A stretch of 64,000 bases of DNA from IMG/VR virus record IMGVR_UViG_3300025887_000010, positions 62,001 to 126,000 of that record. One strand, written 5' to 3'. The notes below the pieces were generated by a model. The model was not told the DNA's origin and searched no databases. It saw only the letters and a list, made by a program, of their open reading frames with translations. This DNA is from a virus. Below are positions 1 through 64,000 of this stretch, piece by piece (positions within the stretch are counted from its first letter, which is position 1; each line of letters opens with the position of its first letter). The translations under genes and the position numbers were made by a program.

Positions 1-208
1 CAAGCAGTTGAAGAGATTGGATTGCGTCACGCACGGTGTTAGTCGTGAACTCGAGGTTCTTCTTGACGATTTTCGTTTCTTCGTCATCGTCCTGAGAAAT
101 CACAATCGTCACTGCTGGCAGCTTCTCGACATCAACAGTCGCGGATGGAGTACCACTCTTCAGTAGTTCCATCAACTCGTTCCTTTGATCTGATTTCTCG
201 TTCGACAT
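1..208 (-). CDS. hypothetical protein, C-terminus beyond window
   Basis: The frame opens with ATG at 208-206, one base after the TAG stop of the preceding leftward gene, and stays open to the window edge. The visible 69 residues start MSNEKSDQRNELMELL and contain an acidic DDDEE stretch. The tight coupling to its neighbour and the same codon preferences (GAC, TTC, CTC) support a real gene. No family was recognised, and the C-terminus is missing. Confidence 0.65.
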   Translation of the reverse strand, partial: MSNEKSDQRNELMELLKSGTPSATVDVEKLPAVTIVISQDDDEETKIVKKNLEFTTNTVRDAIQSLQLL

Positions 209-209
209 T

Positions 210-464
210 CTACACGGCCTTGTGTTTCATTAGGACAGTCATAAAGTCCTCTCCAAAAAGGTGGCCCATGATCTCTTCGATCAACATCTCACGATCACGT
301 TTTTGCGAATCGACGGCTTCGTTGTCGACGCCGATTTTGCGAGCATACCCAGCGAGAGCCTTAGTGTCCCAATCTTTGATCCTGTTGTACTCTGTGACCT
401 CTTTAGACTCATAAGCTTCCATTACTTCGGCAATGGCTTCGTTCAAAAGTTTCAGTGTGTTCAT
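210..464 (-). CDS. hypothetical small helical protein
   Basis: 84 residues, mostly charged and predicted helical (starts MNTLKLLNEAIAEVMEAYE). It lies 10 bases after the gene at 475-780 and one base before the next gene, so it is a mid-operon member downstream of uvsW. Its opening resembles that of the short leftward protein at 4341-4484 (NEAIxxV), which may reflect distant paralogy. No function can be assigned. Confidence 0.7.
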   Translation of the reverse strand: MNTLKLLNEAIAEVMEAYESKEVTEYNRIKDWDTKALAGYARKIGVDNEAVDSQKRDREMLIEEIMGHLFGEDFMTVLMKHKAV

Positions 465-474
465 GTTCTATTTC

Positions 475-780
475 CTAATTTGGCTTTCCATTATATGTTA
501 CTAAGTTCGTGGATGCCTTGTCCATCCAGTTCGAGAGTTCGACTTCAGTTGGGAAGTTGAAGCAGCCAGCACCTTCATTCATGATTGCGAATATGGCCTG
601 TTTGTGCTTCTGTCCTGTCTGGATGTGGACAACATTCGAGAACTTGACGCTATTGTAGAGCTTCGCTTCAAATCGACCAAGGAACTCCTCAGGACTGTCA
701 GGATCACCCATAACGATCTTAATGATCTCACCGAATTTGAAGTCGCCAATCGACAGGAATTTGTGTTCTTGTTCAGACAT
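475..780 (-). CDS. hypothetical protein downstream of uvsW
   Basis: 101 residues from the ATG at 780-778 (starts MSEQEHKFLSIGDFKFG). The open frame extends further upstream inside uvsW, but this ATG overlaps the uvsW stop in an ATGTCTGA arrangement, typical of translational coupling in this phage. No recognised domain. Translation is probably linked to that of the helicase, so a role in the same recombination process is possible but unproven. Confidence 0.7.
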   Translation of the reverse strand: MSEQEHKFLSIGDFKFGEIIKIVMGDPDSPEEFLGRFEAKLYNSVKFSNVVHIQTGQKHKQAIFAIMNEGAGCFNFPTEVELSNWMDKASTNLVTYNGKPN

Positions 781-2257
781 CGTAATACTCCTCCTCAATG
801 TCGAACTCCTGCTCGATGTAGCGGAGCATTCGTTCTTCTGCATGGTTAGCACAATATGACTGGTTATTCGGTCCAAGTTCAAGATCATCGAAAATGTCGT
901 AGATGTCTACAGAGTCCTTATCTTCAGAGACTCTCAGATATCGACCGACTGTTTGGATGACAGTAATCTTCGATTTGACAGGTGATGCCAGAACTCCAAC
1001 GTTGAGATTGTCGATGCTCACACCTGTTGAGAGTGTCGCATATGTCGCAAAGAGCTTGACACCTTTGCCTTCGTTTGCTCGTTTCTTTGCAAACTCGCGA
1101 TCTGCACCCTTGATCCCGCCATGAATGACGTAGACCTCTTCGTCAGGGTACAGCTTACGATAGAGATCGACAAGTCGTTTACCATGCTTCTTGAAGCGGA
1201 AGAGAATGAGAACGTTCTCATCCTTGTCGCGATTCTGAATGATGTCAAAAATTGCTCTATCTCGTGCCTTGATGGCAAGAAGAAACTTGATCTCATCCAT
1301 ATACTCAAGACGATTCTCGAAAAGATCAGGACGATCAGCGCGAATACGATCATAACCAAATCGAGAAGAGATGACCTTAAGCTTCGCACTTCTTCCTCGA
1401 TCGATCAGCTCCTTTGTAGTAGTCGTCTTGATGATTGGACCGAAGAGTCCACGAAGAACGAGTTCAGCTGTCTTTGAATCACGGAGTGATCCTGAAAGAC
1501 CATTTCGATGATGAGCATTCTGACACTTCTCCATGATTCCACGAATGGACGCAGATTCGGCAAGGTGGACTTCGTCAACGACGACAGAATCGAAGCACTG
1601 AAACCATTCAGGCTCCAGCTTGAAGATCGATTGCCATGTCGTGATGGTAATCTTCGCAGAGTTGTCCTTAGAACCGCGCAGTTTGTGAATGTCTTCTTCA
1701 TCAATGCCGAATTCAATCAGGTCTTCGTACGTCTGATTGAGAAGCATAATTGAAGGAACGACCACAAGGATGTTGTTGTCGAATATGCGAGCATGAAGAC
1801 AATATGCGACGTAGAGATAGATGATGAACGTCTTGCCAGAATTGGTAGGCGATTCGATCAAGCGTCTCTTTCCGCAGATCATCTGGATGGCAGCTTCTAT
1901 CTGATATTCGTCAGGTTCGAAGGGGAAAGTTTGTTTCTCGAACCATTCCATGAAGTCAGAGCGAAGGTTTTCTGGTCCATTGAAATTGTGGATGTATACT
2001 TCTCCAAAATCCTCCGATTTGAGTTTGTCGTAGATGTCCTTAACGAGACCAGTGTAGATTTTCTTCGAACGACGATCGAACATTCGAATTTTTCCATCCC
2101 ACTTGCCTTTCTTGTATCTCGGCTGGAATTGTGCTCCAGGCACATTGAATGTGAACTCATCGGAGAGAGCCATCTCAACCGCATGGTTGTTCGTGACCAC
2201 TTCTATGTGGACGGGATTCGAACAGTCGAGGATTGTCTGGAATTCGGAGCTTTTCAT
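773..2257 (-). CDS. uvsW: UvsW-type ATP-dependent helicase
   Basis: Superfamily 2 helicase of the T4 UvsW type, which unwinds branched DNA and R-loops and moves T4 from origin-dependent to recombination-dependent replication. The N-terminal region holds the characteristic QPRYKKGKWDGKIRMFD segment (T4 has NPRFRYGNWDGRIRLLD). The Walker A loop is PTNSGKT, Walker B is DEVH, motif III is SGSLRD, and the C-terminal RecA-like domain ends with the QTVGRYLR arginine-finger region. About 494 residues against about 500 in T4. The start is uncertain: the ATG at 2257 is chosen, but a GTG at 2275 is in frame, and neither has a clear ribosome-binding site. It leads a leftward operon with three small genes. 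Confidence 0.93.
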   Translation of the reverse strand: MKSSEFQTILDCSNPVHIEVVTNNHAVEMALSDEFTFNVPGAQFQPRYKKGKWDGKIRMFDRRSKKIYTGLVKDIYDKLKSEDFGEVYIHNFNGPENLRSDFMEWFEKQTFPFEPDEYQIEAAIQMICGKRRLIESPTNSGKTFIIYLYVAYCLHARIFDNNILVVVPSIMLLNQTYEDLIEFGIDEEDIHKLRGSKDNSAKITITTWQSIFKLEPEWFQCFDSVVVDEVHLAESASIRGIMEKCQNAHHRNGLSGSLRDSKTAELVLRGLFGPIIKTTTTKELIDRGRSAKLKVISSRFGYDRIRADRPDLFENRLEYMDEIKFLLAIKARDRAIFDIIQNRDKDENVLILFRFKKHGKRLVDLYRKLYPDEEVYVIHGGIKGADREFAKKRANEGKGVKLFATYATLSTGVSIDNLNVGVLASPVKSKITVIQTVGRYLRVSEDKDSVDIYDIFDDLELGPNNQSYCANHAEERMLRYIEQEFDIEEEYYDV

Positions 2258-2293
2258 ATATATTTTACCACTCACGCCGAGTTAAAATCTACG

Positions 2294-2566
2294 ATGAAGA
2301 TTGCACTCAAAAATGCTCTACCATACTTGATATGTCCGCCATTTATAGTGAACGACGAATTCGCAGAGTATTGCAAAATTCTCGAGAGTGATGGAGAGAT
2401 CGAGCATCAGATCATTCCGAGATGGTGCTTTCACGAGAGATTCGACGACGTGTCATTCGAACAGTGGAACATTGTTCTTATCTCAGCAGAAAAGGAGCAA
2501 ATAGCGAGATTGCTCCTTTCCAGATGTCTGATAGCCACTCATGCGTGGCGATTCAAGATCACATGA
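2294..2566 (+). CDS. hypothetical protein, divergent from uvsW
   Basis: 90 residues (starts MKIALKNALPYLICPPF), with natural-looking composition and a plausible amphipathic segment near the C-terminus. The same frame is open back to 1793, but that part is antisense to uvsW and is a shadow. There is no clear ribosome-binding site and five ATA codons are unusual here. It would be the only rightward gene in this leftward block. The strong inverted repeat at 2490-2520 lies inside it, so the ORF could be fortuitous. Confidence 0.45.
   Translation: MKIALKNALPYLICPPFIVNDEFAEYCKILESDGEIEHQIIPRWCFHERFDDVSFEQWNIVLISAEKEQIARLLLSRCLIATHAWRFKIT
2490..2520 (-). terminator. intrinsic terminator-like hairpin (leftward)
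   Basis: Ten-base perfect arms AAAGGAGCAA (2491-2500) and TTGCTCCTTT (2510-2519) around a 9-base loop. Read leftward, the stem ends in a short T-rich run. It lies just past the broken leftward gene at 2575-2731 and before uvsW, so it would separate the 3-6 kb operon from uvsW. Confidence 0.5.
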
Positions 2567-2574
2567 CGATTAAT

Positions 2575-2731
2575 TCACTGATCAATTGAGACGGTATTCG
2601 TCGTATCCCAGTAGACGCGGAACACATATTGATCGATGTCGAACCAGAATTGGCGTCGGTCGCCCAATCCTCGATCAGCAAATCATCTGATGCGCCAAGA
2701 CTTCGTCGAAGGTATTGTTTAGAATCTTCAC
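2575..2731 (-). pseudogene. frameshifted small gene remnant
   Basis: Reading starts at GTG 2731-2729, overlapping the upstream TGA as GTGA, the coupling style used elsewhere in this phage. It encodes VKILNNTFDEVLAHQMI and then hits a stop. The next frame continues smoothly as ADRGLGDRRQFWF, DIDQYVFRVYWDTTNTV and a stop at 2577-2575. The span is one base longer than a multiple of three, as expected from a single-base insertion near 2685. A decayed gene of about 51 residues, or a sequencing error. Confidence 0.45.
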
Positions 2732-2805
2732 GAAGTCTTGATCTTATTCGTGTATTTCTGAAGAACGGCCGTGACCTTCTTCAGGTCGGCTTTCGAAATC
2801 GTCGA

Positions 2806-3045
2806 CTATGAGAACGTAGACATAACGGACACGATTGCCTCGAAAACGCTCTCCTTCTTTGACTCGTCAAACTTGAGGTGGGAGTACGCAGCAAATGAAG
2901 ATGCTGGTGCTGATCCCCACTGAATACTGACACCAAAGGGATTCACTTTCAGGACCTTTCCTTTGGCTCCATCTTTCTGGAATTCCCCTCCGTCCGAGAC
3001 CAGAATGTCCCCGACCTTTACGCTGTCTTTGCTAGGTTTCTTCAT
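2806..3045 (-). CDS. hypothetical protein, possibly truncated by amber
   Basis: 79 residues (starts MKKPSKDSVKVGDILVSDGG), probably a small beta-rich SH3-like fold with a VGDIL motif. A good ribosome-binding site (AGGAAGATGAG) precedes the ATG. The frame ends at TAG 2808-2806, but the same frame then continues with coding-like sequence (STISKADLKKVTAVLQKY) to a TGA at 2730-2728, which overlaps the GTG of the next remnant. The ancestral protein was therefore probably about 105 residues and has been shortened by a nonsense change. Confidence 0.7.
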   Translation of the reverse strand: MKKPSKDSVKVGDILVSDGGEFQKDGAKGKVLKVNPFGVSIQWGSAPASSFAAYSHLKFDESKKESVFEAIVSVMSTFS

Positions 3046-3048
3046 TTC

Positions 3049-3444
3049 TCATCTTCCTATAATTTCCTCGACAGCGATTTTCGCCTTTCGTGCTCTTCTT
3101 ATCATATCTGCAGTTCCCGGACCACCCGGAAACGCAATCACCAAATCTGGCTTTTCTTCATCCAACATTTGTTGGTTTCGTATAGAACCAGCACGATTTC
3201 CGTACTTGCCCCAATCAGCAGGGTAAGGACGAACGGTTACCCAATTGGTTACTGCCCATTCATCCGCAGCTCTATCAACACATTTAGCATCGCCATGGAT
3301 GATGACGAGATCAGGTCGTGGAAGCCATGAAGGGTTCGAAATATCTCCAAACGACTTTCCACCTAACTGATCGAGTGTGGAATAGACCAAATCGTGATCT
3401 ACGTGAGTGTGCGAACCAGTAATGAGAACTCGAAATTCCTTCAT
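3049..3444 (-). CDS. SLOG-superfamily YspA-like protein (DUF2493)
   Basis: 131 residues. It matches the SLOG/Rossmann-like family that includes YspA and DprA-related nucleotide-binding domains. The visible signature runs in order: VLITGSHTHVDHD at the N-terminus, VIIHGDAKCVDRAADEWA, RPYPADWGKYGNRAGSIRN, and VIAFPGGPGTADMIRRA. SLOG domains bind nucleotide-derived ligands and occur in mobile elements and defence or counter-defence loci; the ligand here is unknown. The start overlaps the end of the upstream gene by four bases (ATGA), and it ends three bases before the next gene. Confidence 0.85.
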   Translation of the reverse strand: MKEFRVLITGSHTHVDHDLVYSTLDQLGGKSFGDISNPSWLPRPDLVIIHGDAKCVDRAADEWAVTNWVTVRPYPADWGKYGNRAGSIRNQQMLDEEKPDLVIAFPGGPGTADMIRRARKAKIAVEEIIGR

Positions 3445-3668
3445 GATGTTTCAACAACCTCGAAGTCACCAAACTCACCACCGAGTAGTGAGCCAGGAAG
3501 GTGGACAACTACTTTAATCTCTTCACCATTCATGTCGACATTTACCAACCAAATAAATCGGATTGACGGATCTGGGTTGGCACTGAGGAACTCATGGCTA
3601 ATCATGTTGTCCTTAAGGAACGATGCTGCTCCTTGGGATGTGTCAGGATATGTTGCTGCAGTTATCAT
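3441..3668 (-). CDS. hypothetical protein, first gene of its operon
   Basis: 75 residues (starts MITAATYPDTSQGAAS), with the segment IRFIWLVNVDMNGEEIKV suggesting a small beta-sheet protein. It is the first gene behind the phage promoter at 3693-3722 and has an AAAGGAAATC ribosome-binding site. It overlaps the SLOG gene by four bases. No family recognised. Confidence 0.75.
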   Translation of the reverse strand: MITAATYPDTSQGAASFLKDNMISHEFLSANPDPSIRFIWLVNVDMNGEEIKVVVHLPGSLLGGEFGDFEVVETS

Positions 3669-3692
3669 GATGATTTCCTTTGTTATAGATCA

Positions 3693-3722
3693 AATATAAC
3701 AAATTCTATGCTAAATGTACAA
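3693..3722 (-). promoter_or_regulatory. phage early/middle-type promoter
   Basis: Leftward TTGTAC, 13 bases, then TTTGTTATATT, matching the window-wide pattern GTGTAC-N13-TGTGATATNNT. It is followed by a CTATAACAAAGGA leader and the gene at 3668. Confidence 0.7.
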
Positions 3723-3724
3723 TA

Positions 3725-4099
3725 CTATTTTGGGTCCCAAAGACGTGTGTCGATTACACGAGTCAGCACGCCGAATGAGTTGTAGTTCTGCTCGTATCCA
3801 AATGCGAGTTCTTCATCGTTTCGTGCGAGCAACACACAAACGGGAATCTTCCCAGTCTCTTGCGCGTAGATCAGCGCCTGTCCGATGCACTCGTAGTGTT
3901 TGGGTCGATACGCCCAGTCGAACTCCATGACGACGAATTCTGTTGCACAGTCGGGAAACAGTCGGGGTCCTGACAGATACGGTTCAGTCCCATGGTAGAG
4001 TTCGGCACAAATCAGGGTCGAATAGTAGGTCTCGCGTTCAGCGGCGTAGACTGGGTGACACGTCGACAGGAAGGTCAACATGACGAGTAGCTTCTTCAT
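3725..4099 (-). CDS. secreted protein, possible nuclease-like fold
   Basis: 124 residues. An N-terminal signal peptide is clear (MKKLLVMLTFLSTCHPVYA then AERE), so the product is exported to the periplasm. The mature part contains DCATEFVVMEFDWAYRP and YECIGQALIYAQETGKIPV. From memory, this resembles a family of small proteins with a conserved D, an E-V/M-EFDxA strand and an IGQ(A/S)LYYA helix, suggestive of a PD-(D/E)XK nuclease-like core; this is inference. It starts four bases inside the upstream gene and ends just before a promoter. Confidence 0.75.
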   Translation of the reverse strand: MKKLLVMLTFLSTCHPVYAAERETYYSTLICAELYHGTEPYLSGPRLFPDCATEFVVMEFDWAYRPKHYECIGQALIYAQETGKIPVCVLLARNDEELAFGYEQNYNSFGVLTRVIDTRLWDPK

Positions 4100-4344
4100 T
4101 TCACAGCTCCAACTGCTTGCGCAACTACGTTTAACACCTGTGTGTTGTTTATCAACTTTCGATACTGAGAAGGCAAACGTCCCAATTGGTCGTTAAGCTC
4201 GTCAGCAACTATGTCAACCAAAGTTTCTATCTCATTACGTGTCAGACCACCACCATCAGAAAGTCTGGTCTTCATAGAACGATTGACGTCCATCATGTGG
4301 TCGACAGCATCGACAAAGGCTCGAAAAAGTTCACGATTATTCAT
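4096..4344 (-). CDS. hypothetical helical protein
   Basis: 82 residues (starts MNNRELFRAFVDAVDHMMD), predicted all-helical with a glycine-rich GGGLTRNEIETLV turn. Both ends overlap neighbours by four bases, so it is an integral part of the leftward operon. No recognisable domain. Confidence 0.75.
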   Translation of the reverse strand: MNNRELFRAFVDAVDHMMDVNRSMKTRLSDGGGLTRNEIETLVDIVADELNDQLGRLPSQYRKLINNTQVLNVVAQAVGAVK

Positions 4345-4484
4345 GAAGGAAAGAGCTGACTCTGATTCACTCCGGCAGATTTTCCATTCATGTCAGCAAG
4401 GTCCTTTATGTCCTTGTAGTTCTCCATCTTCGGGTTCAGGACCGCTTGGATGGCTTCGTTCAGTATCTTTGCGTAATTTGTCAT
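4341..4484 (-). CDS. hypothetical small protein
   Basis: 47 residues from the ATG at 4484-4482, preceded by a strong AGGAGATATGAA ribosome-binding site. The longer frame up to 4523 lies inside the upstream gene and lacks one. The start (MTNYAKILNEAIQAVLN) resembles that of the protein at 210-464 (MNTLKLLNEAIAEVME), suggesting a small paralogous family. Four-base overlaps on both sides. Confidence 0.7.
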   Translation of the reverse strand: MTNYAKILNEAIQAVLNPKMENYKDIKDLADMNGKSAGVNQSQLFPS

Positions 4485-5053
4485 TTCATATCTCCTGGGT
4501 TGATGACATCGAAAACATAGCACTTCTTTCGAAAGAAGCCCCTTTCGAGCGCTTTATTCATTCTGTGATGTCCGTCGAGTATGATGAGTTCTCCATTCCA
4601 GCGAACGAGAACAGGTCGTTTTTCGAGCTCGACCATGAAGCGGGAGCTCTTGAGCAGTGTGTCACCACCACCCATCTTAGAGAGCCAAGTTTGGCTCCCT
4701 TTCACATTTTTGAGATTGACGTATCTGACGTAGTCCCTTTCGAGTGTTTGAACAAATGACTCTCGATCTGCAGCAGCTTCTTCGATTTCGCTCATGCACT
4801 TTGAGACACAAGCGAATCCGTAAGAAATCAGGCCGTTGTCCTGATTGATGTGAGAGACAGGGAACTTCTGCTCCATATCTTCGAGCTTCTCTTCGATTTC
4901 ATCGTCATCATCGTCTTTCGAACGTTTCTTCTTCCTAAACAGAGGCTTGGTTTTGCCTGCTACTCCATCAGCTGAGTTCGTTGGTGCGGAAGCTCCTTCG
5001 CCCCCTTCCAAAACCATCTTGATGAGGTGGCTGAGAAGGCTTTCTTGTGTCAT
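4481..5053 (-). CDS. ParB/Srx-like domain protein
   Basis: 190 residues. The N-terminal third is low-complexity and charged (KKKRSKDDDDDEIEEK). The C-terminal part holds a ParB/sulfiredoxin-like signature: RPVLVRWNGELIILDGHHRMNKA, residues about 148-170, with the DGHHR loop that binds a nucleotide phosphate in this superfamily. Such domains bind or hydrolyse CTP/ATP or cut DNA; the substrate cannot be told here. It overlaps the next gene by four bases. Confidence 0.75.
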   Translation of the reverse strand: MTQESLLSHLIKMVLEGGEGASAPTNSADGVAGKTKPLFRKKKRSKDDDDDEIEEKLEDMEQKFPVSHINQDNGLISYGFACVSKCMSEIEEAAADRESFVQTLERDYVRYVNLKNVKGSQTWLSKMGGGDTLLKSSRFMVELEKRPVLVRWNGELIILDGHHRMNKALERGFFRKKCYVFDVINPGDMK

Positions 5054-5082
5054 TCAGTTCGTCCAATCCGTTATTCGAAGAG

Positions 5083-5577
5083 TCAGACGACGGTCAAATT
5101 CCGATAGCGGATGTTGAGGTCGATCAGATTATCTTCGGTGCATACAAGTCTACTGCCTACAGGCAATTGCAAATCTTCATGATATTTTACCACTTCGAGA
5201 CTTTGCCCAATTTTGATGATCGGGCATTTCGCAGTCTGATTGATCACACCATAGAGAAGAATGCTTCGAACTTCGATGCATGACGCAAAATCGAAAAGAT
5301 TCGGTGAATCCAAGGAAGCGTCATCCGCATTGACATACTGGTCAATGATACACGCGGTCTTCATCAGCTCGAGACGTTCGAGATCAGCTTTCTCCTTTTC
5401 GTCATCTTCCATCCAACTTGATCGCTTCTGGATGCAGACGAAGCCTGTCGAATCAAGGTCCATTGTTTCCACGAGAGCTTCAATGGCATCATGAAGATTG
5501 GTGAAACCACCTTCGTGAATGCCGTCGACTGAGACGCAGAAAATGTTTCCGTCCATGTCAGATGTTTCCAATTTCAT
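5083..5577 (-). CDS. hypothetical protein
   Basis: 164 residues (starts MKLETSDMDGNIFCVSVDG). The N-terminal 50 residues look like a small alpha/beta domain (FTNLHDAIEALVETMDLDS). The ATG overlaps the stop of the upstream gene (TGATG). 29 bases separate it from the next gene, without an obvious terminator. No family recognised. Confidence 0.75.
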   Translation of the reverse strand: MKLETSDMDGNIFCVSVDGIHEGGFTNLHDAIEALVETMDLDSTGFVCIQKRSSWMEDDEKEKADLERLELMKTACIIDQYVNADDASLDSPNLFDFASCIEVRSILLYGVINQTAKCPIIKIGQSLEVVKYHEDLQLPVGSRLVCTEDNLIDLNIRYRNLTVV

Positions 5578-5885
5578 CAGAACAACCTCGGCTGATCTTC
5601 GAGAGCGTTGATGTGTTGTGTGGACGGCGTCGACTTGGTTGGTTTGAAGAGTCTGAGATTGAGACTCTTCATGCTGTTGCGCATTTTGCGATCATTGCGA
5701 AGATAGAGAAACTCAGCAAGTTTGTCTGGAGTCGTACGAATAATGAGATCGAACGACGAGTCGTACATTGGCGATCGTATGCTCCAAACATCACTGAGAA
5801 GCTTTGACATTCCCCCAGATTGGAGATCGTAACGAGTGATAGTGATCTCCACTTCCATTCCTTCGTCATTCGTTTTCGTACCCAT
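5577..5885 (-). CDS. hypothetical protein, first gene of leftward block
   Basis: 102 residues from the ATG at 5885-5883, preceded by AAAAGGATCACG. The open frame reaches 5951, but the upstream part is the promoter region, so the internal ATG is preferred. Positively charged C-terminal half (RKMRNSMKSLNLRLFKP). It is the first gene behind the promoter at 5920-5949 and leads the leftward operon. Function unknown. Confidence 0.7.
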   Translation of the reverse strand: MGTKTNDEGMEVEITITRYDLQSGGMSKLLSDVWSIRSPMYDSSFDLIIRTTPDKLAEFLYLRNDRKMRNSMKSLNLRLFKPTKSTPSTQHINALEDQPRLF

Positions 5886-5919
5886 GATCGTGATCCTTTT
5901 GTGTTTAGCTTGTAGGTTC

Positions 5920-5949
5920 AGAATATCACAATCACAACTCAATGTACAC
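5920..5949 (-). promoter_or_regulatory. phage early/middle-type promoter
   Basis: Leftward GTGTAC, 13 bases, TGTGATATTCT: an exact match to the phage consensus. It starts the leftward operon at 5885. Confidence 0.8.
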
Positions 5950-5964
5950 AACTGATTGTGTTGG

Positions 5965-5991
5965 CTTTCGCGTGCGAAAGCATCGCGATGC
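5965..5991. repeat. two abutting perfect palindromes
   Basis: CTTTCGC-GT-GCGAAAG at 5965-5980 is followed, sharing one base, by the 12-base palindrome GCATCGCGATGC at 5980-5991. Such paired palindromes commonly bind dimeric proteins or form cruciforms. They lie 16 bases upstream of the leftward promoter. Confidence 0.7.
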
Positions 5992-6130
5992 GCAAGCGCC
6001 TCACGAAGTCTTCAAGATTTTGGGTTTGATGCTGCTCTAGTGCGAATCGATTCAACACTCCCGCCCGCAGCTGCGCTGCTCCCACCTTCTCAATACAAAT
6101 CAAGTCAGACCTAGACTATACTTGAACTTG

Positions 6131-6150
6131 ATTGATTGATTGATTGATTG
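6131..6150. repeat. tetranucleotide ATTG repeat, five copies
   Basis: Five tandem ATTG units, preceded by TTGAACTTG and followed by GATTGGAT. Located in the divergent non-coding region. Repeat number could vary between isolates. Confidence 0.8.
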
Positions 6151-6333
6151 GATTGGATAAAGAAGATATAAAACACTCCAAAACTAATGTACATATACAA
6201 AATGCATTCTTACAAAAGAATTTATCGTGTGTGATCCACTTGTCCTGATCATCAGCATTTCAACCAAGCTCGCTGGGTCTCATCATCGTGTTTGATTATG
6301 ATACATATATTAGGATTGCACGTGTGTACCTGT

Positions 6334-6363
6334 GTGTACGGGTGTATACGGGTGTGATATTCT
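6334..6363 (+). promoter_or_regulatory. phage early/middle-type promoter (distal)
   Basis: GTGTAC, 13 bases, TGTGATATTCT. A further GTGTAC lies just upstream at about 6323. This is the first of two promoters in front of the topoisomerase operon. Confidence 0.75.
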
Positions 6364-6416
6364 ATAGTCATTTTATAGTCGTAACATACATGACAAGAAA
6401 AGTACACAAATGAGTT

Positions 6417-6446
6417 GTGTACATGTAACAAAGAATTTGATATAAA
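6417..6446 (+). promoter_or_regulatory. phage early/middle-type promoter (proximal)
   Basis: GTGTAC, 13 bases, TTTGATATAAA, 24 bases before the topoisomerase start, with a CATAAGCAAAGGA leader that supplies the ribosome-binding site. Confidence 0.75.
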
Positions 6447-6470
6447 AAACCATAAGCAAAGGATAACTAA

Positions 6471-8420
6471 ATGGCACGAAGAAAAAAGACACCGATCAAA
6501 GACGACGAGATCATCGCTCTCACTCAATTCCAACATGCTCGGATGAGAACGACCATGTATCTCGGTTCAACAGTTTCCGAGAAGCTTCGCTTTCCAATCA
6601 TCAACGATTCGAAAGTCATCGAGTTTCGCGAATTCGAATATGTCCCAGCGATTCTCGTTTCGTTTCGTGAAGCAATCGACAATGCTCTCGACGAACTGAC
6701 AAAATGCGGCGGAGGCGATCTGAAGGTTGACTACGACCACAAGTCTCTTATCTTCAAAATCTCCGACAACGGTCGCGGTATTCCAATCGAATTCTCTAAA
6801 GAGCTCGGCACCTATAAAGCGACAGCAGCACTCAGCGAAACACGCACAGGTCGAAACTTCATGGAGCGTGAAGGAACGGCCGGCATGAATGGTCTCGGCA
6901 TCTCAATTGTCAACATGTGTTCGAACTGGTTCCAAACCTACATCGAACGCGACGGAAAGTCGTTCTTCCAACGATTCGATCCTGGTGAAATTGATCTCAT
7001 CATCTCCGAGCCAGTCATCGGTGAAAGCAAGAGCCGCAAAACCGGCACTACAATCGAATTCCAACTCTCGAAGAACATCTTCAAAGGCACACTCCCTGAA
7101 GAAATCGTCGAATCGTTGCTCTACCAAATCTCGGTGAGCCAACCTGACATCAACGTCTACTTCAACGGTTCGAAGATTGCTCATAAGGTTGATCCCAAGA
7201 TGGCTCTCTTCGGAAAGTCGGAAGATGTTCACCATCTCAAACTTGGTGACAGCGGAAAGATCAACCTCTTCATTGCTCCATCAGATACATTCGAGCACTT
7301 CTCATTGGTCAACAACATTCCGACCATCAATGGTGGATCACATATTGACGCTCTGAAGTTCAAGTTCGGCAAGTACGTTCTCGAGTATCTGAAGAAAGAG
7401 AGCCGCAAGCGCAAGCTCAATCCAAACAGTCAAGACGTTTTGAACTGCTGCTTCTTCTATATGACGATCTTCATGAACTCACCCGAATTCGATGGTCAAA
7501 CAAAGTCGCGACTCCTCAATCCTGAGCTCGCAAAGCAAATCCACGACTATCTCGACCCATCCGACATGTCTCGCTACAATCTTCCGTCAAAGATCGTCGA
7601 AATGATCTACGATCGTTGCTCTGCTCGTACAGGTCGTAAGGATAAAGCTGAAATTGACAAGAAGGAAAAGGAGCTGAAGAAGAAGAAAGTTCCATCACTT
7701 TCAGATGCGACTGCGAAGGATCGCACAAAATGCACTCTCGCACTCTTCGAAGGTTTCTCAGCTTCATCATCATATCTCTCGGTTCGCAATGTCGAAACTC
7801 AAGCTTCCATGCCTCTTCGCGGTAAGATTCGCAACACGTGGGGTCTTCGTCCTAAGTCTGCTCTGAAGTCGGAAACGATCGATCAAATCTGTGCAGCCAT
7901 CGGAATCGTTCCTGGCAAATCTGCCGATCCTGCGAATCTTCGCTATTCGCAAATCCAAATCTACACCGACGCAGATCATGATGGTTCGAACATCACAGGA
8001 CTGATCATCGCGCTCTTCTACAACTTCTGGCCGGAGCTCTTTGATCGCGAATGGTTGGAAGAGAACAACAAGGGCAAGCCTTTCATCGTCATGTCCCTGA
8101 CACCGCTCTTCGCTGTTCAGAAAGGCAAAGAACGTCGCTACTTCTACGTTGGCGAACATTTCGACATGGATGAATTGAAGAAGCAAGGATGGAAGTTCGT
8201 ATCTCGTTTCAAAGGTCTTGGTGCTCTCGACAACGAAGAATGGGTCGCTCACGTCAATGACAAGAAGTCGAAAATACCTGTCTTAGACGATGGTCGCCTC
8301 GAAGCTGTCCTGAACACAAACTTTGGTGATCGATCTTCTCTTCGCAAGAAAATGCTCCAAGGAGAACTCACCGTTGAGAACGCAAATGATCACAATGACT
8401 TTTCAAATGAGGGCGACTAA
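6471..8420 (+). CDS. 39: DNA topoisomerase II large subunit
   Basis: 649 residues. ATPase and TOPRIM subunit of the T4-type type II topoisomerase, which relaxes DNA during replication. The GHKL ATPase motifs are EAIDNALDE (about residue 66), DNGRGIP (about 100) and the GTAGMNGLG lid (about 140). The TOPRIM domain shows LALFEGFSASSS (about 424) and DADHDG (about 501), carrying the metal-binding acidic residues. T4 splits this protein into gp39 and gp60; here it is one polypeptide, as in most relatives. Strong AAAGGATAACTAA leader. Coupled by TAATG to the next gene, with the medium subunit three genes downstream. Confidence 0.96.
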   Translation: MARRKKTPIKDDEIIALTQFQHARMRTTMYLGSTVSEKLRFPIINDSKVIEFREFEYVPAILVSFREAIDNALDELTKCGGGDLKVDYDHKSLIFKISDNGRGIPIEFSKELGTYKATAALSETRTGRNFMEREGTAGMNGLGISIVNMCSNWFQTYIERDGKSFFQRFDPGEIDLIISEPVIGESKSRKTGTTIEFQLSKNIFKGTLPEEIVESLLYQISVSQPDINVYFNGSKIAHKVDPKMALFGKSEDVHHLKLGDSGKINLFIAPSDTFEHFSLVNNIPTINGGSHIDALKFKFGKYVLEYLKKESRKRKLNPNSQDVLNCCFFYMTIFMNSPEFDGQTKSRLLNPELAKQIHDYLDPSDMSRYNLPSKIVEMIYDRCSARTGRKDKAEIDKKEKELKKKKVPSLSDATAKDRTKCTLALFEGFSASSSYLSVRNVETQASMPLRGKIRNTWGLRPKSALKSETIDQICAAIGIVPGKSADPANLRYSQIQIYTDADHDGSNITGLIIALFYNFWPELFDREWLEENNKGKPFIVMSLTPLFAVQKGKERRYFYVGEHFDMDELKKQGWKFVSRFKGLGALDNEEWVAHVNDKKSKIPVLDDGRLEAVLNTNFGDRSSLRKKMLQGELTVENANDHNDFSNEGD

Positions 8421-8638
8421 TGACTACTAAGACAATCACTAAGACAATCCCCAAATCGGAGACAAAAATCGATAAGCCGATCAAGCGTTGCGTCGACTGC
8501 GACTCCGATTGTTGGGATGTCGCTCCTCACTACTTATCATGTTGGCTTGGAGTGTGCAGTACAGGAAACAACATTGGCATCGCTGATGGTCTATGCCCTT
8601 TCTTGACGGATGAAGTTCCACTTCCTCCAAAAGAGTAG
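8420..8638 (+). CDS. hypothetical cysteine-rich protein
   Basis: 72 residues with six cysteines (CVDCDSDCWD, then SCWLGVC and LCPF), suggesting a small metal-binding or disulfide-stabilised fold. The N-terminus is Thr/Lys-rich. Its ATG overlaps the topoisomerase stop (TAATG). No family recognised. Confidence 0.7.
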   Translation: MTTKTITKTIPKSETKIDKPIKRCVDCDSDCWDVAPHYLSCWLGVCSTGNNIGIADGLCPFLTDEVPLPPKE

Positions 8639-8667
8639 TTTACTTCTAGCACATATTGTGTTATGAT
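8638..8667 (+). promoter_or_regulatory. phage early/middle-type promoter (weaker match)
   Basis: GTTTAC, 13 bases, TGTGTTATGAT. The -10 part is excellent; the -35-like hexamer differs by one base. It is followed by AATTATAAACC and AAAGGAAGC before the gene at 8698. Confidence 0.6.
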
Positions 8668-8697
8668 GAATTATAAACCAAAACAAAGGAAGCATAA

Positions 8698-8937
8698 ATG
8701 AAACTTTTTACTAAGATTGACAGTGAAGTTGAAATCTCAAAAATTCGGGATGCTGTCAAAATAACTGATGTCGCAAATGTTATTTCGACATTTTCAAAAA
8801 TCACAAAGAGTTTCAGTGATGAAAGCCAAATCAAAGCTCTTCACTATGCAATGGTCATCGAAGTTGGAAAGTCAAATGAATTACTCGGAGGTCATCCAAT
8901 CATCTCCGTCAACGATCTCAACGAGGCCTTGAAGTAA
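8698..8937 (+). CDS. hypothetical protein
   Basis: 79 residues (starts MKLFTKIDSEVEISKIRDAV), predicted helical. Good AAAGGAAGC ribosome-binding site. Own promoter at 8638-8667. It overlaps the next small gene by one base (TAATG). Function unknown. Confidence 0.75.
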   Translation: MKLFTKIDSEVEISKIRDAVKITDVANVISTFSKITKSFSDESQIKALHYAMVIEVGKSNELLGGHPIISVNDLNEALK

Positions 8938-9113
8938 TGGAAGAAAAAACGTTACCTCATTATGTGAATGCTATCGATCCTTCTGACGAAGAAATCGCTG
9001 TAGCATTGTATTATCCTGATCATTTTGGCAAAGGTCATGGAGCCATTCGTTTTGACGGCTTCAATATGCCCTTTCACAGTGAACACACGATTGAATTTGA
9101 GGAATACTCATGA
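8937..9113 (+). CDS. hypothetical small protein
   Basis: 58 residues beginning MEEKTLPHYVNAIDPSDEE and ending IEFEEYS. It fills the gap between 8937 and the topoisomerase medium subunit, with a TAATG overlap upstream and an ATGA overlap downstream. Codon usage matches its neighbours. No recognised domain. Confidence 0.75.
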   Translation: MEEKTLPHYVNAIDPSDEEIAVALYYPDHFGKGHGAIRFDGFNMPFHSEHTIEFEEYS

Positions 9114-10468
9114 ACGACATACTCGAAAAAGTTCTCGCAGATTATGCTGCAGTCAACTCTTCTGAACACCTTTTCGAAATCTCGAAGGAATACGCTCACT
9201 ACGTCGTTGAAGAACGTGCGATCCCATCGATAAAGGACGGTCTCAAATCTTCTCAGCGCATCGCATTGTGGACGATGAAGCGCTATGTTTCTGGCAACAA
9301 GATCAAAACGATTGGTCTTTCAGGCACAGCAACCGCCGTCAACCTCTACAACCACTCCGATCTCTCGGGAACGATCTCAATGATGACCGGTCCATACGTC
9401 AACAATGAGCCATTCTTCAAAGGATATGGTGCGTTCGGTACGATCGTTCGTCCTCGCTCATTCGGTGCACCACGTTACACATCCGTTGGTATGTCCGACT
9501 TCGCTAACAAGGTGATGTTCAAGGACAGCGACATCTACACCATCGTTCCATCCGAGGACGGCGACTCCGAAATCTGCGAATCGTTTCTGCCATTGCTTCC
9601 GACTGTTCTCCTGAACGGCAGCTCCGGTATGGCAATCGGTTATTCGACCGACATTCTTCCACACTCCGCAGAGGATTTGCAACGAGGTGTACTCGACATC
9701 CTGAAAGGGAAGAAGATCGCAGACATCGATCCTAAGTTCAAGAAGTATGATGTCAACATCAAGCGCATCGGCGAATCGTTGAGCTACCTATTCTCGGGCA
9801 AGGTCAAAATCCACAACACCACGACCGTCGAAATCCTTTCGATCCCACCTGGTATGACGCTTACATCACTCAAAGAACGCCTCGATGATCTAGAAGTACG
9901 TGGTCTCATCACACGATACGAAGACCAAGTGTCCGAGCGATTCAGTGTCATCGTCAAGATGCCTCGCAAAGAACTTGATAGCCGCCAAACTGAAGAAGCA
10001 TTGAACATGCTCTTCAAAACTCGCTCGAAAATGACCGAACGTCTCATCGTAGTAGGTTTTGACGGGCATGTCAAAATATACAAGAACCATCACGATTTGA
10101 TCTCTGAATGGTGCGATTGGAGATTTTCATTCTATGTGAAGCGCTACGAACGTCTACTTCGCCTGAACAATGATCGACTCGATTTCCTTCGTGATGTCAT
10201 GAAATGCTTCGATGCAAATCTACCGAAGGAAATCACACAACACAAAACACGTCAGTCACTCACTGATCGGGTTGAAGAAATCTGTGGTCGGCAACGTCCA
10301 CAGATTGTTGAGTTCGCTACGTACAAGTGGACAGAAGAGTATCGCGACAAAGTGATCGAGGAGATCGAAGAGCTTGTCACGAAAGGTGAAGAGTTTACTC
10401 ATCTCGTCAATGATGAGAATGCTCGTCGCAAAGTATTTGCCGAGGAGGTGAAGCAATGTCTAAAATAG
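9110..10468 (+). CDS. 52: DNA topoisomerase II medium subunit
   Basis: 452 residues, matching the length of T4 gp52. This is the GyrA/ParC-like breakage-reunion subunit. It contains IPSIKDGLKSSQRIALW (winged-helix region) and the active-site segment APRYTSVGMSDFA with catalytic tyrosine at about residue 123, then LPHSAEDLQRGV. It works with the large subunit at 6471. Overlaps the upstream gene by four bases and the downstream gene by 13. Confidence 0.95.
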   Translation: MNDILEKVLADYAAVNSSEHLFEISKEYAHYVVEERAIPSIKDGLKSSQRIALWTMKRYVSGNKIKTIGLSGTATAVNLYNHSDLSGTISMMTGPYVNNEPFFKGYGAFGTIVRPRSFGAPRYTSVGMSDFANKVMFKDSDIYTIVPSEDGDSEICESFLPLLPTVLLNGSSGMAIGYSTDILPHSAEDLQRGVLDILKGKKIADIDPKFKKYDVNIKRIGESLSYLFSGKVKIHNTTTVEILSIPPGMTLTSLKERLDDLEVRGLITRYEDQVSERFSVIVKMPRKELDSRQTEEALNMLFKTRSKMTERLIVVGFDGHVKIYKNHHDLISEWCDWRFSFYVKRYERLLRLNNDRLDFLRDVMKCFDANLPKEITQHKTRQSLTDRVEEICGRQRPQIVEFATYKWTEEYRDKVIEEIEELVTKGEEFTHLVNDENARRKVFAEEVKQCLK

Positions 10469-10692
10469 AAAAGAGTGCAATCGATGAATTTCATACATTA
10501 TCTGTCAACGCTCAAAGTGAGCTCGTTAAATATCGCAGAGAAATTGCTGAGTTTCGGAAAAAACCAAACCGAGCTGACTGGTACCACCAAGAAACCAAAC
10601 TCCAATCCCTCGTCCTCTCTGCAAAAAACCTTGCCGATGAATGCCGCAAACGGTTCGTCATTCACAATTCTGAAGGAGCGCAAAATGGGTGA
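10456..10692 (+). CDS. hypothetical helical protein
   Basis: 78 residues (starts MSKIEKSAIDEFHTLSVN), charged and probably coiled-coil, ending at a TGA inside the amidase start region. The GGAGGTGAAGCA ribosome-binding site lies within the end of gene 52. Position before the endolysin suggests co-expression, but no lysis function can be read from it. Confidence 0.7.
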   Translation: MSKIEKSAIDEFHTLSVNAQSELVKYRREIAEFRKKPNRADWYHQETKLQSLVLSAKNLADECRKRFVIHNSEGAQNG

Positions 10693-11479
10693 ATTCAAAC
10701 ATCCCATCATTTCTGAATACCACAAGACGACGAAGAAGTCACGTGGTGTCAACACTAAACGATTTGGTGTAATCCACTACACAGCAGGTTCGAGATTCAG
10801 GCGTGATGTTGAGCTCCTCAGTGTCGATGCCGCACAGGTTTCTTGCCATTACGTGATTTCACCAGCTGGCGATGTCGCGAAGATTGGTTCGGACGATGAC
10901 ATCTTGTGGCATGCCGGCAAATCCACATGGAAAGGTTTCAACGGCCTGAACGCTCACTCAATTGGTTTTGAGTTGACGAACCCCGGTGAAATGGCCATCT
11001 CTGGTAACGAAGCAATTGCATGGTTCGGTGATCGCTATCCGCTGTCTGAGTGTGTCATCAATGGCAATAAGGCATATCTTCCGTATGGCTTTCGTCAGAT
11101 TGATGCTCTTCGCACTTTGAGTGAGGCACTCATTGACTACCACGGTACATTCATTGAGTTTGTCGGTCATCAGGATATCTCTCCAGATCGAAAGATCGAT
11201 CCCGGCAATGGCATCATCTTTCCTTACGGCTTCTACGACAAAATGAACGAGTTCATCAACACACGGAAACCAAATACGAAAGTTGACTCTGAGTATATGG
11301 ACCCAATCAAAATGCGTGTTGATGTGAGTTCAGTTCTAAATGTTCGTTCAGGTCCAGGCACGACTTACGAACGAATCGATGCCAAGACGAATGGGGAGAA
11401 GATCACAATCGCTCGGAAGAGCGGTGATTGGCTCAAGATCGAGGGCGGTGGTTGGGTCCACCGGGCGTATGTGAAATGA
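10685..11479 (+). CDS. N-acetylmuramoyl-L-alanine amidase with SH3 domain
   Basis: 264 residues from the ATG at 10685, preceded by GAAGGAGCGCAAA. The open frame upstream to 10475 overlaps another gene and is rejected. The N-terminal amidase_2 domain (about residues 20-180) shows GVIHYTAGS with a zinc-ligand histidine, SCHYVISPAGDVAKI, DDILWHAGKS and GHQDISPDRKIDPG. The C-terminal bacterial SH3 domain (about 205-264: LNVRSGPGTTYERI, GDWLKIEGGGWVHRAYV) likely binds the cell wall. It cuts the peptidoglycan amide bond, most likely as the endolysin. No signal peptide, so a holin is needed; a candidate lies at 18952. Confidence 0.93.
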   Translation: MGEFKHPIISEYHKTTKKSRGVNTKRFGVIHYTAGSRFRRDVELLSVDAAQVSCHYVISPAGDVAKIGSDDDILWHAGKSTWKGFNGLNAHSIGFELTNPGEMAISGNEAIAWFGDRYPLSECVINGNKAYLPYGFRQIDALRTLSEALIDYHGTFIEFVGHQDISPDRKIDPGNGIIFPYGFYDKMNEFINTRKPNTKVDSEYMDPIKMRVDVSSVLNVRSGPGTTYERIDAKTNGEKITIARKSGDWLKIEGGGWVHRAYVK

Positions 11480-11685
11480 AGAACATGAAAATGCACGATC
11501 ACATGTCTTCATTCCAGATTCACAAAACACGAAATCTCCCTAACGGGGGTTTCGTTGATCTCTTCTCACTCGAAGGCGAACTCAAAACTCAGCATATGGA
11601 GTTCTCTCACAGGGATGCAGATGGCGTCAACGTGTTCAATCAGACGAAGGTTGTCGCCGGGGATTCATTCGACTCGATCGTGTAA
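11476..11685 (+). CDS. hypothetical protein
   Basis: 69 residues from the ATG at 11476, overlapping the amidase stop by four bases (ATGA). The longer frame from 11428 lies inside the amidase gene. Contains GGFVDLFSLEGELKTQHM. No family recognised. A TAAAATA motif overlaps its stop codon and may start the virion operon. Confidence 0.65.
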   Translation: MKNMKMHDHMSSFQIHKTRNLPNGGFVDLFSLEGELKTQHMEFSHRDADGVNVFNQTKVVAGDSFDSIV

Positions 11686-11689
11686 AATA
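11683..11689 (+). promoter_or_regulatory. possible late promoter TAAAATA
   Basis: TAAAATA 31 bases before the first gene of the virion module. It resembles the T4 late -10 element TATAAATA. Similar motifs precede other virion operons in this window. Confidence 0.4.
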
Positions 11690-11719
11690 ACCAACAGAGC
11701 TTGAAAAGGACACACTCTG

Positions 11720-11875
11720 ATGAAGCAGTGGATCATCAAACTTAGGATGTCCGATCAGTCGGTCGTCCGAACTGTCGTTTTCGCTGAAAATACGACAAAC
11801 GCCGTACGTGTAGCGACTGCTCAGTTTTCCGGAGCAGAGATCACGTCACAACCTGAGGAAATGAGAACAGAGTGA
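11720..11875 (+). CDS. hypothetical small protein
   Basis: 51 residues (starts MKQWIIKLRMSDQSVVRTVV), reading as a small beta-alpha-beta unit, with a GAAAAGGACACACTCTG leader. Its TGA overlaps the GTG start of the tail-tube cap gene. It probably belongs to the virion operon by position only. Confidence 0.6.
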   Translation: MKQWIIKLRMSDQSVVRTVVFAENTTNAVRVATAQFSGAEITSQPEEMRTE

Positions 11876-12603
11876 AGTCTTTCGACCTATCCCAATCCGA
11901 AAACCTACCATCGGTGACAATCGAGAGTTTGGCGTTTCAGTCATTCGCCACAACTGGTGAGCGTCAATCACAGGTTCAGTTGACACTCGGTGAACGTCAA
12001 TCTCTTGGTACCAACCTTATCGCGACTCTTCCCATTCCAGATCAGATGCAGTTTTCATCAGACTGGAATTGGTCAGTTGAAGACCGATCGATCGTGCAGA
12101 ACCTCGTCTCTAATGTCGGTGACCTTCGTGGTTCCTCGTTCGAAGACTTTCAGAAGGCAATCACGAACATTGCTGGACGAACCGCGATTCGAGCTGGTGA
12201 TCTGTTTGGTACAAGATCAGCTGGTCAAAATCTTGGGGTCGCACAAAACACACTGAAAGAAATCTTCTTCGATGGTGTGCAGAATCGGACGTTCACCTGG
12301 GAATGGAAGTTTGCTCCTCGGTCACCACAGGAATACGTTCGAACGAAAGAGTTTATCGCACTGACAAAGCGTGCAGCCTCACCTGAAAAGACAGCAGGCG
12401 CACTTTTCCGAATTCCTGACTCGTTTCGCATTTCGTTCAATGACATTGACCTTCCTGTGATCAAGGAATGTGCATGCACCAATATTTCCGACAACTACAG
12501 CGACTCAGGCAAGATTCGCATTCACAGTGATGGTAATCCAGCGTTCATCAATCTCGCGATGACCTTCACTGAAATCGACATCAATGACAGGAACGACTTC
12601 TGA
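11872..12603 (+). CDS. baseplate tail-tube cap/initiator (gp48/gp54-like)
   Basis: 243 residues with a GTG start (GTGA overlap). The segment RTFTWEWKFAPRSPQEYVR (about residue 140) followed by a helix resembles the gp48/gp54 and tail-tube family signature, where a tube-like beta-barrel closes the baseplate centre and nucleates the tube. Position directly before a gp53-like wedge protein supports a baseplate role. Whether it is the gp48 or the gp54 equivalent cannot be decided from sequence alone. Confidence 0.7.
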   Translation: MKSFDLSQSENLPSVTIESLAFQSFATTGERQSQVQLTLGERQSLGTNLIATLPIPDQMQFSSDWNWSVEDRSIVQNLVSNVGDLRGSSFEDFQKAITNIAGRTAIRAGDLFGTRSAGQNLGVAQNTLKEIFFDGVQNRTFTWEWKFAPRSPQEYVRTKEFIALTKRAASPEKTAGALFRIPDSFRISFNDIDLPVIKECACTNISDNYSDSGKIRIHSDGNPAFINLAMTFTEIDINDRNDF

Positions 12604-13175
12604 TGGCATTCTTCAGCGACTTTGGAACGAAGCAATTTTCGATCAACGGGGTCGAGTACGAAGTTGAGGACATCACTAAACGAGTCAGCAACTTCCCGAA
12701 CAACTGGTACAATCTCACCTACATCGAGGACTTCTATATCCAATCTGGTGTGCGTCCTGACCAGCTTGCGAACCAGCTCTATGGTGACGTCAATCTGTGG
12801 TGGACATTCTACATTCTGAATGGTCTCACTGATGCTGATTGGCCACTTGACGATTCCGTCATAAACGACGAAATCCTCTCGATGTACAACAACTACCAGA
12901 TCAATTCACCAGTGAAGTCCACTCGTTTCGAATCAAGCTTCGCAGCGGATGGCAAAGCCATATCTCACCAATCAGCTCTCGCGATGTATGCATCTCCTAC
13001 CCGAATGGCAGTGATGAGATCAAAGCAGGTTGGCAAATTCTACGAATGGGAACAGAAGAACTCTCTCCGCGACAAGATGCTCGCAGACAACGAGTCGAAG
13101 CGAAGCATCAAGATCGTATCGACCGATTTTATCTACGATTTTGCGAGAGATTTCAAATTCAAGATCAAAAGTTGA
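12603..13175 (+). CDS. 53: baseplate wedge protein gp53-like
   Basis: 190 residues. The core FYIQSGVRPDQLANQLYGD and WWTFYILNGLTDADWPL match T4 gp53 (YIKGSPRPEELANAIYGNPQLYWVLLMCN). gp53 joins neighbouring wedges around the hub. T4 gp53 is 196 residues, so the length agrees. TGATG overlap with the upstream gene. Confidence 0.85.
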   Translation: MAFFSDFGTKQFSINGVEYEVEDITKRVSNFPNNWYNLTYIEDFYIQSGVRPDQLANQLYGDVNLWWTFYILNGLTDADWPLDDSVINDEILSMYNNYQINSPVKSTRFESSFAADGKAISHQSALAMYASPTRMAVMRSKQVGKFYEWEQKNSLRDKMLADNESKRSIKIVSTDFIYDFARDFKFKIKS

Positions 13176-13176
13176 A

Positions 13177-13629
13177 ATGACCCGACCTCGCAAAACACAA
13201 TTCTTTCCGAAGAATCCAGACAAGTATGTTGGTGATCCGACGAACATCATCTGTCGCTCGTCCTGGGAGAGGTTTTTCTGCCACTATGTTGATGTCAACA
13301 AAAATGTGAGGAAGTGGCACTCAGAAGAGACCATCATCAAATACATTTCACCACTAGATGAGGATTGGCATCGCTACTATGTGGACTTCACTCTCGAAAT
13401 GACAGACGGTCGTCATGTGTTGGTTGAAGTCAAACCCTATAAGGAGACTGTCCCACCACCTCTACCGAAGAAGAAAACTCGAAAGGCCATTGACCGTCAT
13501 CAACATGAGCTAAAAACCTATGCCGTCAATCAGGCAAAGTGGATGTATGCTCGTGCTGCAGCAAAGAAAGGTGGAGCAGAATTCGTTGTCTTTACTGAGA
13601 ACGAGCTTCGCAAATTTGGTATGCCCTGA
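13177..13629 (+). CDS. 4: head completion protein gp4-like
   Basis: 150 residues from the ATG at 13177, the same length as T4 gp4 (also called gp50). It contains WERFFCHYVDVNKNVRKW, the acidic strand YVDFTLEM, VLVEVKPYKE and a C-terminal helix-strand, i.e. a nuclease-like D...ExK arrangement seen in this family. gp4 is needed to finish packaged heads before tail joining. The open frame upstream to 13030 is inside gp53 and is rejected. Confidence 0.85.
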   Translation: MTRPRKTQFFPKNPDKYVGDPTNIICRSSWERFFCHYVDVNKNVRKWHSEETIIKYISPLDEDWHRYYVDFTLEMTDGRHVLVEVKPYKETVPPPLPKKKTRKAIDRHQHELKTYAVNQAKWMYARAAAKKGGAEFVVFTENELRKFGMP

Positions 13630-13696
13630 AAACGAATATCAACTTTGAGCAAAATATACGAAATACACGAACACATATGGATGAAAGGAATTCAGG

Positions 13697-16171
13697 ATGA
13701 CGAGAGTAAATCGCGTCTCGCCGGGTATCACGACTCGGGAGATCAATCTCACTCAGACTGTCAGCGCCAATAGCGGACTGCAATCTGCCGTTTGCGGGCT
13801 TTATGGATGGGGACCTGTCGATGTTCCTACATTGCTTGACAGTGAAAACGAACAAGTGCAAATTTTCGGCGAACCAAATGACGCTAACTTCGCCACATGG
13901 TTTCTGTCCGCAGAGTTTCTCGCAGAGAATGCCGGTTGTTTCGTCACTCGAATCGTACCAGCTGATGCATACAACGCATCTCTCGGTGGAGTCGGCATCG
14001 CCGGCACAGTCGATTCGAATGTAGTAAATGGCGAAGTCGCTTCTGTTGCAATCAACACTGCAGGCTCTGGCTACACAGTCGGCGATATTGTGACAATCAC
14101 TGGTGGATCAGTCAGTCTTGCTGAAGCTCAGATCACAGCGATCGACGGTGCTGGTGGGATCACTGGAATCGATCTGAAATCGAACGGCTCCGGTTATGCA
14201 GCTGCAGGAACTGGTGTTGCACTCATCTCGAAGAACGACTTTGTCGTGAAGAACTTCGACGAATACAACGACGGCAACCTCACATTGCCTGAAGTCATCG
14301 CTTCCTATCCCGGTGAACTCGGCAACAACATCGGTGTGACAGTCGTTCGTGCTTCCGAATTCTACGGAAACCAATTCGAAACTTCGTTCAGCAAAGCTCC
14401 CACGGCTGTTGAGCAATTCTTCGATGGCGACGGCATCACCGAAACATTCACACTCGGCGCATCCTTCTTGACTGCAACAGATGTTGAAGTCACCGTCAAT
14501 GGTGTCACAATTGCTGAAGGTGTCAATCCTGGCGAATGGCAGAAAACTGCATCGGTTCTTTCGATCACTCCTGACATCGAGAACTTCAATGGCGACGGAA
14601 TCACTAGCGAATTCGTCATCCTGAACGTGAATGAACTCGACCTCTTCACATCTCACGTGGTTGTCGACGGCGTCACATTGATCGCTGACTTCAACAAGAC
14701 TGGTCACATTCCAATCGGATACTTTGACATCGATCCTTCAACCGGACTGTTGACTGTCGGTACGAATCTTGAAACATTGTCTGGCGACGGCACGACAACT
14801 GTTCGCTCGATCACCACGACAGATTCGATCACTGCAGCGAACGTTCGCGTATATGTTGACGGCGTCGAGCTTTCACCTGTCGCGATCGCACCTGCTGCTG
14901 GTGAAGTTCAAGTTGAATCTGCTGTTGGCGGATATGACTTCACCTTCTTCACAGCTCCTGGAAGCGGTATTGGCAACATCGAGATCGAATGGGGTTTCCC
15001 AATCATCGGTGTCGACAACGTTGCAGTCACCTACGGTCTACCACTTGGTGACGAATCGCTGAAAGTGTTCCACACTCAAACTGGTGTTCACGTTGTCGTA
15101 TACGATCGCGAAACAAACAAAGTCCTTGAGCGCTACACGAATCTCTCGACTGAATCCACTTCGAAGTTCGCCAACGGCATCAGCAACTACTACCCTGAGT
15201 ATGTCTCACGTGTTTCGAGCTACATCCGCATCACTGGCGATATGACGAACTTCGGCGACAGCATCCTCACAGGTGGTGCCAACGGTTCTGCATTGACAGA
15301 TGCTGACTATCAGAATGCTTTCGCTCGCATGTCCAACAAAGAGGACTTCGACATACAGTATCTGATCGATCCATGTGTGAGTGCGAACGTTTCGCAATAT
15401 CTGATCAACATCGCGGAAACCCGTGAAGATGCAGTTGCATTCGTCGGATCAACTCAAGATGTCACAGTCGCAAATCCTGGCCGAGAACTGAACAGCATTC
15501 TCGATTTTGCTGCACTTCTGCCGACTTCTTCGTATGGTATCTTCAACCCAACGTGGATTCGCATCTATGATCGCTACAATGCGAAGGAACGCTGGATTCC
15601 GTCAACCGGTACTGACGCTGGTCTTTACGCTCGAACACATCGGGACAACAATTTGTGGACGGCTACTGCTGGTTACACACGCGGCAGCTATCGTCGGGCG
15701 CGTCAAGTTTCATTCTTGCCATCAGAAGCTCAACAGAACACTCTCTACGCGAATGACATCAACTACGTCAAACGCAACAAGGGTGTTGGCTTCTTCCTGT
15801 TTGGTCAGAAGACTCTCGCTCGCACAGAGGATGCATTCAACCGCGCGAATGTTCGATTCTTGTCGATTCACATCAAGCGCGGAGTGTCTGATGCTCTGAA
15901 GTTTGCTATCGGTGAAATCAATGACGAGATCACTCGTGCATCTGTTCGCAATCTACTGAATCCGTTCATGCGCGACATCTTCGCACAACGAGGCGTTTAC
16001 GAATACGACGTCCGTTGTGATGGCGACAACAACCCAGCCGAAGTGATCGATGCGAACGAACTGATCGTTCAAATCTATCTGCAGCCTACACGAACCGTCG
16101 AGTTCATCGGTCTCGAACTGATCTACACGCAAACCGGAATTTCATTCCAAGAGGTTCGTCTTACGAACTAA
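13697..16171 (+). CDS. 18: contractile tail sheath protein
   Basis: 824 residues. Start VNRVSPGITTREINLTQTV and CGLYGWGPVDVPTLLDS are typical of T4-type sheaths, and the C-terminal third (VRNLLNPFMRDIFAQRGV to the end) carries the conserved core and linking arm. T4 gp18 has 659 residues; the extra length lies in surface insertions, including a GSGY-type module (about residues 120-180) and two repeats with FDGDGITETFTLG-like starts. It contracts to drive the tube through the envelope. AGGAATTCAGG precedes the ATG. An upstream AAAATATAC could be a late promoter. Confidence 0.96.
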   Translation: MTRVNRVSPGITTREINLTQTVSANSGLQSAVCGLYGWGPVDVPTLLDSENEQVQIFGEPNDANFATWFLSAEFLAENAGCFVTRIVPADAYNASLGGVGIAGTVDSNVVNGEVASVAINTAGSGYTVGDIVTITGGSVSLAEAQITAIDGAGGITGIDLKSNGSGYAAAGTGVALISKNDFVVKNFDEYNDGNLTLPEVIASYPGELGNNIGVTVVRASEFYGNQFETSFSKAPTAVEQFFDGDGITETFTLGASFLTATDVEVTVNGVTIAEGVNPGEWQKTASVLSITPDIENFNGDGITSEFVILNVNELDLFTSHVVVDGVTLIADFNKTGHIPIGYFDIDPSTGLLTVGTNLETLSGDGTTTVRSITTTDSITAANVRVYVDGVELSPVAIAPAAGEVQVESAVGGYDFTFFTAPGSGIGNIEIEWGFPIIGVDNVAVTYGLPLGDESLKVFHTQTGVHVVVYDRETNKVLERYTNLSTESTSKFANGISNYYPEYVSRVSSYIRITGDMTNFGDSILTGGANGSALTDADYQNAFARMSNKEDFDIQYLIDPCVSANVSQYLINIAETREDAVAFVGSTQDVTVANPGRELNSILDFAALLPTSSYGIFNPTWIRIYDRYNAKERWIPSTGTDAGLYARTHRDNNLWTATAGYTRGSYRRARQVSFLPSEAQQNTLYANDINYVKRNKGVGFFLFGQKTLARTEDAFNRANVRFLSIHIKRGVSDALKFAIGEINDEITRASVRNLLNPFMRDIFAQRGVYEYDVRCDGDNNPAEVIDANELIVQIYLQPTRTVEFIGLELIYTQTGISFQEVRLTN

Positions 16172-16176
16172 GTGAG

Positions 16177-16190
16177 GAGCCTTCGGGCTC
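16177..16190 (+). terminator. hairpin after the sheath gene
   Basis: GAGCC-TTCG-GGCTC, a five-base stem with a UUCG tetraloop, six bases past the sheath stop. No long T run follows, so it may act as an mRNA-stabilising or partial terminator hairpin that adjusts sheath to tube ratio. Confidence 0.55.
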
Positions 16191-16224
16191 TTCATCACAC
16201 GTTTGACAATTGGAGAACAAGAGA

Positions 16225-16848
16225 ATGTCAGAATCACGAATCACGAACTTTAACCGGTTGAACTTTGCCGCTGGTGTCGGTAACGTTGCAAACCAAAACG
16301 AATTCTACGCGAACGTCACACTTCCGATCGACCTTGAAGGGCTTTTTCCAGAAGCTGAAGCGTTCAAGCAGAAGATAGGCTTTGCCTGTCAGTCTTCCGG
16401 TGTTCCCGACATGACTGTTGGCGAAATCGCCATTCCGTTCCGATCTCAAATGGTCCGCCTTCCTGGCGACCGTGACCGATCAGGTGTATTGACGATGACG
16501 GTTCGAACAGACGTCGACTACAAACTTCGCGACGTTTTTGAACGTTGGTCGGATGCATTGGGTGGCACCGTCAATGGTGACGTCATCAATGATCTCGATC
16601 TCGATGTCATGAAGCTCTTGGGTCAAGGCGAATTGCATCAGCTTTCCCGCAATGGCAAGATTTTGAAGAGCTGGTCATTCGACGGAATCTGGCCTCAGAC
16701 CGTAAGTGGTATCACCTTTGATTGGGGATCAGCCAACTCGGTCGTGACACATGACGTCACATTCGCATTCCAACATATGGAGTCTCGCACGACTCGCAAC
16801 AACGTCATCTCGGCAGCTGATGGGCTTTCGGGTAGCATCATCTTTTAA
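16225..16848 (+). CDS. tail tube protein, gp19-like (first copy)
   Basis: 207 residues from the ATG at 16225 (GGAGAACAAGAGA leader); a TTG at 16210 is in frame but less likely. The C-terminal LKSWSFDGIWPQTVSGITF and FDWGSANSVVTHDVTFAFQ match the T4 gp19 end (IEIKGLWPTNVGELQLDW and EIQTFEVTLALDY). gp19 rings form the rigid inner tube. Directly behind the sheath, the classical position. A second tube-fold gene lies at 17502. Confidence 0.85.
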   Translation: MSESRITNFNRLNFAAGVGNVANQNEFYANVTLPIDLEGLFPEAEAFKQKIGFACQSSGVPDMTVGEIAIPFRSQMVRLPGDRDRSGVLTMTVRTDVDYKLRDVFERWSDALGGTVNGDVINDLDLDVMKLLGQGELHQLSRNGKILKSWSFDGIWPQTVSGITFDWGSANSVVTHDVTFAFQHMESRTTRNNVISAADGLSGSIIF

Positions 16849-16857
16849 GGAAGCATC

Positions 16858-17346
16858 ATGAAGAATATTTTTGAAGCCATCACGGCCACACTTTCACAAA
16901 AAAACGAAGACGAAACTCTTCACCAGGTCAATGAAGACGATCTGGTGAAGGTCAGCGACTACGATCTCGCAAACGCTTTTACAACCATGATGGTCAATCT
17001 CTATGGTGGAGAAAGGGTCAAACCAGCGTCTATCAAGCGAATCTCACCCAAACAGATTGAGTTCTTTCTCGAAATCCCAGGCGGCCTTCTTGGAGCACTA
17101 TACGAAAAGATGTCAGTTCGGGTGAATCTTGAAGAAGCATATGCCACCGACGGAAGTGGTGTTGCTACTCTTGCGATGTTTAACTTCGACTACAAGTGGA
17201 CTCACACGACCGGCGGTCGCAATGGATTGCTTGTTCGAAACATGGGTTTCTTCAGTATCGACAGTCGTGGAATGCTCAATCATCTGAAGTCTTATCGAAC
17301 AGACAGTGAAGCATCTCGCGATCTGCGAAAGTACGGATTCGCATAG
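16858..17346 (+). CDS. unknown virion-module protein
   Basis: 162 residues (starts MKNIFEAITATLSQKNEDE). Contains IEFFLEIPGGLLGALYEKM and FNFDYKWTHTTGGRNGLLV. It sits between two tube-like genes and is followed by the strong hairpin at 17393, so it closes the sheath-tube transcript. It could be a tail terminator or connector, but no motif proves that. Confidence 0.75.
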   Translation: MKNIFEAITATLSQKNEDETLHQVNEDDLVKVSDYDLANAFTTMMVNLYGGERVKPASIKRISPKQIEFFLEIPGGLLGALYEKMSVRVNLEEAYATDGSGVATLAMFNFDYKWTHTTGGRNGLLVRNMGFFSIDSRGMLNHLKSYRTDSEASRDLRKYGFA

Positions 17347-17392
17347 AGTTTATTTTGAACTCTTCATCGCTAAATCGATCTCCAATTGACAT

Positions 17393-17482
17393 CAGAGGTT
17401 CCCAGTGTTTCGCTGGGAACCTTTGTTGTTCGTGACTGTGTAATATATTTGAGGTTATTCATTGAACTCAGTGAACTCCTGG
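17393..17482 (+). repeat. structured intergenic repeat, copy 1
   Basis: Hairpin arms AGGTTCCCAG (17396-17405) and CTGGGAACCT (17413-17422) with a short T-rich tail, likely terminating the upstream gene. This is followed by TGTAATATATTTGAGG and then AACTCAGTGAACTCC (17465-17479). The same three-part layout occurs at 36035, 54200 and 63292. This copy is the least conserved in the middle block. Confidence 0.7.
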
Positions 17483-17501
17483 TTAACCCGAAGGAAATTC
17501 C

Positions 17502-18023
17502 ATGTCTCATGCCGAAATCAGAGAGCTCGTAAAGCAATCTCAGTCATTCGTCCGCACTAACCAGTTTCGAGTAGAGTTTACGCTGCCATCAGGTCTCAAG
17601 GAATTTGACATTCGGCGATTGTCTCTGAACTGTCACACGGCCAAGATTCCTGGTTACTCGATCGAGAACTACACCCATGCGATTTCGGGTGCTCCTGAGA
17701 CTCAGCATGCTGCAACGACAAAATATGTAGAAGCGAGTTTCGGTTTCTACCAATCGAAAGACTTCCATGAATTCGACGTTTTCGATGAATGGAGAAAGAT
17801 CATTGTCGACACTGAGACTGGAAAGCTTGGCTACTTCAATGACTACACGACCTCAATTTATGTCATCCCCCTTCTTTCGAACGATCGAAGGCTACGAACG
17901 ATCGAGCTTCTCGATTGCAAACCAACGACGATGGGTGAAACTGATCTGAGCTTCAAATCTCAAAACGAGATTGCCGAGCTCACTGTCTCGATGAGCTACA
18001 CTCGTTATAGAACTGTCACTTAA
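17502..18023 (+). CDS. tail tube-fold protein, gp19-like (second copy)
   Basis: 173 residues. SFVRTNQFRVEFTLPSG at the N-terminus and the C-terminal TIELLDCKPTTMGETDLSF then EIAELTVSMSYTRYR match the gp19 layout. T4 gp19 is 163 residues, close to this copy. It could be the major tube protein, a tube terminator-like ring or a baseplate tube initiator; sequence alone does not decide. It starts a new transcript after repeat copy 1 and is followed by the gp26-like gene. Confidence 0.8.
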   Translation: MSHAEIRELVKQSQSFVRTNQFRVEFTLPSGLKEFDIRRLSLNCHTAKIPGYSIENYTHAISGAPETQHAATTKYVEASFGFYQSKDFHEFDVFDEWRKIIVDTETGKLGYFNDYTTSIYVIPLLSNDRRLRTIELLDCKPTTMGETDLSFKSQNEIAELTVSMSYTRYRTVT

Positions 18024-18037
18024 CTGGAGAGAACACA

Positions 18038-18736
18038 ATGGGTCTTCCTAAGATTACACAAACCAAAACGTCTGTCACACTTCCTTCTGGGAAGAAGATT
18101 CGAATTCGACCATTTGTCGGATCCGAAGAAAAGGCACTGCTCATGTCAAAGCAATCGACTCAGAAGGGTGATCGAATCAATGCAGCGATGGATGTGCTTT
18201 CGAGCTGTTCCGACTATGATGTCTCGAAGTTTCCAATGACAGATTTCGAATTCCTCTTCATGAAGGCCTACGAAATCTCTGTCAGTCAGACGATAGACAT
18301 CGGTCTTCGTTGTCGAGCCAAGGATTGCGAAGAAGTCCTTTCCGCTTCCATCCCACTTGATCAGATCGAAGTTCCGAAGCTCGAGAAGAAACGCTGTAAG
18401 ATCGACGTCGGCCTTGATGAAAATGGCGATCCTGTCAAGCTCTTCATTCGAATTCCTACCGTTGGTGAAGCTCTTAAAGTTCAGGATGATGAAAATGCAG
18501 ACGTTCGACTCATCTTCGAGTGCCTTGAGGGTGTGTATGTCAAGGATGAAAAGGCTGAAATCGACGACTTCGCAGAGTTCGAAGATTGGTTCATGAGTCA
18601 ACAGGACCTGTATCGAAAATGCACAGTCTTTCTCAACTCCATTCCTCGGATCGAGTTCGTTCGTGATTGGGAATGTCCTTCATGCAAGCACCAAAATCAC
18701 ACCGTCATGAGGGGATTCGACTCTTTTTTCTCCTAA
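18038..18736 (+). CDS. gp26-like baseplate hub/tail chaperone (T4_baseplate family)
   Basis: 232 residues. The start TKTSVTLPSGKKIRIRPFV then GSEEKALLMSKQS is the hallmark of the gp26/T4_baseplate family, and the C-terminus has the zinc-ribbon-like CPSCKHQNHTV followed by RGFDSFFS. Two further cysteines (CRAKDC) occur at about residue 91. In T4, gp26 is needed for hub assembly and is thought to act as a tape-measure chaperone. The gene ends in a slippery T TTT TTC heptamer three bases before the stop, with the next ORF open in the -1 frame. Confidence 0.85.
   Translation: MGLPKITQTKTSVTLPSGKKIRIRPFVGSEEKALLMSKQSTQKGDRINAAMDVLSSCSDYDVSKFPMTDFEFLFMKAYEISVSQTIDIGLRCRAKDCEEVLSASIPLDQIEVPKLEKKRCKIDVGLDENGDPVKLFIRIPTVGEALKVQDDENADVRLIFECLEGVYVKDEKAEIDDFAEFEDWFMSQQDLYRKCTVFLNSIPRIEFVRDWECPSCKHQNHTVMRGFDSFFS
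18724..18730 (+). promoter_or_regulatory. candidate -1 ribosomal frameshift site
   Basis: T TTT TTC in frame with the gp26-like gene, a canonical X XXY YYZ heptamer, followed by TCC TAA. After a -1 slip the reading continues CTC CTA ATC ATG GCG directly into the next gene, giving a fusion of about 293 residues. This mirrors the G/GT tail-chaperone arrangement of lambda-type phages. Confidence 0.5.
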
Positions 18737-18738
18737 TC

Positions 18739-18918
18739 ATGGCGTATTCTAACATAGGTGTGTTCTACAACACGGTCTCGACCATGAAGATGGCGCAGGC
18801 TGGAACCTGGACGATTGGAGAGATTGAAGCTCTCACACCAATGGAACGATCAATGCACATCGAACTCATGACGACCTATCTAAAAGAGCTTGCTCGACGG
18901 GATAAAATAGTCAAATAG
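18739..18918 (+). CDS. small tail-assembly protein (gp51/T-like position)
   Basis: 59 residues (starts MAYSNIGVFYNTVSTMKM), with WTIGEIEALTPMERSMHIE typical of short chaperone C-terminal pieces. It begins three bases after the gp26-like stop and lacks a clear ribosome-binding site, which fits expression by frameshifting as a gp26 extension. The position corresponds to gp51 in T4-like hub clusters. Independent translation from the ATG is the alternative. Confidence 0.7.
   Translation: MAYSNIGVFYNTVSTMKMAQAGTWTIGEIEALTPMERSMHIELMTTYLKELARRDKIVK
18903..18909 (+). promoter_or_regulatory. possible late promoter TAAAATA
   Basis: TAAAATA in the end of the small gene, 43 bases before the membrane-protein gene at 18952. 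It is preceded by GGA and followed by GTC, as at 58480. Confidence 0.35.
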
Positions 18919-18951
18919 TCATCAAATAGATGAAAATGAGTTGGATACCCC

Positions 18952-19239
18952 ATGACTGACAAAACCTTTGAAGAATTTCTAAAGGCCCGATGGACGTACC
19001 GCCGTCGGGTCATGTTCACGACACTCTGCTTCTACTTCTCTTCGATCGCCTTCATTCTCTACAAGGCCGATCCTGCAGATATCGGACACTACAACGGGAT
19101 GCTGGTTCAGCTGACGATCTCGTTCTCCACAGTTTCAGTTGCCTACTTCGGCGCATCCTCTTACGAGAGAGTGAACCAAGATGTTCAGAAGGACTTGGCG
19201 AATTTCAACGAGACGATGCGAGACAAGCTCGACAAGTAA
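18952..19239 (+). CDS. holin-like two-helix membrane protein
   Basis: 95 residues. The N-terminus is soluble (KTFEEFLKARWTYRRRV), followed by two membrane segments (about residues 22-39 and 50-70: MFTTLCFYFSSIAFILYK and MLVQLTISFSTVSVAYFG), then a charged tail. The RRRV-membrane-membrane layout is shared with small holin-like proteins common in T4-superfamily tail regions. It may pair with the amidase at 10685. Proof of holin activity is absent. Confidence 0.75.
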   Translation: MTDKTFEEFLKARWTYRRRVMFTTLCFYFSSIAFILYKADPADIGHYNGMLVQLTISFSTVSVAYFGASSYERVNQDVQKDLANFNETMRDKLDK

Positions 19240-19248
19240 GGAAAAACG

Positions 19249-21897
19249 ATGATCACAGTCAAACTCAACGCAAGCAAGGACGGTTCACGGATCGTCCTTG
19301 ACAAACCTGTTCGCTTTGAGCCTGGAGTTCGATACGTCATCAATTCAGATTTCGACATCTTCCTGACATGGAAAAATCGCGAAACTCATCTCGATGAGAC
19401 CTTCGAAAGTGGATTGAACTTTCCCGTTCCAAACTTCACCACTCAGGAACACTATGGTCGGTTCAACGACAATCTTCTCTACTGGATTTACAACGATCCA
19501 ATGGCGAATCTGACAGGAATTCCTCTCGGACTGGCAAACAGCATCATACAAGAGACCACACTGGACGAATATTGGGACAGCCCCCTGAGCGAGCTGTACA
19601 ATTCACTGGTCGGAAACCAAGTGATCGCGAATCGCACAATCGCAGAGGTGTTTCAGAACCTCACAGATGACAACAATATCCGAAGCTTCGAACCTGTTCA
19701 ATCTGGTGACAATTCGGGTCGAATCTTCGAAAACAGCATTCCATACTTCGCAGTTGCGACTGCATCAGGTCGTGTCGATCCATCGTCATATCGTCTGTCT
19801 TTCGAAGATGGTGAATTCATGGTCTACCTGGAAACGGCAGTTGCAGACGCTGTCGTCAAGACTGATCTCTACCATTACGCCTCGTCAAACGGTTCTACGT
19901 CTGTTGAGTTTGTAATTCAGCCTGGAGAAACTAGATCGTTCTTTATCAACGATCTGAATCGATCTCTCGATGACTTCGAAATTGAGCCGAAAGAGTCGAG
20001 AGATAATCTCGTCAATGTGAACGGTCGGTTCAGTGAGTACATCCTTGCGACATATCCTCGACTATATGATTTCGTCAACACCTACATCCAATCTCAGAAC
20101 CTTTACGAGACTCCTCAGTCGTACCTCACCAACCTCATCGACGACACGATTCCCGAAAGGATGGGGGATGACCTGAGGCGATCGAAGAACCAGCAGTCTT
20201 TCAGCTTCAAATCCCACATGATCGATGACAACGACCTTCTGTTGAGCACCGCAGATTTCGCGAAGAATAAAGGCACCAAGAAATCGATCGAGTGGCTGGC
20301 GGAAGCTGTGTATGGTAATTCAGTCGAGACCACAAACTACCAGGAACAAATCATGCGACTGAGCGGATCGAAATGGTTTGAGCGCTATTCGATTTACTTT
20401 ACGAGAGACTCACTTCCTTTTGCTATCGACGATCTTCAAGGTCGAAAGATCAGGGGTTCAAACTCGAAATGTGAAGGCATCATCGAGAGTGCGAAAGTCT
20501 CATTCATCTCGAGCTTGAAGGAGATTGTCGAACTCGTAGTTCGAATGGACTTCGGCGAGTTCAATGAAGACGACATCTTTTCGATCTCTTCAAAAGAGGT
20601 CAGTGATGACTCTATGAATCTCGGCATTGTGGACATCGAAGTAGTCAATGGAGGATTTGGCAACAAGGTTGGCGACAAAATCAATCTGAAGTCCTCAACT
20701 GGTTCGAAATTCGAAGGTGTCATCTCAGAAGTCGGAAGCCTAGGACAAGTTGAGTCCGTTCAGATCAACCAGATCGGTTGGAACTTCAGGAGTTTCCAAA
20801 CCCCGTCTGTAGTGCGCAAAGGACTGAATGACTTTGTCCCTGAAGCGAGGTTCATTCAGGTCAGTGAGAAGTCGAACGACTTCTCGTTCAAGATGGAATT
20901 TCGTAATGTCATCTATGAAGCATCGATCGACTTTTTGAGCCAGACACTTTCCGTTCTGGATCGGACATTTTCCCACCCGTCACTCCGATTCCCGTCACAG
21001 GTAATGGGTCTTGCCCTTCTTGATGGCGTTATCTCAGTTGTGTCCTTCGATGAAACCTCAATCTGGATCATTGATGAGATCGGAGGAATCTATAGTACTG
21101 AGGTTCCCTACAACTTCTTGGCAACTTCGAACGGTTTGAATGGTGTCATACTCGACACAGACACAAACACCGTAAGAACATTCGACATCCAGAGACTTAA
21201 GGAATCTGGAGAGCTTTCGATCTTGACAGAATTTGGTGTCGGTGCGAATTCGTACTTCTCGATCTCTGCTTCCGCCCGATCAATCTTCATCACATCCGAC
21301 ATCGTGGACATGTACGAATATGAAGGAAATTCTCAAGATGGTGATTTGAACCCTTTCCGAATTCTCGAAGTTCTGGTTGACGCTGATGATGAAGTCATTA
21401 TCGACGATCTCACTGAAGAAGCTCTCATCATCTTCAGGAACTTTCGATCGAACACCTACATCCCGTTCGTTTTCGAAGATGGAGTTTTCGAAGATGATGT
21501 GTTTGAAGGTGACGAATTCAAGCTCTTTAACATCTCTGTCGTTTCGAAAAACGGAATCGAATTCATCACTGCGGAAAGCTCATTCAACCTTTACTCACTC
21601 CAGATCACCCTGTCGAACGAAGTCGTTCCAAAAATCAAAGTGAAGACTGGTCGTATTATCAAGAAACAAGGTTCATACATCAACAGTGATGGACATCTCA
21701 GCTCGAATCAGAAGATGATCGGAACAACGTATCAGCCGTTCTCAGTTGGGTTCGAAACGGAAACTCTCTCTCGGAACATGAAGGAATTGCTTGAAGGTGA
21801 TGCTCTCATGCCAGGAATGATATATAAAGGTCTTGTCCCTGTTGTCGCTGAGAGTGAATCTGTTCTCCTCATTGGCACTGCGGAAGTCCTGGAATAA
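19249..21897 (+). CDS. large baseplate/tail structural protein (gp7-like position)
   Basis: 882 residues. The middle contains a segment typical of phage baseplate-associated proteins: YPRLYDFVNTYIQSQNLY, IDDTIPERMGDDLRR, LLLSTADFAKNKGTKKSIE and WLAEAVYGNSVETTNY (about residues 265-370), after which it becomes beta-rich with a GxGF/GSGY-like module (about 465-520). It lies between the hub chaperone and a fibre/gp8 cluster, so a wedge or fibre-attachment role like gp7 is plausible, but no direct gp7 motif was recognised. ATG preceded by AAGGAAAAACG. Confidence 0.7.
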   Translation: MITVKLNASKDGSRIVLDKPVRFEPGVRYVINSDFDIFLTWKNRETHLDETFESGLNFPVPNFTTQEHYGRFNDNLLYWIYNDPMANLTGIPLGLANSIIQETTLDEYWDSPLSELYNSLVGNQVIANRTIAEVFQNLTDDNNIRSFEPVQSGDNSGRIFENSIPYFAVATASGRVDPSSYRLSFEDGEFMVYLETAVADAVVKTDLYHYASSNGSTSVEFVIQPGETRSFFINDLNRSLDDFEIEPKESRDNLVNVNGRFSEYILATYPRLYDFVNTYIQSQNLYETPQSYLTNLIDDTIPERMGDDLRRSKNQQSFSFKSHMIDDNDLLLSTADFAKNKGTKKSIEWLAEAVYGNSVETTNYQEQIMRLSGSKWFERYSIYFTRDSLPFAIDDLQGRKIRGSNSKCEGIIESAKVSFISSLKEIVELVVRMDFGEFNEDDIFSISSKEVSDDSMNLGIVDIEVVNGGFGNKVGDKINLKSSTGSKFEGVISEVGSLGQVESVQINQIGWNFRSFQTPSVVRKGLNDFVPEARFIQVSEKSNDFSFKMEFRNVIYEASIDFLSQTLSVLDRTFSHPSLRFPSQVMGLALLDGVISVVSFDETSIWIIDEIGGIYSTEVPYNFLATSNGLNGVILDTDTNTVRTFDIQRLKESGELSILTEFGVGANSYFSISASARSIFITSDIVDMYEYEGNSQDGDLNPFRILEVLVDADDEVIIDDLTEEALIIFRNFRSNTYIPFVFEDGVFEDDVFEGDEFKLFNISVVSKNGIEFITAESSFNLYSLQITLSNEVVPKIKVKTGRIIKKQGSYINSDGHLSSNQKMIGTTYQPFSVGFETETLSRNMKELLEGDALMPGMIYKGLVPVVAESESVLLIGTAEVLE

Positions 21898-21924
21898 AAT
21901 AAACCACTGCTCGATGATAAAATA
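21895..21924 (+). promoter_or_regulatory. possible late promoters, two TAAAATA motifs
   Basis: TAAAATA occurs at 21895-21901 and again at 21918-21924, 22-45 bases before the fibre gene at 21946. The second has the context ATGATAAAATAATATG. Confidence 0.4.
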
Positions 21925-21945
21925 ATATGAAATGGAGACTTAAGA

Positions 21946-22920
21946 ATGGCTGATAGAGTCCTAAACAGCTTTCCGATTAATGCGAAGTTCGGAAACCAAT
22001 ATCTTGCTGATGGTGAAGCACTCACTATTCGCTCAGAAGTGGCACGAGATGCATCTCTGTTGTCTGAAAATAACTCAGCATCGAGTGAGGCTGCTGCGAA
22101 CACTTCTGCAATTACTGCTTCAGATTCTGCTTTAAGTGCATCCGCATCCGCCACAATCGCTACGGCTGCAGCAACTGATTTAGAAACTACTCTTGGACTT
22201 GCTATAGTCTATAAAAATGATGCACAAACATCGTCTGTCTCAGCTTCTGCTGCTAGCGCTTCGGCTTCTGCTTCTTCTTCTTCCTCGTCAGCATCAGCTT
22301 CAGCAGCTCTCGCGAGTGAGAATTCTGCGGAGAAATGGGCTGTAGAGGCAGAGGATGTTGAAGTTTCCACAGGCGAATTTTCCGCAAAGCATTGGGCCGC
22401 AAAGGCTTCAACTTTCAACCCTGAATTGATTATAGCCTCCTCAAATAACTACCGCACAGGGCTTATACGTCAGTCAGGGTTCTACGCCAGCCAATCACAA
22501 AACAGTGGTACTGCGACGTCAACACTCCCGCCCGCAGTGACGCTCCCCGCAGGGGACTATCTGCTCGATTACAGCTTCGAGGCCAAGCCTTACGACGCGG
22601 GAACAAGTGGTGCTGTTATCGTAGTGCAAGTGGAGATGTACGCGTACATACCGGGTCCTGGCGTCGGGACAGTGCACCCTCTTGCGGACGTCGACTTCTA
22701 TGGCAACCACTCGATACGGCCGTACCTGGTTATACGTGACGCAAGTGATCTGGACTACGTTGTACGCGACAGTGGGCAGCGAACATTCACCTTAGCAGCA
22801 GAGACACTTGTTAGCTTCAAGATACAAACGCAAGTATTTAACTCAACCGACCAGGCGCAGTCTGTGGCCATCACGATGATACGAGCAGCTCGCATAACTC
22901 GGATACAAGAACTGACATAG
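21946..22920 (+). CDS. tail fibre protein with variable C-terminus
   Basis: 324 residues. The N-terminus (FPINAKFGNQYLADGEALT) probably attaches to the baseplate. Residues about 40-125 are an Ala/Ser-rich helical or trimeric coiled-coil shaft (ASASASSSSSSASASAAL). Next comes AEKWAVEAEDVEVS, then FSAKHWAAKA, the motif seen next to fibre shafts in T7-like fibres. The last about 155 residues form a beta-rich tip. From about 22435 the DNA becomes GC-richer and uses codons rare in the rest (ATA, CGG, GGG, CCC), pointing to an acquired receptor-binding domain. Confidence 0.85.
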   Translation: MADRVLNSFPINAKFGNQYLADGEALTIRSEVARDASLLSENNSASSEAAANTSAITASDSALSASASATIATAAATDLETTLGLAIVYKNDAQTSSVSASAASASASASSSSSSASASAALASENSAEKWAVEAEDVEVSTGEFSAKHWAAKASTFNPELIIASSNNYRTGLIRQSGFYASQSQNSGTATSTLPPAVTLPAGDYLLDYSFEAKPYDAGTSGAVIVVQVEMYAYIPGPGVGTVHPLADVDFYGNHSIRPYLVIRDASDLDYVVRDSGQRTFTLAAETLVSFKIQTQVFNSTDQAQSVAITMIRAARITRIQELT

Positions 22921-22990
22921 TAAGAATAACGTGACAGTTTACATGAGAGACATGCAATATTCCATAATGACAAAAAGGTAAGCGAATCAA

Positions 22991-24400
22991 ATGATACAGG
23001 CTTTACAACTCAATATCCCGATCCTTCAGGCGCTGAAGTCATCTGCTCAGTTGAGTCTTGGAGTAACATCTTCTGATGAATGGGACTTAACTTTCGAAAT
23101 ATCATCTTCCACGGCTGGAAACCCTACAATTTTGACACTTCCCGTTTCGACAAGTTTCATCACCGCTTATGGCATCACAAAGGCCATTATTCGCGACGCG
23201 TCTAATGTCATTGAATTCCAAAACCTTGAAGTCGACATCTTGAGCGTTTCAGGAAATGATGTGACACTCGATTTCGATTCGACACTTCTGGCCGATGCTA
23301 CAAATGGTGTGATCTCTTTTGTTTCTTCTTATTGGGAGTTTGGTATTAGCGAAATCGAGATTCAAAACCGTTTGACCTTCTTACAACGGATCAAATCCGA
23401 TGAGATGCAGTTGCTAGCAAGACGTAAACTGTGGGTGGCAGGCACAACCTATCGTTCACTGTTCGAAACGTCCCTCAGGAATGACTTCTATGCTGTGTCG
23501 AATGGTTACGTATACATCAACATCACGAACAAGTTCAACCCTTCACTCATTGCTCCATCCCAGACCGTTTTGAACGAAGTTGAAGTCAATGCCGTGGACG
23601 GATACTCATGGATGAACGTCGGAAAAATCGACGAATTCCTTGACTCTCGCTTCGGCGATACTGCAAAATTCCCTGTCACAAGCTTCGAAGAACCGAATTC
23701 GTTCGGTCGTGTTCTTGGCTGTCAGGTCTACAACACCGGCAGCAATTTCAAATTCACCGATCAACCAGTGATTGTCGGGGATGGTGTTGGTGCAACTGCT
23801 CGAATCAGTCGGTTCAACACACAAAAGGGAGCCTGGGTGATCGAGATCACAAACCCAGGCCGAGACTACACATGGGCTAACATCAAAATACCGTCGACTT
23901 CAGGCACTGGATTTATATCCACGGTGTTCCTCGACCCTGGTAACATTGGCACAAATTTGCAAACGATCATCGAAGGAACAACTCTCGGATTTCGAGTCGA
24001 AACTGATCCCCAGCGAAGCCAATTTGGTGACATTAACTCGTTCGTTCTTTACCACTCGCTGTTCACTGAGGACCAAGAAGACCTTCGCGGGACATTGAGA
24101 TTCGTCGAGAACCACGAATTCCAACAAGATGACTGGATCATCGGTCAGATTTCCGGAACGATCACGAAGGTACTTGATTCAACTTCGACCAGAGAAGTAA
24201 AATATCAGAGAATGATTGGTCCCGGTTTTATCGTCGGCGAATCGATCTCAACGAATGCGTTCACAACGTCCATCGAGTCAGTTGTGAACCCTTCAAAACC
24301 ACCTATTGGAGAAATCGTTCTCCACGAAAACCGCGCAACACCGATCGTCCACGCCCTCGATCAGGTTAACGTATACAAGTTTAGATTGGAACTGACATGA
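22991..24400 (+). CDS. 8: baseplate wedge protein gp8-like
   Basis: 469 residues. The middle part RRKLWVAGTTYRSLFETS, NDFYAVSNGYVYINITN and the DGYSWMNVGKIDEF segment follow the gp8 pattern (expected start, FYV.T...VYKC, DGY.WKYMY). A GSNF/GRDY-containing beta module is inserted at about residues 248-300. T4 gp8 has 334 residues; the insert and an extended N-terminus explain the size. Its stop overlaps the next gene by four bases (ATGA). Confidence 0.75.
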   Translation: MIQALQLNIPILQALKSSAQLSLGVTSSDEWDLTFEISSSTAGNPTILTLPVSTSFITAYGITKAIIRDASNVIEFQNLEVDILSVSGNDVTLDFDSTLLADATNGVISFVSSYWEFGISEIEIQNRLTFLQRIKSDEMQLLARRKLWVAGTTYRSLFETSLRNDFYAVSNGYVYINITNKFNPSLIAPSQTVLNEVEVNAVDGYSWMNVGKIDEFLDSRFGDTAKFPVTSFEEPNSFGRVLGCQVYNTGSNFKFTDQPVIVGDGVGATARISRFNTQKGAWVIEITNPGRDYTWANIKIPSTSGTGFISTVFLDPGNIGTNLQTIIEGTTLGFRVETDPQRSQFGDINSFVLYHSLFTEDQEDLRGTLRFVENHEFQQDDWIIGQISGTITKVLDSTSTREVKYQRMIGPGFIVGESISTNAFTTSIESVVNPSKPPIGEIVLHENRATPIVHALDQVNVYKFRLELT

Positions 24401-27400
24401 GCATTTACCATAATGACACAAAGAAGTTTCTGAAGGTCCTGTTCCGCTCAGATTTCGGAATTCAGTCGAGAGAGCTGAATGCCGCCCAGCAGCACCTTCA
24501 GAGCCAGATTGCGTCTATTGGAAAACACCTTTTCAAAAATGGCTCCTCTGTCATTGGTGGTAAGCCATCGATCATTCAGAGTCGAGTCATTCGAATCGAA
24601 AAGGACTTTAGCGGCGTACCTGTCCAGATCAGTGAGATCATCGAAAAGGACCTTGTCGAATCTGTTGACGGAAACCCTATCTCTCGCTTCACTGTGACCA
24701 ACTACTCAGAAACCGAAACACATTTCAACCTCCACGGCAACTTCGTCCTGGGTGAAAATGTGCAGATCAACTCGATTCTACAGACTGATGGTACTTCCTA
24801 TCGTGTTCGAGTTTCCCAGTTGAACATCGACGATCGCTTCGGTCTGATTGCTCGAATCGAGAATGGCGTCTACTTCTACAATGATTACTTCTTCGAAATC
24901 GAAGACACATCGATTGTTGTAAGTGACAACTCTTCGGACTTCACAGGTACGATCGGTCTTCAAGTTGAAGAATCATTCATCACGCCTTTACAGGACAAAG
25001 AGCTTCTCGATCCTTCGAATGGTTCGCCAAACTCGAATGCTCCAGGCGCACATCGCTTCACATATGAGTATGAGCTGAAAGCATATCAGTTCTTCGAAGA
25101 GACTCCGGTGAACTTCATCACAGTTGCTGACATCTCTGCTGGCGCACTTCGCAATATCGTCGAAGACCCAAGGCTCAATGAGATTGGTCGAATCCTTGCA
25201 TCTCGAACATATGACCAATCTGGAAATTTCGTTGTTGACGAATTCGAGATCGAAACGACGAATTCAGTTCAGCGATCAGTTCGCTCTGTGACTCCAACGA
25301 ATATCCCATTCCGAGTAAGGGTCTCGCTCAATGGCGAACACACTTATCTCCCTGACGAAACTGTGTCTCTCTTCACCCCAAACATCGAGGGTGACTTTGT
25401 GATCGAAAGTGTTGGAGCATCTGACTTCGTTATCATCACGAACAGTGCAAGCATCGAAACTGAAAATTCCGGCACAGTCATCAACCTCGATCGCTTCGGT
25501 GTCACTCTTTCGAAAGGCCTCGCATACGTCAATGGCTTCAAAGTGGAGAACATCGGTTCGACCCTTCTTGAGGTCAAACGGACAATCGACTCATCCGAGC
25601 TAAATCCAGGTATCTTCTCTACCTCTTACGGAAACTACATCGAGATCGAAAATATGGCTGGCGCTGATGCGTTCATCGGTCAACGGCAAACGATTGAGAT
25701 TTTGGATGTCGGCCTTGATGTAATAGGAGAATGCGTCGTCGATTCATTCCAACGAGTTAGCGCGACGGTTTTCCGTGCCTACATCTCGAATGTGATCGCA
25801 ACTGGTGACTTGACGACAGCAACCTCCATCCAAGGAGCTTCACCAACCTTTACAGCCGATCTGGTTGGTGCAGGCTTCACCATTCAATCGACCGAAAATG
25901 CACCACTCGTTTTCCAACTCTCGTCTGAGAACATCTCGTCTGTTTCCGAAACAGCTATAGTGCAGAAAACGTCGTATCTTGCTGGTTCGGTTGCTGGCGG
26001 AACGGTTGCATTCAGCCTTCCTGGTGCAGAGCTCTTCGTCGGAACGCGAAATGTCAACTTGGTTGAAACGAACGAAGAATTCAACTTCATATCTGTCCAA
26101 GGTGGAGTCTACACCAACCCTACGAGCATTCTCATTTCGAATGATGGCAAAACGTTGACTGTCGCAAGTGCTACTGCTGGTGCAATTGACCTTATCACCA
26201 AGACGACCAACGTCATCACTCCAGCTTCCAAGACTCTTGTCGCAGAACAAGTCATTGTCACTTCTGACACCGTCAACGCAGGTGCTCGAAAGTACGCGCT
26301 GCCTCATGTTGATATTGTGAACGTTCGTGTATACGACAATACGACAGACGTTGAGATCAGCTCGAAGTTCACATTCGATAATGGTCAGCGTGATCGCTTC
26401 TACGACTTAGGATCTATTGAGTTGAACCCAGGTCAGAATGTGATCGGTGTCACACTTCGTGTGGAGTACACTCGTTACAGTCGTTCAGGTAACTTCTTCT
26501 ATGTCGCGAATTCTTACGAAAGCACGAAGGACAGTCCAACATACGACACTGACTCTGGAGTGAAGCTCAATCTGTTGAACTGCATCGACTTTCGACCAGA
26601 CGTCATAACTGCTGGTTTGACTGCTTTGACTTCGAACACCGTTCCTGCTCCACTCAGCAATGTACAAGTCTCGACTTCATCATATCTGCCTCGCAAAGAC
26701 CTTGTCACCGTTGACATCAACGGTGCGATTCAATATGTGCTCGGAAAGCCAGATGCCAACTCTGTCTATCCGAAAACTCCTGAGAACTCGATGGGTCTTT
26801 ATCGACTGGACATTCGTTCGAACATGCAGAATCTGGATGACATCGACTTCACCAGTGACCAGATTCGTCGTTACACGATGGAAGATATTGGTCGCCTCGA
26901 CAAGCGACTCGATCGTGTCGAAGAAGAAGTTCTGTTGACTCTTCTCGAATCCGAAGCGAAGAACTCGAGGATTTACGACACTGACGGAACGATCCGTTTC
27001 AACACTGGCTTCATTGTCGACAACTTCTCTGATCACGGGATCGGTGAAGTCGAAGATAACGACTATTCAGTTTCTGTCGATCCTGAATTGAAGCTCATTC
27101 GTCCAGAGTTTGCTGTCGACACGGTGAAGATGGCTGTCTCTACTGATCGTGCAAATGTTCGCATTGGTGAGAACGAAGACTACGGCACGTTCTTTACTCG
27201 TAACTTCGATTCTGAGAACCTATTCCAAAACAACAATGCTACCAAATCGGTCAGGGTCACCCCTTACACTGTTCGAAGCTTCATTGGTCAATCACTTTAC
27301 AATCCTCCACTTGACTCTGATTCGGAATATCTGCACATCAGTCGCAGACGCACAGGCTTCATCTTCCGTCGAACTCGGTGGTCATCATGGGTTTCCGATA

Positions 27401-29379
27401 AGCCTCAGCAAGTGCTTTCGAAGAGCAGAGGGTTCTTCCTCTGGCGTCGCCGAACGAACACTCGCATCATTCCATTCATGAAGCCAAAGAGGGTTCGTTT
27501 CAGTGTCACTGGTCTGAAGCCTTTCGAGAAGTTCTACTTCTTCATCGACAAGAAGCGTTCTGACAGCATTGTCAACAAGGACGGAAACTGGTGGGGAGCA
27601 GCAGCTGCGAATTCCGAATCTCTGTGGAGGTACAACGAACCAGGCTCAACTGTTCGTTTCGATGAAGAAGTTCATGACATCTTGCTCGACAGGACACTTA
27701 ATCCAGTCGACGGTCTTACAGCTGACATCACCGGTACGATCACTGGGTTTGTTGACATTCCACGTCTCGCAATCCCTGCTGGCAAGCGAGAGTTCAGTTT
27801 CTCTGTCGATCCAAACAACCCAAAGAGTGCAGTGTCTCACTCGACATACGACTTCTACGGAACTGAGAACTACGACCTTCAACAACAGAACACTGTCGAT
27901 AATCGCTATGACGAAATCGCGGACTCGAAGCGTCCATTGATTGCTCAGACGTTCATTGTCACGAAGAATGCTTTCCCGAATGGTGTGTTCATCGAATCAC
28001 TCGATCTGTTCTTCTCGAAAATCCCTGTCGAGTCGAATGTACCCGTGACAATCGATATTCGCTATGTCGAGAATGGTTCGCCGAAATCGTCTGAGATCAT
28101 TCGCCGATCGAGTGTTCAGTTGAATCGTGATGACATCAATCTTCCGAGAGACCTGTCATCGATTTCTTCGATTCTTGCTGCTCCAACACGAGTGACATTC
28201 CCTATTCCGATATACCTTCAGCCTGATGAAGAGTATGCGATCACGCTTCGCACTTCTTCGATCGACTACGAAATCTACACGTCGGAAGTCGGATCGATCA
28301 ACACTGGATCAGGAAATGCGTCGACCAACTCTGTCATTCAGGGCGCGACATTCAGAACTGCAGATGGAGCCTCATGGAACCGTTACCAGAACGAAGACTT
28401 GACTATGGGTGTCAACATCTGTCGATTCAACACGATTGAAGACTCGTACTTCACCCTTGTGAATGAACCAACTGATGTTGATCAAGTGTTTGACGAGCTC
28501 AACTCACAGCTGATCTTCAACGATTTCAAAGACACTTCCACGACATTGGTCGCAACCGGTGTGACTGATCAATCACGATCTACCAAGTCGATAGATATTC
28601 GTGGGTCTCAGCTCGCCAACTTCGATGAGCGCATGATCATTCGCACCGGTCTTGAAGACCTAGTCATTCGAGTCGATCTCGAAACGGCCGATCCATACGT
28701 GTCTCCAATCTTCTTCAATCAGTACCATCAGTCGAAGGTTATCAAGAACCTGATTAACCTCTATGCATTGATTGAAGGCGGATTCGAAGTTACCAATCAA
28801 GGCAGTGTTCCTCTCGTCAACCCAGTCGTTACGATCGACAGTGATGAAGGTTCTGGCGCAATCGCTGAAGCTGTATTGGACGGATCAGGGTATCTCACTG
28901 GCATAAACTTGATCAATGGTGGTTCTGGCTACTTCAGTCTGAATCCATCTATCACTATCACTGATGACAATACATCAGGAGCTACTGTCGCATACGACAA
29001 TCTCGAGAACTCTGCATCAGGAGGCAATGCACTTTCTCGCTATGTCACCAAACCGATCGGACTCAAAGAAGGCTTCAGCACTGACAAAGTGTCTGTCTTC
29101 TTCGACGCTGCTCTTCCGAATGATGCTCAGATTGATGTGTATGTCAGAGCTCTTTCGAACGATGACAACGACGTGATCACCAACAAACCTTGGACATACA
29201 TCGGAAGATCAAACCCGTCGACGAACCCATCAATCTTCAGTCCTCAGCGGGTTGACGGACCTGTCATCTACGATACATTCGATCGAGTTCACTTCGTTCA
29301 GACGAAGCTGGTTCTTCTTTCGAATGACTCCGTCAATATCCCCAAGGTGAAGAACTTCAGAATGATCACGAGTATTTAA
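24397..29379 (+). CDS. very large virion protein with DUF4815 N-terminus
   Basis: 1660 residues, the largest gene here. The N-terminal FLKVLFRSDFGIQSRELNA, QHLQSQIASIGKHLFKNGS and SVIGGKPS match the DUF4815 family of baseplate/fibre proteins in large myoviruses (VLFRPGFAVQARELTQLQ style). The centre is beta-rich, with a basic FRRTRWSSWVSDKPQ, FFLWRRRTNTRI segment at about residue 990-1030. A GSGY module lies at about 1465-1525. The C-terminal about 120 residues resemble other fibre attachment domains. Likely part of the baseplate rim or fibre network. Confidence 0.8.
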   Translation: MSIYHNDTKKFLKVLFRSDFGIQSRELNAAQQHLQSQIASIGKHLFKNGSSVIGGKPSIIQSRVIRIEKDFSGVPVQISEIIEKDLVESVDGNPISRFTVTNYSETETHFNLHGNFVLGENVQINSILQTDGTSYRVRVSQLNIDDRFGLIARIENGVYFYNDYFFEIEDTSIVVSDNSSDFTGTIGLQVEESFITPLQDKELLDPSNGSPNSNAPGAHRFTYEYELKAYQFFEETPVNFITVADISAGALRNIVEDPRLNEIGRILASRTYDQSGNFVVDEFEIETTNSVQRSVRSVTPTNIPFRVRVSLNGEHTYLPDETVSLFTPNIEGDFVIESVGASDFVIITNSASIETENSGTVINLDRFGVTLSKGLAYVNGFKVENIGSTLLEVKRTIDSSELNPGIFSTSYGNYIEIENMAGADAFIGQRQTIEILDVGLDVIGECVVDSFQRVSATVFRAYISNVIATGDLTTATSIQGASPTFTADLVGAGFTIQSTENAPLVFQLSSENISSVSETAIVQKTSYLAGSVAGGTVAFSLPGAELFVGTRNVNLVETNEEFNFISVQGGVYTNPTSILISNDGKTLTVASATAGAIDLITKTTNVITPASKTLVAEQVIVTSDTVNAGARKYALPHVDIVNVRVYDNTTDVEISSKFTFDNGQRDRFYDLGSIELNPGQNVIGVTLRVEYTRYSRSGNFFYVANSYESTKDSPTYDTDSGVKLNLLNCIDFRPDVITAGLTALTSNTVPAPLSNVQVSTSSYLPRKDLVTVDINGAIQYVLGKPDANSVYPKTPENSMGLYRLDIRSNMQNLDDIDFTSDQIRRYTMEDIGRLDKRLDRVEEEVLLTLLESEAKNSRIYDTDGTIRFNTGFIVDNFSDHGIGEVEDNDYSVSVDPELKLIRPEFAVDTVKMAVSTDRANVRIGENEDYGTFFTRNFDSENLFQNNNATKSVRVTPYTVRSFIGQSLYNPPLDSDSEYLHISRRRTGFIFRRTRWSSWVSDKPQQVLSKSRGFFLWRRRTNTRIIPFMKPKRVRFSVTGLKPFEKFYFFIDKKRSDSIVNKDGNWWGAAAANSESLWRYNEPGSTVRFDEEVHDILLDRTLNPVDGLTADITGTITGFVDIPRLAIPAGKREFSFSVDPNNPKSAVSHSTYDFYGTENYDLQQQNTVDNRYDEIADSKRPLIAQTFIVTKNAFPNGVFIESLDLFFSKIPVESNVPVTIDIRYVENGSPKSSEIIRRSSVQLNRDDINLPRDLSSISSILAAPTRVTFPIPIYLQPDEEYAITLRTSSIDYEIYTSEVGSINTGSGNASTNSVIQGATFRTADGASWNRYQNEDLTMGVNICRFNTIEDSYFTLVNEPTDVDQVFDELNSQLIFNDFKDTSTTLVATGVTDQSRSTKSIDIRGSQLANFDERMIIRTGLEDLVIRVDLETADPYVSPIFFNQYHQSKVIKNLINLYALIEGGFEVTNQGSVPLVNPVVTIDSDEGSGAIAEAVLDGSGYLTGINLINGGSGYFSLNPSITITDDNTSGATVAYDNLENSASGGNALSRYVTKPIGLKEGFSTDKVSVFFDAALPNDAQIDVYVRALSNDDNDVITNKPWTYIGRSNPSTNPSIFSPQRVDGPVIYDTFDRVHFVQTKLVLLSNDSVNIPKVKNFRMITSI

Positions 29380-29380
29380 C

Positions 29381-29566
29381 ATGACTCACTTGGTTAAAAT
29401 ATCTGGAGAACCAAATCTACTTCGCGACAAAACGACCAATGCGACTTTGAGCTCCGACCTAGAAGGATTTCAAAGTCGCATCAAGTTCCTTCAAAACAGA
29501 AGGTCTCTTGAGAGTCGCATCGAACGTCTTGAAGGCATTATCGAAAGGCTAGCGTTAGACACATGA
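29381..29566 (+). CDS. small coiled-coil virion-module protein
   Basis: 61 residues. The second half (RIKFLQNRRSLESRIERLE, then GIIERL) is a clear coiled coil. It starts one base after the giant upstream gene and overlaps the next by four. Possibly a trimerising connector or fibre-associated factor; no family recognised. Confidence 0.7.
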   Translation: MTHLVKISGEPNLLRDKTTNATLSSDLEGFQSRIKFLQNRRSLESRIERLEGIIERLALDT

Positions 29567-30663
29567 CAATTCAGCAGGAAAACTTCGCGCCCCTAAGCAG
29601 GGACTCACTTTATCGACAGCTTGTTGAAAGCATTAACGCTGGCAATCTGAAAACCATCGAGGTAGTTGATGTCGTAAACAGCATTCTGGTCGATGTCGGG
29701 GAGCTTTCTACTCTTCAGACCACTGTCAAGACCTCAATTGTTAACGCCATCAACGAACTCGTGCAGGACTATACGATACCATCCGAGTTTCAGACCAATC
29801 TGGGAGTCATTTCACTTCTTGACACCATCAACAAGGAGAGTCTCGTAAGTGCGGTCAACGAGGTCCATGCTGATCTTGGAGACATTTCGCAGCTACAGAC
29901 TAGTTCTCGAGATTCAGTTGTCGAATCACTTAATGAGGTTCTTTCGACATTCGCATCGATCGGCAATCTCGAATCTCTGCAGACAAACTCACGAGACAAC
30001 GTTGTAAGCGCTATCAACGAGCTTCAGACAAAGCAAGGTGGAACAGCTCTGTCAACGACTGCAAAGAATGTCAGTGGAGCCATCAACGAGCTGAAGGGAA
30101 GAGCAGACAGTACCTTCAATGGATCGTTCGCAAATCTCTCTGGTAAGCCAACAACAATTACAGGTTACGGAATCACTGACAGTTCTGTAGCACGAAGCCA
30201 ATTAGGTCTCGGAACGATTGCTACACAGAATGCAACAAATCTATCGGTTGAGAACCTTACCGTGAGTGTTGCAGCAACTTTGAATTCGTTGACCATCACA
30301 GGCACATTGAGCATCAACAACCTCACAGCACAAGGTCTTCTGTCTGGTGGCATCATCTCGACAACCTCTGCTGCACAAGAAGGAACTGTGAACAACAAGA
30401 TCATGACTCCGGTTAGAACGGCCGAGGCCATCGCTGCTCAAGTTCCATCAATTGTGACAACAGTAAGTTCACAATTGACGAATGGGTCTATTGGATCGAT
30501 TGTTGTACGAGTAGGAAGTATTGCTTGGATACCTAGTGATGTGAATGGACCAACTATTGAATCAAATCTCACAGGTATCTACCGAGCTCTTCAGACACCT
30601 TCTGAGGCTGTAATTGGTGGAAACTCTATCTTTGTAGGTACGTATGTCAAAATATCATCATAA
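29563..30663 (+). CDS. tail fibre protein with repeated SxVxAINEL shaft
   Basis: 366 residues. The first 180 contain at least five repeats of about 30-37 residues ending in variants of (S/N)xVxAINEL (KTSIVNAINEL, KESLVSAVNEV, RDSVVESLNEV, RDNVVSAINEL, AKNVSGAINEL), which form a trimeric helical shaft. GSFANLSGKPTTITGYGIT (about 188-206) is the Phage_fiber_2-type unit. The C-terminus (from about 300) is a compact beta domain. Coupled to its neighbours by short overlaps. Confidence 0.85.
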   Translation: MTIQQENFAPLSRDSLYRQLVESINAGNLKTIEVVDVVNSILVDVGELSTLQTTVKTSIVNAINELVQDYTIPSEFQTNLGVISLLDTINKESLVSAVNEVHADLGDISQLQTSSRDSVVESLNEVLSTFASIGNLESLQTNSRDNVVSAINELQTKQGGTALSTTAKNVSGAINELKGRADSTFNGSFANLSGKPTTITGYGITDSSVARSQLGLGTIATQNATNLSVENLTVSVAATLNSLTITGTLSINNLTAQGLLSGGIISTTSAAQEGTVNNKIMTPVRTAEAIAAQVPSIVTTVSSQLTNGSIGSIVVRVGSIAWIPSDVNGPTIESNLTGIYRALQTPSEAVIGGNSIFVGTYVKISS

Positions 30664-30672
30664 GGATAAAGC

Positions 30673-31245
30673 ATGACCATCCCAACCAACCAAATCCCAT
30701 CAGTCGCCATGTCGAACGACGTTGAGAGTCTCGTCGTGTCTCTAAACTCGATCATCGCGAGAACTCAACAGATCGCTGAAGAGTACAATGTGACGGCAAG
30801 TGCAGTCGCTGGCACAGGCGAACTAACTGATCTAGAAACTACCGCGAAGACCAACGTTGTTTCGGCAATCAATTCTCTTCGTACTGAGCTTCTGACCACC
30901 TATCAGCAAGGTCTTCTTCTCATTCCACCATCTGAAAAGACAGTCTCTGCGACTTCGTATACAGTTCTCGATGAAGACTTTAACGGTGATGTTCTTATCA
31001 CACTTGATTGCAGTGCCAATTCCATCGAGGTTATGTTCCCAGAAGGTCTTCTGAAGAATCGACCACTTAAGTTCACCAAAATTGGAGCATTTGGTGCCAC
31101 GTTGGTTATTGATCCACTCGGTACAGGCACACTGCGATCTCGTAGTGGTGCAAACACAATCAATGGAAATTACGGTGTGGTCACAGCAGTTCGCTACACC
31201 GAAGACTCCGTGGATTCGTTCCTGATCTATGGTGATCTCGTCTAA
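30673..31245 (+). CDS. fibre-related virion protein
   Basis: 190 residues. Residues about 45-72 (ELTDLETTAKTNVVSAINS) carry one copy of the same shaft repeat as the preceding fibre, and the rest is a beta-rich tip (KTVSATSYTVLDEDFNGDV). It is probably a short fibre or a fibre tip protein. Last gene of the virion operon. Confidence 0.75.
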   Translation: MTIPTNQIPSVAMSNDVESLVVSLNSIIARTQQIAEEYNVTASAVAGTGELTDLETTAKTNVVSAINSLRTELLTTYQQGLLLIPPSEKTVSATSYTVLDEDFNGDVLITLDCSANSIEVMFPEGLLKNRPLKFTKIGAFGATLVIDPLGTGTLRSRSGANTINGNYGVVTAVRYTEDSVDSFLIYGDLV

Positions 31246-31261
31246 CTTTCTGAAAAGAGTG

Positions 31262-31291
31262 TTGTACAATTGAAGTTTAGTGTGATATAAC
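31262..31291 (+). promoter_or_regulatory. phage early/middle-type promoter
   Basis: TTGTAC, 13 bases, TGTGATATAAC, then AACTATCAAATAAGGA before the RNase H gene. It marks the switch from virion genes to replication genes. Confidence 0.75.
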
Positions 31292-31316
31292 TGAACTATC
31301 AAATAAGGATTTCCTC

Positions 31317-32207
31317 ATGATTTTAGTCGATTATCTCAACGTGGCCACCGCGTCGATTTTCAAAGCGATGCATACCGGCCATATGGATGAACTTTCGACC
31401 ACATTCCTTCTCGGAAAGATTCGCACATATAACGCAGAGTTCCGAAGCGAATTTGGTGAATTGGTCATATGCTCGGATCATCGATCCTGGCGCAAAGACG
31501 AGTTCGAACACTACAAAGCACGTCGTGTTCATTCGGAAACTCCATCCCAGGAAACACAGGACCTCTTCCGCATTCGTGACGAAGTGTATGACGCCTTGGT
31601 GGCTCATTCGCCTTATCGATGTGTAAAAGTTCCAGGTGCTGAGGGTGACGATGTCATGTACCAGCTATCTCGACATCCTGGGAAGCACATGATCGTGTCG
31701 AAAGACAAGGATATGTCTCAGCTTGTTTCGAAGCGTGTTCGTCAATGGGACCCAATCAAGAAGCAGGAGATCGACAATGGTCCTGGCTTCCTGAAACGAC
31801 TTATCATGCATGGCGATGGTGGAGATGATATTCCGAACTTCATTTCTGATGATGACACATTCGTAAATCCAAGCAAGCGTCAACGTCCTATCACTGGTCG
31901 AATTCGAAAGTTCATTGCCGAGACAATCGATCCCATGGTGGAATTCGATTATCTCAAAGTCAAGGGTGTCACATCCGAACAGATGCGTGCCAACTGGAAA
32001 CGCAACGAAGTTCTGATCGATCTCAAGCGGACTCCGCGTTCAATCCTTGATTCCATCAGTGACGAATTCCACCGCCAACAAAATAAGAAAGGTGATCTCA
32101 TATCACTTTTCACCGAACTTCGTGCTGGCAACTTTCTGTCGAAGTCTAACGATTTCGTTCCGAACAAAACCGGCGTTGAAGCAACTCATACGCAACTAGA
32201 CCTGTAA
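31317..32207 (+). CDS. rnh: RNase H, FEN-1-like 5'-3' exonuclease
   Basis: 296 residues, near T4 RNase H (305). It removes RNA primers and adjacent DNA from lagging-strand fragments. Acidic metal-site residues are seen in ILVDYLNVA, the GAEGDDVMY block (about 105), VSKDKDMSQLV (about 130) and HGDGGDDIPNF (about 163), in the order of FEN family proteins. It heads the replication module behind its own promoter. Confidence 0.92.
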   Translation: MILVDYLNVATASIFKAMHTGHMDELSTTFLLGKIRTYNAEFRSEFGELVICSDHRSWRKDEFEHYKARRVHSETPSQETQDLFRIRDEVYDALVAHSPYRCVKVPGAEGDDVMYQLSRHPGKHMIVSKDKDMSQLVSKRVRQWDPIKKQEIDNGPGFLKRLIMHGDGGDDIPNFISDDDTFVNPSKRQRPITGRIRKFIAETIDPMVEFDYLKVKGVTSEQMRANWKRNEVLIDLKRTPRSILDSISDEFHRQQNKKGDLISLFTELRAGNFLSKSNDFVPNKTGVEATHTQLDL

Positions 32208-32218
32208 AGGAAAAACAC

Positions 32219-33010
32219 ATGTCACGAGACCCAAGTCCATATCACGAATTGATGACCGATTCGAAGAATCACGCAGAACTTGCAAAGACTGAACCAACAA
32301 AGACTCTCGACAAGCTTGTTTGGCTTGCAATGGGTGGATCAGAGACTGCGCTCTCTGGAGGCTTCGACTCGAAATACTTCCAACCATCTAACCGTCCGAA
32401 TTCGACTATCGAGCGATTTTGTGAAGACGTTCTCGATAAGTTTTTCGATGTGCGATTCCGTAAGGAAGAAGCACCTCGAGTGTTCATGCAGAACTTCAAT
32501 CGCATGCCTCAGCCTGATCGCGATCTGATGAATCGACTTTTCAAAGGAAAGGTCACTATTCCTGACGAGATTGCTGCTGAATATGCTGGAGATCGTACTG
32601 TCATCATCAATGGTGTCGAATTGCCGATTTTTGAATTCAAGGCACCTGAGAAGAAGCCTGAAAAGGTATCTCCAGAGAAGCCTACAAAGGCACCACCAAA
32701 GAATGCGAAGAACGCGAAGAATGCGAAGAACGCGAAGAACGAGGAAAAATCTGATGGAAATGTCCAAAAACCAGCAGACGAAAAATCAACCACCAAAGTT
32801 GATGACGAAAAACCTGTCGAAGAGGTAGTCGTGTCGACCGACGAAAAACCTGTCGAAGAGGCAGTCGTCAATGATGCTAAAGAAAATGATGGAAAGACAT
32901 CATCAGAAAACGATGAAAAGGCAATAGGCGAAGTTGATCAAATGGTAAGTGATGATCACGTCGAAGAAAATCATGACGATGAGAAACTCGAGGAACCCAA
33001 GGACTCCTAA
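32219..33010 (+). CDS. hypothetical protein with long acidic/KNAK tail
   Basis: 263 residues. The first about 140 are folded-looking (YHELMTDSKNHAELAKTEP to the VELPIFEFK strand). The remainder is low-complexity: repeated KNA units, then two copies of DEKPVEE, and a Glu/Asp-rich end, likely disordered. It follows RNase H by 11 bases. Position suggests a replication accessory protein; no domain recognised. Confidence 0.75.
   Translation: MSRDPSPYHELMTDSKNHAELAKTEPTKTLDKLVWLAMGGSETALSGGFDSKYFQPSNRPNSTIERFCEDVLDKFFDVRFRKEEAPRVFMQNFNRMPQPDRDLMNRLFKGKVTIPDEIAAEYAGDRTVIINGVELPIFEFKAPEKKPEKVSPEKPTKAPPKNAKNAKNAKNAKNEEKSDGNVQKPADEKSTTKVDDEKPVEEVVVSTDEKPVEEAVVNDAKENDGKTSSENDEKAIGEVDQMVSDDHVEENHDDEKLEEPKDS
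32698..32742 (+). repeat. tandem 9-base repeat in coding sequence
   Basis: Four to five units of AAGAAYGCG encoding KNA, followed at 32800-32865 by an imperfect direct repeat around GACGAAAAACCTGTCGAAG. Slippage-prone; length may differ among related phages. Confidence 0.75.
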
Positions 33011-33029
33011 TCGTCATCGATAATACAGA

Positions 33030-33092
33030 ATGGCGGAACGTAAGTTTCGTCATTTGTTGTCTCAGTATCAGAATACAAACCGAAGAAAGTGA
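33030..33092 (+). CDS. possible 20-residue leader peptide of RNR
   Basis: ATG at 33030 to TGA at 33092 gives MAERKFRHLLSQYQNTNRRK, a very basic peptide that ends just before the RNR start region. No strong ribosome-binding site. It could be a chance ORF in the 89-base gap upstream of the RNR gene. Confidence 0.2.
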   Translation: MAERKFRHLLSQYQNTNRRK

Positions 33093-33099
33093 TGCATGA

Positions 33100-35436
33100 A
33101 TGCAGAATGAAAGCTACTTTACGATGCCCATTTCCAATCAAATCTGGGGAATGAAGTACCAACTCAAAAATTTCGATGAAACTCCTATTGATCTTGACGT
33201 AAGAGACACCTGGAATAGAATCGCAGATGCATTATCTCAAAACGAAGAAGATAGCGCAAAAAGGAAAATGGAATTCTACGATTCTCTCGAGAACTTCAAA
33301 TTCCTTCCTGCTGGTCGAATTACTGCAGGTGCAGGAACTGATCGAAATGTGACTCTCTTCAATTGTTTCGTCATGGGCACTATCCCCGATAGTATGAATG
33401 GGATTTTCGACATGTTGAAGGAAGCTGCTTTGACAATGCAACAAGGTGGCGGGATCGGCTATGACTTTAGCACAATACGACCAAAAGGCACAGAAGTCAA
33501 AGGTGTTGCCGCTGATGCATCTGGTCCATTGTCCTTCATGGATGTCTGGGACGCAATGTGTCGTACAGTCATGTCTGCTGGTTCACGTCGAGGAGCAATG
33601 ATGGCGACAATGCGTTGTGATCACCCTGACATCGAGGACTACATAGTTGCGAAACACGATGCCGCACGTCTTCGCATGTTCAATATGTCCGTCCTGATCA
33701 CTGACTCGTTTATGGATGCTGTAAAAAGTGACAGTATGTGGGACCTTGTCTGGCAAGGCAAAGTCCATAAGAGCATGAAAGCACGTGATCTGTGGAATGC
33801 AATCATGAAATCAACATATGATGCTGCCGAACCCGGCGTGATTTTTATCGACCGCATCAACCAGATGAACAATCTGAACTATTGCGAAACGATTGCCGCA
33901 ACGAACCCCTGCGGTGAACAGCCACTGCCGCCCTATGGCGCCTGTCTTCTTGGCTCTATCAATCTTGCGCAGTTGGTTGTCGATCCATTCACTGACGATG
34001 CCAAAATTGATTACTACTTGCTGGAAAAGACAGTCATGAATGCCATTCGAATGCTTGACAACGTCATCGATGTAAGCAAGTTCCCACTTCCTGAACAAGA
34101 AGCTGAAGCGAAAGCGAAGCGTCGTATCGGTCTTGGCGTGACTGGTGTTGCAGATATGCTTATGATGGTTGGTCTTCGATATGGAACATCCGAAGCAGAA
34201 TCTTACTTCGATTCTGTAATGGAAGAGTTTACATGCTGTGCATATATGGCTTCTATTGAACTTGCGAAAGAAAAGGGACCATTCCCATTGTATGATGAGG
34301 AAGAGTTCCTGAAATCTGGCTTCATCAATGCTTATCACTTTCCTGAGCAACTTCGAAATCTCATAAAGGAGCATGGCATTCGAAATGCATTGGTGACATC
34401 GATTGCTCCAACAGGAACGATCAGTTTGTATGCCAACAATGTCAGCTCTGGAATCGAACCTGTTTTCGCATATTCGTATATGAGGAAAGTCTTGCAGAAA
34501 GACGGATCAAAGACTGAAGACCTCGTTGAAGACTTTGCAGTTGCGAAGTTTCGGGATTTCTGGAAAAAGAACATTTTCATTCCTTCTCATGGGGGAATGG
34601 ACGAAGAATTCTCTGATCGGTGTCTTCCCGACTATTTCGTGAATGCTCAGACATTGGATCCATCTGATCATATTCGAATGCAGGCAGTAGCTCAGAAATG
34701 GATTGACTCTTCAATCTCGAAGACAGTTAACTGCCCTGAAGACATCACCTTCGAAGACTTCAAACAGATCTACATGGATGCCTATGATCTTGGTTGCAAA
34801 GGATGTACAACTTACCGTCCGAATGATATCACTGGCAGTGTCTTGACAGTGGTCGAAAAACCAAAGGAAAAACCTGATGTTGTTGCTAAAGAGCCTGTCA
34901 TCAAGAAAACCATTCCTGAATTGCCTGAACGTCCATCATCTCTTCATGGAACAACGTATAAGTTGAAGTGGCCTACCTCTGATCACGCTCTCTACATCAC
35001 GATCAATGACAAAATCGTTGATAATGTCTCGAGTCCTTTCGAAATCTTCATCAATTCGAAGAATACAGAGCATTTCGCATGGATGGTTGCACTCACACGA
35101 ATGGTATCTGCGGTCTTCCGTCGTGGTGGTGATGTGTCATTCGTTGCTGAAGAGCTTCGTGCAGTCTTCGACCCGAATGGTGGAGCATGGGTAAAAGGCA
35201 AGTACTATCCATCGATGATTGCTTCGATTGGTGATGTCATTCAACAACACCTTCAGGTTTTGTCTGGCGCAAATCCCGACACTTTGGTCACTAATGATGC
35301 TGTTGAGTCCATCTCAATTCAAGACAACAAGCATCCTTCTCCTCCATCTCAGTGCCCAACATGTAGTGAATTCGCGATGATCGTACAGAGTGGATGCCCG
35401 ACATGCACAAACTGTGGTTATTCGAAGTGCGGATGA
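33100..35436 (+). CDS. nrdJ: class II (cobalamin-dependent) ribonucleotide reductase
   Basis: 778 residues. Reduces ribonucleotides to deoxyribonucleotides for phage DNA synthesis using adenosylcobalamin. Signatures: VTLFNCFVM (about 87), QQGGGIGYDFSTIRPKG (about 113), NPCGEQPLPPYGACLLGSI (about 269, active-site Cys and Glu) and TSIAPTGTISLYANNVSSG (about 431). The C-terminus carries CPTC-x11-CPTCTNCG, the redox/zinc tail of NrdJ enzymes. No nrdA/nrdB genes are in the window. A strong terminator follows. Confidence 0.95.
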   Translation: MQNESYFTMPISNQIWGMKYQLKNFDETPIDLDVRDTWNRIADALSQNEEDSAKRKMEFYDSLENFKFLPAGRITAGAGTDRNVTLFNCFVMGTIPDSMNGIFDMLKEAALTMQQGGGIGYDFSTIRPKGTEVKGVAADASGPLSFMDVWDAMCRTVMSAGSRRGAMMATMRCDHPDIEDYIVAKHDAARLRMFNMSVLITDSFMDAVKSDSMWDLVWQGKVHKSMKARDLWNAIMKSTYDAAEPGVIFIDRINQMNNLNYCETIAATNPCGEQPLPPYGACLLGSINLAQLVVDPFTDDAKIDYYLLEKTVMNAIRMLDNVIDVSKFPLPEQEAEAKAKRRIGLGVTGVADMLMMVGLRYGTSEAESYFDSVMEEFTCCAYMASIELAKEKGPFPLYDEEEFLKSGFINAYHFPEQLRNLIKEHGIRNALVTSIAPTGTISLYANNVSSGIEPVFAYSYMRKVLQKDGSKTEDLVEDFAVAKFRDFWKKNIFIPSHGGMDEEFSDRCLPDYFVNAQTLDPSDHIRMQAVAQKWIDSSISKTVNCPEDITFEDFKQIYMDAYDLGCKGCTTYRPNDITGSVLTVVEKPKEKPDVVAKEPVIKKTIPELPERPSSLHGTTYKLKWPTSDHALYITINDKIVDNVSSPFEIFINSKNTEHFAWMVALTRMVSAVFRRGGDVSFVAEELRAVFDPNGGAWVKGKYYPSMIASIGDVIQQHLQVLSGANPDTLVTNDAVESISIQDNKHPSPPSQCPTCSEFAMIVQSGCPTCTNCGYSKCG

Positions 35437-35460
35437 TCATTATCCTTTAGATGAAAGTAG

Positions 35461-35489
35461 AATGGGCCATACCGAATGGCCCATTTTTG
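35461..35489 (+). terminator. intrinsic terminator after RNR
   Basis: Nine-base perfect arms ATGGGCCAT (35462-35470) and ATGGCCCAT (35476-35484), five-base loop, followed by TTTTTG. The best intrinsic terminator in the window. Confidence 0.9.
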
Positions 35490-35510
35490 TCAAACTACGC
35501 ACATTTAGTT

Positions 35511-35540
35511 GTGTACAATGGAATTCCAATGTGATACTTT
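35511..35540 (+). promoter_or_regulatory. phage early/middle-type promoter
   Basis: GTGTAC, 13 bases, TGTGATACTTT, followed by AATTATCAAATC and an AAAGGAAATC ribosome-binding site for the gene at 35576. Confidence 0.8.
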
Positions 35541-35575
35541 GAATTATCAAATCAAACAAACAAAGGAAATCAATC

Positions 35576-36019
35576 ATGGTCAAGAGAGAAACATTTACAG
35601 TCGATGAACTCGTTAATGAAGTTAGTCTCTTTGCAAAAACCCCATACGGTGTCAAGCGTGAATGGGAAGCACGTCTTTCTATCTACTCCAAAGAATCAAT
35701 GAAGGAAATTATCGGGAATACCAAAACTCGCCCAGGTGCAATCAACAAATTCAAGATTCATTTCAAGACAACACCTGCACCTCTTCTCGATATCAAAATG
35801 ACCGAAAATGAAATCGACATTCTGATGTCCCTTTCATGCAAGGACGATCCATCGAGTCTTGATTTTCTTGCAGAAAACACCAATCGCTCTATCGCAAGTG
35901 TTCGTGGAATTGTCCGCTCCATGCTGAAGAAAGGACTCGTAGCTGAAGATGATGAATCTGCTCTCATCTGGTTGACTGTGATCGGTATGGCTGAACAAAA
36001 TCGCAAAAGTGATTATTAG
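35576..36019 (+). CDS. possible winged-helix DNA-binding protein
   Basis: 147 residues. The C-terminal half (TENEIDILMSLSCKDDPS, DFLAENTNRSIASVRGIV and RSMLKKGLVAEDDESALIW) reads like a helix-turn-helix with a wing, as in phage transcription regulators. It is alone between a terminator plus promoter and repeat copy 2. If it is a regulator it is a natural candidate for acting on the phage promoters; this is inference. Confidence 0.75.
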   Translation: MVKRETFTVDELVNEVSLFAKTPYGVKREWEARLSIYSKESMKEIIGNTKTRPGAINKFKIHFKTTPAPLLDIKMTENEIDILMSLSCKDDPSSLDFLAENTNRSIASVRGIVRSMLKKGLVAEDDESALIWLTVIGMAEQNRKSDY

Positions 36020-36034
36020 ATGCCAGTCACTATT

Positions 36035-36122
36035 CAGAGGAACTCAGGGATTCACTGGGTTCCTCCCTGCCGTTTGATGTATATTATATTGTCAATTTCT
36101 GAATAGACTCAGTGAGCTTCAG
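36035..36122 (+). repeat. structured intergenic repeat, copy 2
   Basis: Hairpin arms AGGAACTCAG (36038-36047) and CTGGGTTCCT (36055-36064). The conserved AT-rich block is at 36074-36093 (TTGATGTATATTATATTG). The 3' block GACTCAGTGAGCTTC is at 36106-36120. The 3' block can also pair with the TTCACTGGG of the hairpin 3' arm. It follows the gene at 35576 and precedes a promoter. Confidence 0.75.
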
Positions 36123-36150
36123 GTTTATTGAGTGAATCAGTCACTTTAGT

Positions 36151-36180
36151 ATGTACATGTCTAGTGGAATGTGATATCAT
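36151..36180 (+). promoter_or_regulatory. phage early/middle-type promoter
   Basis: ATGTAC, 13 bases, TGTGATATCAT, followed by ACTATAAAC. A short palindrome AGTGA-ATCAG-TCACT (36131-36145) lies just upstream. Confidence 0.7.
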
Positions 36181-36206
36181 AAAACTATAAACAAATGATA
36201 GCAAAC

Positions 36207-36398
36207 ATGTCAATCAAAATTAACGTAACCTCCTCAAACTCAGTGAGCTCTATCACGATGGCTCACTTCATTGCAGAAGTTCTTGAAGAACGTGGATTCG
36301 ATGTTATTCCTTCTGCTGATGGAAAACCTTTTACTCAACTCGAAATGCAAGAGCAAATGGTGGACATTTCACAGAGTGTAGAAGTTAATCACACGTGA
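36207..36398 (+). CDS. hypothetical small protein
   Basis: 63 residues from the ATG at 36207 (starts MSIKINVTSSNSVSSITM), by analogy with other leaders of the form AAACAAAGGAtatcaaacATG. An ATG four codons upstream (36195) is also possible. Contains HFIAEVLEERGFDVIPSAD, a small alpha/beta unit. TGATG overlap with the next gene. Confidence 0.6.
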   Translation: MSIKINVTSSNSVSSITMAHFIAEVLEERGFDVIPSADGKPFTQLEMQEQMVDISQSVEVNHT

Positions 36399-36562
36399 TG
36401 CTCAGTATCGCTGGAAAAATCCTCTGCAGACTCGGATTTCATTCCGAGCTTTTCGGAGACATTCATCCTACTCACCCACAAGGACAAGGATGGGGATGGT
36501 ACAACAAGTGCAAACGATGTGAATGGAAATCAGAACCTTTCGTTATCACGAATGAAGAATAG
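36398..36562 (+). CDS. small zinc-ribbon-like protein
   Basis: 54 residues (starts MLSIAGKILCRLGFHSELF) with a CKRC knuckle and a Trp-rich GWGWYNKC segment. Small proteins with a CRLGFH start and a CxRC end are common in tailed phages and probably bind zinc. It fits between the upstream stop and the helicase gene. Function unknown. Confidence 0.65.
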   Translation: MLSIAGKILCRLGFHSELFGDIHPTHPQGQGWGWYNKCKRCEWKSEPFVITNEE

Positions 36563-36577
36563 GAAAATTCTAGTCGA

Positions 36578-38179
36578 ATGAATGAAGAACTCAAAGAAAG
36601 GCTATATAAGGCCTTCAAACAGGTTGCGCCTGATTACGAGCCGCGTCCAGGACAGATAGAAGCCTGTGTCGAAATCGTTGAAAGTTTCAATAGTGGCTCT
36701 CGTCATGTAGTTCTTGAAGCTCCAACTGGTTCTGGTAAATCGTTGATTGCAGCAACAATCATGACGTACCTTGCGAAAGAGTTTGAACTTCGCTCTGTTT
36801 TGACGACTGTGACAAAATCTCTCCAGAATCAGTATCTTCGTGACTTCAGATGGATCAGTGATATTCGTAGTTCGTCGAATGACGTTTATCGGTGCAATAT
36901 AGGATTCGTTCGCTCTGATCTCGAATGCAAATCTCAACGCAAAGAGCTTGAATGTGACAATGCACGCCAATGTCCATATAAGCGTGCAATCAAGGAGTTC
37001 TTTGCTTCAAGGAGAGCAATGTCAAATCTGCAGTTCCTTTGCAACGTTCCTCATCTCGGTGATACTGATCTGCTTGTCATGGACGAAGCCCATGAAACTG
37101 AGTCAGTTGTGATTGGTCAAACCGAAATTGGTCTCCCTATTGTAAATATGGAGCTCATTCGACTTCTCATTCCGAAGTCTGAAGACTATCAGATGTTCTC
37201 GAATCTGTGGAATAATGCTGAAAAGGCTTTGTTCATGTACGAGCAAGACGTCGTTTTCGAAATGCCATTAATCGATGAGTTCGTCAACATGTCGAACATT
37301 CTCGAAGGGGTCGTTGCCAAGCTAGAATCTAAACTCGGCGCCTATATGGAGCAACCCCTGTTTAAGCGTGCATACCGTCATGCGAACTCTCTCATCCGTG
37401 CAATTTCACCGATCATAAATGGAGCAGGGTTTCGCTTCGTTCAAACTGGTGACCGTGAGTTCAAGCCGATTTATGCGTCAGAGTTCACAAGGTCAAAAAT
37501 CTACTCGAAAGCAAATCGTTTTCTCCATATGTCGGCAACAATCTGTGGTTTTGATGCTTATTGTGAAGAAGTTGGTATTCCTCAAGATGAAGCAAGCTTT
37601 GTGGAAATGTCACACCCGATTGATGTTGAACGTCGTATCGTCAATTTCAAGCCTGCCGCGTGGATGAGCTTCAAGAACTACTCATCTGACATTGAAAAGA
37701 CTGCAAATGCTATTGACATTCTGATTGAAGAGCATGGAAACAAGAACACTGTCATCCATACTGCCTCATATAAGAGAGCAGATGACATCAAGGCTAAATC
37801 TCGCCATAAGATCGAGGTGTTCAAGAGTCACCCAGACGTGATAAAATACCTGTCTTCTTCTGATAGTGAGAAATTCGTCGCATCTCCTTCAATTCATGCT
37901 GGTCTTGACGCAAAGGATGATATGTGCCGTCTCAACATTATCTGTAAGCTTCCTTTTCCGTCACTGGGTGATCCTCGTATGAGATATTTGATGAAAGCTG
38001 ATCCACGTATCTACAACCTTCAAGTTGCTCGAAATGTTGTTCAGGCTTGCGGTCGAGGAACACGAGGAATAGATGACCATTCTGTCACATACATTCTTGA
38101 CGGAAACTTCAAGCGTCTTTTGGATCAATATCGACACCTGATGCCATTATGGTTCAGAGAATCGATTCGAGGAATGTGA
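36578..38179 (+). CDS. XPD/DinG-like superfamily 2 helicase
   Basis: 533 residues. Walker A is APTGSGKS (about 49); motif II is MDEAHETES (about 168); the C-terminal motor has HTASYKRADDIKAKS and the motif VI region ACGRGTRGIDD (about 488). Between motifs Ia and II four cysteines (YRCNIGF, LECKS, LECDN, RQCPYKR, residues about 106-133) match the iron-sulfur cluster position of XPD/DinG helicases, which unwind DNA 5' to 3'. Likely serves phage recombination or repair, just upstream of uvsX. Confidence 0.87.
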   Translation: MNEELKERLYKAFKQVAPDYEPRPGQIEACVEIVESFNSGSRHVVLEAPTGSGKSLIAATIMTYLAKEFELRSVLTTVTKSLQNQYLRDFRWISDIRSSSNDVYRCNIGFVRSDLECKSQRKELECDNARQCPYKRAIKEFFASRRAMSNLQFLCNVPHLGDTDLLVMDEAHETESVVIGQTEIGLPIVNMELIRLLIPKSEDYQMFSNLWNNAEKALFMYEQDVVFEMPLIDEFVNMSNILEGVVAKLESKLGAYMEQPLFKRAYRHANSLIRAISPIINGAGFRFVQTGDREFKPIYASEFTRSKIYSKANRFLHMSATICGFDAYCEEVGIPQDEASFVEMSHPIDVERRIVNFKPAAWMSFKNYSSDIEKTANAIDILIEEHGNKNTVIHTASYKRADDIKAKSRHKIEVFKSHPDVIKYLSSSDSEKFVASPSIHAGLDAKDDMCRLNIICKLPFPSLGDPRMRYLMKADPRIYNLQVARNVVQACGRGTRGIDDHSVTYILDGNFKRLLDQYRHLMPLWFRESIRGM

Positions 38180-38244
38180 GCCTTTCGCATGCGTGGTGTG
38201 ACGACACGTCTATTTCGTCACTTTCTCTGAATGGGAGATCAGGA

Positions 38245-38589
38245 ATGATCAACAACCAAAACCGACCCACCCGCTTTTTCCTTGAACGCAACAATGGAAC
38301 AGAGCGAATCTATATTGGTCATTCACACATGCCCAATTATGGCTTTTGCTTTGCGTTCATCGGCAACATCAATACGTTCGTCGAATGGAAAGCTCATGTG
38401 AAGAAGAAGATCGGTCAGAAATGGAATTTGCGCGACAGTGAATTCAACATTCTTGAGTTCGACGATATCGTGAACTTCGCTATCTACTGCAACTCGATCA
38501 CCCCATCGGGCTTCTTCGAACGTCACCGTGATAAGTCCGGTTTTCGTTTCGCACAGGTCCGTGACAACCGAAAGGAACCTGCCCAATGA
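38245..38589 (+). CDS. hypothetical protein upstream of uvsX
   Basis: 114 residues from the ATG at 38245 with a GGGAGATCAGGA leader; the frame upstream to 38149 overlaps the helicase and is rejected. Contains TRFFLERNNGTERIYIGHS and a small beta-sheet core. It overlaps uvsX by four bases, so it is probably co-translated with the recombinase. No family recognised. Confidence 0.7.
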   Translation: MINNQNRPTRFFLERNNGTERIYIGHSHMPNYGFCFAFIGNINTFVEWKAHVKKKIGQKWNLRDSEFNILEFDDIVNFAIYCNSITPSGFFERHRDKSGFRFAQVRDNRKEPAQ

Positions 38590-39638
38590 GCAAACTTCTC
38601 GAGAAGATGAAAAAAGCAAGTGCCAAGCGAGTCGACTCGCACACAATGGACAACACGGACTTTGCTGATCCGAAACACGTTGCTCCATGCCACCAAAACA
38701 TCCTGAGCTTCCTCTACTCTGGTAAGATTCGTGGACCAGGTGCTGGCATTCCACCAGGACTTCACATGCTCGCAGGTCAATCGAAATCGGGTAAGACTCA
38801 GCTTGCACTGAACGCTGTGAAGGACTATCTCGACTTTTATCCTGATGCGATCTGCATCTTCTATGACACCGAGTTCGGTGGCGGACACTCATGGGAGAAG
38901 ATGGGAATCGACACTTCACGTGTCATTCACGTTCCGATCATGGATGTGGAAGCGTGGAAGTTCGACTTCATGCAGAAATTCAAGGAAATCACACGAGGAG
39001 ATCGCATCATCTTTATGGTCGACAGCCTTGGGATGATGGGTTCGAAGAAGGAAACCGACGATGCTGAGAACGAAAGTTCGAAAGCTGACATGTCTCGTGC
39101 GAAGGCGATTGCTTCGGCTCTTCGTCTGATCACTCCTCGTCTCTCGTACTACAACTGCCCGATGGTATGCATCAACCACACCGGAAAGACACTCGAATTG
39201 TTCTCGAAAGAGATCATGACAGGTGGTCAGAAAGCAACTCTCGCTCCGAACACGATTGTCTTCTTCGCCAAGTCGAAGATCATCAACGACAAGGACGAGA
39301 ACGCAATCGATTATGGTCAGGTTGGCTTCACCTTCAAGCTGAAGATCAACAAGTCTCGCATTCTCAAAGAAGGCGCTGTTCTCGAAATGCCTTGGAAGTA
39401 TGGTCAATCACGTCCTTGGAAGTACACTGGAATGTGGAACATGGCCGAATCGCTAGGTGTTATCTTCAGTCCATCGAAAGGTTGGCGAGCTCTAAAGCTC
39501 TTCGATCCGGAAACCGGTGAAGAGACCAACTCGGATAACTTCCGTGAGATGGATGTGAAGTGGACAGAGGAGTTCTACGATCGGCTCTTCGACGAGACCC
39601 GCTTCATTGAGTTGGCTGAAAAGAAATACCAGCTATAA
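38586..39638 (+). CDS. uvsX: UvsX recombinase
   Basis: 350 residues. RecA/Rad51-type strand-exchange protein that drives recombination-dependent replication. Walker A GQSKSGKT (about residue 64), Walker B IIFMVDSLGMM (about 139), loop region with ESSKADMSRAKAI, and ICINHT (about 195) matching the T4-type UvsX core. T4 UvsX is 391 residues, so the C-terminal tail is shorter. Overlaps the upstream gene by ATGA. Confidence 0.95.
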   Translation: MSKLLEKMKKASAKRVDSHTMDNTDFADPKHVAPCHQNILSFLYSGKIRGPGAGIPPGLHMLAGQSKSGKTQLALNAVKDYLDFYPDAICIFYDTEFGGGHSWEKMGIDTSRVIHVPIMDVEAWKFDFMQKFKEITRGDRIIFMVDSLGMMGSKKETDDAENESSKADMSRAKAIASALRLITPRLSYYNCPMVCINHTGKTLELFSKEIMTGGQKATLAPNTIVFFAKSKIINDKDENAIDYGQVGFTFKLKINKSRILKEGAVLEMPWKYGQSRPWKYTGMWNMAESLGVIFSPSKGWRALKLFDPETGEETNSDNFREMDVKWTEEFYDRLFDETRFIELAEKKYQL

Positions 39639-39650
39639 GGCTATAAGGTT

Positions 39651-39680
39651 GTGTACTTTCGTTCTCCTTTGTTCTATAAT
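39651..39680 (+). promoter_or_regulatory. phage early/middle-type promoter
   Basis: GTGTAC, 13 bases, TGTTCTATAAT, with a CGAACTATAAACAAAGG leader nearly identical to that of the promoter at 63145-63174. Confidence 0.8.
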
Positions 39681-39705
39681 CGAACTATAAACAAAGGAGA
39701 ACGTT

Positions 39706-39951
39706 ATGACATATCCAGAAAACCATCGCCGCGCAAATCACAATGTCCATGTAAGTCCTATGGGTTATTGCGTCAAGTTTACTCACAAGGACTTCGAAAT
39801 ATCACTTGCTATTGACGGTGAGAAAACAGTAGTTTTCAAGCCTGATAGTGACCAACTGAGTTTTGATGAGTCTGTCATCTTCACGACAGATGGAACCAAT
39901 GCAGCGCAAATCGTGGAAGCTGTTGCTTTCATTGATCAACTGACGGCTTAA
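39706..39951 (+). CDS. hypothetical small protein
   Basis: 81 residues (starts MTYPENHRRANHNVHVSPM), with CVKFTHKDFEISLAIDG as a likely beta-hairpin. Monocistronic, between its own promoter and a terminator. AAAGGAGAACGTT ribosome-binding site. Function unknown. Confidence 0.75.
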   Translation: MTYPENHRRANHNVHVSPMGYCVKFTHKDFEISLAIDGEKTVVFKPDSDQLSFDESVIFTTDGTNAAQIVEAVAFIDQLTA

Positions 39952-39967
39952 GGTGACTCAGAAATTT

Positions 39968-39995
39968 GACAGACGATTCTATCGAGTCGTCTGTC
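39968..39995 (+). terminator. hairpin before the gp41 gene
   Basis: Nine-base arms GACAGACGA (39968-39976) and TCGTCTGTC (39987-39995), then TGTGTG. The poor T run suggests partial termination or RNA processing. Confidence 0.6.
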
Positions 39996-40015
39996 TGTGT
40001 GAATTAAGGTAGATA

Positions 40016-41416
40016 ATGACAACTGCACTCAATACTGAGCATCTCATATTGCACGGACTTCTCCGTGACTCGGACTTCGCAGCGAAAACGGTTGACTCGA
40101 TTCAGCCAGACTTCTTCAAGAATGAAGTTGCGAGATCAACGTTTATCGAAATCCAAAACCATTTCTTCGCACACTCGAAGACTCCGTCCTCGGATGAGAT
40201 CAACGTTCTCATTCAGACGATGAACATTCCTGACGAAACGAAGATGGAAGCTCTCGAATATCTTGAGCCTCTTGGCGAAATCAGCACTGATTTCCTTATG
40301 CAGCAAGCAGAAGCATACTGCAAAGAGCGAGCAACAATGAACGCTCTATTCGCAGCTCTCGAAATTGCTGAAGACCCGAAGAAGACATTCGATGCAATTC
40401 CTGAGTTGATGTCGACTGCAATCAACTTCTCGTTCGATCACGACATTGGTCTCAACTACTATGACGACGTCGAAGAGCGTGTCTCTTCGTACAACGAGAA
40501 CTCGACGAAAATTCCCTACAAGCTGGCGATGATGAACAAGATCACCAATGGTGGTGTGGAGCCTGGCACGCTGAACGTCGAAACTGCACCAACTGGTTTC
40601 GGTAAGACGATTCGAATGGCTGATGAAGCCAAATTCCAATCCGAACGAGGTCTCACAGTCATCTACTACACCTTCGAGATGAGTGATCTTCGAATTGCTC
40701 GAAGACTCGATGCGAACTATCTCGACATGGAGATGTCAGCAGTTCCGAAATTCGCGAAGAACGTCGACAACATTCGAAAACGTTTCGGTCTTCAGCGTAA
40801 GGCTGCACGAGGCGAGCTTATCTTCAAGGACTATGCTCCTGACACGATCACAGCTCAGCATCTCTCCAACCATATTCGTCAAGTTCAACAGAAGCTCGGC
40901 AAGAAGGTTGACATCGTCTACATCGACTATCTCAATTTGATGAAGGCTGCTCATGCTGCTCACAACTCAGGCACTCACAAACAGATCGAAACGATCTGCA
41001 AAGAGATCATCGCACACATTGCGAAGAAGTACAAAATCCCGGTCATCTCAGCCACACAGCTTCAGCGTCAAGCACAGGACTCTAGTGATGTGAAGATCGG
41101 CAACATCGCTGAATCGCAAGGTCTCTCGAACACTGTCGACTTCTTGATCGCATGGTACGGAAACGATGATCTCGCTCGCAATGGTTGGGTCAGAGGAAAG
41201 CAATTGAAGAATCGCTACGGTGACACGAACTACTACAACGCCTTTATTGTCGGATGCGATCGATCGAGGATGCGATTCTACGATGTCGAAGAGGGCAAAT
41301 CTGATGAACTTCTCGAAAATCTCATTCGAGCTGATGAGAAGACGAAGCTATCGTCAAAAGATGAACCGGTCGAAGAAAAGAAGCCTCAGCCAAAATTTGC
41401 GAAATTTGGCATTTAA
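40016..41416 (+). CDS. 41: replicative DNA helicase, gp41/DnaB type
   Basis: 466 residues, close to T4 gp41 (475). Hexameric 5' to 3' helicase of the replication fork. The N-terminal helical domain is residues 1-150. The RecA-like motor has Walker A APTGFGKT (about 191), VIYYTFEMSDLRIARRLDA (DnaB motif), Walker B VDIVYIDYLNLM (about 300), and VISATQLQRQA (about 342). The C-terminal tail is charged. No promoter of the GTGTAC type was seen right before it; it probably reads through from uvsX. Confidence 0.94.
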   Translation: MTTALNTEHLILHGLLRDSDFAAKTVDSIQPDFFKNEVARSTFIEIQNHFFAHSKTPSSDEINVLIQTMNIPDETKMEALEYLEPLGEISTDFLMQQAEAYCKERATMNALFAALEIAEDPKKTFDAIPELMSTAINFSFDHDIGLNYYDDVEERVSSYNENSTKIPYKLAMMNKITNGGVEPGTLNVETAPTGFGKTIRMADEAKFQSERGLTVIYYTFEMSDLRIARRLDANYLDMEMSAVPKFAKNVDNIRKRFGLQRKAARGELIFKDYAPDTITAQHLSNHIRQVQQKLGKKVDIVYIDYLNLMKAAHAAHNSGTHKQIETICKEIIAHIAKKYKIPVISATQLQRQAQDSSDVKIGNIAESQGLSNTVDFLIAWYGNDDLARNGWVRGKQLKNRYGDTNYYNAFIVGCDRSRMRFYDVEEGKSDELLENLIRADEKTKLSSKDEPVEEKKPQPKFAKFGI

Positions 41417-41418
41417 GT

Positions 41419-41448
41419 GTGTACTTGTAGCATAGAATGTGATATTCT
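41419..41448 (+). promoter_or_regulatory. phage early/middle-type promoter
   Basis: GTGTAC, 13 bases, TGTGATATTCT, directly past the helicase stop; leader AAAATTACAGAAACAAAGG. Confidence 0.8.
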
Positions 41449-41477
41449 AAAATTACAGAAACAAAGGAAACCATCAA

Positions 41478-41819
41478 ATGCCTAAGATCACAATCAAGCA
41501 CACAGCAACATTCGATTCCGCTGATAAATCGATGACTGAAATCTTCGCTGCAGCCTCGGAAAACTTCATCCTCGAAGGCACCAAGCGCAAGCAACTGACA
41601 GTCAATCAAGTCGGTCCATCAATGATGAGGGTTCACTCCGAATTCCTCGCTGAGTATGAAAAGGATCAATCAGGTGATGAAGTCAAGCTCCACACCAAGA
41701 ACAATTCGCATCAATTCTTCGTTATCGAAGGATGCACCAAGCTTGATGAAAAGCTTGCAATGCGCCGTAAAAGCGAAATCCGCCGGCGCAAAAAGAAGAA
41801 AGTTGCAAAGGTCTCCTAG
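41478..41819 (+). CDS. hypothetical protein with basic tail
   Basis: 113 residues (starts MPKITIKHTATFDSADKSM). The C-terminus (RRKSEIRRRKKKKVAKV) is strongly basic and may bind nucleic acid. First gene behind the 41419 promoter. No family recognised. Confidence 0.75.
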   Translation: MPKITIKHTATFDSADKSMTEIFAAASENFILEGTKRKQLTVNQVGPSMMRVHSEFLAEYEKDQSGDEVKLHTKNNSHQFFVIEGCTKLDEKLAMRRKSEIRRRKKKKVAKVS

Positions 41820-41823
41820 ACCA

Positions 41824-41907
41824 ATGCGACTATTCACCATCGTCATGGTCATCGCTTACATCAATGCAATCGTATGGTCAATCGTAATCTTCATGAAAGG
41901 GATATAG
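41824..41907 (+). CDS. possible 27-residue membrane peptide
   Basis: ATG 41824 to TAG 41907 gives MRLFTIVMVIAYINAIVWS and a short tail, essentially one transmembrane helix. The ribosome-binding site is weak, but it lies head-to-tail between two genes with a 2-base gap to the next. Confidence 0.4.
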   Translation: MRLFTIVMVIAYINAIVWSIVIFMKGI

Positions 41908-41909
41908 TC

Positions 41910-42071
41910 ATGGAAATCATCATCTTCATCGTGATCGCGTTTTTCGTTGCAGGAGTCATCAATGAACGTCGTGCCATTCGGGAAATTCCTGGCCGACGCA
42001 AGGTCTGGAAGGGCATATTCTGGTTTGTCCTCTTCGCCGTCGTCTTCTTCATTTATGCAGCCATGATCTGA
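41910..42071 (+). CDS. small two-helix membrane protein
   Basis: 53 residues. Two hydrophobic helices (about residues 2-18 and 33-52) flank a basic loop (NERRAIREIPGRRKVWK). GAAAGGGATATAGTC precedes the ATG at 41910. One of four tiny membrane proteins around the clamp-loader genes. Confidence 0.65.
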   Translation: MEIIIFIVIAFFVAGVINERRAIREIPGRRKVWKGIFWFVLFAVVFFIYAAMI

Positions 42072-42084
42072 AAGGTCCACAACA

Positions 42085-43026
42085 ATGAGTGATCCACGCC
42101 AAACTCAATGGTATTTGAAATACCGCCCTGCAACTCTCGACGAGATGGTTCTCGAAGACCATCACATCGCATTCTTCAAGAAGATGATCGAGTCGCAGGA
42201 ACCAATGTCGATTCTGCTTTCCGGTACTGCTGGTATCGGCAAAACCACACTTGCGAAAGCACTTGTGAACGAACTCGATGCCGAATTCCTTTTCCTCAAC
42301 TGCTCAGGTCGTGATCGTGGCATCGATACCGTCAAAAACAAGATCACCAACTTCGCTACGACGATGAGCATGGATGGCAAACGCAAGGTCATCATCGCCG
42401 ATGAGGCTGACAATCTCACACAAGATGCTCAGATGGCTCTTCGTTCCGTTATCGAAGATGTTGGTCGTTCGACCACATTCATTCTGACATGCAACTTCCC
42501 TGGGAAGCTCATCGATGCTCTGATTTCACGATGTCATCCGGTCAAGCTGGAAGTAACCGAGAAGAACGACATCATGGTGAAGATGGCCCGTCGACTTGTC
42601 AAAATCCTCAATGAGGAGAAGATCGAGTTCACGAAGCCTGCTTTGTCGAAGATCGTCAAGTCCAACTTTCCCGACTTCCGGAAGACACTCAACGATCTTC
42701 AGCGCCAGTCGTACATTGGTCCGATCGATGAAGAAGCTGCGAAGCGCATTCAGCTCACATCGAATGATGAGCTCATTAACATCCTGAAACAGAAGTCGTA
42801 CGAACGTCTCTATCAGTGGTTGATGCTGAATGCTGTTGATCCCGAGTCGACTGTTCTGAACTTCTGGCCACGCATTGCTGAAACGTTCACTGCCGAGACC
42901 CAGCCGTATGCTGTCGTTCATATGAACGAAGCTCAATTCCACATGTCGATGGTTGCTGACAAGCACCTAACGATGGTCGCAGCCTTCACGAAGATGATGG
43001 CAGATTGTGAAGTGAAAGATGTATAG
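42085..43026 (+). CDS. 44: sliding clamp loader large subunit gp44
   Basis: 313 residues, near T4 gp44 (319). AAA+ ATPase that opens and loads the sliding clamp. KYRPATLDEMVLED at the N-terminus, Walker A GTAGIGKTT (about 48), Walker B VIIADEADNLT (about 107), sensor 1 TCNFPGKL and the arginine-finger segment ISRCHPV (about 149). Its partner gp62 lies two small genes downstream. Confidence 0.95.
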   Translation: MSDPRQTQWYLKYRPATLDEMVLEDHHIAFFKKMIESQEPMSILLSGTAGIGKTTLAKALVNELDAEFLFLNCSGRDRGIDTVKNKITNFATTMSMDGKRKVIIADEADNLTQDAQMALRSVIEDVGRSTTFILTCNFPGKLIDALISRCHPVKLEVTEKNDIMVKMARRLVKILNEEKIEFTKPALSKIVKSNFPDFRKTLNDLQRQSYIGPIDEEAAKRIQLTSNDELINILKQKSYERLYQWLMLNAVDPESTVLNFWPRIAETFTAETQPYAVVHMNEAQFHMSMVADKHLTMVAAFTKMMADCEVKDV

Positions 43027-43180
43027 GAAAGAGAAAAAGTTCGAATTGACGCTGAATCACCTGAAGGCAGCCCTTTTTGTCGTTATCTGGATCATTATCG
43101 TCGGTGTGCTTGAGTATACAGATATGTCAAATCAGCTACTTCATATCGGTGGATGTGAGGTGTCGCATGTGGAACTTTGA
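43019..43180 (+). CDS. small membrane protein overlapping gp44 end
   Basis: 53 residues (starts MYRKEKKFELTLNHLKAAL), with one transmembrane helix (about 18-32: ALFVVIWIIIVGVL). The ATG overlaps the gp44 stop by eight bases, and its end overlaps the next gene by 14. Short and not conserved to my knowledge, but in phase with the operon. Confidence 0.55.
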   Translation: MYRKEKKFELTLNHLKAALFVVIWIIIVGVLEYTDMSNQLLHIGGCEVSHVEL

Positions 43181-43280
43181 TGCAACCATCGCCTTGATCG
43201 GCACCATTATCGTCCTTATCGCCTGCGCAATTCTGCTCGGATCCGTGATGTTCGATACTGTTCGCAACATGGGAGTTTGA
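43167..43280 (+). CDS. small single-helix membrane protein
   Basis: 37 residues from the ATG at 43167 with a GTGAGGTGTCGC leader. MWNFDATIALIGTIIVLIA and the following residues form one membrane helix. Longer upstream in-frame sequence (from 43077) overlaps the previous gene and is not preferred. Confidence 0.55.
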   Translation: MWNFDATIALIGTIIVLIACAILLGSVMFDTVRNMGV

Positions 43281-43283
43281 TCA

Positions 43284-43679
43284 ATGGCAGCTGAAAAGAA
43301 GAAAGCTCCCGCGAAGAAGAAAGGTCCATCTCCTTTCGACTATGCAAATTCGATCAATTCTGACATCGAATGTCGTATTGGCACTGAAGCTCTTCCGCTG
43401 AGGAGTATGAATCGCTTCATGCTCACGCGATCAATGATGACTCATGTCGACACGGTTCTCCTCGGAGAGCATGCGAACATGCTTGTCTACGCGCCAGACG
43501 AATACGTATTTCGTTTCTTGCATTCGATGGTTCATCCTAAGAAGCGTCGTTTCGGCAAGTTTCCGAAGCTCTTCAAAGACCTCGATCGCGACAAGATCGA
43601 TGATCTGTGCTCACGCTACTGCATCTCGAGTAAGGATGCACGTCTTATTCTCGAGAACGAGGAGTTGGATTCGGCATGA
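43284..43679 (+). CDS. 62: sliding clamp loader small subunit gp62-like
   Basis: 131 residues. A Lys/Ala/Pro-rich start (EKKKAPAKKKG), then FDYANSINSD, MLTRSMMTHVDTVLLGEHA, FRFLHSMVHPKKRRFGKF and a C-terminal helix (YCISSKDARLILENEELDS). This follows the gp62 pattern of T4-superfamily phages (two-helix body, HxDTVLxANEMN, RKRFSKW). It completes the clamp loader with gp44 and is adjacent as expected. T4 gp62 is 187 residues, so this is a short form. Confidence 0.8.
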   Translation: MAAEKKKAPAKKKGPSPFDYANSINSDIECRIGTEALPLRSMNRFMLTRSMMTHVDTVLLGEHANMLVYAPDEYVFRFLHSMVHPKKRRFGKFPKLFKDLDRDKIDDLCSRYCISSKDARLILENEELDSA

Positions 43680-43864
43680 AGAATGATCGCACATACTCAG
43701 TCAAGCCGCATGGCAAGAAGTTCATGACAATTTGCCGAACTGATGGCTTCGCAGTCATGAGACTTCTTTCTAAGAATACTCGTCTTGCCAGCAAAAAGGG
43801 CAAAGAGTTTGTCGACGGTGTTCGAAAGTCACCAAGAATCGTCTTTTACTTCAAACGTCCATAG
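43676..43864 (+). CDS. hypothetical small basic protein
   Basis: 62 residues (starts MKNDRTYSVKPHGKKFMTI), very basic, with alternating beta pattern (SPRIVFYFKRP end). Four-base overlap with gp62. Might bind RNA or DNA; in T4 the translational repressor RegA lies at this spot, but no RegA motif was seen. Confidence 0.7.
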   Translation: MKNDRTYSVKPHGKKFMTICRTDGFAVMRLLSKNTRLASKKGKEFVDGVRKSPRIVFYFKRP

Positions 43865-43873
43865 GAGAATAAA

Positions 43874-44368
43874 ATGAGCATCGCCGGAATCATACGATCA
43901 GCACTCTGGACTGAAATTCAAGACGCCCTCGTGCATGATTTTCCAGAACTGAAAGTTCCTACAACCGCACCAAAACATCTCGAAGCAGTTGTGAAATCGA
44001 ATGCTGACTACATCAGCGAACTGGTCTCAAATCAGAAGACTAAGGTCTCTAAAGGGTCTTTCGAGTCATCATACGACACAAATCCTCCTCCAATGAAAGG
44101 TGTGGACTTGGTAATGAACGAAGGTTGGACAGGTCACATTGTGACAAAAATCGACGATAATCGCGAGAGAGTCTATGCCTCAAGCGAAGAATCAACTCAT
44201 ACTCTCCGCGGTAATGCATTAACCACTTGGACGCGCAACATTCACGATGCATCACTATACTCCAGCTACGGAGCAATGTTGACAGTGAAAGCTAATCCTG
44301 GGGCAGAATCGAAAACGGCTTCTAGGACCATCACGATTGTCAATCCAGAGGATTTTCACGGTGTGTAG
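43874..44368 (+). CDS. hypothetical protein
   Basis: 164 residues (starts MSIAGIIRSALWTEIQDAL). Helical N-terminus then a beta-rich part (WTGHIVTKIDDNRERVYA). AGGAGAATAAA ribosome-binding site. No family recognised. Confidence 0.75.
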   Translation: MSIAGIIRSALWTEIQDALVHDFPELKVPTTAPKHLEAVVKSNADYISELVSNQKTKVSKGSFESSYDTNPPPMKGVDLVMNEGWTGHIVTKIDDNRERVYASSEESTHTLRGNALTTWTRNIHDASLYSSYGAMLTVKANPGAESKTASRTITIVNPEDFHGV

Positions 44369-44618
44369 CGAATGCTTTTTCGTACTGATTCTCGTTATCT
44401 TTTTTCTCTTCCTTCCTCGCAAGATCGATCCAGCGATCCGACTGAAAGAGTGGCTAGAAGAGAAACAGAAACGCAACGAAGCCGATCGTCCTCACTACAG
44501 CCACGACATTCGGTACATCATCGTCTATGACCATTATGAGTTTACATGTGACAATTGTGGAAGCTCTGAAACAGGTGTCCATGGATGGGGATCGCTTGGA
44601 AAACCTTGCGAAATTTGA
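44361..44618 (+). CDS. membrane-anchored zinc-knuckle protein
   Basis: 85 residues from a GTG at 44361, preceded by AGAGGATTTTCACG; a TTG at 44337 is also possible. One transmembrane helix (FFVLILVIFFLFLP, about 6-19), a charged stretch, then CDNCG near the C-terminus. Topology suggests a cytoplasmic zinc domain anchored in the inner membrane. Function unknown. Confidence 0.6.
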   Translation: MCSECFFVLILVIFFLFLPRKIDPAIRLKEWLEEKQKRNEADRPHYSHDIRYIIVYDHYEFTCDNCGSSETGVHGWGSLGKPCEI

Positions 44619-44626
44619 ACTCTCTT

Positions 44627-44656
44627 GTGTACATGACTGCAGCTTTGTGTTATATT
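44627..44656 (+). promoter_or_regulatory. phage early/middle-type promoter
   Basis: GTGTAC, 13 bases, TGTGTTATATT, followed by CGAATTATAAACAAAGG. Confidence 0.8.
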
Positions 44657-44681
44657 CGAATTATAAACAAAGGATAAAATC

Positions 44682-44855
44682 ATGCATGCAGTCGACCCAT
44701 ACACCAAATCATTAGATTTTGCAAATCACAAAACTCGTAAAGAGTTCGACACAAATTCGACTCCTACTACACCCAACACTCCAGAGAATGTTTACGCTTT
44801 CTGGTTGCAACACTTCGAAACTCAGTTGAAGGAACTTCTCAGTGAAACTCGCTAA
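44682..44855 (+). CDS. hypothetical small protein
   Basis: 57 residues (starts MHAVDPYTKSLDFANHKTR), Thr/Pro-rich in the middle and helical at the end (FWLQHFETQLKELLSETR). AAAGGATAAAATC leader behind its own promoter. Overlaps the next gene by 14 bases. Confidence 0.65.
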   Translation: MHAVDPYTKSLDFANHKTRKEFDTNSTPTTPNTPENVYAFWLQHFETQLKELLSETR

Positions 44856-45207
44856 TCTTCAAGAAGCCGTTTTGATGGACACAACGACCCCAGTGTTCGA
44901 CAAAATTCGGAATGATATTCGTGAATTCTTCCGCAAAGGTCGTGGAATGGATATTCGTATTGAAGAGGACCCATCCAACTTCGGTAGAAAATGTGTTCTT
45001 GCCATGTCATGCCGCTATTGGGGTCAATGGGAAATTCCTGATGGTGAAGAAGACGATGGCGACTACGACTGGGAAGTCCTGACTTCGAAATCCCGCAAAG
45101 AATTGTACGACTTCACTCAGTCGATGAGCAAGAAGCACAAGAACCTTCTTTTCGAAGCTGGTGCCGAAGAAAAGAACTGGCTGAATGTGATCGTAATGGT
45201 GAAATAG
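44842..45207 (+). CDS. hypothetical protein (GTG start)
   Basis: 121 residues from the GTG at 44842 (AAGGAACTTCTCA leader); an ATG at 44875 is an alternative. Acidic patch GEEDDGDYDWE and a helical C-terminal part. No recognised family. Confidence 0.65.
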   Translation: MKLANLQEAVLMDTTTPVFDKIRNDIREFFRKGRGMDIRIEEDPSNFGRKCVLAMSCRYWGQWEIPDGEEDDGDYDWEVLTSKSRKELYDFTQSMSKKHKNLLFEAGAEEKNWLNVIVMVK

Positions 45208-45250
45208 TTTTTGCCCATTCTAACGAAATATGTATAAGAAGGATAATCAC

Positions 45251-45676
45251 ATGAAAGTTTGGCATTCTACGGGTTTTGAGACTCCGCATCTTCTCGATCA
45301 ACCGATTTGGTTTGCAACGAAACTTGAGACCTCGATTGATGTTTGGTCTACAAACATTCGAATCCACTCAGGCGAGTCCTTTGTGTATGAAGCTGAGATT
45401 GAGTTCGAATTCGATAACGATGATCTTGTTTATCACCTTCTCGGCAAAAACAACGCTGACACATACTTCAACCAGCTGGTTGCAAATGCATCATCTAAGG
45501 ACATAATCGATCTCGAATCCACAAAGATTTTGACCAAGTATGGTGTGAATGCTTTACGCGTTCAGGATTATGATCCAGTCAACTTCGACAAAAACGAAGA
45601 TTCGATTATCGTTCTTAAACCTCTCTATATCATCAAATCCTGGAATTTGATTGAGCACAAAAAAGGAAAGCAATGA
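45251..45676 (+). CDS. hypothetical protein, faintly ADP-ribosyltransferase-like
   Basis: 141 residues from the ATG at 45251, preceded by AAGAAGGATAATCAC. KVWHSTGFETPHLLDQPIW near the N-terminus and GVNALRVQDYDPVNF, then DSIIVLKPLYIIKSW at the C-terminus, loosely resemble phage ART-like folds (His-Gly/Ser start, C-terminal strand with P.xI). Catalytic residues cannot be assigned, so this is only a hint. Confidence 0.65.
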   Translation: MKVWHSTGFETPHLLDQPIWFATKLETSIDVWSTNIRIHSGESFVYEAEIEFEFDNDDLVYHLLGKNNADTYFNQLVANASSKDIIDLESTKILTKYGVNALRVQDYDPVNFDKNEDSIIVLKPLYIIKSWNLIEHKKGKQ

Positions 45677-45861
45677 TGCCCCACGCTAAAGATGCCCACA
45701 CCCCTCAAGACCAACAGAAAATTCGCATTGCTCACGAGAAAGCACAAGCTGCGATTATCAGCAAGTTCGGAGTTGTCGCTCCGTACAACAAGAAGAGCCG
45801 TGCTCTCTATGACAAAGTTTACGAATCAACACTGAATGGACTGCATCAGTTCAACGGTTGA
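45673..45861 (+). CDS. hypothetical small protein
   Basis: 62 residues (starts MMPHAKDAHTPQDQQKIRI), helical and basic. AAAAAGGAAAGCA ribosome-binding site; four-base overlap with the upstream gene. No function visible. Confidence 0.65.
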   Translation: MMPHAKDAHTPQDQQKIRIAHEKAQAAIISKFGVVAPYNKKSRALYDKVYESTLNGLHQFNG

Positions 45862-45871
45862 TTCACAGTTC

Positions 45872-45940
45872 CTCGAGCCTTTTTCCTTTGTTTTGAGAGC
45901 TCGAGTGCCGGTGGGGTCGCCAACAGACCCGCGACCGGTG
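45872..45940 (+). ncRNA. structured leader or small RNA candidate
   Basis: Two nested structures in a 114-base gap: CTCGAGC (45872-45878) with GCTCGAG (45899-45905), and a GC-rich hairpin CCGGT-G-GGGTC-GCCAACA-GACCC-GCG-ACCGG (45908-45938). It is much GC-richer than the surroundings and not followed by a T run. It could be a leader for the gene at 45976, a processing site, or a terminator variant. Confidence 0.4.
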
Positions 45941-45975
45941 CGTATTCTTTCCCTCCCACAAACACAGGCCTCATT

Positions 45976-46281
45976 ATGAAAAAGCAAAAGAAGTTCGACG
46001 AGATCGTCACCACTGAGGAGATGATCACAGCATTTGCCAACTCCAATTTCGGAAATGAAACACGACGTGAAACCCTCGCAAAAGGGATTTTGTTGCACGC
46101 ACTGGGCTATGAGTCTGGCAACACCATGTTCACAATCCTACTTGAGCTTGGACTCATTCGACGTCCAGGTGACATCATGACACTGAAATCCTCGCTGACT
46201 CCGAAGGGAAAAGCCTATATGCGTGATGCTGTAGATGTTTCAACTCTTATACAAAGTTGTGGATTCGCTGTAAAACAGTGA
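45976..46281 (+). CDS. hypothetical protein
   Basis: 101 residues (starts MKKQKKFDEIVTTEEMITA), helical, with FTILLELGLIRRPGDIMTL suggesting a small winged-helix-like unit (ITA-FA helix, short wing TPKGKAYM). It precedes the DNA polymerase and its promoter. No family recognised. Confidence 0.7.
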   Translation: MKKQKKFDEIVTTEEMITAFANSNFGNETRRETLAKGILLHALGYESGNTMFTILLELGLIRRPGDIMTLKSSLTPKGKAYMRDAVDVSTLIQSCGFAVKQ

Positions 46282-46310
46282 TGTATATTCGTACACAAAT
46301 GTGATACAAT
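46281..46310 (+). promoter_or_regulatory. phage early/middle-type promoter (weak -35)
   Basis: ATGTAT, 13 bases, TGTGATACAAT, in front of the DNA polymerase gene. Confidence 0.6.
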
Positions 46311-46338
46311 CGAATTAAGAACAACAAATGGAGTCTGC

Positions 46339-48918
46339 ATGAAATACATCAGCTATTTCGAGAACAAGGGTGTGGTTCACATCAAGACGACCGACGATGA
46401 CGGAAAGCGGAGATGGTTACACGAAAAGAAGCCTGCTCCGTTCTACCGAAAGACGGAAGAAGAAACGCCGTACAGGTCCATCTACGGTGACTATCTCGAG
46501 AAGTTCGAGTTCGATACACTTTCCGACGCCAAGAAGTTCCTTTACGAATTTCCTGAAACAAAGCGCAGTCTTTTTGGCACATCTCGTTTGCCTTTCGGCA
46601 TCGTATCTGGGATGGAATGGGAAGAAGCTTTCATTGATGACTTCAACGTTTGCGTCTTAGACATCGAGACTGAGGTCGATCAAAGTACCGGCGTACCTGA
46701 CCCAATCCTCGCAATCGAACCCGTCAACATGATCACATTAAAGGTCATGACTGCCGAAAAGTTCACTGTAATGACGACATGTAAGGTGGACATTGAAGAA
46801 GTTTCACAGCGTTGCAGAGTCCCTGTTGATCTTATCAATCTTCGTTTCTTCGAATCTGAAGATGACATGCTTAACGCCTTTGTAGACTACTTCTCGAAGA
46901 ACGACATCGACATCTACGGTGGTTGGAACTCAGAAGACTTCGACATGACGTACATGGGATCACGCATTGAAAAGCGTCTTGGCTTTGACGTTTTGCTACG
47001 CATGTCTCCATTCGGACAGATCGATAAGCGATCATTCAAGACCTCTTACGGAAACGATGCCGTCGAGTACAAAATCCGTGGAATGTATCACATCGACTTC
47101 ATGAAGCTCTACAAAACTCGTGTCAGCAAGTTCGAAGCACGTGAACGCCATTCTCTCGACTACATTGCGAATTTCGAACTGGGTGAAGGCAAGCTCGTTC
47201 ACGAATCCGGCATTCCAGGTCACCTGCTCTACAAAACGTACCCATCTGCTGGTCTCGCATACAACGTCGTCGACGTCAAGAGAGTCGAAGAGATCATCAA
47301 ATCTCGTCGTATCCTCGACCTCAACATCTCACTTGCTCAAATGTGTCGCATGAATCTTGACGACATTGAGTTCGTCACTCGAATCGTGATGAGCTACACA
47401 TACAACTATCTCAAGAAGGTCGACGAGTTCATGCCTCTTGAGACTCCTACAATCATGCCTCGCAAATACGAAGGTGGATTCGTCTATCCGACCATTAAAG
47501 GTCGTCACAAGTACATGTTCACATGTGACATCGCAGCATCGTATCCGTCTTCTATGCGAGCCATCAACATCTCTCCAGAATCGAAGACTCGAAAGCTCAC
47601 AACAAACGTTCGCGAGATGATCGATGGTGTCTCTCCTGAGTTTGATCGCGAAAACGAAACGATGGCTCCGAATGGTCAATGCTTCGATCGACATAATCGA
47701 GGCATGTTCCCTCGAATCCTCGATGAGTTGGCTGCTCACAGACAGAAGTTCAAGGACGAAAAGAATCGTCTGACAGCTCTCTACTCTGCTGAGTACGACG
47801 AGGAAAAGAAAGCTCTCCTGAAGAAGCAGATGGAAGTCTACAAATCCTCGGACAAAGCTGTGAAGGAGATCAACAACTCCGTTTACGGTTCTACCGGTTC
47901 GTCAACTTTCATCTTCTACGATCCAGACATTGCTGAGGCCATCACTATGACAGGTCAAATCATTCAGCGATGGATGTGTGAGGCAATTACCGAATTCGTC
48001 AACAATCCGAAGAACCAACTGAACGCCATTCGCATGTATGAGAAGAAGTTCCTCAAGCGAAAGTCCATTGACACTCTCAAGCCAGCAAAGTGTCGACTGG
48101 TCGCAGGTGACACAGACTCTGTTATGTTCGAAATCGAACAGATCGTGTCTCAACTCGACATGTCCGAATACGAACGTCTCTGCTTCATTCGCTGGTTCGC
48201 TGACACCATCGTTCAGAAGGTGATCAACATCGCAATGGAGAAAGTCGGCAAGGCAACCAACGCTGTTGACTCTTCAGTCCTCAAAGCTGACCGTGAAATC
48301 GTTTCACCTGCTGCCATCTTCACTGCGAAGAAGAAGTACAGCATGCTCAAATTCGATGAGGAAGGTGCTGAGTATCATGAGCCATACCCTCAGAAAACTC
48401 AGGGTCTTACGATCATTCAGAAATCGACACCAAAGGTCGTCAAGGATAAACTTGTCGAATTCATGACGAAGATTTTCTACTCCGATGAGGAAGCATACGA
48501 TTTCGAATGTTCGTTCAGAGCTGACTTCGACTTGATGCCACCTGACAGCATTGCTCGTAATACTGGTGTCTCAGATGTCTCCAAATACGAAGTCCAAGAA
48601 GGCTTCATGAAAGGAACACCTCTTCACGTTCGTGGTTCGATCGCACACAATCGTCTTGCTTTGGAGACTAAAGCCGATGTTTCACTCATCAAGAATGGCA
48701 GTTCGATCAAGTACGTCTATCTCTCGAAACCAAATCCTGTCGGTTCTAACGTCATATCATGGTGCGATGAATGGCCTTCGTTCTTTGACGAGGTTGATCT
48801 GTCAAAGTTCATCGATCATAAACGTCAATTTGAAGCCGTTTTCTCTGGTCAGACTCACATTCTCTTTAGTGCGACTGGCTACAACTTCACACAGAAAGAG
48901 CAGCTTGATCTGTTCTGA
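46339..48918 (+). CDS. 43: DNA polymerase, family B, gp43 type
   Basis: 859 residues against 898 in T4. Replicative polymerase with proofreading. Exonuclease motifs: VCVLDIETE (about 105), YGGWNSEDFDMTYM (about 193) and HSLDYIANF (about 271). Polymerase motifs: A CDIAASYPSSM (about 395), B NNSVYGSTGS (about 513), C VAGDTDSVMFEI (about 589). The C-terminal QKEQLDLF may bind the sliding clamp, as gp43 does. Complete, no intron or intein seen. Confidence 0.97.
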   Translation: MKYISYFENKGVVHIKTTDDDGKRRWLHEKKPAPFYRKTEEETPYRSIYGDYLEKFEFDTLSDAKKFLYEFPETKRSLFGTSRLPFGIVSGMEWEEAFIDDFNVCVLDIETEVDQSTGVPDPILAIEPVNMITLKVMTAEKFTVMTTCKVDIEEVSQRCRVPVDLINLRFFESEDDMLNAFVDYFSKNDIDIYGGWNSEDFDMTYMGSRIEKRLGFDVLLRMSPFGQIDKRSFKTSYGNDAVEYKIRGMYHIDFMKLYKTRVSKFEARERHSLDYIANFELGEGKLVHESGIPGHLLYKTYPSAGLAYNVVDVKRVEEIIKSRRILDLNISLAQMCRMNLDDIEFVTRIVMSYTYNYLKKVDEFMPLETPTIMPRKYEGGFVYPTIKGRHKYMFTCDIAASYPSSMRAINISPESKTRKLTTNVREMIDGVSPEFDRENETMAPNGQCFDRHNRGMFPRILDELAAHRQKFKDEKNRLTALYSAEYDEEKKALLKKQMEVYKSSDKAVKEINNSVYGSTGSSTFIFYDPDIAEAITMTGQIIQRWMCEAITEFVNNPKNQLNAIRMYEKKFLKRKSIDTLKPAKCRLVAGDTDSVMFEIEQIVSQLDMSEYERLCFIRWFADTIVQKVINIAMEKVGKATNAVDSSVLKADREIVSPAAIFTAKKKYSMLKFDEEGAEYHEPYPQKTQGLTIIQKSTPKVVKDKLVEFMTKIFYSDEEAYDFECSFRADFDLMPPDSIARNTGVSDVSKYEVQEGFMKGTPLHVRGSIAHNRLALETKADVSLIKNGSSIKYVYLSKPNPVGSNVISWCDEWPSFFDEVDLSKFIDHKRQFEAVFSGQTHILFSATGYNFTQKEQLDLF

Positions 48919-48928
48919 AAGGAAATCC

Positions 48929-49381
48929 ATGAAAAATCCATCAAAGAATGCCGACGAGATCAATCGCTATCGCATTAATTTCGATATGATGCTTCATGTC
49001 TTCGAGAATGGGAGCAGAAAATCAGGTCGAACCTATCGAACGATTCACAATCTTCAACCGAATGATGTGCTCGTTGTTCCGACACATTCATGTGCTCGTC
49101 ACTACTCATATGAAATCTCCAAGCTTGTGAAACCTATCGACCATGTCCATATCTTGGTGCACGACGTTAATAAGGATGGTCGATTGATTGATTACGTTCA
49201 CAGTGAGTTTCGTGGAAAAGAGAAAATTGGAGAACTGGTTTTGTCCCACGATTGGATACACACGTACTACGATTTTCGTCTGCGTAACCTCGCATATGAA
49301 CTCGACGACATCACTAGCCTTTACCCAGAATTTACGCCAAAAGAAAGTTGCCTGTTTGAGCAAAAAGTAGTGTACATTTAG
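48929..49381 (+). CDS. hypothetical protein downstream of gene 43
   Basis: 150 residues from the ATG at 48929 (AAAGGAAATCC leader); the upstream open frame is inside gene 43. Contains GRTYRTIHNLQPNDVLVVP and HVHILVHDVNKDGRLIDY. It ends in the -35 region of the next promoter. No family recognised. Confidence 0.7.
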   Translation: MKNPSKNADEINRYRINFDMMLHVFENGSRKSGRTYRTIHNLQPNDVLVVPTHSCARHYSYEISKLVKPIDHVHILVHDVNKDGRLIDYVHSEFRGKEKIGELVLSHDWIHTYYDFRLRNLAYELDDITSLYPEFTPKESCLFEQKVVYI

Positions 49382-49399
49382 CACAAAATTTGATATTCT
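49370..49399 (+). promoter_or_regulatory. phage early/middle-type promoter
   Basis: GTGTAC, 13 bases, TTTGATATTCT, overlapping the end of the previous gene; leader AAAACTACAAAACAAAGG. Confidence 0.75.
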
Positions 49400-49426
49400 A
49401 AAACTACAAAACAAAGGATATCAAAC

Positions 49427-49666
49427 ATGCAAACACTCTCGCTAATCAAGACCATGACTGCAGAAGAAGCCATTTCCGATGGTTGCAATCTTCATTCTGA
49501 AACCTTTCGTGTTCATGTGTACTTGCATGACAATATCGTAATTCTTGAAGAAGGCCACAGCGGTTTCTCTGTAACCACTCACATCGGTGAAGTTCGCAAT
49601 GTACCAAAGAAAACCGCGATTAATTTTGTCCTTGGCTCCTCGAATGCCAAACTGGAGATGAACTAA
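49427..49666 (+). CDS. hypothetical small protein
   Basis: 79 residues (starts MQTLSLIKTMTAEEAISDG), beta-rich (FRVHVYLHDNIVILEEG). AAAGGATATCAAAC leader behind its own promoter; TAATG coupling to the next gene. Unknown function. Confidence 0.7.
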   Translation: MQTLSLIKTMTAEEAISDGCNLHSETFRVHVYLHDNIVILEEGHSGFSVTTHIGEVRNVPKKTAINFVLGSSNAKLEMN

Positions 49667-49998
49667 TGTCGAAGATGATTGATCGCCCGTCAGTTGGAGA
49701 GACAGATGGTCTCACTGATGGAATTGCATACCATCAAGCTCGTGGAAAGATCACGCGTCGTGTTGATTGGACCACACCTGGTCTGAAGCTCACACGTTTG
49801 CGTCTTCTGTCAGACCCTGGCTATCCTCGCTGGGATGTATCGTACTGCCACGGCATTCTCGATGGTGAAGATGTCAACGTGCTTCTCCCATTCTCCGATC
49901 TTCCGAAGAAGGGCATGCGCACATACCTCATTCAGGAAGCGAAGAATACCAATTGCTACGTCGATGGTCTCATGTCCTGCATATCCACCCTCTGCTGA
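49666..49998 (+). CDS. hypothetical protein
   Basis: 110 residues (starts MSKMIDRPSVGETDGLTDG). Contains KLTRLRLLSDPGYPRWDVS and DVNVLLPFSDLPKKG, a compact alpha/beta pattern. Last gene before the next promoter. No family recognised. Confidence 0.7.
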   Translation: MSKMIDRPSVGETDGLTDGIAYHQARGKITRRVDWTTPGLKLTRLRLLSDPGYPRWDVSYCHGILDGEDVNVLLPFSDLPKKGMRTYLIQEAKNTNCYVDGLMSCISTLC

Positions 49999-50028
49999 AC
50001 CTTTTTGTCAAACCGTTTGCATTTAGCT

Positions 50029-50058
50029 GTGTACATCGCATCATAGATGTGTTACATT
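50029..50058 (+). promoter_or_regulatory. phage early/middle-type promoter
   Basis: GTGTAC, 13 bases, TGTGTTACATT, in front of the broken gene at 50095. Confidence 0.75.
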
Positions 50059-50094
50059 GAATCATAAGCTAAATCAAAACAAACGGAGAATATC

Positions 50095-50343
50095 ATGCCG
50101 AAGAAAGTTTTTGCAATCCGTGGATCAGAAGATGGACTAATCGCTGTTTCTGTTCAGTCACAAAGGCAGTACAGAGAGCAAAATGATATCTCGGTCAGTC
50201 ATCAGAAGGTTACGACTTCTCCCCTGAAGACAAAGCAGAGATCAAGAAGCTTCGCGCTGGAAAGACAATGTTCGTTTCGTTCTTCAGTGACAACACCACA
50301 TCATGCGACATCGAAGCATTTACCTGCTCTAAGGAGACACTAA
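50095..50343 (+). pseudogene. small gene broken by frameshift and stop
   Basis: The first frame gives MPKKVFAIRGSEDGLIAVS, then loses coding character. The -1 frame continues SVTKAVQRAK, a TGA at 50184-50186, then YLGQSSEGYDFSPEDKAEI, KKLRAGKTMFVSFFSDNT and CDIEAFTCSKET up to the next gene. This points to one indel near 50145 plus a nonsense change in a gene of about 80 residues. The intact 82-residue frame from 50095 has an unnatural Arg/Ser-rich C-terminus. A sequencing error is the alternative. Confidence 0.5.
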
Positions 50344-50864
50344 TGACCAGACCCACTGAAGGAAAATTAATGCCTGACCGAATCAATTTCGGACAGCATC
50401 AATCCATGTCCATGAGTGAACTGACCTTTCGCTATGAGCAAGATCGCGAAAAACCTCGTGCGAATCCTTATGGCTACAGGAAGGTTCTGCATTTCTTTCT
50501 CCCTGAATGGCAGCGTGGATTCGTTTGGACTGAAGATCAGAGTATTTCGTTCATCGAGAGTGCATGGAAAGGAATGAACCTTGGGACATATACGATCAAT
50601 TCGGACATCAGCTTCACAGGTCCTCTTCACAACCTCGTGATTGATGGTCAGCAGCGGCTTAAAGCTGTCCAGGACTACCTTGACGACAAATTCCCTGTTT
50701 TCGGTTATCGCTATTCCGAGATCACCGAGATTGATGAAAGGTCTTTCGACAACCGCACATTTGCCCGTTTCAAGACTGAAACGAGAGACGAAGACTATCT
50801 TCGCATGTACTACAATCTCACCAACTTCGCAGGCACAGCACACAATGAAGGAGAACAAGCATGA
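50343..50864 (+). CDS. DUF262-like (ParB/GmrS-type) domain protein
   Basis: 173 residues from the ATG at 50343 (AAGGAGACACTA leader); an ATG at 50370 is also well placed. HFFLPEWQRGFVWTEDQSI, SFIESAWKGMNLGTYTI and VIDGQQRLKAVQDYL are the DUF262 hallmarks; DGQQR forms the nucleotide-binding loop in GmrSD and related restriction or anti-phage enzymes. Only the N-terminal DUF262 domain is present; no C-terminal HNH nuclease part. Could be a counter-defence or small-nucleotide sensing protein. Confidence 0.8.
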   Translation: MTRPTEGKLMPDRINFGQHQSMSMSELTFRYEQDREKPRANPYGYRKVLHFFLPEWQRGFVWTEDQSISFIESAWKGMNLGTYTINSDISFTGPLHNLVIDGQQRLKAVQDYLDDKFPVFGYRYSEITEIDERSFDNRTFARFKTETRDEDYLRMYYNLTNFAGTAHNEGEQA

Positions 50865-51697
50865 GAACAGCACTCTTGGATGGACAACACGAGGTCTTCC
50901 CGATCGCTGACTTCAAAGAGCATGAAGAATACTTCGAATGGCAGCAACAACTGGTCGACGACGATGTTAAGCGTCTGATTCGCAATGCAATTCCATCAGA
51001 TAGATGGAATCACTATTATGGGAAGTGTGCAAAAGCTATTCATAGCATGGCATTGTTGAAGATGCAGTTCAATAAGGCAGCACCTTTGATTGCGCACACG
51101 TTGGCTATCAATGAGTACCATTCACTAACGCTGATGAATGTCGCTAAATGCATCAAAGGTGGCAATGAAAAGGTCACAATCATCAACAAGAACGGTGGAT
51201 TCCATGAAGTCTCTCATGATCGTCTTTCATACTTCAAGCTGTTTCATCGAGACTCAATCAACAATGTCACAATCATCGAAGGCTCTTCGGTTCTCGTCCT
51301 CGAAAACGATCCTGAGCTCGACGAGTGGACGAAGAAGAACCTCGAAGTTCCACACTCTTCGATCACGAGTCTTCGAAAGCTCAGTAATGAACAGCTTCGT
51401 GACGCGATGGCTGAATTCTGCAACCAGGTGCCTGATCGCACTAGCGCAACACTGTTTGTCTACACGACAGGCCTCGACCAAGACCAAATGCACGAGTACG
51501 TCGAAGCTGCACTCTTGAAAGGCATCAACAAGTTCGTGTTCGTGAAGCCCTTCGTCGACGACTACAATCCATCATTCAAGCACATCAAGGAGTTCATTCT
51601 CAAGCCTGGAAGTCTTCTTCGAATCTGCAAGATTTTCGACGATCCATCAGCGAAGAAGGATATCAACACCTTTCTGAGGAGTCTTCTTATATCGTGA
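50861..51697 (+). CDS. unknown protein coupled to the DUF262 gene
   Basis: 278 residues (starts MRTALLDGQHEVFPIADFK). Overlaps the DUF262 gene by ATGA and the next gene by GTGA, so the three are co-translated. The middle contains NVTIIEGSSVLVLENDPEL and an alpha-helical C-terminal half (LSNEQLRDAMAEFCNQV). No family recognised. The coupling suggests a shared task with the DUF262 protein. Confidence 0.75.
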   Translation: MRTALLDGQHEVFPIADFKEHEEYFEWQQQLVDDDVKRLIRNAIPSDRWNHYYGKCAKAIHSMALLKMQFNKAAPLIAHTLAINEYHSLTLMNVAKCIKGGNEKVTIINKNGGFHEVSHDRLSYFKLFHRDSINNVTIIEGSSVLVLENDPELDEWTKKNLEVPHSSITSLRKLSNEQLRDAMAEFCNQVPDRTSATLFVYTTGLDQDQMHEYVEAALLKGINKFVFVKPFVDDYNPSFKHIKEFILKPGSLLRICKIFDDPSAKKDINTFLRSLLIS

Positions 51698-52104
51698 CGA
51701 AGTTGAAAGTCGGAGACAAGAGCTACACTGCGGTCTATGGAGCACATGCGAAGATCGAATTCTGGGAGTACGAACTTCGCACCATACGAACTCACCGTGG
51801 ATTTCGATACGGCTACTGGTGGAACAAGCTCAAGGGTGTTACGTGGGGAAAGGTTTCCAAACGACATTTTGATTATGGGTGGCTTCCAGGATCATGGGTT
51901 GGGTGGAGAGTGCAACACCCTATTGATGCAGGTAGACCATACTCTGCATCAAAAATCGGTGCTGTTGCTGTAGAGTTGGCAGATGTTAGGAGATTGATCA
52001 GCGAATACGGAGAAAATTGTGACTTCAATGAAGAAGGCTACACTCTCCGAGATCAATTGAATTCCCTTATTCGAGTGCAAAAGAGACTGCGTTCTTCAAA
52101 ATGA
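51694..52104 (+). CDS. hypothetical protein (GTG start)
   Basis: 136 residues (starts MTKLKVGDKSYTAVYGAHA), Trp/Tyr-rich (RYGYWWNKLKGVTWGK), with a helical basic C-terminus. Four-base GTGA overlap with the upstream gene. No family recognised. Confidence 0.7.
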   Translation: MTKLKVGDKSYTAVYGAHAKIEFWEYELRTIRTHRGFRYGYWWNKLKGVTWGKVSKRHFDYGWLPGSWVGWRVQHPIDAGRPYSASKIGAVAVELADVRRLISEYGENCDFNEEGYTLRDQLNSLIRVQKRLRSSK

Positions 52105-52106
52105 CT

Positions 52107-52136
52107 GTGTACAATCTGTCCCATCTGTGATATGAT
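52107..52136 (+). promoter_or_regulatory. phage early/middle-type promoter
   Basis: GTGTAC, 13 bases, TGTGATATGAT, followed by TTATCAAACAAAGG. Confidence 0.8.
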
Positions 52137-52162
52137 GGATTTATCAAACAAAGGACTCAATC

Positions 52163-52813
52163 ATGGTGAACATTTTCGCTGTCGACAGTGACCCAGTCGC
52201 TGCTGCTCAAGCTCTATACGACAAACATGTCGTCAAAATGCCTATCGAATCCCTTCAAATGCTCAGTGCGATTCATCGTGTCTGTGATGGTACTGAATGT
52301 GAAGTTGACTCCGTTTACTTCGCATGGAAAGACACTTCGAAGGTCTACAAAAAGCCTCGAAAGTTCATGATGCTTCCAAGTTTCGGCGAATCTGTTATGG
52401 AGGTTCGTGGTGACTCAGGAGTTTCAAGCCGTAAACGTGTGGTTGCTCAAGTCTACCTCATGGCACATCGAAATCACCCATGCACTCTCTGGGCACGTGA
52501 AACAACTACGAATTACGAATGGCTAAGCAAGCACACTGAGGCATTGTTCGCAGAATACACTTATAGATACGGAAAGCATCACACATCGTTCAAAGTGTAC
52601 GATCAATTCCTAAGAAACCCACCGAGTAACATACCTCATGGCGACCTTACTCCATTCGCTCTCGCCATGAAAAGCTATCCACAATGCGTCGTTGAAGGAA
52701 ATCCAATTCAGTCGTACATCAACTACTACAATCTCAAGCCGAGTCTTCTCAAGCATCCAATGTGCTGGAAGAACCGCGTACCTCCAATCTGGTTCGAAGG
52801 AAACAACAAATGA
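52163..52813 (+). CDS. conserved phage protein of unknown function
   Basis: 216 residues. DPVAAAQALYDKHVVKMPI, ESLQMLSAIHRV, HPCTLWARETTTNYEWLSK and EYTYRYGKHHTS are the features of a protein family widespread in T4-like and marine phages, with conserved His, Trp and Tyr residues but, to my knowledge, no proven function. First gene behind its promoter, overlapping the dehydrogenase start by four bases. Confidence 0.8.
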   Translation: MVNIFAVDSDPVAAAQALYDKHVVKMPIESLQMLSAIHRVCDGTECEVDSVYFAWKDTSKVYKKPRKFMMLPSFGESVMEVRGDSGVSSRKRVVAQVYLMAHRNHPCTLWARETTTNYEWLSKHTEALFAEYTYRYGKHHTSFKVYDQFLRNPPSNIPHGDLTPFALAMKSYPQCVVEGNPIQSYINYYNLKPSLLKHPMCWKNRVPPIWFEGNNK

Positions 52814-54120
52814 TTGAAATCGACAACCCATCAAAAGTCACCATCTGCGTCATCGGACTCGGCTACGTAGGTCTTCCACTTGCAATCGCATTTGCGGAAG
52901 CAGGATTTGTCGTCCACGGATACGACACCAATAAGGCGAGAGTACATGACCTCTGCATCGGGACTGACAAGACGAACGAAGTCACGAGCACCCAATTGAA
53001 AGACCTCGACATCCACTTCACAAGTTTCGAGTCGTCTGTTCCATGCGACGCCGACTTTTACATCATTGCAGTTCCGACAGGTGTTACTTCTGACAATCTT
53101 CCTGATTTCACACCTCTCATCTCTGCTTCCGAAATGGTTGGTCGATGTCTTGGTGTCCGCTCATGTGAAGATCAGCCGATCGTCATCTACGAATCGACCG
53201 TCTACCCTGGTGCAACTGAAGAAATTTGCATCACTGCGATCGAAGACACATCTGGCTGGTTTCGTGATTCAGACTTCGGATTTGGCTACAGTCCTGAACG
53301 GCTGAAACCCAACGAAATGGGCAAAGGCATGAAGGATCGCATCAAGCTCACATCGGGCTCAAACGAGTATGTAGCCGAACTTGTCGACCAACTCTATAAG
53401 ACGATCATCACAGCTGGCACATACAAGTGCCCATCCATCCAAGTGGCTGAATCATCGAAGCTCATTGAAAACACTCAGCGTGACATCAACATTGCGTTCA
53501 TGAACGAATTGTCCCGTTTTTTCAACGCAACTGGCATCGACACCGCTGAAGTGCTTCAAGCTGCACGAACGAAAGACGACTTCATCGATCTCAAACCTGG
53601 ACTGGTTGGTGGTCATTGCATCAGCATTGATCCGTTCTACCTGATCAATCGTGCTTCTCAGTACGGCGTCAAGATGAACATGACGAAGCTTGCACGACAG
53701 ATCAACAACGACGAGATTGTGGAGGATATCTTCAACGCATACATTGGTCTGAAGTCCGTCCGTGAAATTGACGAAGCGAAGACACTCATCCTTGGTTTCG
53801 CATTCAAAGAGAACTGCGCTGACTATCGTGACACTCGTGTAGCACAGATCGCCGAAATGATCCAATCATGTGGAGATCACGTCGACATCTTTGACCCGGT
53901 GATTGATCGTGAAAGAGTGGAAGCCGACTACCCACAACTCAACTTCATATGGGGTGAAGGCATCAAATCTGATGATGCGTATGACGCAGTCATTCTCGCA
54001 GTTCCTCATGAACTTTTTGTAGATTATGGTACTGATTCCCATATTGTCGATTCCGAGAACAGAATCTTCATCGACATCAAGGGTGTGCTGCCGAAAGAAA
54101 TGTCTGATTTTCGACTTTGA
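52810..54120 (+). CDS. nucleotide-sugar 6-dehydrogenase (UDP-HexNAc/UDP-Glc type)
   Basis: 436 residues from the ATG at 52810. NAD-dependent oxidation of a nucleotide sugar to its uronate. Rossmann motif CVIGLGYVGLPLA (residues about 12-24), VIYESTVYPGATEE (about 130), GFGYSPERLKPNE (about 158), KLIENTQRDINIAFMNE (about 218) and the catalytic GGHCISIDPFYLI (about 268-280). The SIDPFYL version is typical of UDP-N-acetylhexosamine dehydrogenases (WbpO/TviB/WecC group). Likely alters host surface sugars or makes a precursor for phage DNA or virion glycosylation. Confidence 0.92.
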   Translation: MIEIDNPSKVTICVIGLGYVGLPLAIAFAEAGFVVHGYDTNKARVHDLCIGTDKTNEVTSTQLKDLDIHFTSFESSVPCDADFYIIAVPTGVTSDNLPDFTPLISASEMVGRCLGVRSCEDQPIVIYESTVYPGATEEICITAIEDTSGWFRDSDFGFGYSPERLKPNEMGKGMKDRIKLTSGSNEYVAELVDQLYKTIITAGTYKCPSIQVAESSKLIENTQRDINIAFMNELSRFFNATGIDTAEVLQAARTKDDFIDLKPGLVGGHCISIDPFYLINRASQYGVKMNMTKLARQINNDEIVEDIFNAYIGLKSVREIDEAKTLILGFAFKENCADYRDTRVAQIAEMIQSCGDHVDIFDPVIDRERVEADYPQLNFIWGEGIKSDDAYDAVILAVPHELFVDYGTDSHIVDSENRIFIDIKGVLPKEMSDFRL

Positions 54121-54122
54121 TT

Positions 54123-54152
54123 GTGTACAAATAGTTCGTAGTGTGTTAGAAT
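54123..54152 (+). promoter_or_regulatory. phage promoter with no ORF behind it
   Basis: GTGTAC, 13 bases, TGTGTTAGAAT. Transcription would start at about 54160 and run directly into repeat copy 3; the next gene has its own promoter at 54315. Confidence 0.75.
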
Positions 54153-54159
54153 GGTTTGT

Positions 54160-54235
54160 TCTGAACATTACGAGACAAAACTGACACACAGATGCTTATC
54201 AGGAGTACTCAGTGATTCGCTGGGTACTCCGTTCG
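54160..54235 (+). ncRNA. candidate small RNA ending in the repeat hairpin
   Basis: About 75 bases between the orphan promoter and the hairpin GGAGTACTCAG/CTGGGTACTCC (54202-54230). It contains ATTACGAGACAAAACTGAC (54167-54185), which recurs almost unchanged next to repeat copy 4 (63259-63277). No ORF of any size fits. Transcript ends are inferred. Confidence 0.5.
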
Positions 54236-54287
54236 TATTTGATGAATGATATATTGTCAATCTGCTCAAGAGACTCAGCGAGCTTCA
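54200..54287 (+). repeat. structured intergenic repeat, copy 3
   Basis: Hairpin at 54202-54230 (11-base arms with one G-U pair), AT-rich block TTGATGAATGATATATTG (54239-54256) and 3' block GACTCAGCGAGCTTC (54272-54286). Relative to copy 2 the hairpin loop side changed CACTG to CGCTG and the distal block CAGTG to CAGCG, i.e. both partners changed together. Confidence 0.8.
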
Positions 54288-54314
54288 TTTAATTTGTGTT
54301 TCTGCAAATGAGTT

Positions 54315-54344
54315 GTGTACATTTATCAACCTTTATGATATTCT
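54315..54344 (+). promoter_or_regulatory. phage early/middle-type promoter
   Basis: GTGTAC, 13 bases, TATGATATTCT, then ATAATTACAGAAAC before the gene at 54384. Confidence 0.8.
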
Positions 54345-54383
54345 ATAATTACAGAAACAATAAAACAAACCAAAGGAATTCGA

Positions 54384-54623
54384 ATGTCAAGAGAGTCACT
54401 CTACAGTTCAAATGTCAAACGTCGCGAACGTCCTACTGAAGGAAAAGTTATGCGGGGAGTTGGTAACATGATCCAACGCCACAATGAAAATGATGCTGAA
54501 GAGCGTAAAGCTGCTGAAAAAGCCCGTATGGAAAAGGCCAAAGCAAAGGTTGAAGCACGCCGCAAAGCTGGAAGCTCTCTTGCACACCTCAACAAGTTGC
54601 GTTATGGAGAGGACCTCGGCTAA
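54384..54623 (+). CDS. hypothetical highly charged helical protein
   Basis: 79 residues (starts MSRESLYSSNVKRRERPTE); residues 35-62 are Ala/Glu/Lys-rich (ERKAAEKARMEKAKAKVEA), a long single helix. AAAGGAATTCGA leader. The peptide RPTEGKVM near the N-terminus also occurs, as RPTEGKLM, at the start of the DUF262 protein. Function unknown. Confidence 0.7.
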   Translation: MSRESLYSSNVKRRERPTEGKVMRGVGNMIQRHNENDAEERKAAEKARMEKAKAKVEARRKAGSSLAHLNKLRYGEDLG

Positions 54624-54666
54624 ACGATCTCCCATTGATGGAAATCTAATCAACAGGAATTTGAAT

Positions 54667-54818
54667 ATGACTTATCGCAATCGCATTTCCAAGTCCCGCA
54701 GACTCTCAACAAAGGCGAAAAGATTGAAATCTCTCTGGGAGACTACAAAGCAGAACATCAGCTTCAGTACGAGAAGTCCTACAAATCTGATACCATCAAT
54801 CCTCATACTGGAGCATAT
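54667..54818 (+). pseudogene. disrupted 5' part of the gene at 54819
   Basis: An ATG at 54667 with a CAGGAATTTGAAT leader begins a frame that reads unnaturally, while the -1 frame immediately reads DLSQSHFQVPQTLNKGEKI, EISLGDYKAEHQLQYEKSY and KSDTINPHTGAYM, continuing in frame into the protein at 54819. In that frame no start codon exists and a TGA lies upstream. A one-base loss close to the start codon explains this; sequencing error is the alternative. Confidence 0.45.
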
Positions 54819-55097
54819 ATGAGTAGTGGAGCTGGAGTAGAGCTTAAAGCCTTGAAGAAGTTTCACCGTTCATACGGAAAGAAACTTATCCAAGAGTGTC
54901 TGCTCGAAATTGAAGATGCACGCTGCAAGGATACATGCTTCGAATATATGGAATACGACGAAGATCACCATGAATATTTCCCAACGTATGCTTCTCCATA
55001 TCCCACATACCGCGGCACGTTTTCAGAGTTAACTGCTAACAGCATCATAAGCCACAGATTTCTTGAAGCTATCAACGAAGCTAAAAAGGATCTGTGA
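54819..55097 (+). CDS. hypothetical protein, probably truncated form
   Basis: 92 residues from the ATG at 54819 (starts MSSGAGVELKALKKFHRSY), with no ribosome-binding site. Its frame continues upstream as good coding sequence without a start codon (see 54667-54818), so the native protein was probably about 143 residues. Contains CKDTCFEYMEYDEDHHEYF, an acidic aromatic patch. Confidence 0.5.
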   Translation: MSSGAGVELKALKKFHRSYGKKLIQECLLEIEDARCKDTCFEYMEYDEDHHEYFPTYASPYPTYRGTFSELTANSIISHRFLEAINEAKKDL

Positions 55098-55116
55098 ATT
55101 CACAGGAGGAATCATC

Positions 55117-55545
55117 ATGAACCATCTTCACGAAAAAGCATTCATTGGTCTTCAAGATATGAATGGAACGGACATACATGAAGGTGACATAGTCGTCTAT
55201 CACCTTCAAGGTAACCATACGATGAAGGAATATTGGAACCCTGTCTATAAAGTGGTCTTTATTCCTCCTTCATTCACACTTGAGCATATTGGAGGTGGTA
55301 AATGTAGTGGAAGCCTGGAATTTAAGCTTAAGAGCGGCGGAAAGAACACAGTTCTGGAAATTCTCAAAAACTGGGAGAAAACTGTTGATGACCCATCCAC
55401 GCTCGAAGAAATTGTTGATTATCTCATTCCATCACTCGAGCAAATCATCTCAGGTAAAATGCCGCCAAACACATTCGCTCCAGACGTTTTAGCGCTCAAG
55501 AAAGCTCTCAGAAAACGTGCAGAGCAACCAATTCCTGCAGACTAA
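55117..55545 (+). CDS. YopX-like protein
   Basis: 142 residues from the ATG at 55117, preceded by a perfect AGGAGGA. The start FIGLQDMNGTDIHEGDIVV matches the YopX N-terminal motif (TGLKDKNGKEIYEGDIV) common in phage genes of unknown function. The middle has GGGKCSGSLEFKLKSGG and the end is helical. A 91-base gap with no clear promoter follows. Confidence 0.75.
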   Translation: MNHLHEKAFIGLQDMNGTDIHEGDIVVYHLQGNHTMKEYWNPVYKVVFIPPSFTLEHIGGGKCSGSLEFKLKSGGKNTVLEILKNWEKTVDDPSTLEEIVDYLIPSLEQIISGKMPPNTFAPDVLALKKALRKRAEQPIPAD

Positions 55546-55636
55546 AGCAGGATAGAAGAGAATTCAATCTCTTCGATTTCGCACCTGATGGAATTTCCCT
55601 TTAGGTTAACCTCAACTCATCGAAAGTGAGAAACAA

Positions 55637-56455
55637 ATGAAAACCATTATCAAACTCGCAGCGGCCTTCATGATGTGTGGATCTGCTTTATCCGCCGGAG
55701 GATTGGCACCACCAATCACAAACACTCTGCAAACGTCTGTAGACCTCGGATGGTCTGGTGCATATGGTGGTGCAATCATGCGTCATTCAGAACAAACCCG
55801 TTCTTACAGTGAAGATTTTGACATCCTTGAAGAACGCAGCATCTATACATTCGAGTGTTTGTCCGGAGAAGAGCACGGCACTCGCAAGTGTTTGACTCCT
55901 GATGAGCATCTCGACAGTTCTGAGATCGCAGCGCTTCCACGTGGAGATCAGCCATGGAAGCATGAGCAGCTCGATCCAGGACCGATTGCATACACCGCAG
56001 GATACGGTGATGGTATCTGGATGCAGCCTGATTCGTCGTTCGTGTACACAACAGGGTCGAACTTTGTTCCTGATCCTGTGGGTAATCGTGCCGAATTGCG
56101 CCAAGGTGGGACAGTTACATTCTTTGATGTCGTTGACACCGTGACAAACACATGGACTGAAACATCGACCGAACAAACTGCTGGCTTCTATACTGGATAT
56201 CGCATTGAAGTGGGCTATGACTTCCTGATCGGTTTTGAAGGTCAGCTCGTCAAAGATCAAAATGCTGGACTTTTGACCATTGCCTACGATGCTGGTCGTT
56301 TCCTTCCGCAATTTGGTGTCGGATCAGGCGATGACGGTAAAATGTATCAAATCAGCACCGACTTCAAGATCGTGGAAAAAGTGTCTGTGGGTGTCGCAGC
56401 AAGCAAAACAGACCACAACGAAAACGTTGATATTCGCTTCGGCTTCCTATTCTAG
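55637..56455 (+). CDS. phage-encoded outer-membrane beta-barrel protein
   Basis: 272 residues. Signal peptide MKTIIKLAAAFMMCGSALS with cleavage near SAGGLA. GWSGAYGGAIM is like the first strand of small alphaproteobacterial porin-like proteins (WTGFYxGG). The second half alternates amphipathic strands (GFYTGYRIEVGYDFLIGFE; VSVGVAASKTDHNENVDIR) and ends GFLF with a terminal Phe, the BAM-recognised outer-membrane signal. It should insert in the host outer membrane, possibly masking receptors (superinfection exclusion) like Lom-type proteins. Confidence 0.8.
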   Translation: MKTIIKLAAAFMMCGSALSAGGLAPPITNTLQTSVDLGWSGAYGGAIMRHSEQTRSYSEDFDILEERSIYTFECLSGEEHGTRKCLTPDEHLDSSEIAALPRGDQPWKHEQLDPGPIAYTAGYGDGIWMQPDSSFVYTTGSNFVPDPVGNRAELRQGGTVTFFDVVDTVTNTWTETSTEQTAGFYTGYRIEVGYDFLIGFEGQLVKDQNAGLLTIAYDAGRFLPQFGVGSGDDGKMYQISTDFKIVEKVSVGVAASKTDHNENVDIRFGFLF

Positions 56456-56482
56456 GTCGATCTGAACATCACAAATCAATCA

Positions 56483-56510
56483 TGGCAGCAAGTCTTTCGA
56501 TTTGTTGCCA
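56483..56510. terminator. bidirectional hairpin between convergent genes
   Basis: TGGCAGCAA (56483-56491) and TTGTTGCCA (56502-56510), nine pairs with one G-U, between the rightward outer-membrane gene and the leftward fibre cassette. Confidence 0.6.
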
Positions 56511-56516
56511 TTGTTG

Positions 56517-56666
56517 TCAAAAGCGATATCCGAATTTGTCGATTTCCCACGAAAAATGCTTCCTTACGTGGTTAGCCAGCTTATGGTCTAAGTATTCTCT
56601 GTAGTGCTTGTCGACCTTTGATTGGCATTGAGGTGCGGCAACTCTCCCATCTTGAAAATTTGCCAT
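56517..56666 (-). CDS. small protein behind the tail fibre, possible chaperone
   Basis: 49 residues from the ATG at 56666 (starts MANFQDGRVAAPQCQSKVD; then DKHYREYLDHKLANHVRKH). Coding-like composition, 30 bases after the fibre stop. The ribosome-binding site AAAGGA touches the ATG, which is unusually close. Small genes in this position often encode fibre assembly factors; that is only positional inference. Confidence 0.5.
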   Translation of the reverse strand: MANFQDGRVAAPQCQSKVDKHYREYLDHKLANHVRKHFSWEIDKFGYRF

Positions 56667-56696
56667 TCCTTTTGCAGGATTTCGCCGCCATTATGG

Positions 56697-58157
56697 CTAC
56701 AAGATCACACCAAAATTGAAAACGAGAAACCGGCGCTGCGCGAGCGTGCCGACCGGCTGGACATAGACGACCAGTGCGCCGGGGCGATCCGATGTGTAAT
56801 TGATGGTCTCATCAAACGTTTGCCATGCGAATTTAGAGACTGGAAAATTGGTCAACTGCGCCAGTAGCACGCGGTTTTCGACACCCGTGCCACTACCCCA
56901 ATCACCGCCGGGTTCGGCGCGCAGTAAATAGAGCCGCAGATTGACAGCCGTCAACTCATTGTCCGACGGGGTGATCCGACCAAAAAAGGATTTTATCTGC
57001 GACCCGGCCCGCACATATGGCCCGCTCTGCGCCCAGTCATAGGTTGGGTCGACGCCCGTCCCGGCATCGTCCAACTGGTTCGTCGTCGAAATGCCTAAAT
57101 CCTTGTTGAATGTCACCCAGCGGTTGTTTGTCTCCATATAAAACCGCCCGCTGACCTCGACCAAAACGCCATCGTTTTCGGCTGCTAGACTCAGAAGCCA
57201 TGCAGCTTCAGTTCCGACGAATCCATTCGTGACAGCAACATCGTATGCGGAAGGACCGTCAGACCCGTTGAGACCATCAGCACCAGGGAGACCGTCAGCA
57301 CCAGTTGCACCAGGAGCACCATCAGCACCTTCGAGACTCAGCAACCACTCAGCTTCAGTTCCGGCGAATCCACCATTGACTGCGATCTGATATGCAGACA
57401 AACCGTCAGCGCCAGTTGCACCATCGAGACCATCTGCACCAGGAGCACCGTCAGCACCTTCGAGACTCAGAAGCCATGCAGCTTCAGTTCCTACGAAACC
57501 CCCATTGACCGCTACTTGATAAGCAGACAAACCGTCAGAACCGTTGACACCATCAGCACCTTCGAGACTCAGCAACCATGCAGCTTCAGTTCCGACGAAA
57601 CCACTATTGACTGCGATCTGATATGCGGAAGGACCATCAATGCCGTCAGCACCAGGAGCACCAGCTGCTCCATCGAGACCGTCAGCACCAGGAGCACCGT
57701 CAGTGCCTTTGAGACTCAGCAACCATGCAGCTTCAGTTCCGACGAATCCATTCGTGACAGCAACATCGTATGCGGAAGGACCGTCAGCACCAGGGAGACC
57801 GTCAGCGCCAGGAGTGCCAGTTGCACCATCGGCTCCTCGAATACTGAAGAGCCATGCGGCTTCAGTTCCGACGAATCCATTCGCGACAGCAACATCATAG
57901 GCTGATAGCCCATCGGCACCGTCGGCACCATTGAGACCGTCGGCACCATCAGCGCCAGGTAAACCGTCAGCGCCATCGGCACCATCAGCACCAGCGAGAC
58001 TGGCGACCCATTCGGCTTGTGTTCCGACGAACCCTTCATCAACTGCTGATTCGTACGCGGTCAAGCCACCCTGCATGTTTACGATACTTGCGTTTGCGAC
58101 TCGCACCCTTGCTGGGGCTGAAGTCGTGATTTTGAGTGTAGTTGTGTTAGTCGGCAT
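56697..58157 (-). CDS. collagen-like repeat tail fibre/adhesin
   Basis: 486 residues from the ATG at 58157 (GGAGATCACCATCT leader). After a short N-terminal beta domain come seven copies of a 24-residue unit of the form SAYDVAVTNGFVGTEAAWL plus LSLxG, separated by Gly-Ala-Asp collagen-like triplets (GADGADGLPGADG). This builds a trimeric shaft. The C-terminal about 160 residues (56697-57180) are a beta-rich tip with markedly GC-richer DNA than the rest of the phage, likely acquired. Second receptor-binding protein candidate after 21946. Confidence 0.88.
   Translation of the reverse strand: MPTNTTTLKITTSAPARVRVANASIVNMQGGLTAYESAVDEGFVGTQAEWVASLAGADGADGADGLPGADGADGLNGADGADGLSAYDVAVANGFVGTEAAWLFSIRGADGATGTPGADGLPGADGPSAYDVAVTNGFVGTEAAWLLSLKGTDGAPGADGLDGAAGAPGADGIDGPSAYQIAVNSGFVGTEAAWLLSLEGADGVNGSDGLSAYQVAVNGGFVGTEAAWLLSLEGADGAPGADGLDGATGADGLSAYQIAVNGGFAGTEAEWLLSLEGADGAPGATGADGLPGADGLNGSDGPSAYDVAVTNGFVGTEAAWLLSLAAENDGVLVEVSGRFYMETNNRWVTFNKDLGISTTNQLDDAGTGVDPTYDWAQSGPYVRAGSQIKSFFGRITPSDNELTAVNLRLYLLRAEPGGDWGSGTGVENRVLLAQLTNFPVSKFAWQTFDETINYTSDRPGALVVYVQPVGTLAQRRFLVFNFGVIL
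57190..58085 (-). repeat. seven-unit fibre shaft repeat
   Basis: DNA counterpart of the SAY...GFVGTEAAWL units; adjacent copies are close enough for homologous recombination (for example around 57235, 57480, 57590, 57735 and 57860), allowing shaft length change. Confidence 0.85.
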
Positions 58158-58446
58158 AGATGGTGATCTCCACAATTTCCGCAAAGTTGCTGTCGTTTAT
58201 GGCTTGAATCCTCATTTGATAAGTTCCTTTCGGCAAAAAAGGTGCAGTCTTCCCATCGATCATCACCTGAACGATCCCGTTCGTTCCAACAAACAGTGTG
58301 GCTCGATCCGCGATTTCAGTTGATGTAAGGCTACCGACACCAATAAGAGATGCAGATGAGATGACCATTAATGTGTCGTCTGGTGTCATGAACTCCAAGG
58401 CAACGATGTGGTCCCCACCTGACTTCATGTTGATGCGTGATGACAT
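58147..58446 (-). CDS. small protein before the tail fibre
   Basis: 99 residues from the ATG at 58446 (AGGAGCAACC leader). Beta-rich (IVALEFMTPDDTLMVISSA; FVGTNGIVQVMIDGKTAPF), like small fibre-adaptor or head-decoration proteins. Its stop overlaps the fibre start. A TAAAATA motif lies upstream. Function unproven. Confidence 0.7.
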   Translation of the reverse strand: MSSRINMKSGGDHIVALEFMTPDDTLMVISSASLIGVGSLTSTEIADRATLFVGTNGIVQVMIDGKTAPFLPKGTYQMRIQAINDSNFAEIVEITIYAD

Positions 58447-58479
58447 GGTTGCTCCTGAGTTCGTTTGAATTAATTCGAC

Positions 58480-58486
58480 TATTTTA
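58480..58486 (-). promoter_or_regulatory. possible late promoter TAAAATA (leftward)
   Basis: Leftward GTGTAAAATAGTCG, 34 bases before the small gene that leads the fibre cassette. Divergent partner of the motif at 58572. Confidence 0.4.
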
Positions 58487-58571
58487 CACCCCCCCATCAT
58501 ATTCTTTTCAACAGATCGAAAGACTCAAACGATATTCCCATGAATCGCATTCATTCCCGTCAGCAATCGAG

Positions 58572-58578
58572 TAAAATA
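58572..58578 (+). promoter_or_regulatory. possible late promoter TAAAATA
   Basis: CGAGTAAAATATGAATG, 11 bases before the terminase start. Confidence 0.4.
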
Positions 58579-58588
58579 TGAATGAATA

Positions 58589-60307
58589 ATGCCTACCGAA
58601 AAGGACAGTCCTTTGCTTGAGCAATACACCAACCCACGCTGGCTTGAATCAGCACGAGGCATCGACGTGGAGCCGCGATTCGACCTCAAAATTCCGAGTA
58701 TCATCGATCCAAACGAGTACGGTCGTCGCGCCTTCTACATGAACAACAGAAAGATTCGTCGAGCCTACTTTCCGATCATGTACACTCAGGAGATGCTCGA
58801 CGAGATTCAGCGTTGTCGTGAGGACGTCATCTACTTCGCTGCTCGATACTTCTACATTCGAACGCTTGACTACGGTCGCATCATCATTGATCTGTACGAC
58901 TATCAGAAAGAGTTCCTTCGCTGTATGGAGTTGCCTGGAGTTCGGAACGCCATCTATTTGGCTGGTCGTCAGACAGCGAAGTCGACAATCATGACACTCC
59001 GCATTCTACACAAAATCCTCTTCAATGAAGACTATCAGATCGCCATCCTCGCGAACAAGGGTGGCACAGCCCGTGAAATCTTCTCTCGTGTCCGTCTTGC
59101 CTACGAGGAGCTCCCATTGTGGATGCAGCCTGGTGTCATCGACTGGAACAAAGGCTCAACCACTCTAGAGAATGGTTCGAAAGCGTTCGCTGCATCCACA
59201 GCTGATGACTCTGTACGTGGCTTCACACTGAACGAAGTGCTGCTCGACGAATTCGCGTTTGTGAAGAACGACGTAGACTTCTACAAGTCGACCCTTCCTG
59301 TGATCTCATCAGGTACTGATTCGCGACTCACCATGACCTCAACGCCTGACGGCAAGAAGGGCATCTTCTACAAAACATGGGAGAAGGCCATCGGAGGCAA
59401 CAGCAACTTCTTCAGCTTTGGCGTACCCTGGAACCTCGTTCCTGGTCGTGACGAAGAGTGGAAGATCGCAACGATCGAAGACTCATCACTCCTCGAGTTC
59501 CGCATCGAGCACAACATTGAGTTCCTCTCAGGCAAGACCAACCTGATCGACACAGAGGTGCTCGAAGACATAGAGCTCCACACTCTTCAAAACCCTGAAG
59601 ACGAATTCGAAGGTGTCCGCATCTACGAGAACCCTGAAGAGGGGCAATCGTATGTAACCATCGTCGACACAGCTGAGGGCAAAGGACAGGACTATTCGAC
59701 CTTCTCCGTCATCAACGTGACCGAACAGCCGTATCGACAGGTTGCTGCATACCAGAACAACGACATCTCACCACTCCTCTTCGCAGCATTCGTCGACACA
59801 TGGGCAAAGCACTACAACGAATCCCAACTGGTCGTAGAGAACAACAACGCTTCGGGCTCACTCGTCGCTGTGTCTCTTCGCAACGACTATGACTACGACA
59901 ACCTCTATTGCATGAACGCCAAGGATGAGATGGGGATCGGCATCCGCACCACAACCAAAGTCAAGTCGATCGGGTGCTCCACACTACGGGGTCTCCTACG
60001 TTCGAAGAAGCTGACAGTGCGGGACCGTGAGACATACAACGAACTCTGCACCTTTGAATCGAAAGGCACCTCATACGAAGCCTCCAAGGGATGCACAGAC
60101 GATCTCGTACAGAACCTCTGGCTCTTTGCCTGGTACACGACACAGGTCGAATTCGAAGAGCACCTCGAAGGTGAGTCCATTGCTGACGACATCTTTGGTG
60201 CTGAGATCGAAGCCATACAGGGGATCGCACTTCCTGGTGGCTCCAACGAGGGCCCAACACAAAGCAACCACCAGAGCGGCTACGGTTCTGTAAACGACAT
60301 CTGGTAA
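58589..60307 (+). CDS. 17: terminase large subunit gp17-like
   Basis: 572 residues (T4 gp17 610). Motor and nuclease of DNA packaging. ATPase: YDYQKEFLRCMELPGVRNA (adenine motif), Walker A AGRQTAKST (about 126; the P-loop lacks the usual second Gly, as in T4 SRQLGKTT), Walker B EVLLDEFAF (about 217), coupling TSTPDGKKG. Nuclease: IVDTAEGKGQDYSTF (about 357), VVENNNASG (about 412) and DDLVQNLWLFAW (about 512), giving the three acidic sites. No clear ribosome-binding site at the ATG; TAAAATA lies just upstream. Confidence 0.95.
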   Translation: MPTEKDSPLLEQYTNPRWLESARGIDVEPRFDLKIPSIIDPNEYGRRAFYMNNRKIRRAYFPIMYTQEMLDEIQRCREDVIYFAARYFYIRTLDYGRIIIDLYDYQKEFLRCMELPGVRNAIYLAGRQTAKSTIMTLRILHKILFNEDYQIAILANKGGTAREIFSRVRLAYEELPLWMQPGVIDWNKGSTTLENGSKAFAASTADDSVRGFTLNEVLLDEFAFVKNDVDFYKSTLPVISSGTDSRLTMTSTPDGKKGIFYKTWEKAIGGNSNFFSFGVPWNLVPGRDEEWKIATIEDSSLLEFRIEHNIEFLSGKTNLIDTEVLEDIELHTLQNPEDEFEGVRIYENPEEGQSYVTIVDTAEGKGQDYSTFSVINVTEQPYRQVAAYQNNDISPLLFAAFVDTWAKHYNESQLVVENNNASGSLVAVSLRNDYDYDNLYCMNAKDEMGIGIRTTTKVKSIGCSTLRGLLRSKKLTVRDRETYNELCTFESKGTSYEASKGCTDDLVQNLWLFAWYTTQVEFEEHLEGESIADDIFGAEIEAIQGIALPGGSNEGPTQSNHQSGYGSVNDIW

Positions 60308-60326
60308 TAGATAGGACACCGACATC

Positions 60327-62765
60327 ATGACCTTCACCAACTTCATCCGAACCACTGTACAAAAGCAGACTTCTTCTCTCTCCTCTATAGTAAAGGAGTA
60401 CGATAGCTTCTCCAACAACGTCACCTCGTTCCTTTCTACTAGGCTACGTTCACCTCAACCTCCAACCAACCTCGTCTTCAAATCAGGTCGAGTCTCTTTC
60501 TCTGAATATGAGAAGAGCATGCAGCCTTCTATCTCCAACCTCTCTAGTGATGGACCTTCATCCACAGGCATCACCAGCTATCTACCGAGTAGCCAGGATG
60601 TACTCAGCGTACTCAGTGCATCCCAGGAGCAAGAATTCACGTCCCTCCGAGTGCAGATTCAACAACTTCTCCTTAGTACAAGGGATTTGTTCGAATCCTC
60701 TGCATCTGTTCCCATTCTCTTGTCCCAGAATCATAGTGGAGAAAAGGGTACCAGCGCGATTTTAACAGCGTTCGAGAACTGGGACACTCGTAAGGATGCA
60801 GACGTCTCTATACGAGATCAGCTGCTGACCATCGCTACTACACTGCTATCTACGCGATCCTCACTCACTCAGTTGCGTCTACGGTTCTCTCTGCCATCTC
60901 CTGTGGTCACCTTCGAACTGCGACTCACCCAGATCATTCAGAGGTTCGAACGGTTGCTTGAACAGTACTCAGAACCGTTCGAACAGATGACAGAGAGTGC
61001 ACTCGAAATCGAGCAGTCTATCGACGTACCCCATAGAGTCTCACTGAATAGGACTGTTGGGATCGCATCTACCCTACGCAACAGGTTCTTTCGGTTCGTT
61101 CGTGCTGAATACGTGCGAGGTCAGCTGTCATCGATACCTGCCCAGTCGTCATCATTCGCAGGGAATGCAAGAGACCCTGGTTCTGAGAAGGACGTCATCA
61201 CAGGTATCGCAAGTCCCAATGCCCGTATGGCAGTATCAAGAGTTGGTGTGCTTGACGATGATGCTGTATCCTTCGGACCTCTGACTGAAGATGAGTTCGT
61301 TCAGTTTGCAAACAACATCGTATCGTATCTCGGAACCTCTGCCTCTACAGTGAATGCGACAGGCTTTCTCGGATCCTATCAGTTTGGTGCGAATGAACTG
61401 ATTCGACTTGGGTATGTGAAGCCTGGTACAACGAACCTATCACTCAAGGTACCATCGATGTGGACAGGCAAAGATGGCATCAGTTCGAGAGACTCATTCC
61501 TTTCAGCTGATCAGAGACCCATCTTTCTGACTGAATGCAAGTACCTCTACTCACGACTCATTTCGATGGGTGTGCTTGAGTCTACAGACATGAAGGCTAA
61601 GGTCAAAGGATACGTAGCGATCGCATCTATACAGACACTGAGTGCTGCGAATCAGCAGACTCAAGGCATTTCGTTCCAAACAGCTGGGGGTCGTACGAAT
61701 TCAGCAATCTTCAGTCAGTTTGCTGATGGACCTATAGAGACGATGAATCGTGAAGAGTCTGAAGCAAATCAGGTTGCCGCATCAGCAAACTACATGCCTG
61801 ACTCAATGCCATTTAGCATGCCTTCATCGACAGCAGCACCGGTCTATCCGCACAATCATGTCGATCATTCGGAGTCTGGGCATTACAGGGAAGTTGACGA
61901 TACTCCTGGTTCTGAACGCATTGCTGAAAGACATCGTACAGGGACTGGATATGAGATCGATGAGAATGGGACCCAACGCAATGTGATTCGAAAGGATCGG
62001 TACACACTGATCTGTGGTGATGACTTTGTGATGGTGAATGGAAACGTCAACATCTTCGTGGAAGGTGATGCAGGAATCGTAGCCAACAACGTAACGATCA
62101 ATACGAAAGAGGACCTCAACATCACATGCGGTTCGTCTCTCAACATCAAGGCTGCAGACATGAACATTGAGATCGAAGGTCAGAAGGTTGAAACGATTGG
62201 TGCTGACTCTGCATTGAGTGTTGGTGGTTTCATGACTGCAGCAATCGAAGGCAATCTTCAATTCGACTCTAAGGCATTCGCTGCAGTTGCGCGATCAGGC
62301 ACTCTCAATCTTGAGGCTTCTGAGTCCATTGGTCTGAGGTCAGATGATGCAATCAATGCAGTCGCAACCTCAGACATCTCAATCTTCAGTGCAGCATCCA
62401 CAACAGTGGGTTCGAGTGGTAACGTTTCGATTGCTGGTGGCGGTAATGTTGGAATCAGTGGATCAGGGTCAGCAACTCTCTTTGGTTCGAGTGGAACATT
62501 CGTCTCATCTGATGGGAATGTTTCGATTGCAGGTTCAGGACCCATTCGACTCTCACATCCTGTTGAAAAGGCTCTGTATGCTGATACAGCAGGTCTTGCT
62601 ACTCTTGGAACCCCAGTGCCAATCAGTCCATCAGGTTCATCGAGTGATGGTGGAATCAGTGCAACTCTTCAGACTACAGACGAATCGACTCAAAACCTTG
62701 GAGAGCTCGTCTCACTCTATACACTGTCATCATTCGATTCGAGTGAAGCGTCCTCAAAGGGATGA
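60327..62765 (+). CDS. gp5-like baseplate central spike with lytic domain
   Basis: 812 residues. N-terminal half is long helical sequence. Residues about 340-440 (NATGFLGSYQFGANELIRL and MWTGKDGISSRDSFLSADQ) form a muramidase-like domain of the kind found in spike proteins of large myoviruses. PHNHVDH at about 507. From about 555 to 750 are short-repeat strands (VMVNGNVNIFVEGDAGIVA; SIAGGGNVGISGSGSATLF) that form the triangular beta-helix of the cell-puncturing needle. It combines gp5-type functions in one chain and stands right behind the terminase. Confidence 0.82.
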   Translation: MTFTNFIRTTVQKQTSSLSSIVKEYDSFSNNVTSFLSTRLRSPQPPTNLVFKSGRVSFSEYEKSMQPSISNLSSDGPSSTGITSYLPSSQDVLSVLSASQEQEFTSLRVQIQQLLLSTRDLFESSASVPILLSQNHSGEKGTSAILTAFENWDTRKDADVSIRDQLLTIATTLLSTRSSLTQLRLRFSLPSPVVTFELRLTQIIQRFERLLEQYSEPFEQMTESALEIEQSIDVPHRVSLNRTVGIASTLRNRFFRFVRAEYVRGQLSSIPAQSSSFAGNARDPGSEKDVITGIASPNARMAVSRVGVLDDDAVSFGPLTEDEFVQFANNIVSYLGTSASTVNATGFLGSYQFGANELIRLGYVKPGTTNLSLKVPSMWTGKDGISSRDSFLSADQRPIFLTECKYLYSRLISMGVLESTDMKAKVKGYVAIASIQTLSAANQQTQGISFQTAGGRTNSAIFSQFADGPIETMNREESEANQVAASANYMPDSMPFSMPSSTAAPVYPHNHVDHSESGHYREVDDTPGSERIAERHRTGTGYEIDENGTQRNVIRKDRYTLICGDDFVMVNGNVNIFVEGDAGIVANNVTINTKEDLNITCGSSLNIKAADMNIEIEGQKVETIGADSALSVGGFMTAAIEGNLQFDSKAFAAVARSGTLNLEASESIGLRSDDAINAVATSDISIFSAASTTVGSSGNVSIAGGGNVGISGSGSATLFGSSGTFVSSDGNVSIAGSGPIRLSHPVEKALYADTAGLATLGTPVPISPSGSSSDGGISATLQTTDESTQNLGELVSLYTLSSFDSSEASSKG

Positions 62766-62776
62766 ACACACAACAA

Positions 62777-62805
62777 TCCCTCACATTCGTGTTGAGTGTG
62801 AGGGA
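62777..62805. terminator. bidirectional hairpin between convergent genes
   Basis: TCCCTCACA (62777-62785) and TGTGAGGGA (62797-62805), nine perfect pairs, between the spike gene and the leftward accessory block. Confidence 0.65.
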
Positions 62806-62823
62806 GAATCGAATTGGTTTGGC

Positions 62824-63117
62824 TTAAGACATGAACTCATCGAAGTACGATTGATTGAATGCAACCAATTCTTCGATCGAATCGTAACGATTGAATTTGC
62901 CTTCCTTGACGTAGGTCGTTGGGTAGAATTCAGAATCAACTTCATCTGTGTTGCAATCTTGAACATCGACGAATTGACCTTGGTCCTTGACGATTGCACA
63001 TTGTAGGAAACCATCATATGTGAATGAGAAACCGTATTCGGTCTCCTTTACGTTTTCGGACATTCCTTTGAATGCTGAGTTCGATTCGAAGAGTGCTTCC
63101 AGTTGCTTGACAGTCAT
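62824..63117 (-). CDS. hypothetical protein
   Basis: 97 residues from the ATG at 63117 (AAAGGAGACTCAATC leader); the upstream open frame is the promoter region. Starts MTVKQLEALFESNSAFKGM. Contains GFSFTYDGFLQCAIVKDQG and an acidic C-terminus, possibly a small alpha/beta protein. Single gene behind the promoter at 63145-63174. Confidence 0.75.
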   Translation of the reverse strand: MTVKQLEALFESNSAFKGMSENVKETEYGFSFTYDGFLQCAIVKDQGQFVDVQDCNTDEVDSEFYPTTYVKEGKFNRYDSIEELVAFNQSYFDEFMS

Positions 63118-63144
63118 GATTGAGTCTCCTTTGTTTATAGTTCG

Positions 63145-63174
63145 ATTATAGACTATCGGAGACGCAATGTACAC
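63145..63174 (-). promoter_or_regulatory. phage early/middle-type promoter (leftward)
   Basis: Leftward GTGTAC, 13 bases, TAGTCTATAAT; the CGAACTATAAACAAAGGAG leader is the same as behind the 39651 promoter. Confidence 0.8.
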
Positions 63175-63182
63175 AGCTCGTT

Positions 63183-63224
63183 TTGCATCGCATACACAAC
63201 CGATTGCATCGCATACACAACCGA
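63183..63224. repeat. two tandem 21-base direct repeats
   Basis: TTGCATCGCATACACAACCG plus A, twice in tandem, immediately upstream of the leftward promoter. Read leftward each contains GGTTGTGTATGCG, which resembles the -35 region of the phage promoters. May be activator or decoy sites. Confidence 0.75.
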
Positions 63225-63258
63225 CTGACGATCCGTCCATTCATTTCTTGTTCCGTAA

Positions 63259-63380
63259 ATTACGAGACAATACTGACTTCCGATCAATCTTCAGGAGTAA
63301 CCAGTGACTCACTGAGTAACGTATGCCAGGTTGATGAATAATATATTGTCGAAGCAGGTGGTGTGACCCAGAGAGCTTCG
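63259..63380 (+). repeat. structured intergenic repeat, copy 4 (degenerate stem)
   Basis: Shares with copy 3 the ATTACGAGACAAtACTGAC block (63259-63277), CAGGAGTA start (63292), the AT-rich block TTGATGAATAATATATTG (63331-63348) and GACCCAGAGAGCTTC (63365-63379). The outer hairpin stem is not complementary here (only CAGTG/CACTG remains). It lies on the strand opposite to the local genes. Confidence 0.7.
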
Positions 63381-63571
63381 TTGTCACCATCTATTATATC
63401 ACACTTCGAATCAGATGTACACAATTCATTGCAACATTTGTGCAATTTAATGCACTTACCTCTGTGACCCTTGCATCTAGTGCATACAACATAATTGATT
63501 GATCTTGAGACCCCACGACGAGCAAGAACTCCAGTCCCTCCACATCGTCTACAGTATTCAGTTACGAACAC
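63284..63571 (-). CDS. DnaJ-type zinc-finger protein
   Basis: 95 residues with a GTG start at 63571. YCRRCGGTGVLARRGVS and VVCTRCKGHRGKC form a DnaJ-like CxxCxGxG pair, followed by CCNELC. The last about 35 codons overlap a leftward promoter and repeat copy 4 read in antisense, so the native gene may once have ended sooner and been extended by the inserted element. Small proteins with this zinc fold are common in T4-like phages. Confidence 0.6.
   Translation of the reverse strand: MFVTEYCRRCGGTGVLARRGVSRSINYVVCTRCKGHRGKCIKLHKCCNELCTSDSKCDIIDGDNEALWVTPPASTIYYSSTWHTLLSESLVTPED
63393..63422 (-). promoter_or_regulatory. phage promoter inside a gene end (leftward)
   Basis: Leftward GTGTAC, 13 bases, TGTGATATAAT, the best -10 in the set. 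It lies within the zinc-finger frame and would transcribe the antisense of repeat copy 4 towards the gene at 63117. Confidence 0.75.
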
Positions 63572-63693
63572 CTGAGCACTTCATCCCATTTGGGATCATC
63601 ATGATCGCGAACATTTTCGACAGCTTTTGCAGCTTGAGTTGGTGTCGCATACCATGCATGTGAAGAGTTGACTGGGTAGCAAAGCTTATGAAT
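63562..63693 (-). CDS. possible small gene with ATT start
   Basis: 43 codons reading HKLCYPVNSSHAWYATPTQ, AAKAVENVRDHDDPKWDEV, LRCS, a clearly protein-like frame that overlaps the next gene start by ten bases. No ATG, GTG or TTG is available; ATT at 63693 is the only near-cognate start, and a TGA lies upstream. Either a rare ATT start, a fusion by frameshift with the gene at 63686, or a damaged gene. Confidence 0.4.
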   Translation of the reverse strand: MHKLCYPVNSSHAWYATPTQAAKAVENVRDHDDPKWDEVLRCS

Positions 63694-63892
63694 GGGTGTG
63701 GATGCTGTACTTCAGATCAGAGTCATCATGTTCACACTTGACAGTCACATCCCATCTTGCAATGTCCAGTTGACGCTCTCCACCTGATGGAGACCATATG
63801 CCATCATAGACCCTCTGAAGAGAGATCGATTTGAAGCCTTCAGACTCAAGAGCAGACTTGACCTTACGTGCGACCTTTTCTCTTGCATTCAT
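63686..63892 (-). CDS. hypothetical protein
   Basis: 68 residues (starts MNAREKVARKVKSALESEG), with a helical basic N-terminus and a beta part (LDIARWDVTVKCEHDDSDL). AAAGGATTCTCTGTT leader. Resembles small alpha/beta proteins but no family recognised. Confidence 0.7.
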   Translation of the reverse strand: MNAREKVARKVKSALESEGFKSISLQRVYDGIWSPSGGERQLDIARWDVTVKCEHDDSDLKYSIHTHS

Positions 63893-63934
63893 AACAGAGA
63901 ATCCTTTCTCATCACTTCTTTGTGGCTTTGCATC

Positions 63935-64000
63935 TCACCGGATTGAATTGACACCCGCTACGACGAATGCAAAAATGAGAGCTACGATTGCGGTCAAACC
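63935..64000 (-). CDS. C-terminus of a membrane protein, start beyond window
   Basis: The frame entering from the right edge reads GLTAIVALIFAFVVAGVNS then IR and stops at 63935, i.e. one transmembrane helix at the C-terminus. Too little is visible for identification. Confidence 0.45.
   Translation of the reverse strand, partial: GLTAIVALIFAFVVAGVNSIR

What the first reader, a model, noticed from the sequence alone, without database searches (positions are those of the whole stretch)
17393..63380. Four-copy structured repeat with compensating stem changes
Copies at 17393, 36035, 54200 and 63292 share a three-part design of about 88 bases: a hairpin with CAG-tga/tTTCrC-CTG core, an AT-rich block TTGATGAATRATATATTG, and a distal CTCAGYGAGCTTC. 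The outer stems differ (GGTTCC/GGAACC; GGAAC/GTTCC; GGAGTAC/GTACTCC) yet pair in three copies, which indicates selected structure. The distal block also complements the hairpin 3' arm, and CACTG/CAGTG in copy 2 becomes CGCTG/CAGCG in copy 3. Two mutually exclusive folds, as in attenuators, are possible; so is a protein-binding DNA element.
Basis: partly seen in the sequence, partly recalled or inferred. Interest (0 to 1): 0.8.

Follow-up and report, generated by a model that had tools for sequence, protein, structure and literature searches.

The report
Repeated hairpin element of T4-like phages
The four repeats belong to a family of short hairpin-forming elements that a group of T4-like viruses of bacteria carries at about 7 to 11 places, mostly between genes, and whose job is not yet known.

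Summary
The window lies in a ~123.4 kb T4-like phage with seven copies, three of them outside the window. A model built from six copies finds the seventh (c5) at E 1e-4. Distant relatives, Rhizobium/Sinorhizobium/Agrobacterium phages of Pootjesviridae, carry 7-11 related copies per genome (8 genomes); a model built only from theirs finds c3, c5 and c4 in this phage (E 6e-5.003.004; not c1, c2, c6, c7), and nothing in phages T4 and phiM12. Shared core: a hairpin of about 6 bp with a 10-nt AT-rich loop. It covaries over 29 copies (0 of 500 shuffles by score) and keeps G-U but hardly any A-C pairs (14:1), so it seems to act as a strand-specific hairpin, most likely RNA. In this phage most copies adjoin early-promoter motifs; in six Pootjesviridae one copy follows a ProQ/FinO-like gene. 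Copies are spaced more evenly than a uniform null. No Rfam family. I favour an RNA-level processing or protein-binding hairpin (0.42); a DNA-level dispersed site is the main rival.

The parts
17383..17494 (+). copy c1: hairpin H1 (about 17395-17422), diverged AT block (17442-17461), distal block; between tail genes
   Evidence: downstream gene 17502-18023 matches tail tube PHROGs
36025..36135 (+). copy c2: H1, AT block/H2 (36074-36093), distal block (36106-36120)
36152..36180 (+). early-promoter-like P2 behind c2 (TGTACA-17-TATCAT)
   Evidence: seen by eye in the sequence printed; two bases off the scanned TTGTGTAC
54121..54152 (+). early-promoter motif P1 in front of c3 (TTGTGTACA...TAGAAT)
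   Evidence: sequence motif, activity not tested
54190..54301 (+). copy c3: H1, AT block/H2 (54239-54258), distal block (54272-54286); found by the model made from other phages
   Evidence: E 6.3e-5
54313..54344 (+). early-promoter motif P2 behind c3 (TTGTGTACA...TATTCT), in front of the ORF starting at 54384
63282..63394 (+). copy c4: H1 with broken outer stem, AT block/H2 (63331-63350), distal block (63365-63379); same place relative to terminase and baseplate hub genes as a copy in phage P10VF; overlaps an ORF 63284-63571 on the other strand, if that is a gene
   Evidence: (E .004)

Best explanation
The repeats are copies of an old, apparently phage-specific family of hairpin elements that lie mostly between genes. 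Shown: the element is multi-copy, it is shared with Pootjesviridae, its core is a hairpin of about 6 bp with a 10-nt AT-rich loop that keeps pairing while its sequence changes, and the pairing follows the rules of one strand (G-U kept, A-C rare). Inferred: the core works as an RNA hairpin in phage transcripts, read by an RNA-binding protein or a nuclease, and sets the processing or stability of the RNA on either side. In this phage the element would lie in the 5' leader made from early promoter P1 (c3, c6, c7) or behind the gene before it (c1, c2, c5), and in five copies just ahead of the next early promoter P2. The outer parts (H1, distal block, the palindromic arms of the relatives) would be variable scaffolding. 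In six Pootjesviridae a phage ProQ/FinO-like protein is a candidate reader, but it cannot be the only one, because this phage and Atu_ph04 have no detectable ProQ.
For: H2 over 29 copies: 36 cells changed on both sides against 22.4 in shuffles and covariation score .339 against .222, each 0 of 500; the score is highest at slide 0 (next .192); cells paired 2 of 500. Inner six pairs of 30 non-redundant Pootjesviridae-type copies: 14 G-U, 1 A-C, against 11 and 14 in the four flanking pairs; the loop strand folds better in 22 of 30. In this phage the six copies that run with the gene before them all fold better on that strand (z -1.0 to -2.7 against shuffles; c4 -0.1). P1 in c3, c6, c7 and P2 in c3, c5, c7 are in the motif list; P2 of c2 and c6 was seen by eye in its printed sequences. 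An R2 match (E 1e-6 to .023) behind the ProQ domain on the same strand in 6 of 7 ProQ-bearing genomes, at one orthologous locus. Reciprocal model hits.
Against: Two other measures do not exceed shuffles (pairs with a change on both sides 437 of 500; further pair types 123 of 500). In P10VF and N34 the loop strand is antisense to the flanking genes in 5 of 7 and 3 of 8 copies checked, and Pootjesviridae copies show no promoter-like signal above the other strand (23 copies). The gene-sense strand is the more stable one in only 3 of 12 Pootjesviridae copies (one label corrected). Even spacing is not predicted. The copies counted were picked by a model that includes the pairing, which favours G-U a little, and include its training set. 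c4 has no clear P1 or P2 and lies antisense to its neighbours. Copies are related by descent and not independent. No transcript data exist here.
Confidence: 0.42

Rival explanations
1. A DNA-level site: a dispersed binding site (AT-rich quasi-palindromic core with flanking boxes at fixed distance) for a phage protein that acts along the genome, for example in replication initiation or genome organisation. Orientation would not matter.
For: Orientation relative to genes is mixed. A flanking box ACACAGrnGrnGGGYRG is present on the 5' side, the 3' side (inverted) or both, starting about 34 bp from the core (read by eye). Spacing is more even than uniform in 9 of 9 genomes by CV (P .001-.042).
Against: The G-U over A-C asymmetry of the core stem points to one strand. 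The genomes share positions by descent, so the nine spacing tests are not independent, and the null ignores where intergenic gaps are and treats linear records as circles. phiM9 has two copies 2 kb apart (P of smallest gap .35). The AT-rich stretch is only about 20 bp.
Confidence: 0.28
2. A PeSL-like cassette (early promoter plus stem-loop) as described for T4-type coliphages, serving as operon boundary and recombination patch.
For: In this phage a P2-like motif lies just behind the element in 5 of 7 copies and P1 in front in 3 of 7. Multi-copy and mostly intergenic.
Against: No U-run behind the hairpins, whereas terminator-like hairpins with U-runs are seen by eye elsewhere in this genome. 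In the one 36-kb stretch of N34 examined, only 1 of 4 copies has an early-promoter-like match close behind. At least one copy keeps its place between phages (c4 and P10VF 70945).
Confidence: 0.12
3. One reading: the H1 3' arm pairs either with the H1 5' arm or with the distal block, and the choice controls read-through.
For: Complementarity in 44 of 48 cells of six copies, with one column in four pair types.
Against: Covariation does not exceed shuffles (185 of 500). In many Pootjesviridae copies the 3' part is the inverted copy of the 5' part, not a second copy of it. No terminator-like U-run; leader peptides and ligand domains were not looked for beyond Rfam.
Confidence: 0.07
4. A REP/RIME/MITE-like palindromic repeat derived from hosts or from a mobile element.
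For: Palindromic in part of the copies, mostly intergenic, multi-copy, either orientation.
Against: A scan of GTDB genomes for one exact core pattern gave 2 hits, in Sulfuricurvum and Fictibacillus, about what I roughly estimate for chance, none in Rhizobiales. Same place kept in distant phages (c4). Transposase partners, empty sites and target duplications were not searched for.
Confidence: 0.08

Closest known systems
PeSL elements (promoter-early stem-loop) of T4-type phages, Arbiol et al. 2010
   Same: Short multi-copy phage elements with a stem-loop, next to early promoters in this phage.
   Different: No terminator-like U-run; a conserved hairpin core; no regular early promoter beside the copies examined in N34; at least one copy stays in place between phages. 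What PeSLs are is recalled: only the reference was seen; the paper is not held.
REP and other palindromic repeats (REP-RAYT, RIME)
   Same: Partly palindromic, mostly intergenic, both orientations.
   Different: Not found in GTDB beyond chance with one exact pattern, 7-11 copies, core stem under one-strand pairing rules. REPs are 20-40 bp (abstract start of PMC3733652 in the listing). RIME is recalled only.
RNA targets of ProQ/FinO proteins
   Same: Stem-loop behind the proQ gene on its strand in six phages.
   Different: Known ligands mostly bind through terminator structures, with exceptions among phage-encoded sRNAs (passages of PMC9977716); these elements have no U-run, and two element-bearing genomes lack a detectable ProQ.

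Membership tests
PeSL | early (sigma-70-like) promoter as part of the cassette | tested here: inconclusive
   P2-like motif in 5 of 7 and P1 in 3 of 7 copies of this phage; in a 36-kb stretch of N34 1 of 4 copies has an early-promoter-like match close behind. Feature recalled
PeSL | stem-loop is a transcription terminator | tested here: not met
   no U-run longer than 3 directly behind H1 or the distal block in the sequences (by eye); longest T-run behind 23 Pootjesviridae copies 1-4 nt on either strand. Termination itself not measured
PeSL | recombination between copies shuffles genes | not tested
   no close strains compared
REP-like repeat | present in bacterial genomes | tested here: not met
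   one exact core pattern in GTDB: 2 hits, neither in Rhizobiales; variants would be missed
REP-like repeat | RAYT transposase partner | not tested
   no search made
Any Rfam family | covariance-model match above gathering score | tested here: not met
   window: 0 at gathering; five own-genome loci, 2 sub-threshold matches, best E .89 (the second, E 1.4, is a miRNA model on c5); ten relatives' loci, 1 sub-threshold match, E .73, a miRNA model on the N34 32264 hairpin
Transcription attenuator | two alternative helices | tested here: inconclusive
   both helices can form in most copies; neither is backed by covariation beyond shuffles
Transcription attenuator | one helix is a terminator | tested here: not met
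   neither helix is followed by a U-run
ProQ/FinO ligand | bound by the protein | not testable with these tools
   only proximity: 6 of 7 ProQ-bearing genomes
The element family defined here (this phage plus Pootjesviridae) | reciprocal model detection and shared H2 core | tested here: met
   R2 finds c3, c5, c4 but not c1, c2, c6, c7; R1 finds P10VF .063, N34 .074 and Atu_ph04 .69, weak; 29 cores align without gaps and covary

The most novel reading that the evidence does not exclude
These are genome-wide marks of a T4-like phage lineage: seven to eleven evenly spaced sites, each a strand-specific hairpin read by a phage protein, that start replication (several origins per genome, as in T4; recalled) or order the genome. 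The hairpin would form in an origin transcript or on single-stranded DNA, which would explain both the one-strand pairing rules and the indifference to gene direction.
Probability: 0.15. Interest if true: 0.85.

Novelty: new variant of a known kind. Interest (0 to 1): 0.6.

Why it matters
Short dispersed elements with a covarying core, shared by phages whose terminases are only about half identical, would give a handle on how large T4-like phages of Rhizobiales process early RNA or mark their genomes, and a specific test of what phage-encoded ProQ/FinO proteins bind. The family is absent from the Rfam copy used here.

Tried and rejected
Other pattern scans of viral contigs gave, besides pieces of this same phage, hits that I judge to be chance. 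The search for related loci with terminase, sheath and capsid gave this phage and distant relatives only. blastn of c3 against phage records gave 3 records, best E 2.

Ideas dropped: AT block as a late promoter (late genes here carry an AAAATA-like motif instead; by eye); CcrM GANTC regulation (752 sites in the genome, more than the 476 expected from base composition); classical terminator (no U-run); own small-RNA gene in Pootjesviridae (no promoter bias); c6 being syntenic with the phosphatase-side copies of P10VF and N34 (the two phosphoesterases are barely alike, E .005 over 50 residues); ProQ as the only partner (not found in this phage or in Atu_ph04 by Pfam or by a three-row profile; a weak, below-cut-off match in Cr30).

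Results against my reading and rows dropped: mid and outer arms are not supported over all 22 copies (47.0% and 57.5% of cells paired, no better than shuffles). A4 leaves out c5 (6 of 7 copies). A7 leaves out c1. Of the 28 rows one is the other strand of a listed place and four (N34 17422, 90571, 101099; phiM9 139779) were set aside by eye; R2 later scored two of these as likely real (N34 101066, 1.3e-5; phiM9 139776.006). Of the 23 left, A5 holds 22 and A7 all 23. One search covered 35 of the 40 stretches (five are P10VF itself). In one search I labelled P10VF 70979 as sense; one search shows it antisense to its flanking small genes, so 9, not 10, of 18 copies fold better on the gene-sense strand. 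My notes carry the same slip. One search counted one place (L252) on both strands. One search used the wrong strand for three copies and was redone.
Full report
What was checked. The window is bases 62001-126000 of a 126,862-base virus record, a T4-like phage by its DNA polymerase, terminase, sheath and baseplate hub. The start of the record is found again at 123403 (127 bases match exactly, then differences appear), and copy 4 is present at both 1929 and 125331, so the unit genome is about 123.4 kb. The best-ranked records in the phage collection are Pootjesviridae, with 35.0% identity for the polymerase and 48.9-52.7% for the terminase in the rows listed (taxonomy).

Number of copies. A pattern of the AT block gives six exact rows and one with one mismatch, c4 being counted twice, plus one row at 3 mismatches that the model did not list; the reversed control gives none. 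Adding c1, there are seven places: c1-c4 in the window on the + strand, and c5 (23838-), c6 (44908-), c7 (11599-). A covariance model R1 built from c1, c2, c3, c4, c6 and c7 finds these and the untrained c5 (E 1e-4). Of the 16 matches at E 10 or better, eight are the seven places (c4 twice), seven are on the opposite strand overlapping them, and one is elsewhere at E 1.09.

Surroundings in this phage. An early-promoter-like motif, TTGTGTACA - about 14 bases - TGTGATATnnT, often followed by CTATAAACAAAGGA before a start codon, recurs through the genome (read by eye in the lists). Such a motif (P1) starts 117-126 bases before the AT block in c3, c6 and c7, and another (P2) starts 65-93 bases behind the start of the AT block in c2, c3, c5, c6 and c7; in c2 and c6 P2 departs by two bases from the scanned word and was seen by eye. 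c1 lies between tail genes with neither; its downstream gene matches tail tube families. c4 has no clear promoter on its own strand; a promoter motif on the other strand reads into it. c5 lies in a convergent gap behind a dihydrofolate reductase gene. Terminator-like hairpins with U-runs are seen elsewhere in this genome (by eye), but none follows the elements.

The first hairpin and the switch. On the MAFFT alignment A4 (6 copies) the first hairpin forms in 65 of 78 cells; four of 13 pairs change on both sides, yet 105 of 500 shuffles do as well, and RNAalifold gives a slightly unfavourable covariation term (+0.61). The distal block pairs with the 3' arm in 44 of 48 cells, against 15 and 21 when slid by one column, but because the distal block repeats the 5' arm this does not separate a switch from a repeated binding motif; its covariation is within shuffles (185 of 500).

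Relatives. R1 gave weak hits in P10VF (E .063), RHph_N34 (.074) and Atu_ph04 (.69) among 30 records, 6 of which had any match at E 10 or better. Aligned, these three showed the AT block as a hairpin with a similar loop. A pattern of their version, GATTRATWATCYATWATC with up to 3 mismatches, is multi-copy in all four Pootjesviridae tested (6, 4, 11 and 7 rows; reversed control 0 in each). Their copies span about 86 bp, with a flanking box ACACAGrnGrnGGGYRG before the core, its inverted form after it, or both (boxes read by eye). A model R2 made only from 22 of these copies finds c3 (6.3e-5), c5 (.003) and c4 (.004, both places) in this phage, its only other row there being at E 1.5; c1, c2, c6 and c7 are not found. 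It finds none in phiM12 and T4, and in Cr30 three rows, best .14. At E .01 or better it lists 10 places in P10VF, 10 in N34, 11 in Y68, 10 in AF3, 10 in RL2RES, 9 in RL38J1, 9 in phiM9 and 7 in Atu_ph04 (tallied; P10VF, N34, phiM9 and Atu_ph04 supplied the training copies of R2, the other four did not). It also finds copies at E below 1e-5 in 6 of 35 IMG/VR stretches that carry the exact core pattern.

The core. The 29 cores (6 from this phage, 23 from Pootjesviridae) align without gaps. The core stem shows 36 cells changed on both sides against 22.4 +/- 3.8 in shuffles (0 of 500) and a covariation score reached by 0 of 500, highest at slide 0; the number of pairs with a change on both sides (437 of 500) and of further pair types (123 of 500) is not above shuffles. 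Part of the signal comes from the deep split between this phage and the others, which shuffles do not keep; within the 22 Pootjesviridae copies alone the score is still reached by only 6 of 500 shuffles. In the inner six pairs of 30 non-redundant copies there are 14 G-U and 1 A-C, while in the next four pairs there are 11 and 14. A double-stranded palindrome should give the two in about equal numbers, so the hairpin seems to be used on one strand. The outer arms do not covary over the whole set, though single copies form long hairpins (z from +0.6 to -8.8 over 27 rows, mean -3.0).

Place and direction. The copies checked in P10VF (7) and N34 (8) lie between genes or overlap gene ends, or a short doubtful ORF, by up to about 50 bp. 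The loop strand is antisense to the flanking genes in 5 of 7 P10VF copies (1 sense, 1 in a divergent gap) and in 3 of 8 N34 copies (3 sense, 2 between opposed genes). c4 and P10VF 70945 share the order terminase, baseplate hub, small ORF on the other strand, element, small ORF on the other strand, with the same element direction; phiM9 37612 (.005) and N34 53834 (.09) lie close by, directly behind the hub gene and in the opposite direction. Spacing is more even than uniform by CV in 9 of 9 genomes (P .0011 to .042), and the smallest gap is larger than expected in 8 of 9 (P .002 to .036; phiM9 .35). Related genomes share positions, so these are not nine independent tests.

Partners. A ProQ/FinO-domain gene is found over the cut-off in 7 of the 8 Pootjesviridae (not Atu_ph04), and not in this phage, phiM12 or T4; Cr30 has a weak match below the cut-off. 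A three-row profile also found none in this phage or Atu_ph04. In 6 of those 7 an R2 match lies behind it on the same strand: touching the gene end in P10VF and N34, and 74-117 bases behind the domain match in RL2RES, RL38J1, AF3 and Y68, whose gene ends I did not read. E-values are 1e-6 to .023. This looks like one orthologous locus, near a uvsY gene in the two genomes whose annotation I read, so it counts as one association.

What it most likely is. A family of hairpin elements, not found outside phages by the one scan made, whose core acts on one strand. RNA is the simplest medium. The step from hairpin to function (processing, protein binding, stability) is inference, and mixed direction and even spacing keep a DNA-level role alive. 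Print: searches listed no paper whose title or abstract start describes such an element. I saw passages of the Atu_ph04 paper PMC6630229 (a word search found no 'repeat', 'intergenic' or 'palindrom'), of the ProQ review PMC9977716 and of PMC4177764; the library holds open-licence papers only, and the phiM9 genome paper was not among the listings.

Noticed in passing
G000 1-3460 and 123403-126862 (window 61403-64000): The record's start is found again at its end; only the first 127 bases match exactly and then differences appear, which suggests a circular or permuted genome of about 123.4 kb assembled over strain variation.
   Followed up: partly
whole phage genome, e.g. window 54121-54152, 54313-54344: An early-promoter-like motif TTGTGTACA-N14-TGTGATATnnT with a downstream CTATAAACAAAGGA recurs in many places.
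   Followed up: partly
L002 about 1395-1427, minus strand (G000 23764-): An early-promoter motif behind c5 points antisense into two small ORFs (L002 1133-1399 and 795-1136) that look like a spanin pair by eye; neither matches a PHROG.
   Followed up: partly
upstream of late genes, e.g. window 13630-13696: Late genes seem to carry an AAAATA-containing motif rather than the T4 TATAAATA box.
   Followed up: no
MN988534 23896-24459, KM199770 40299-40952, L258 1309-1848: Pootjesviridae encode ProQ/FinO-domain proteins (7 of 8 genomes tested).
   Followed up: partly
window 35576-36019: The gene just before c2 is a weak MarR/TrmB-like protein (below Pfam cut-offs); it could be a regulator.
   Followed up: no
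KM199770 48590 and MN988534 32264: At what looks like the same place beside a trypsin-like gene, the core is in opposite directions relative to the genes in the two phages, as if the palindrome's centre had inverted.
   Followed up: no
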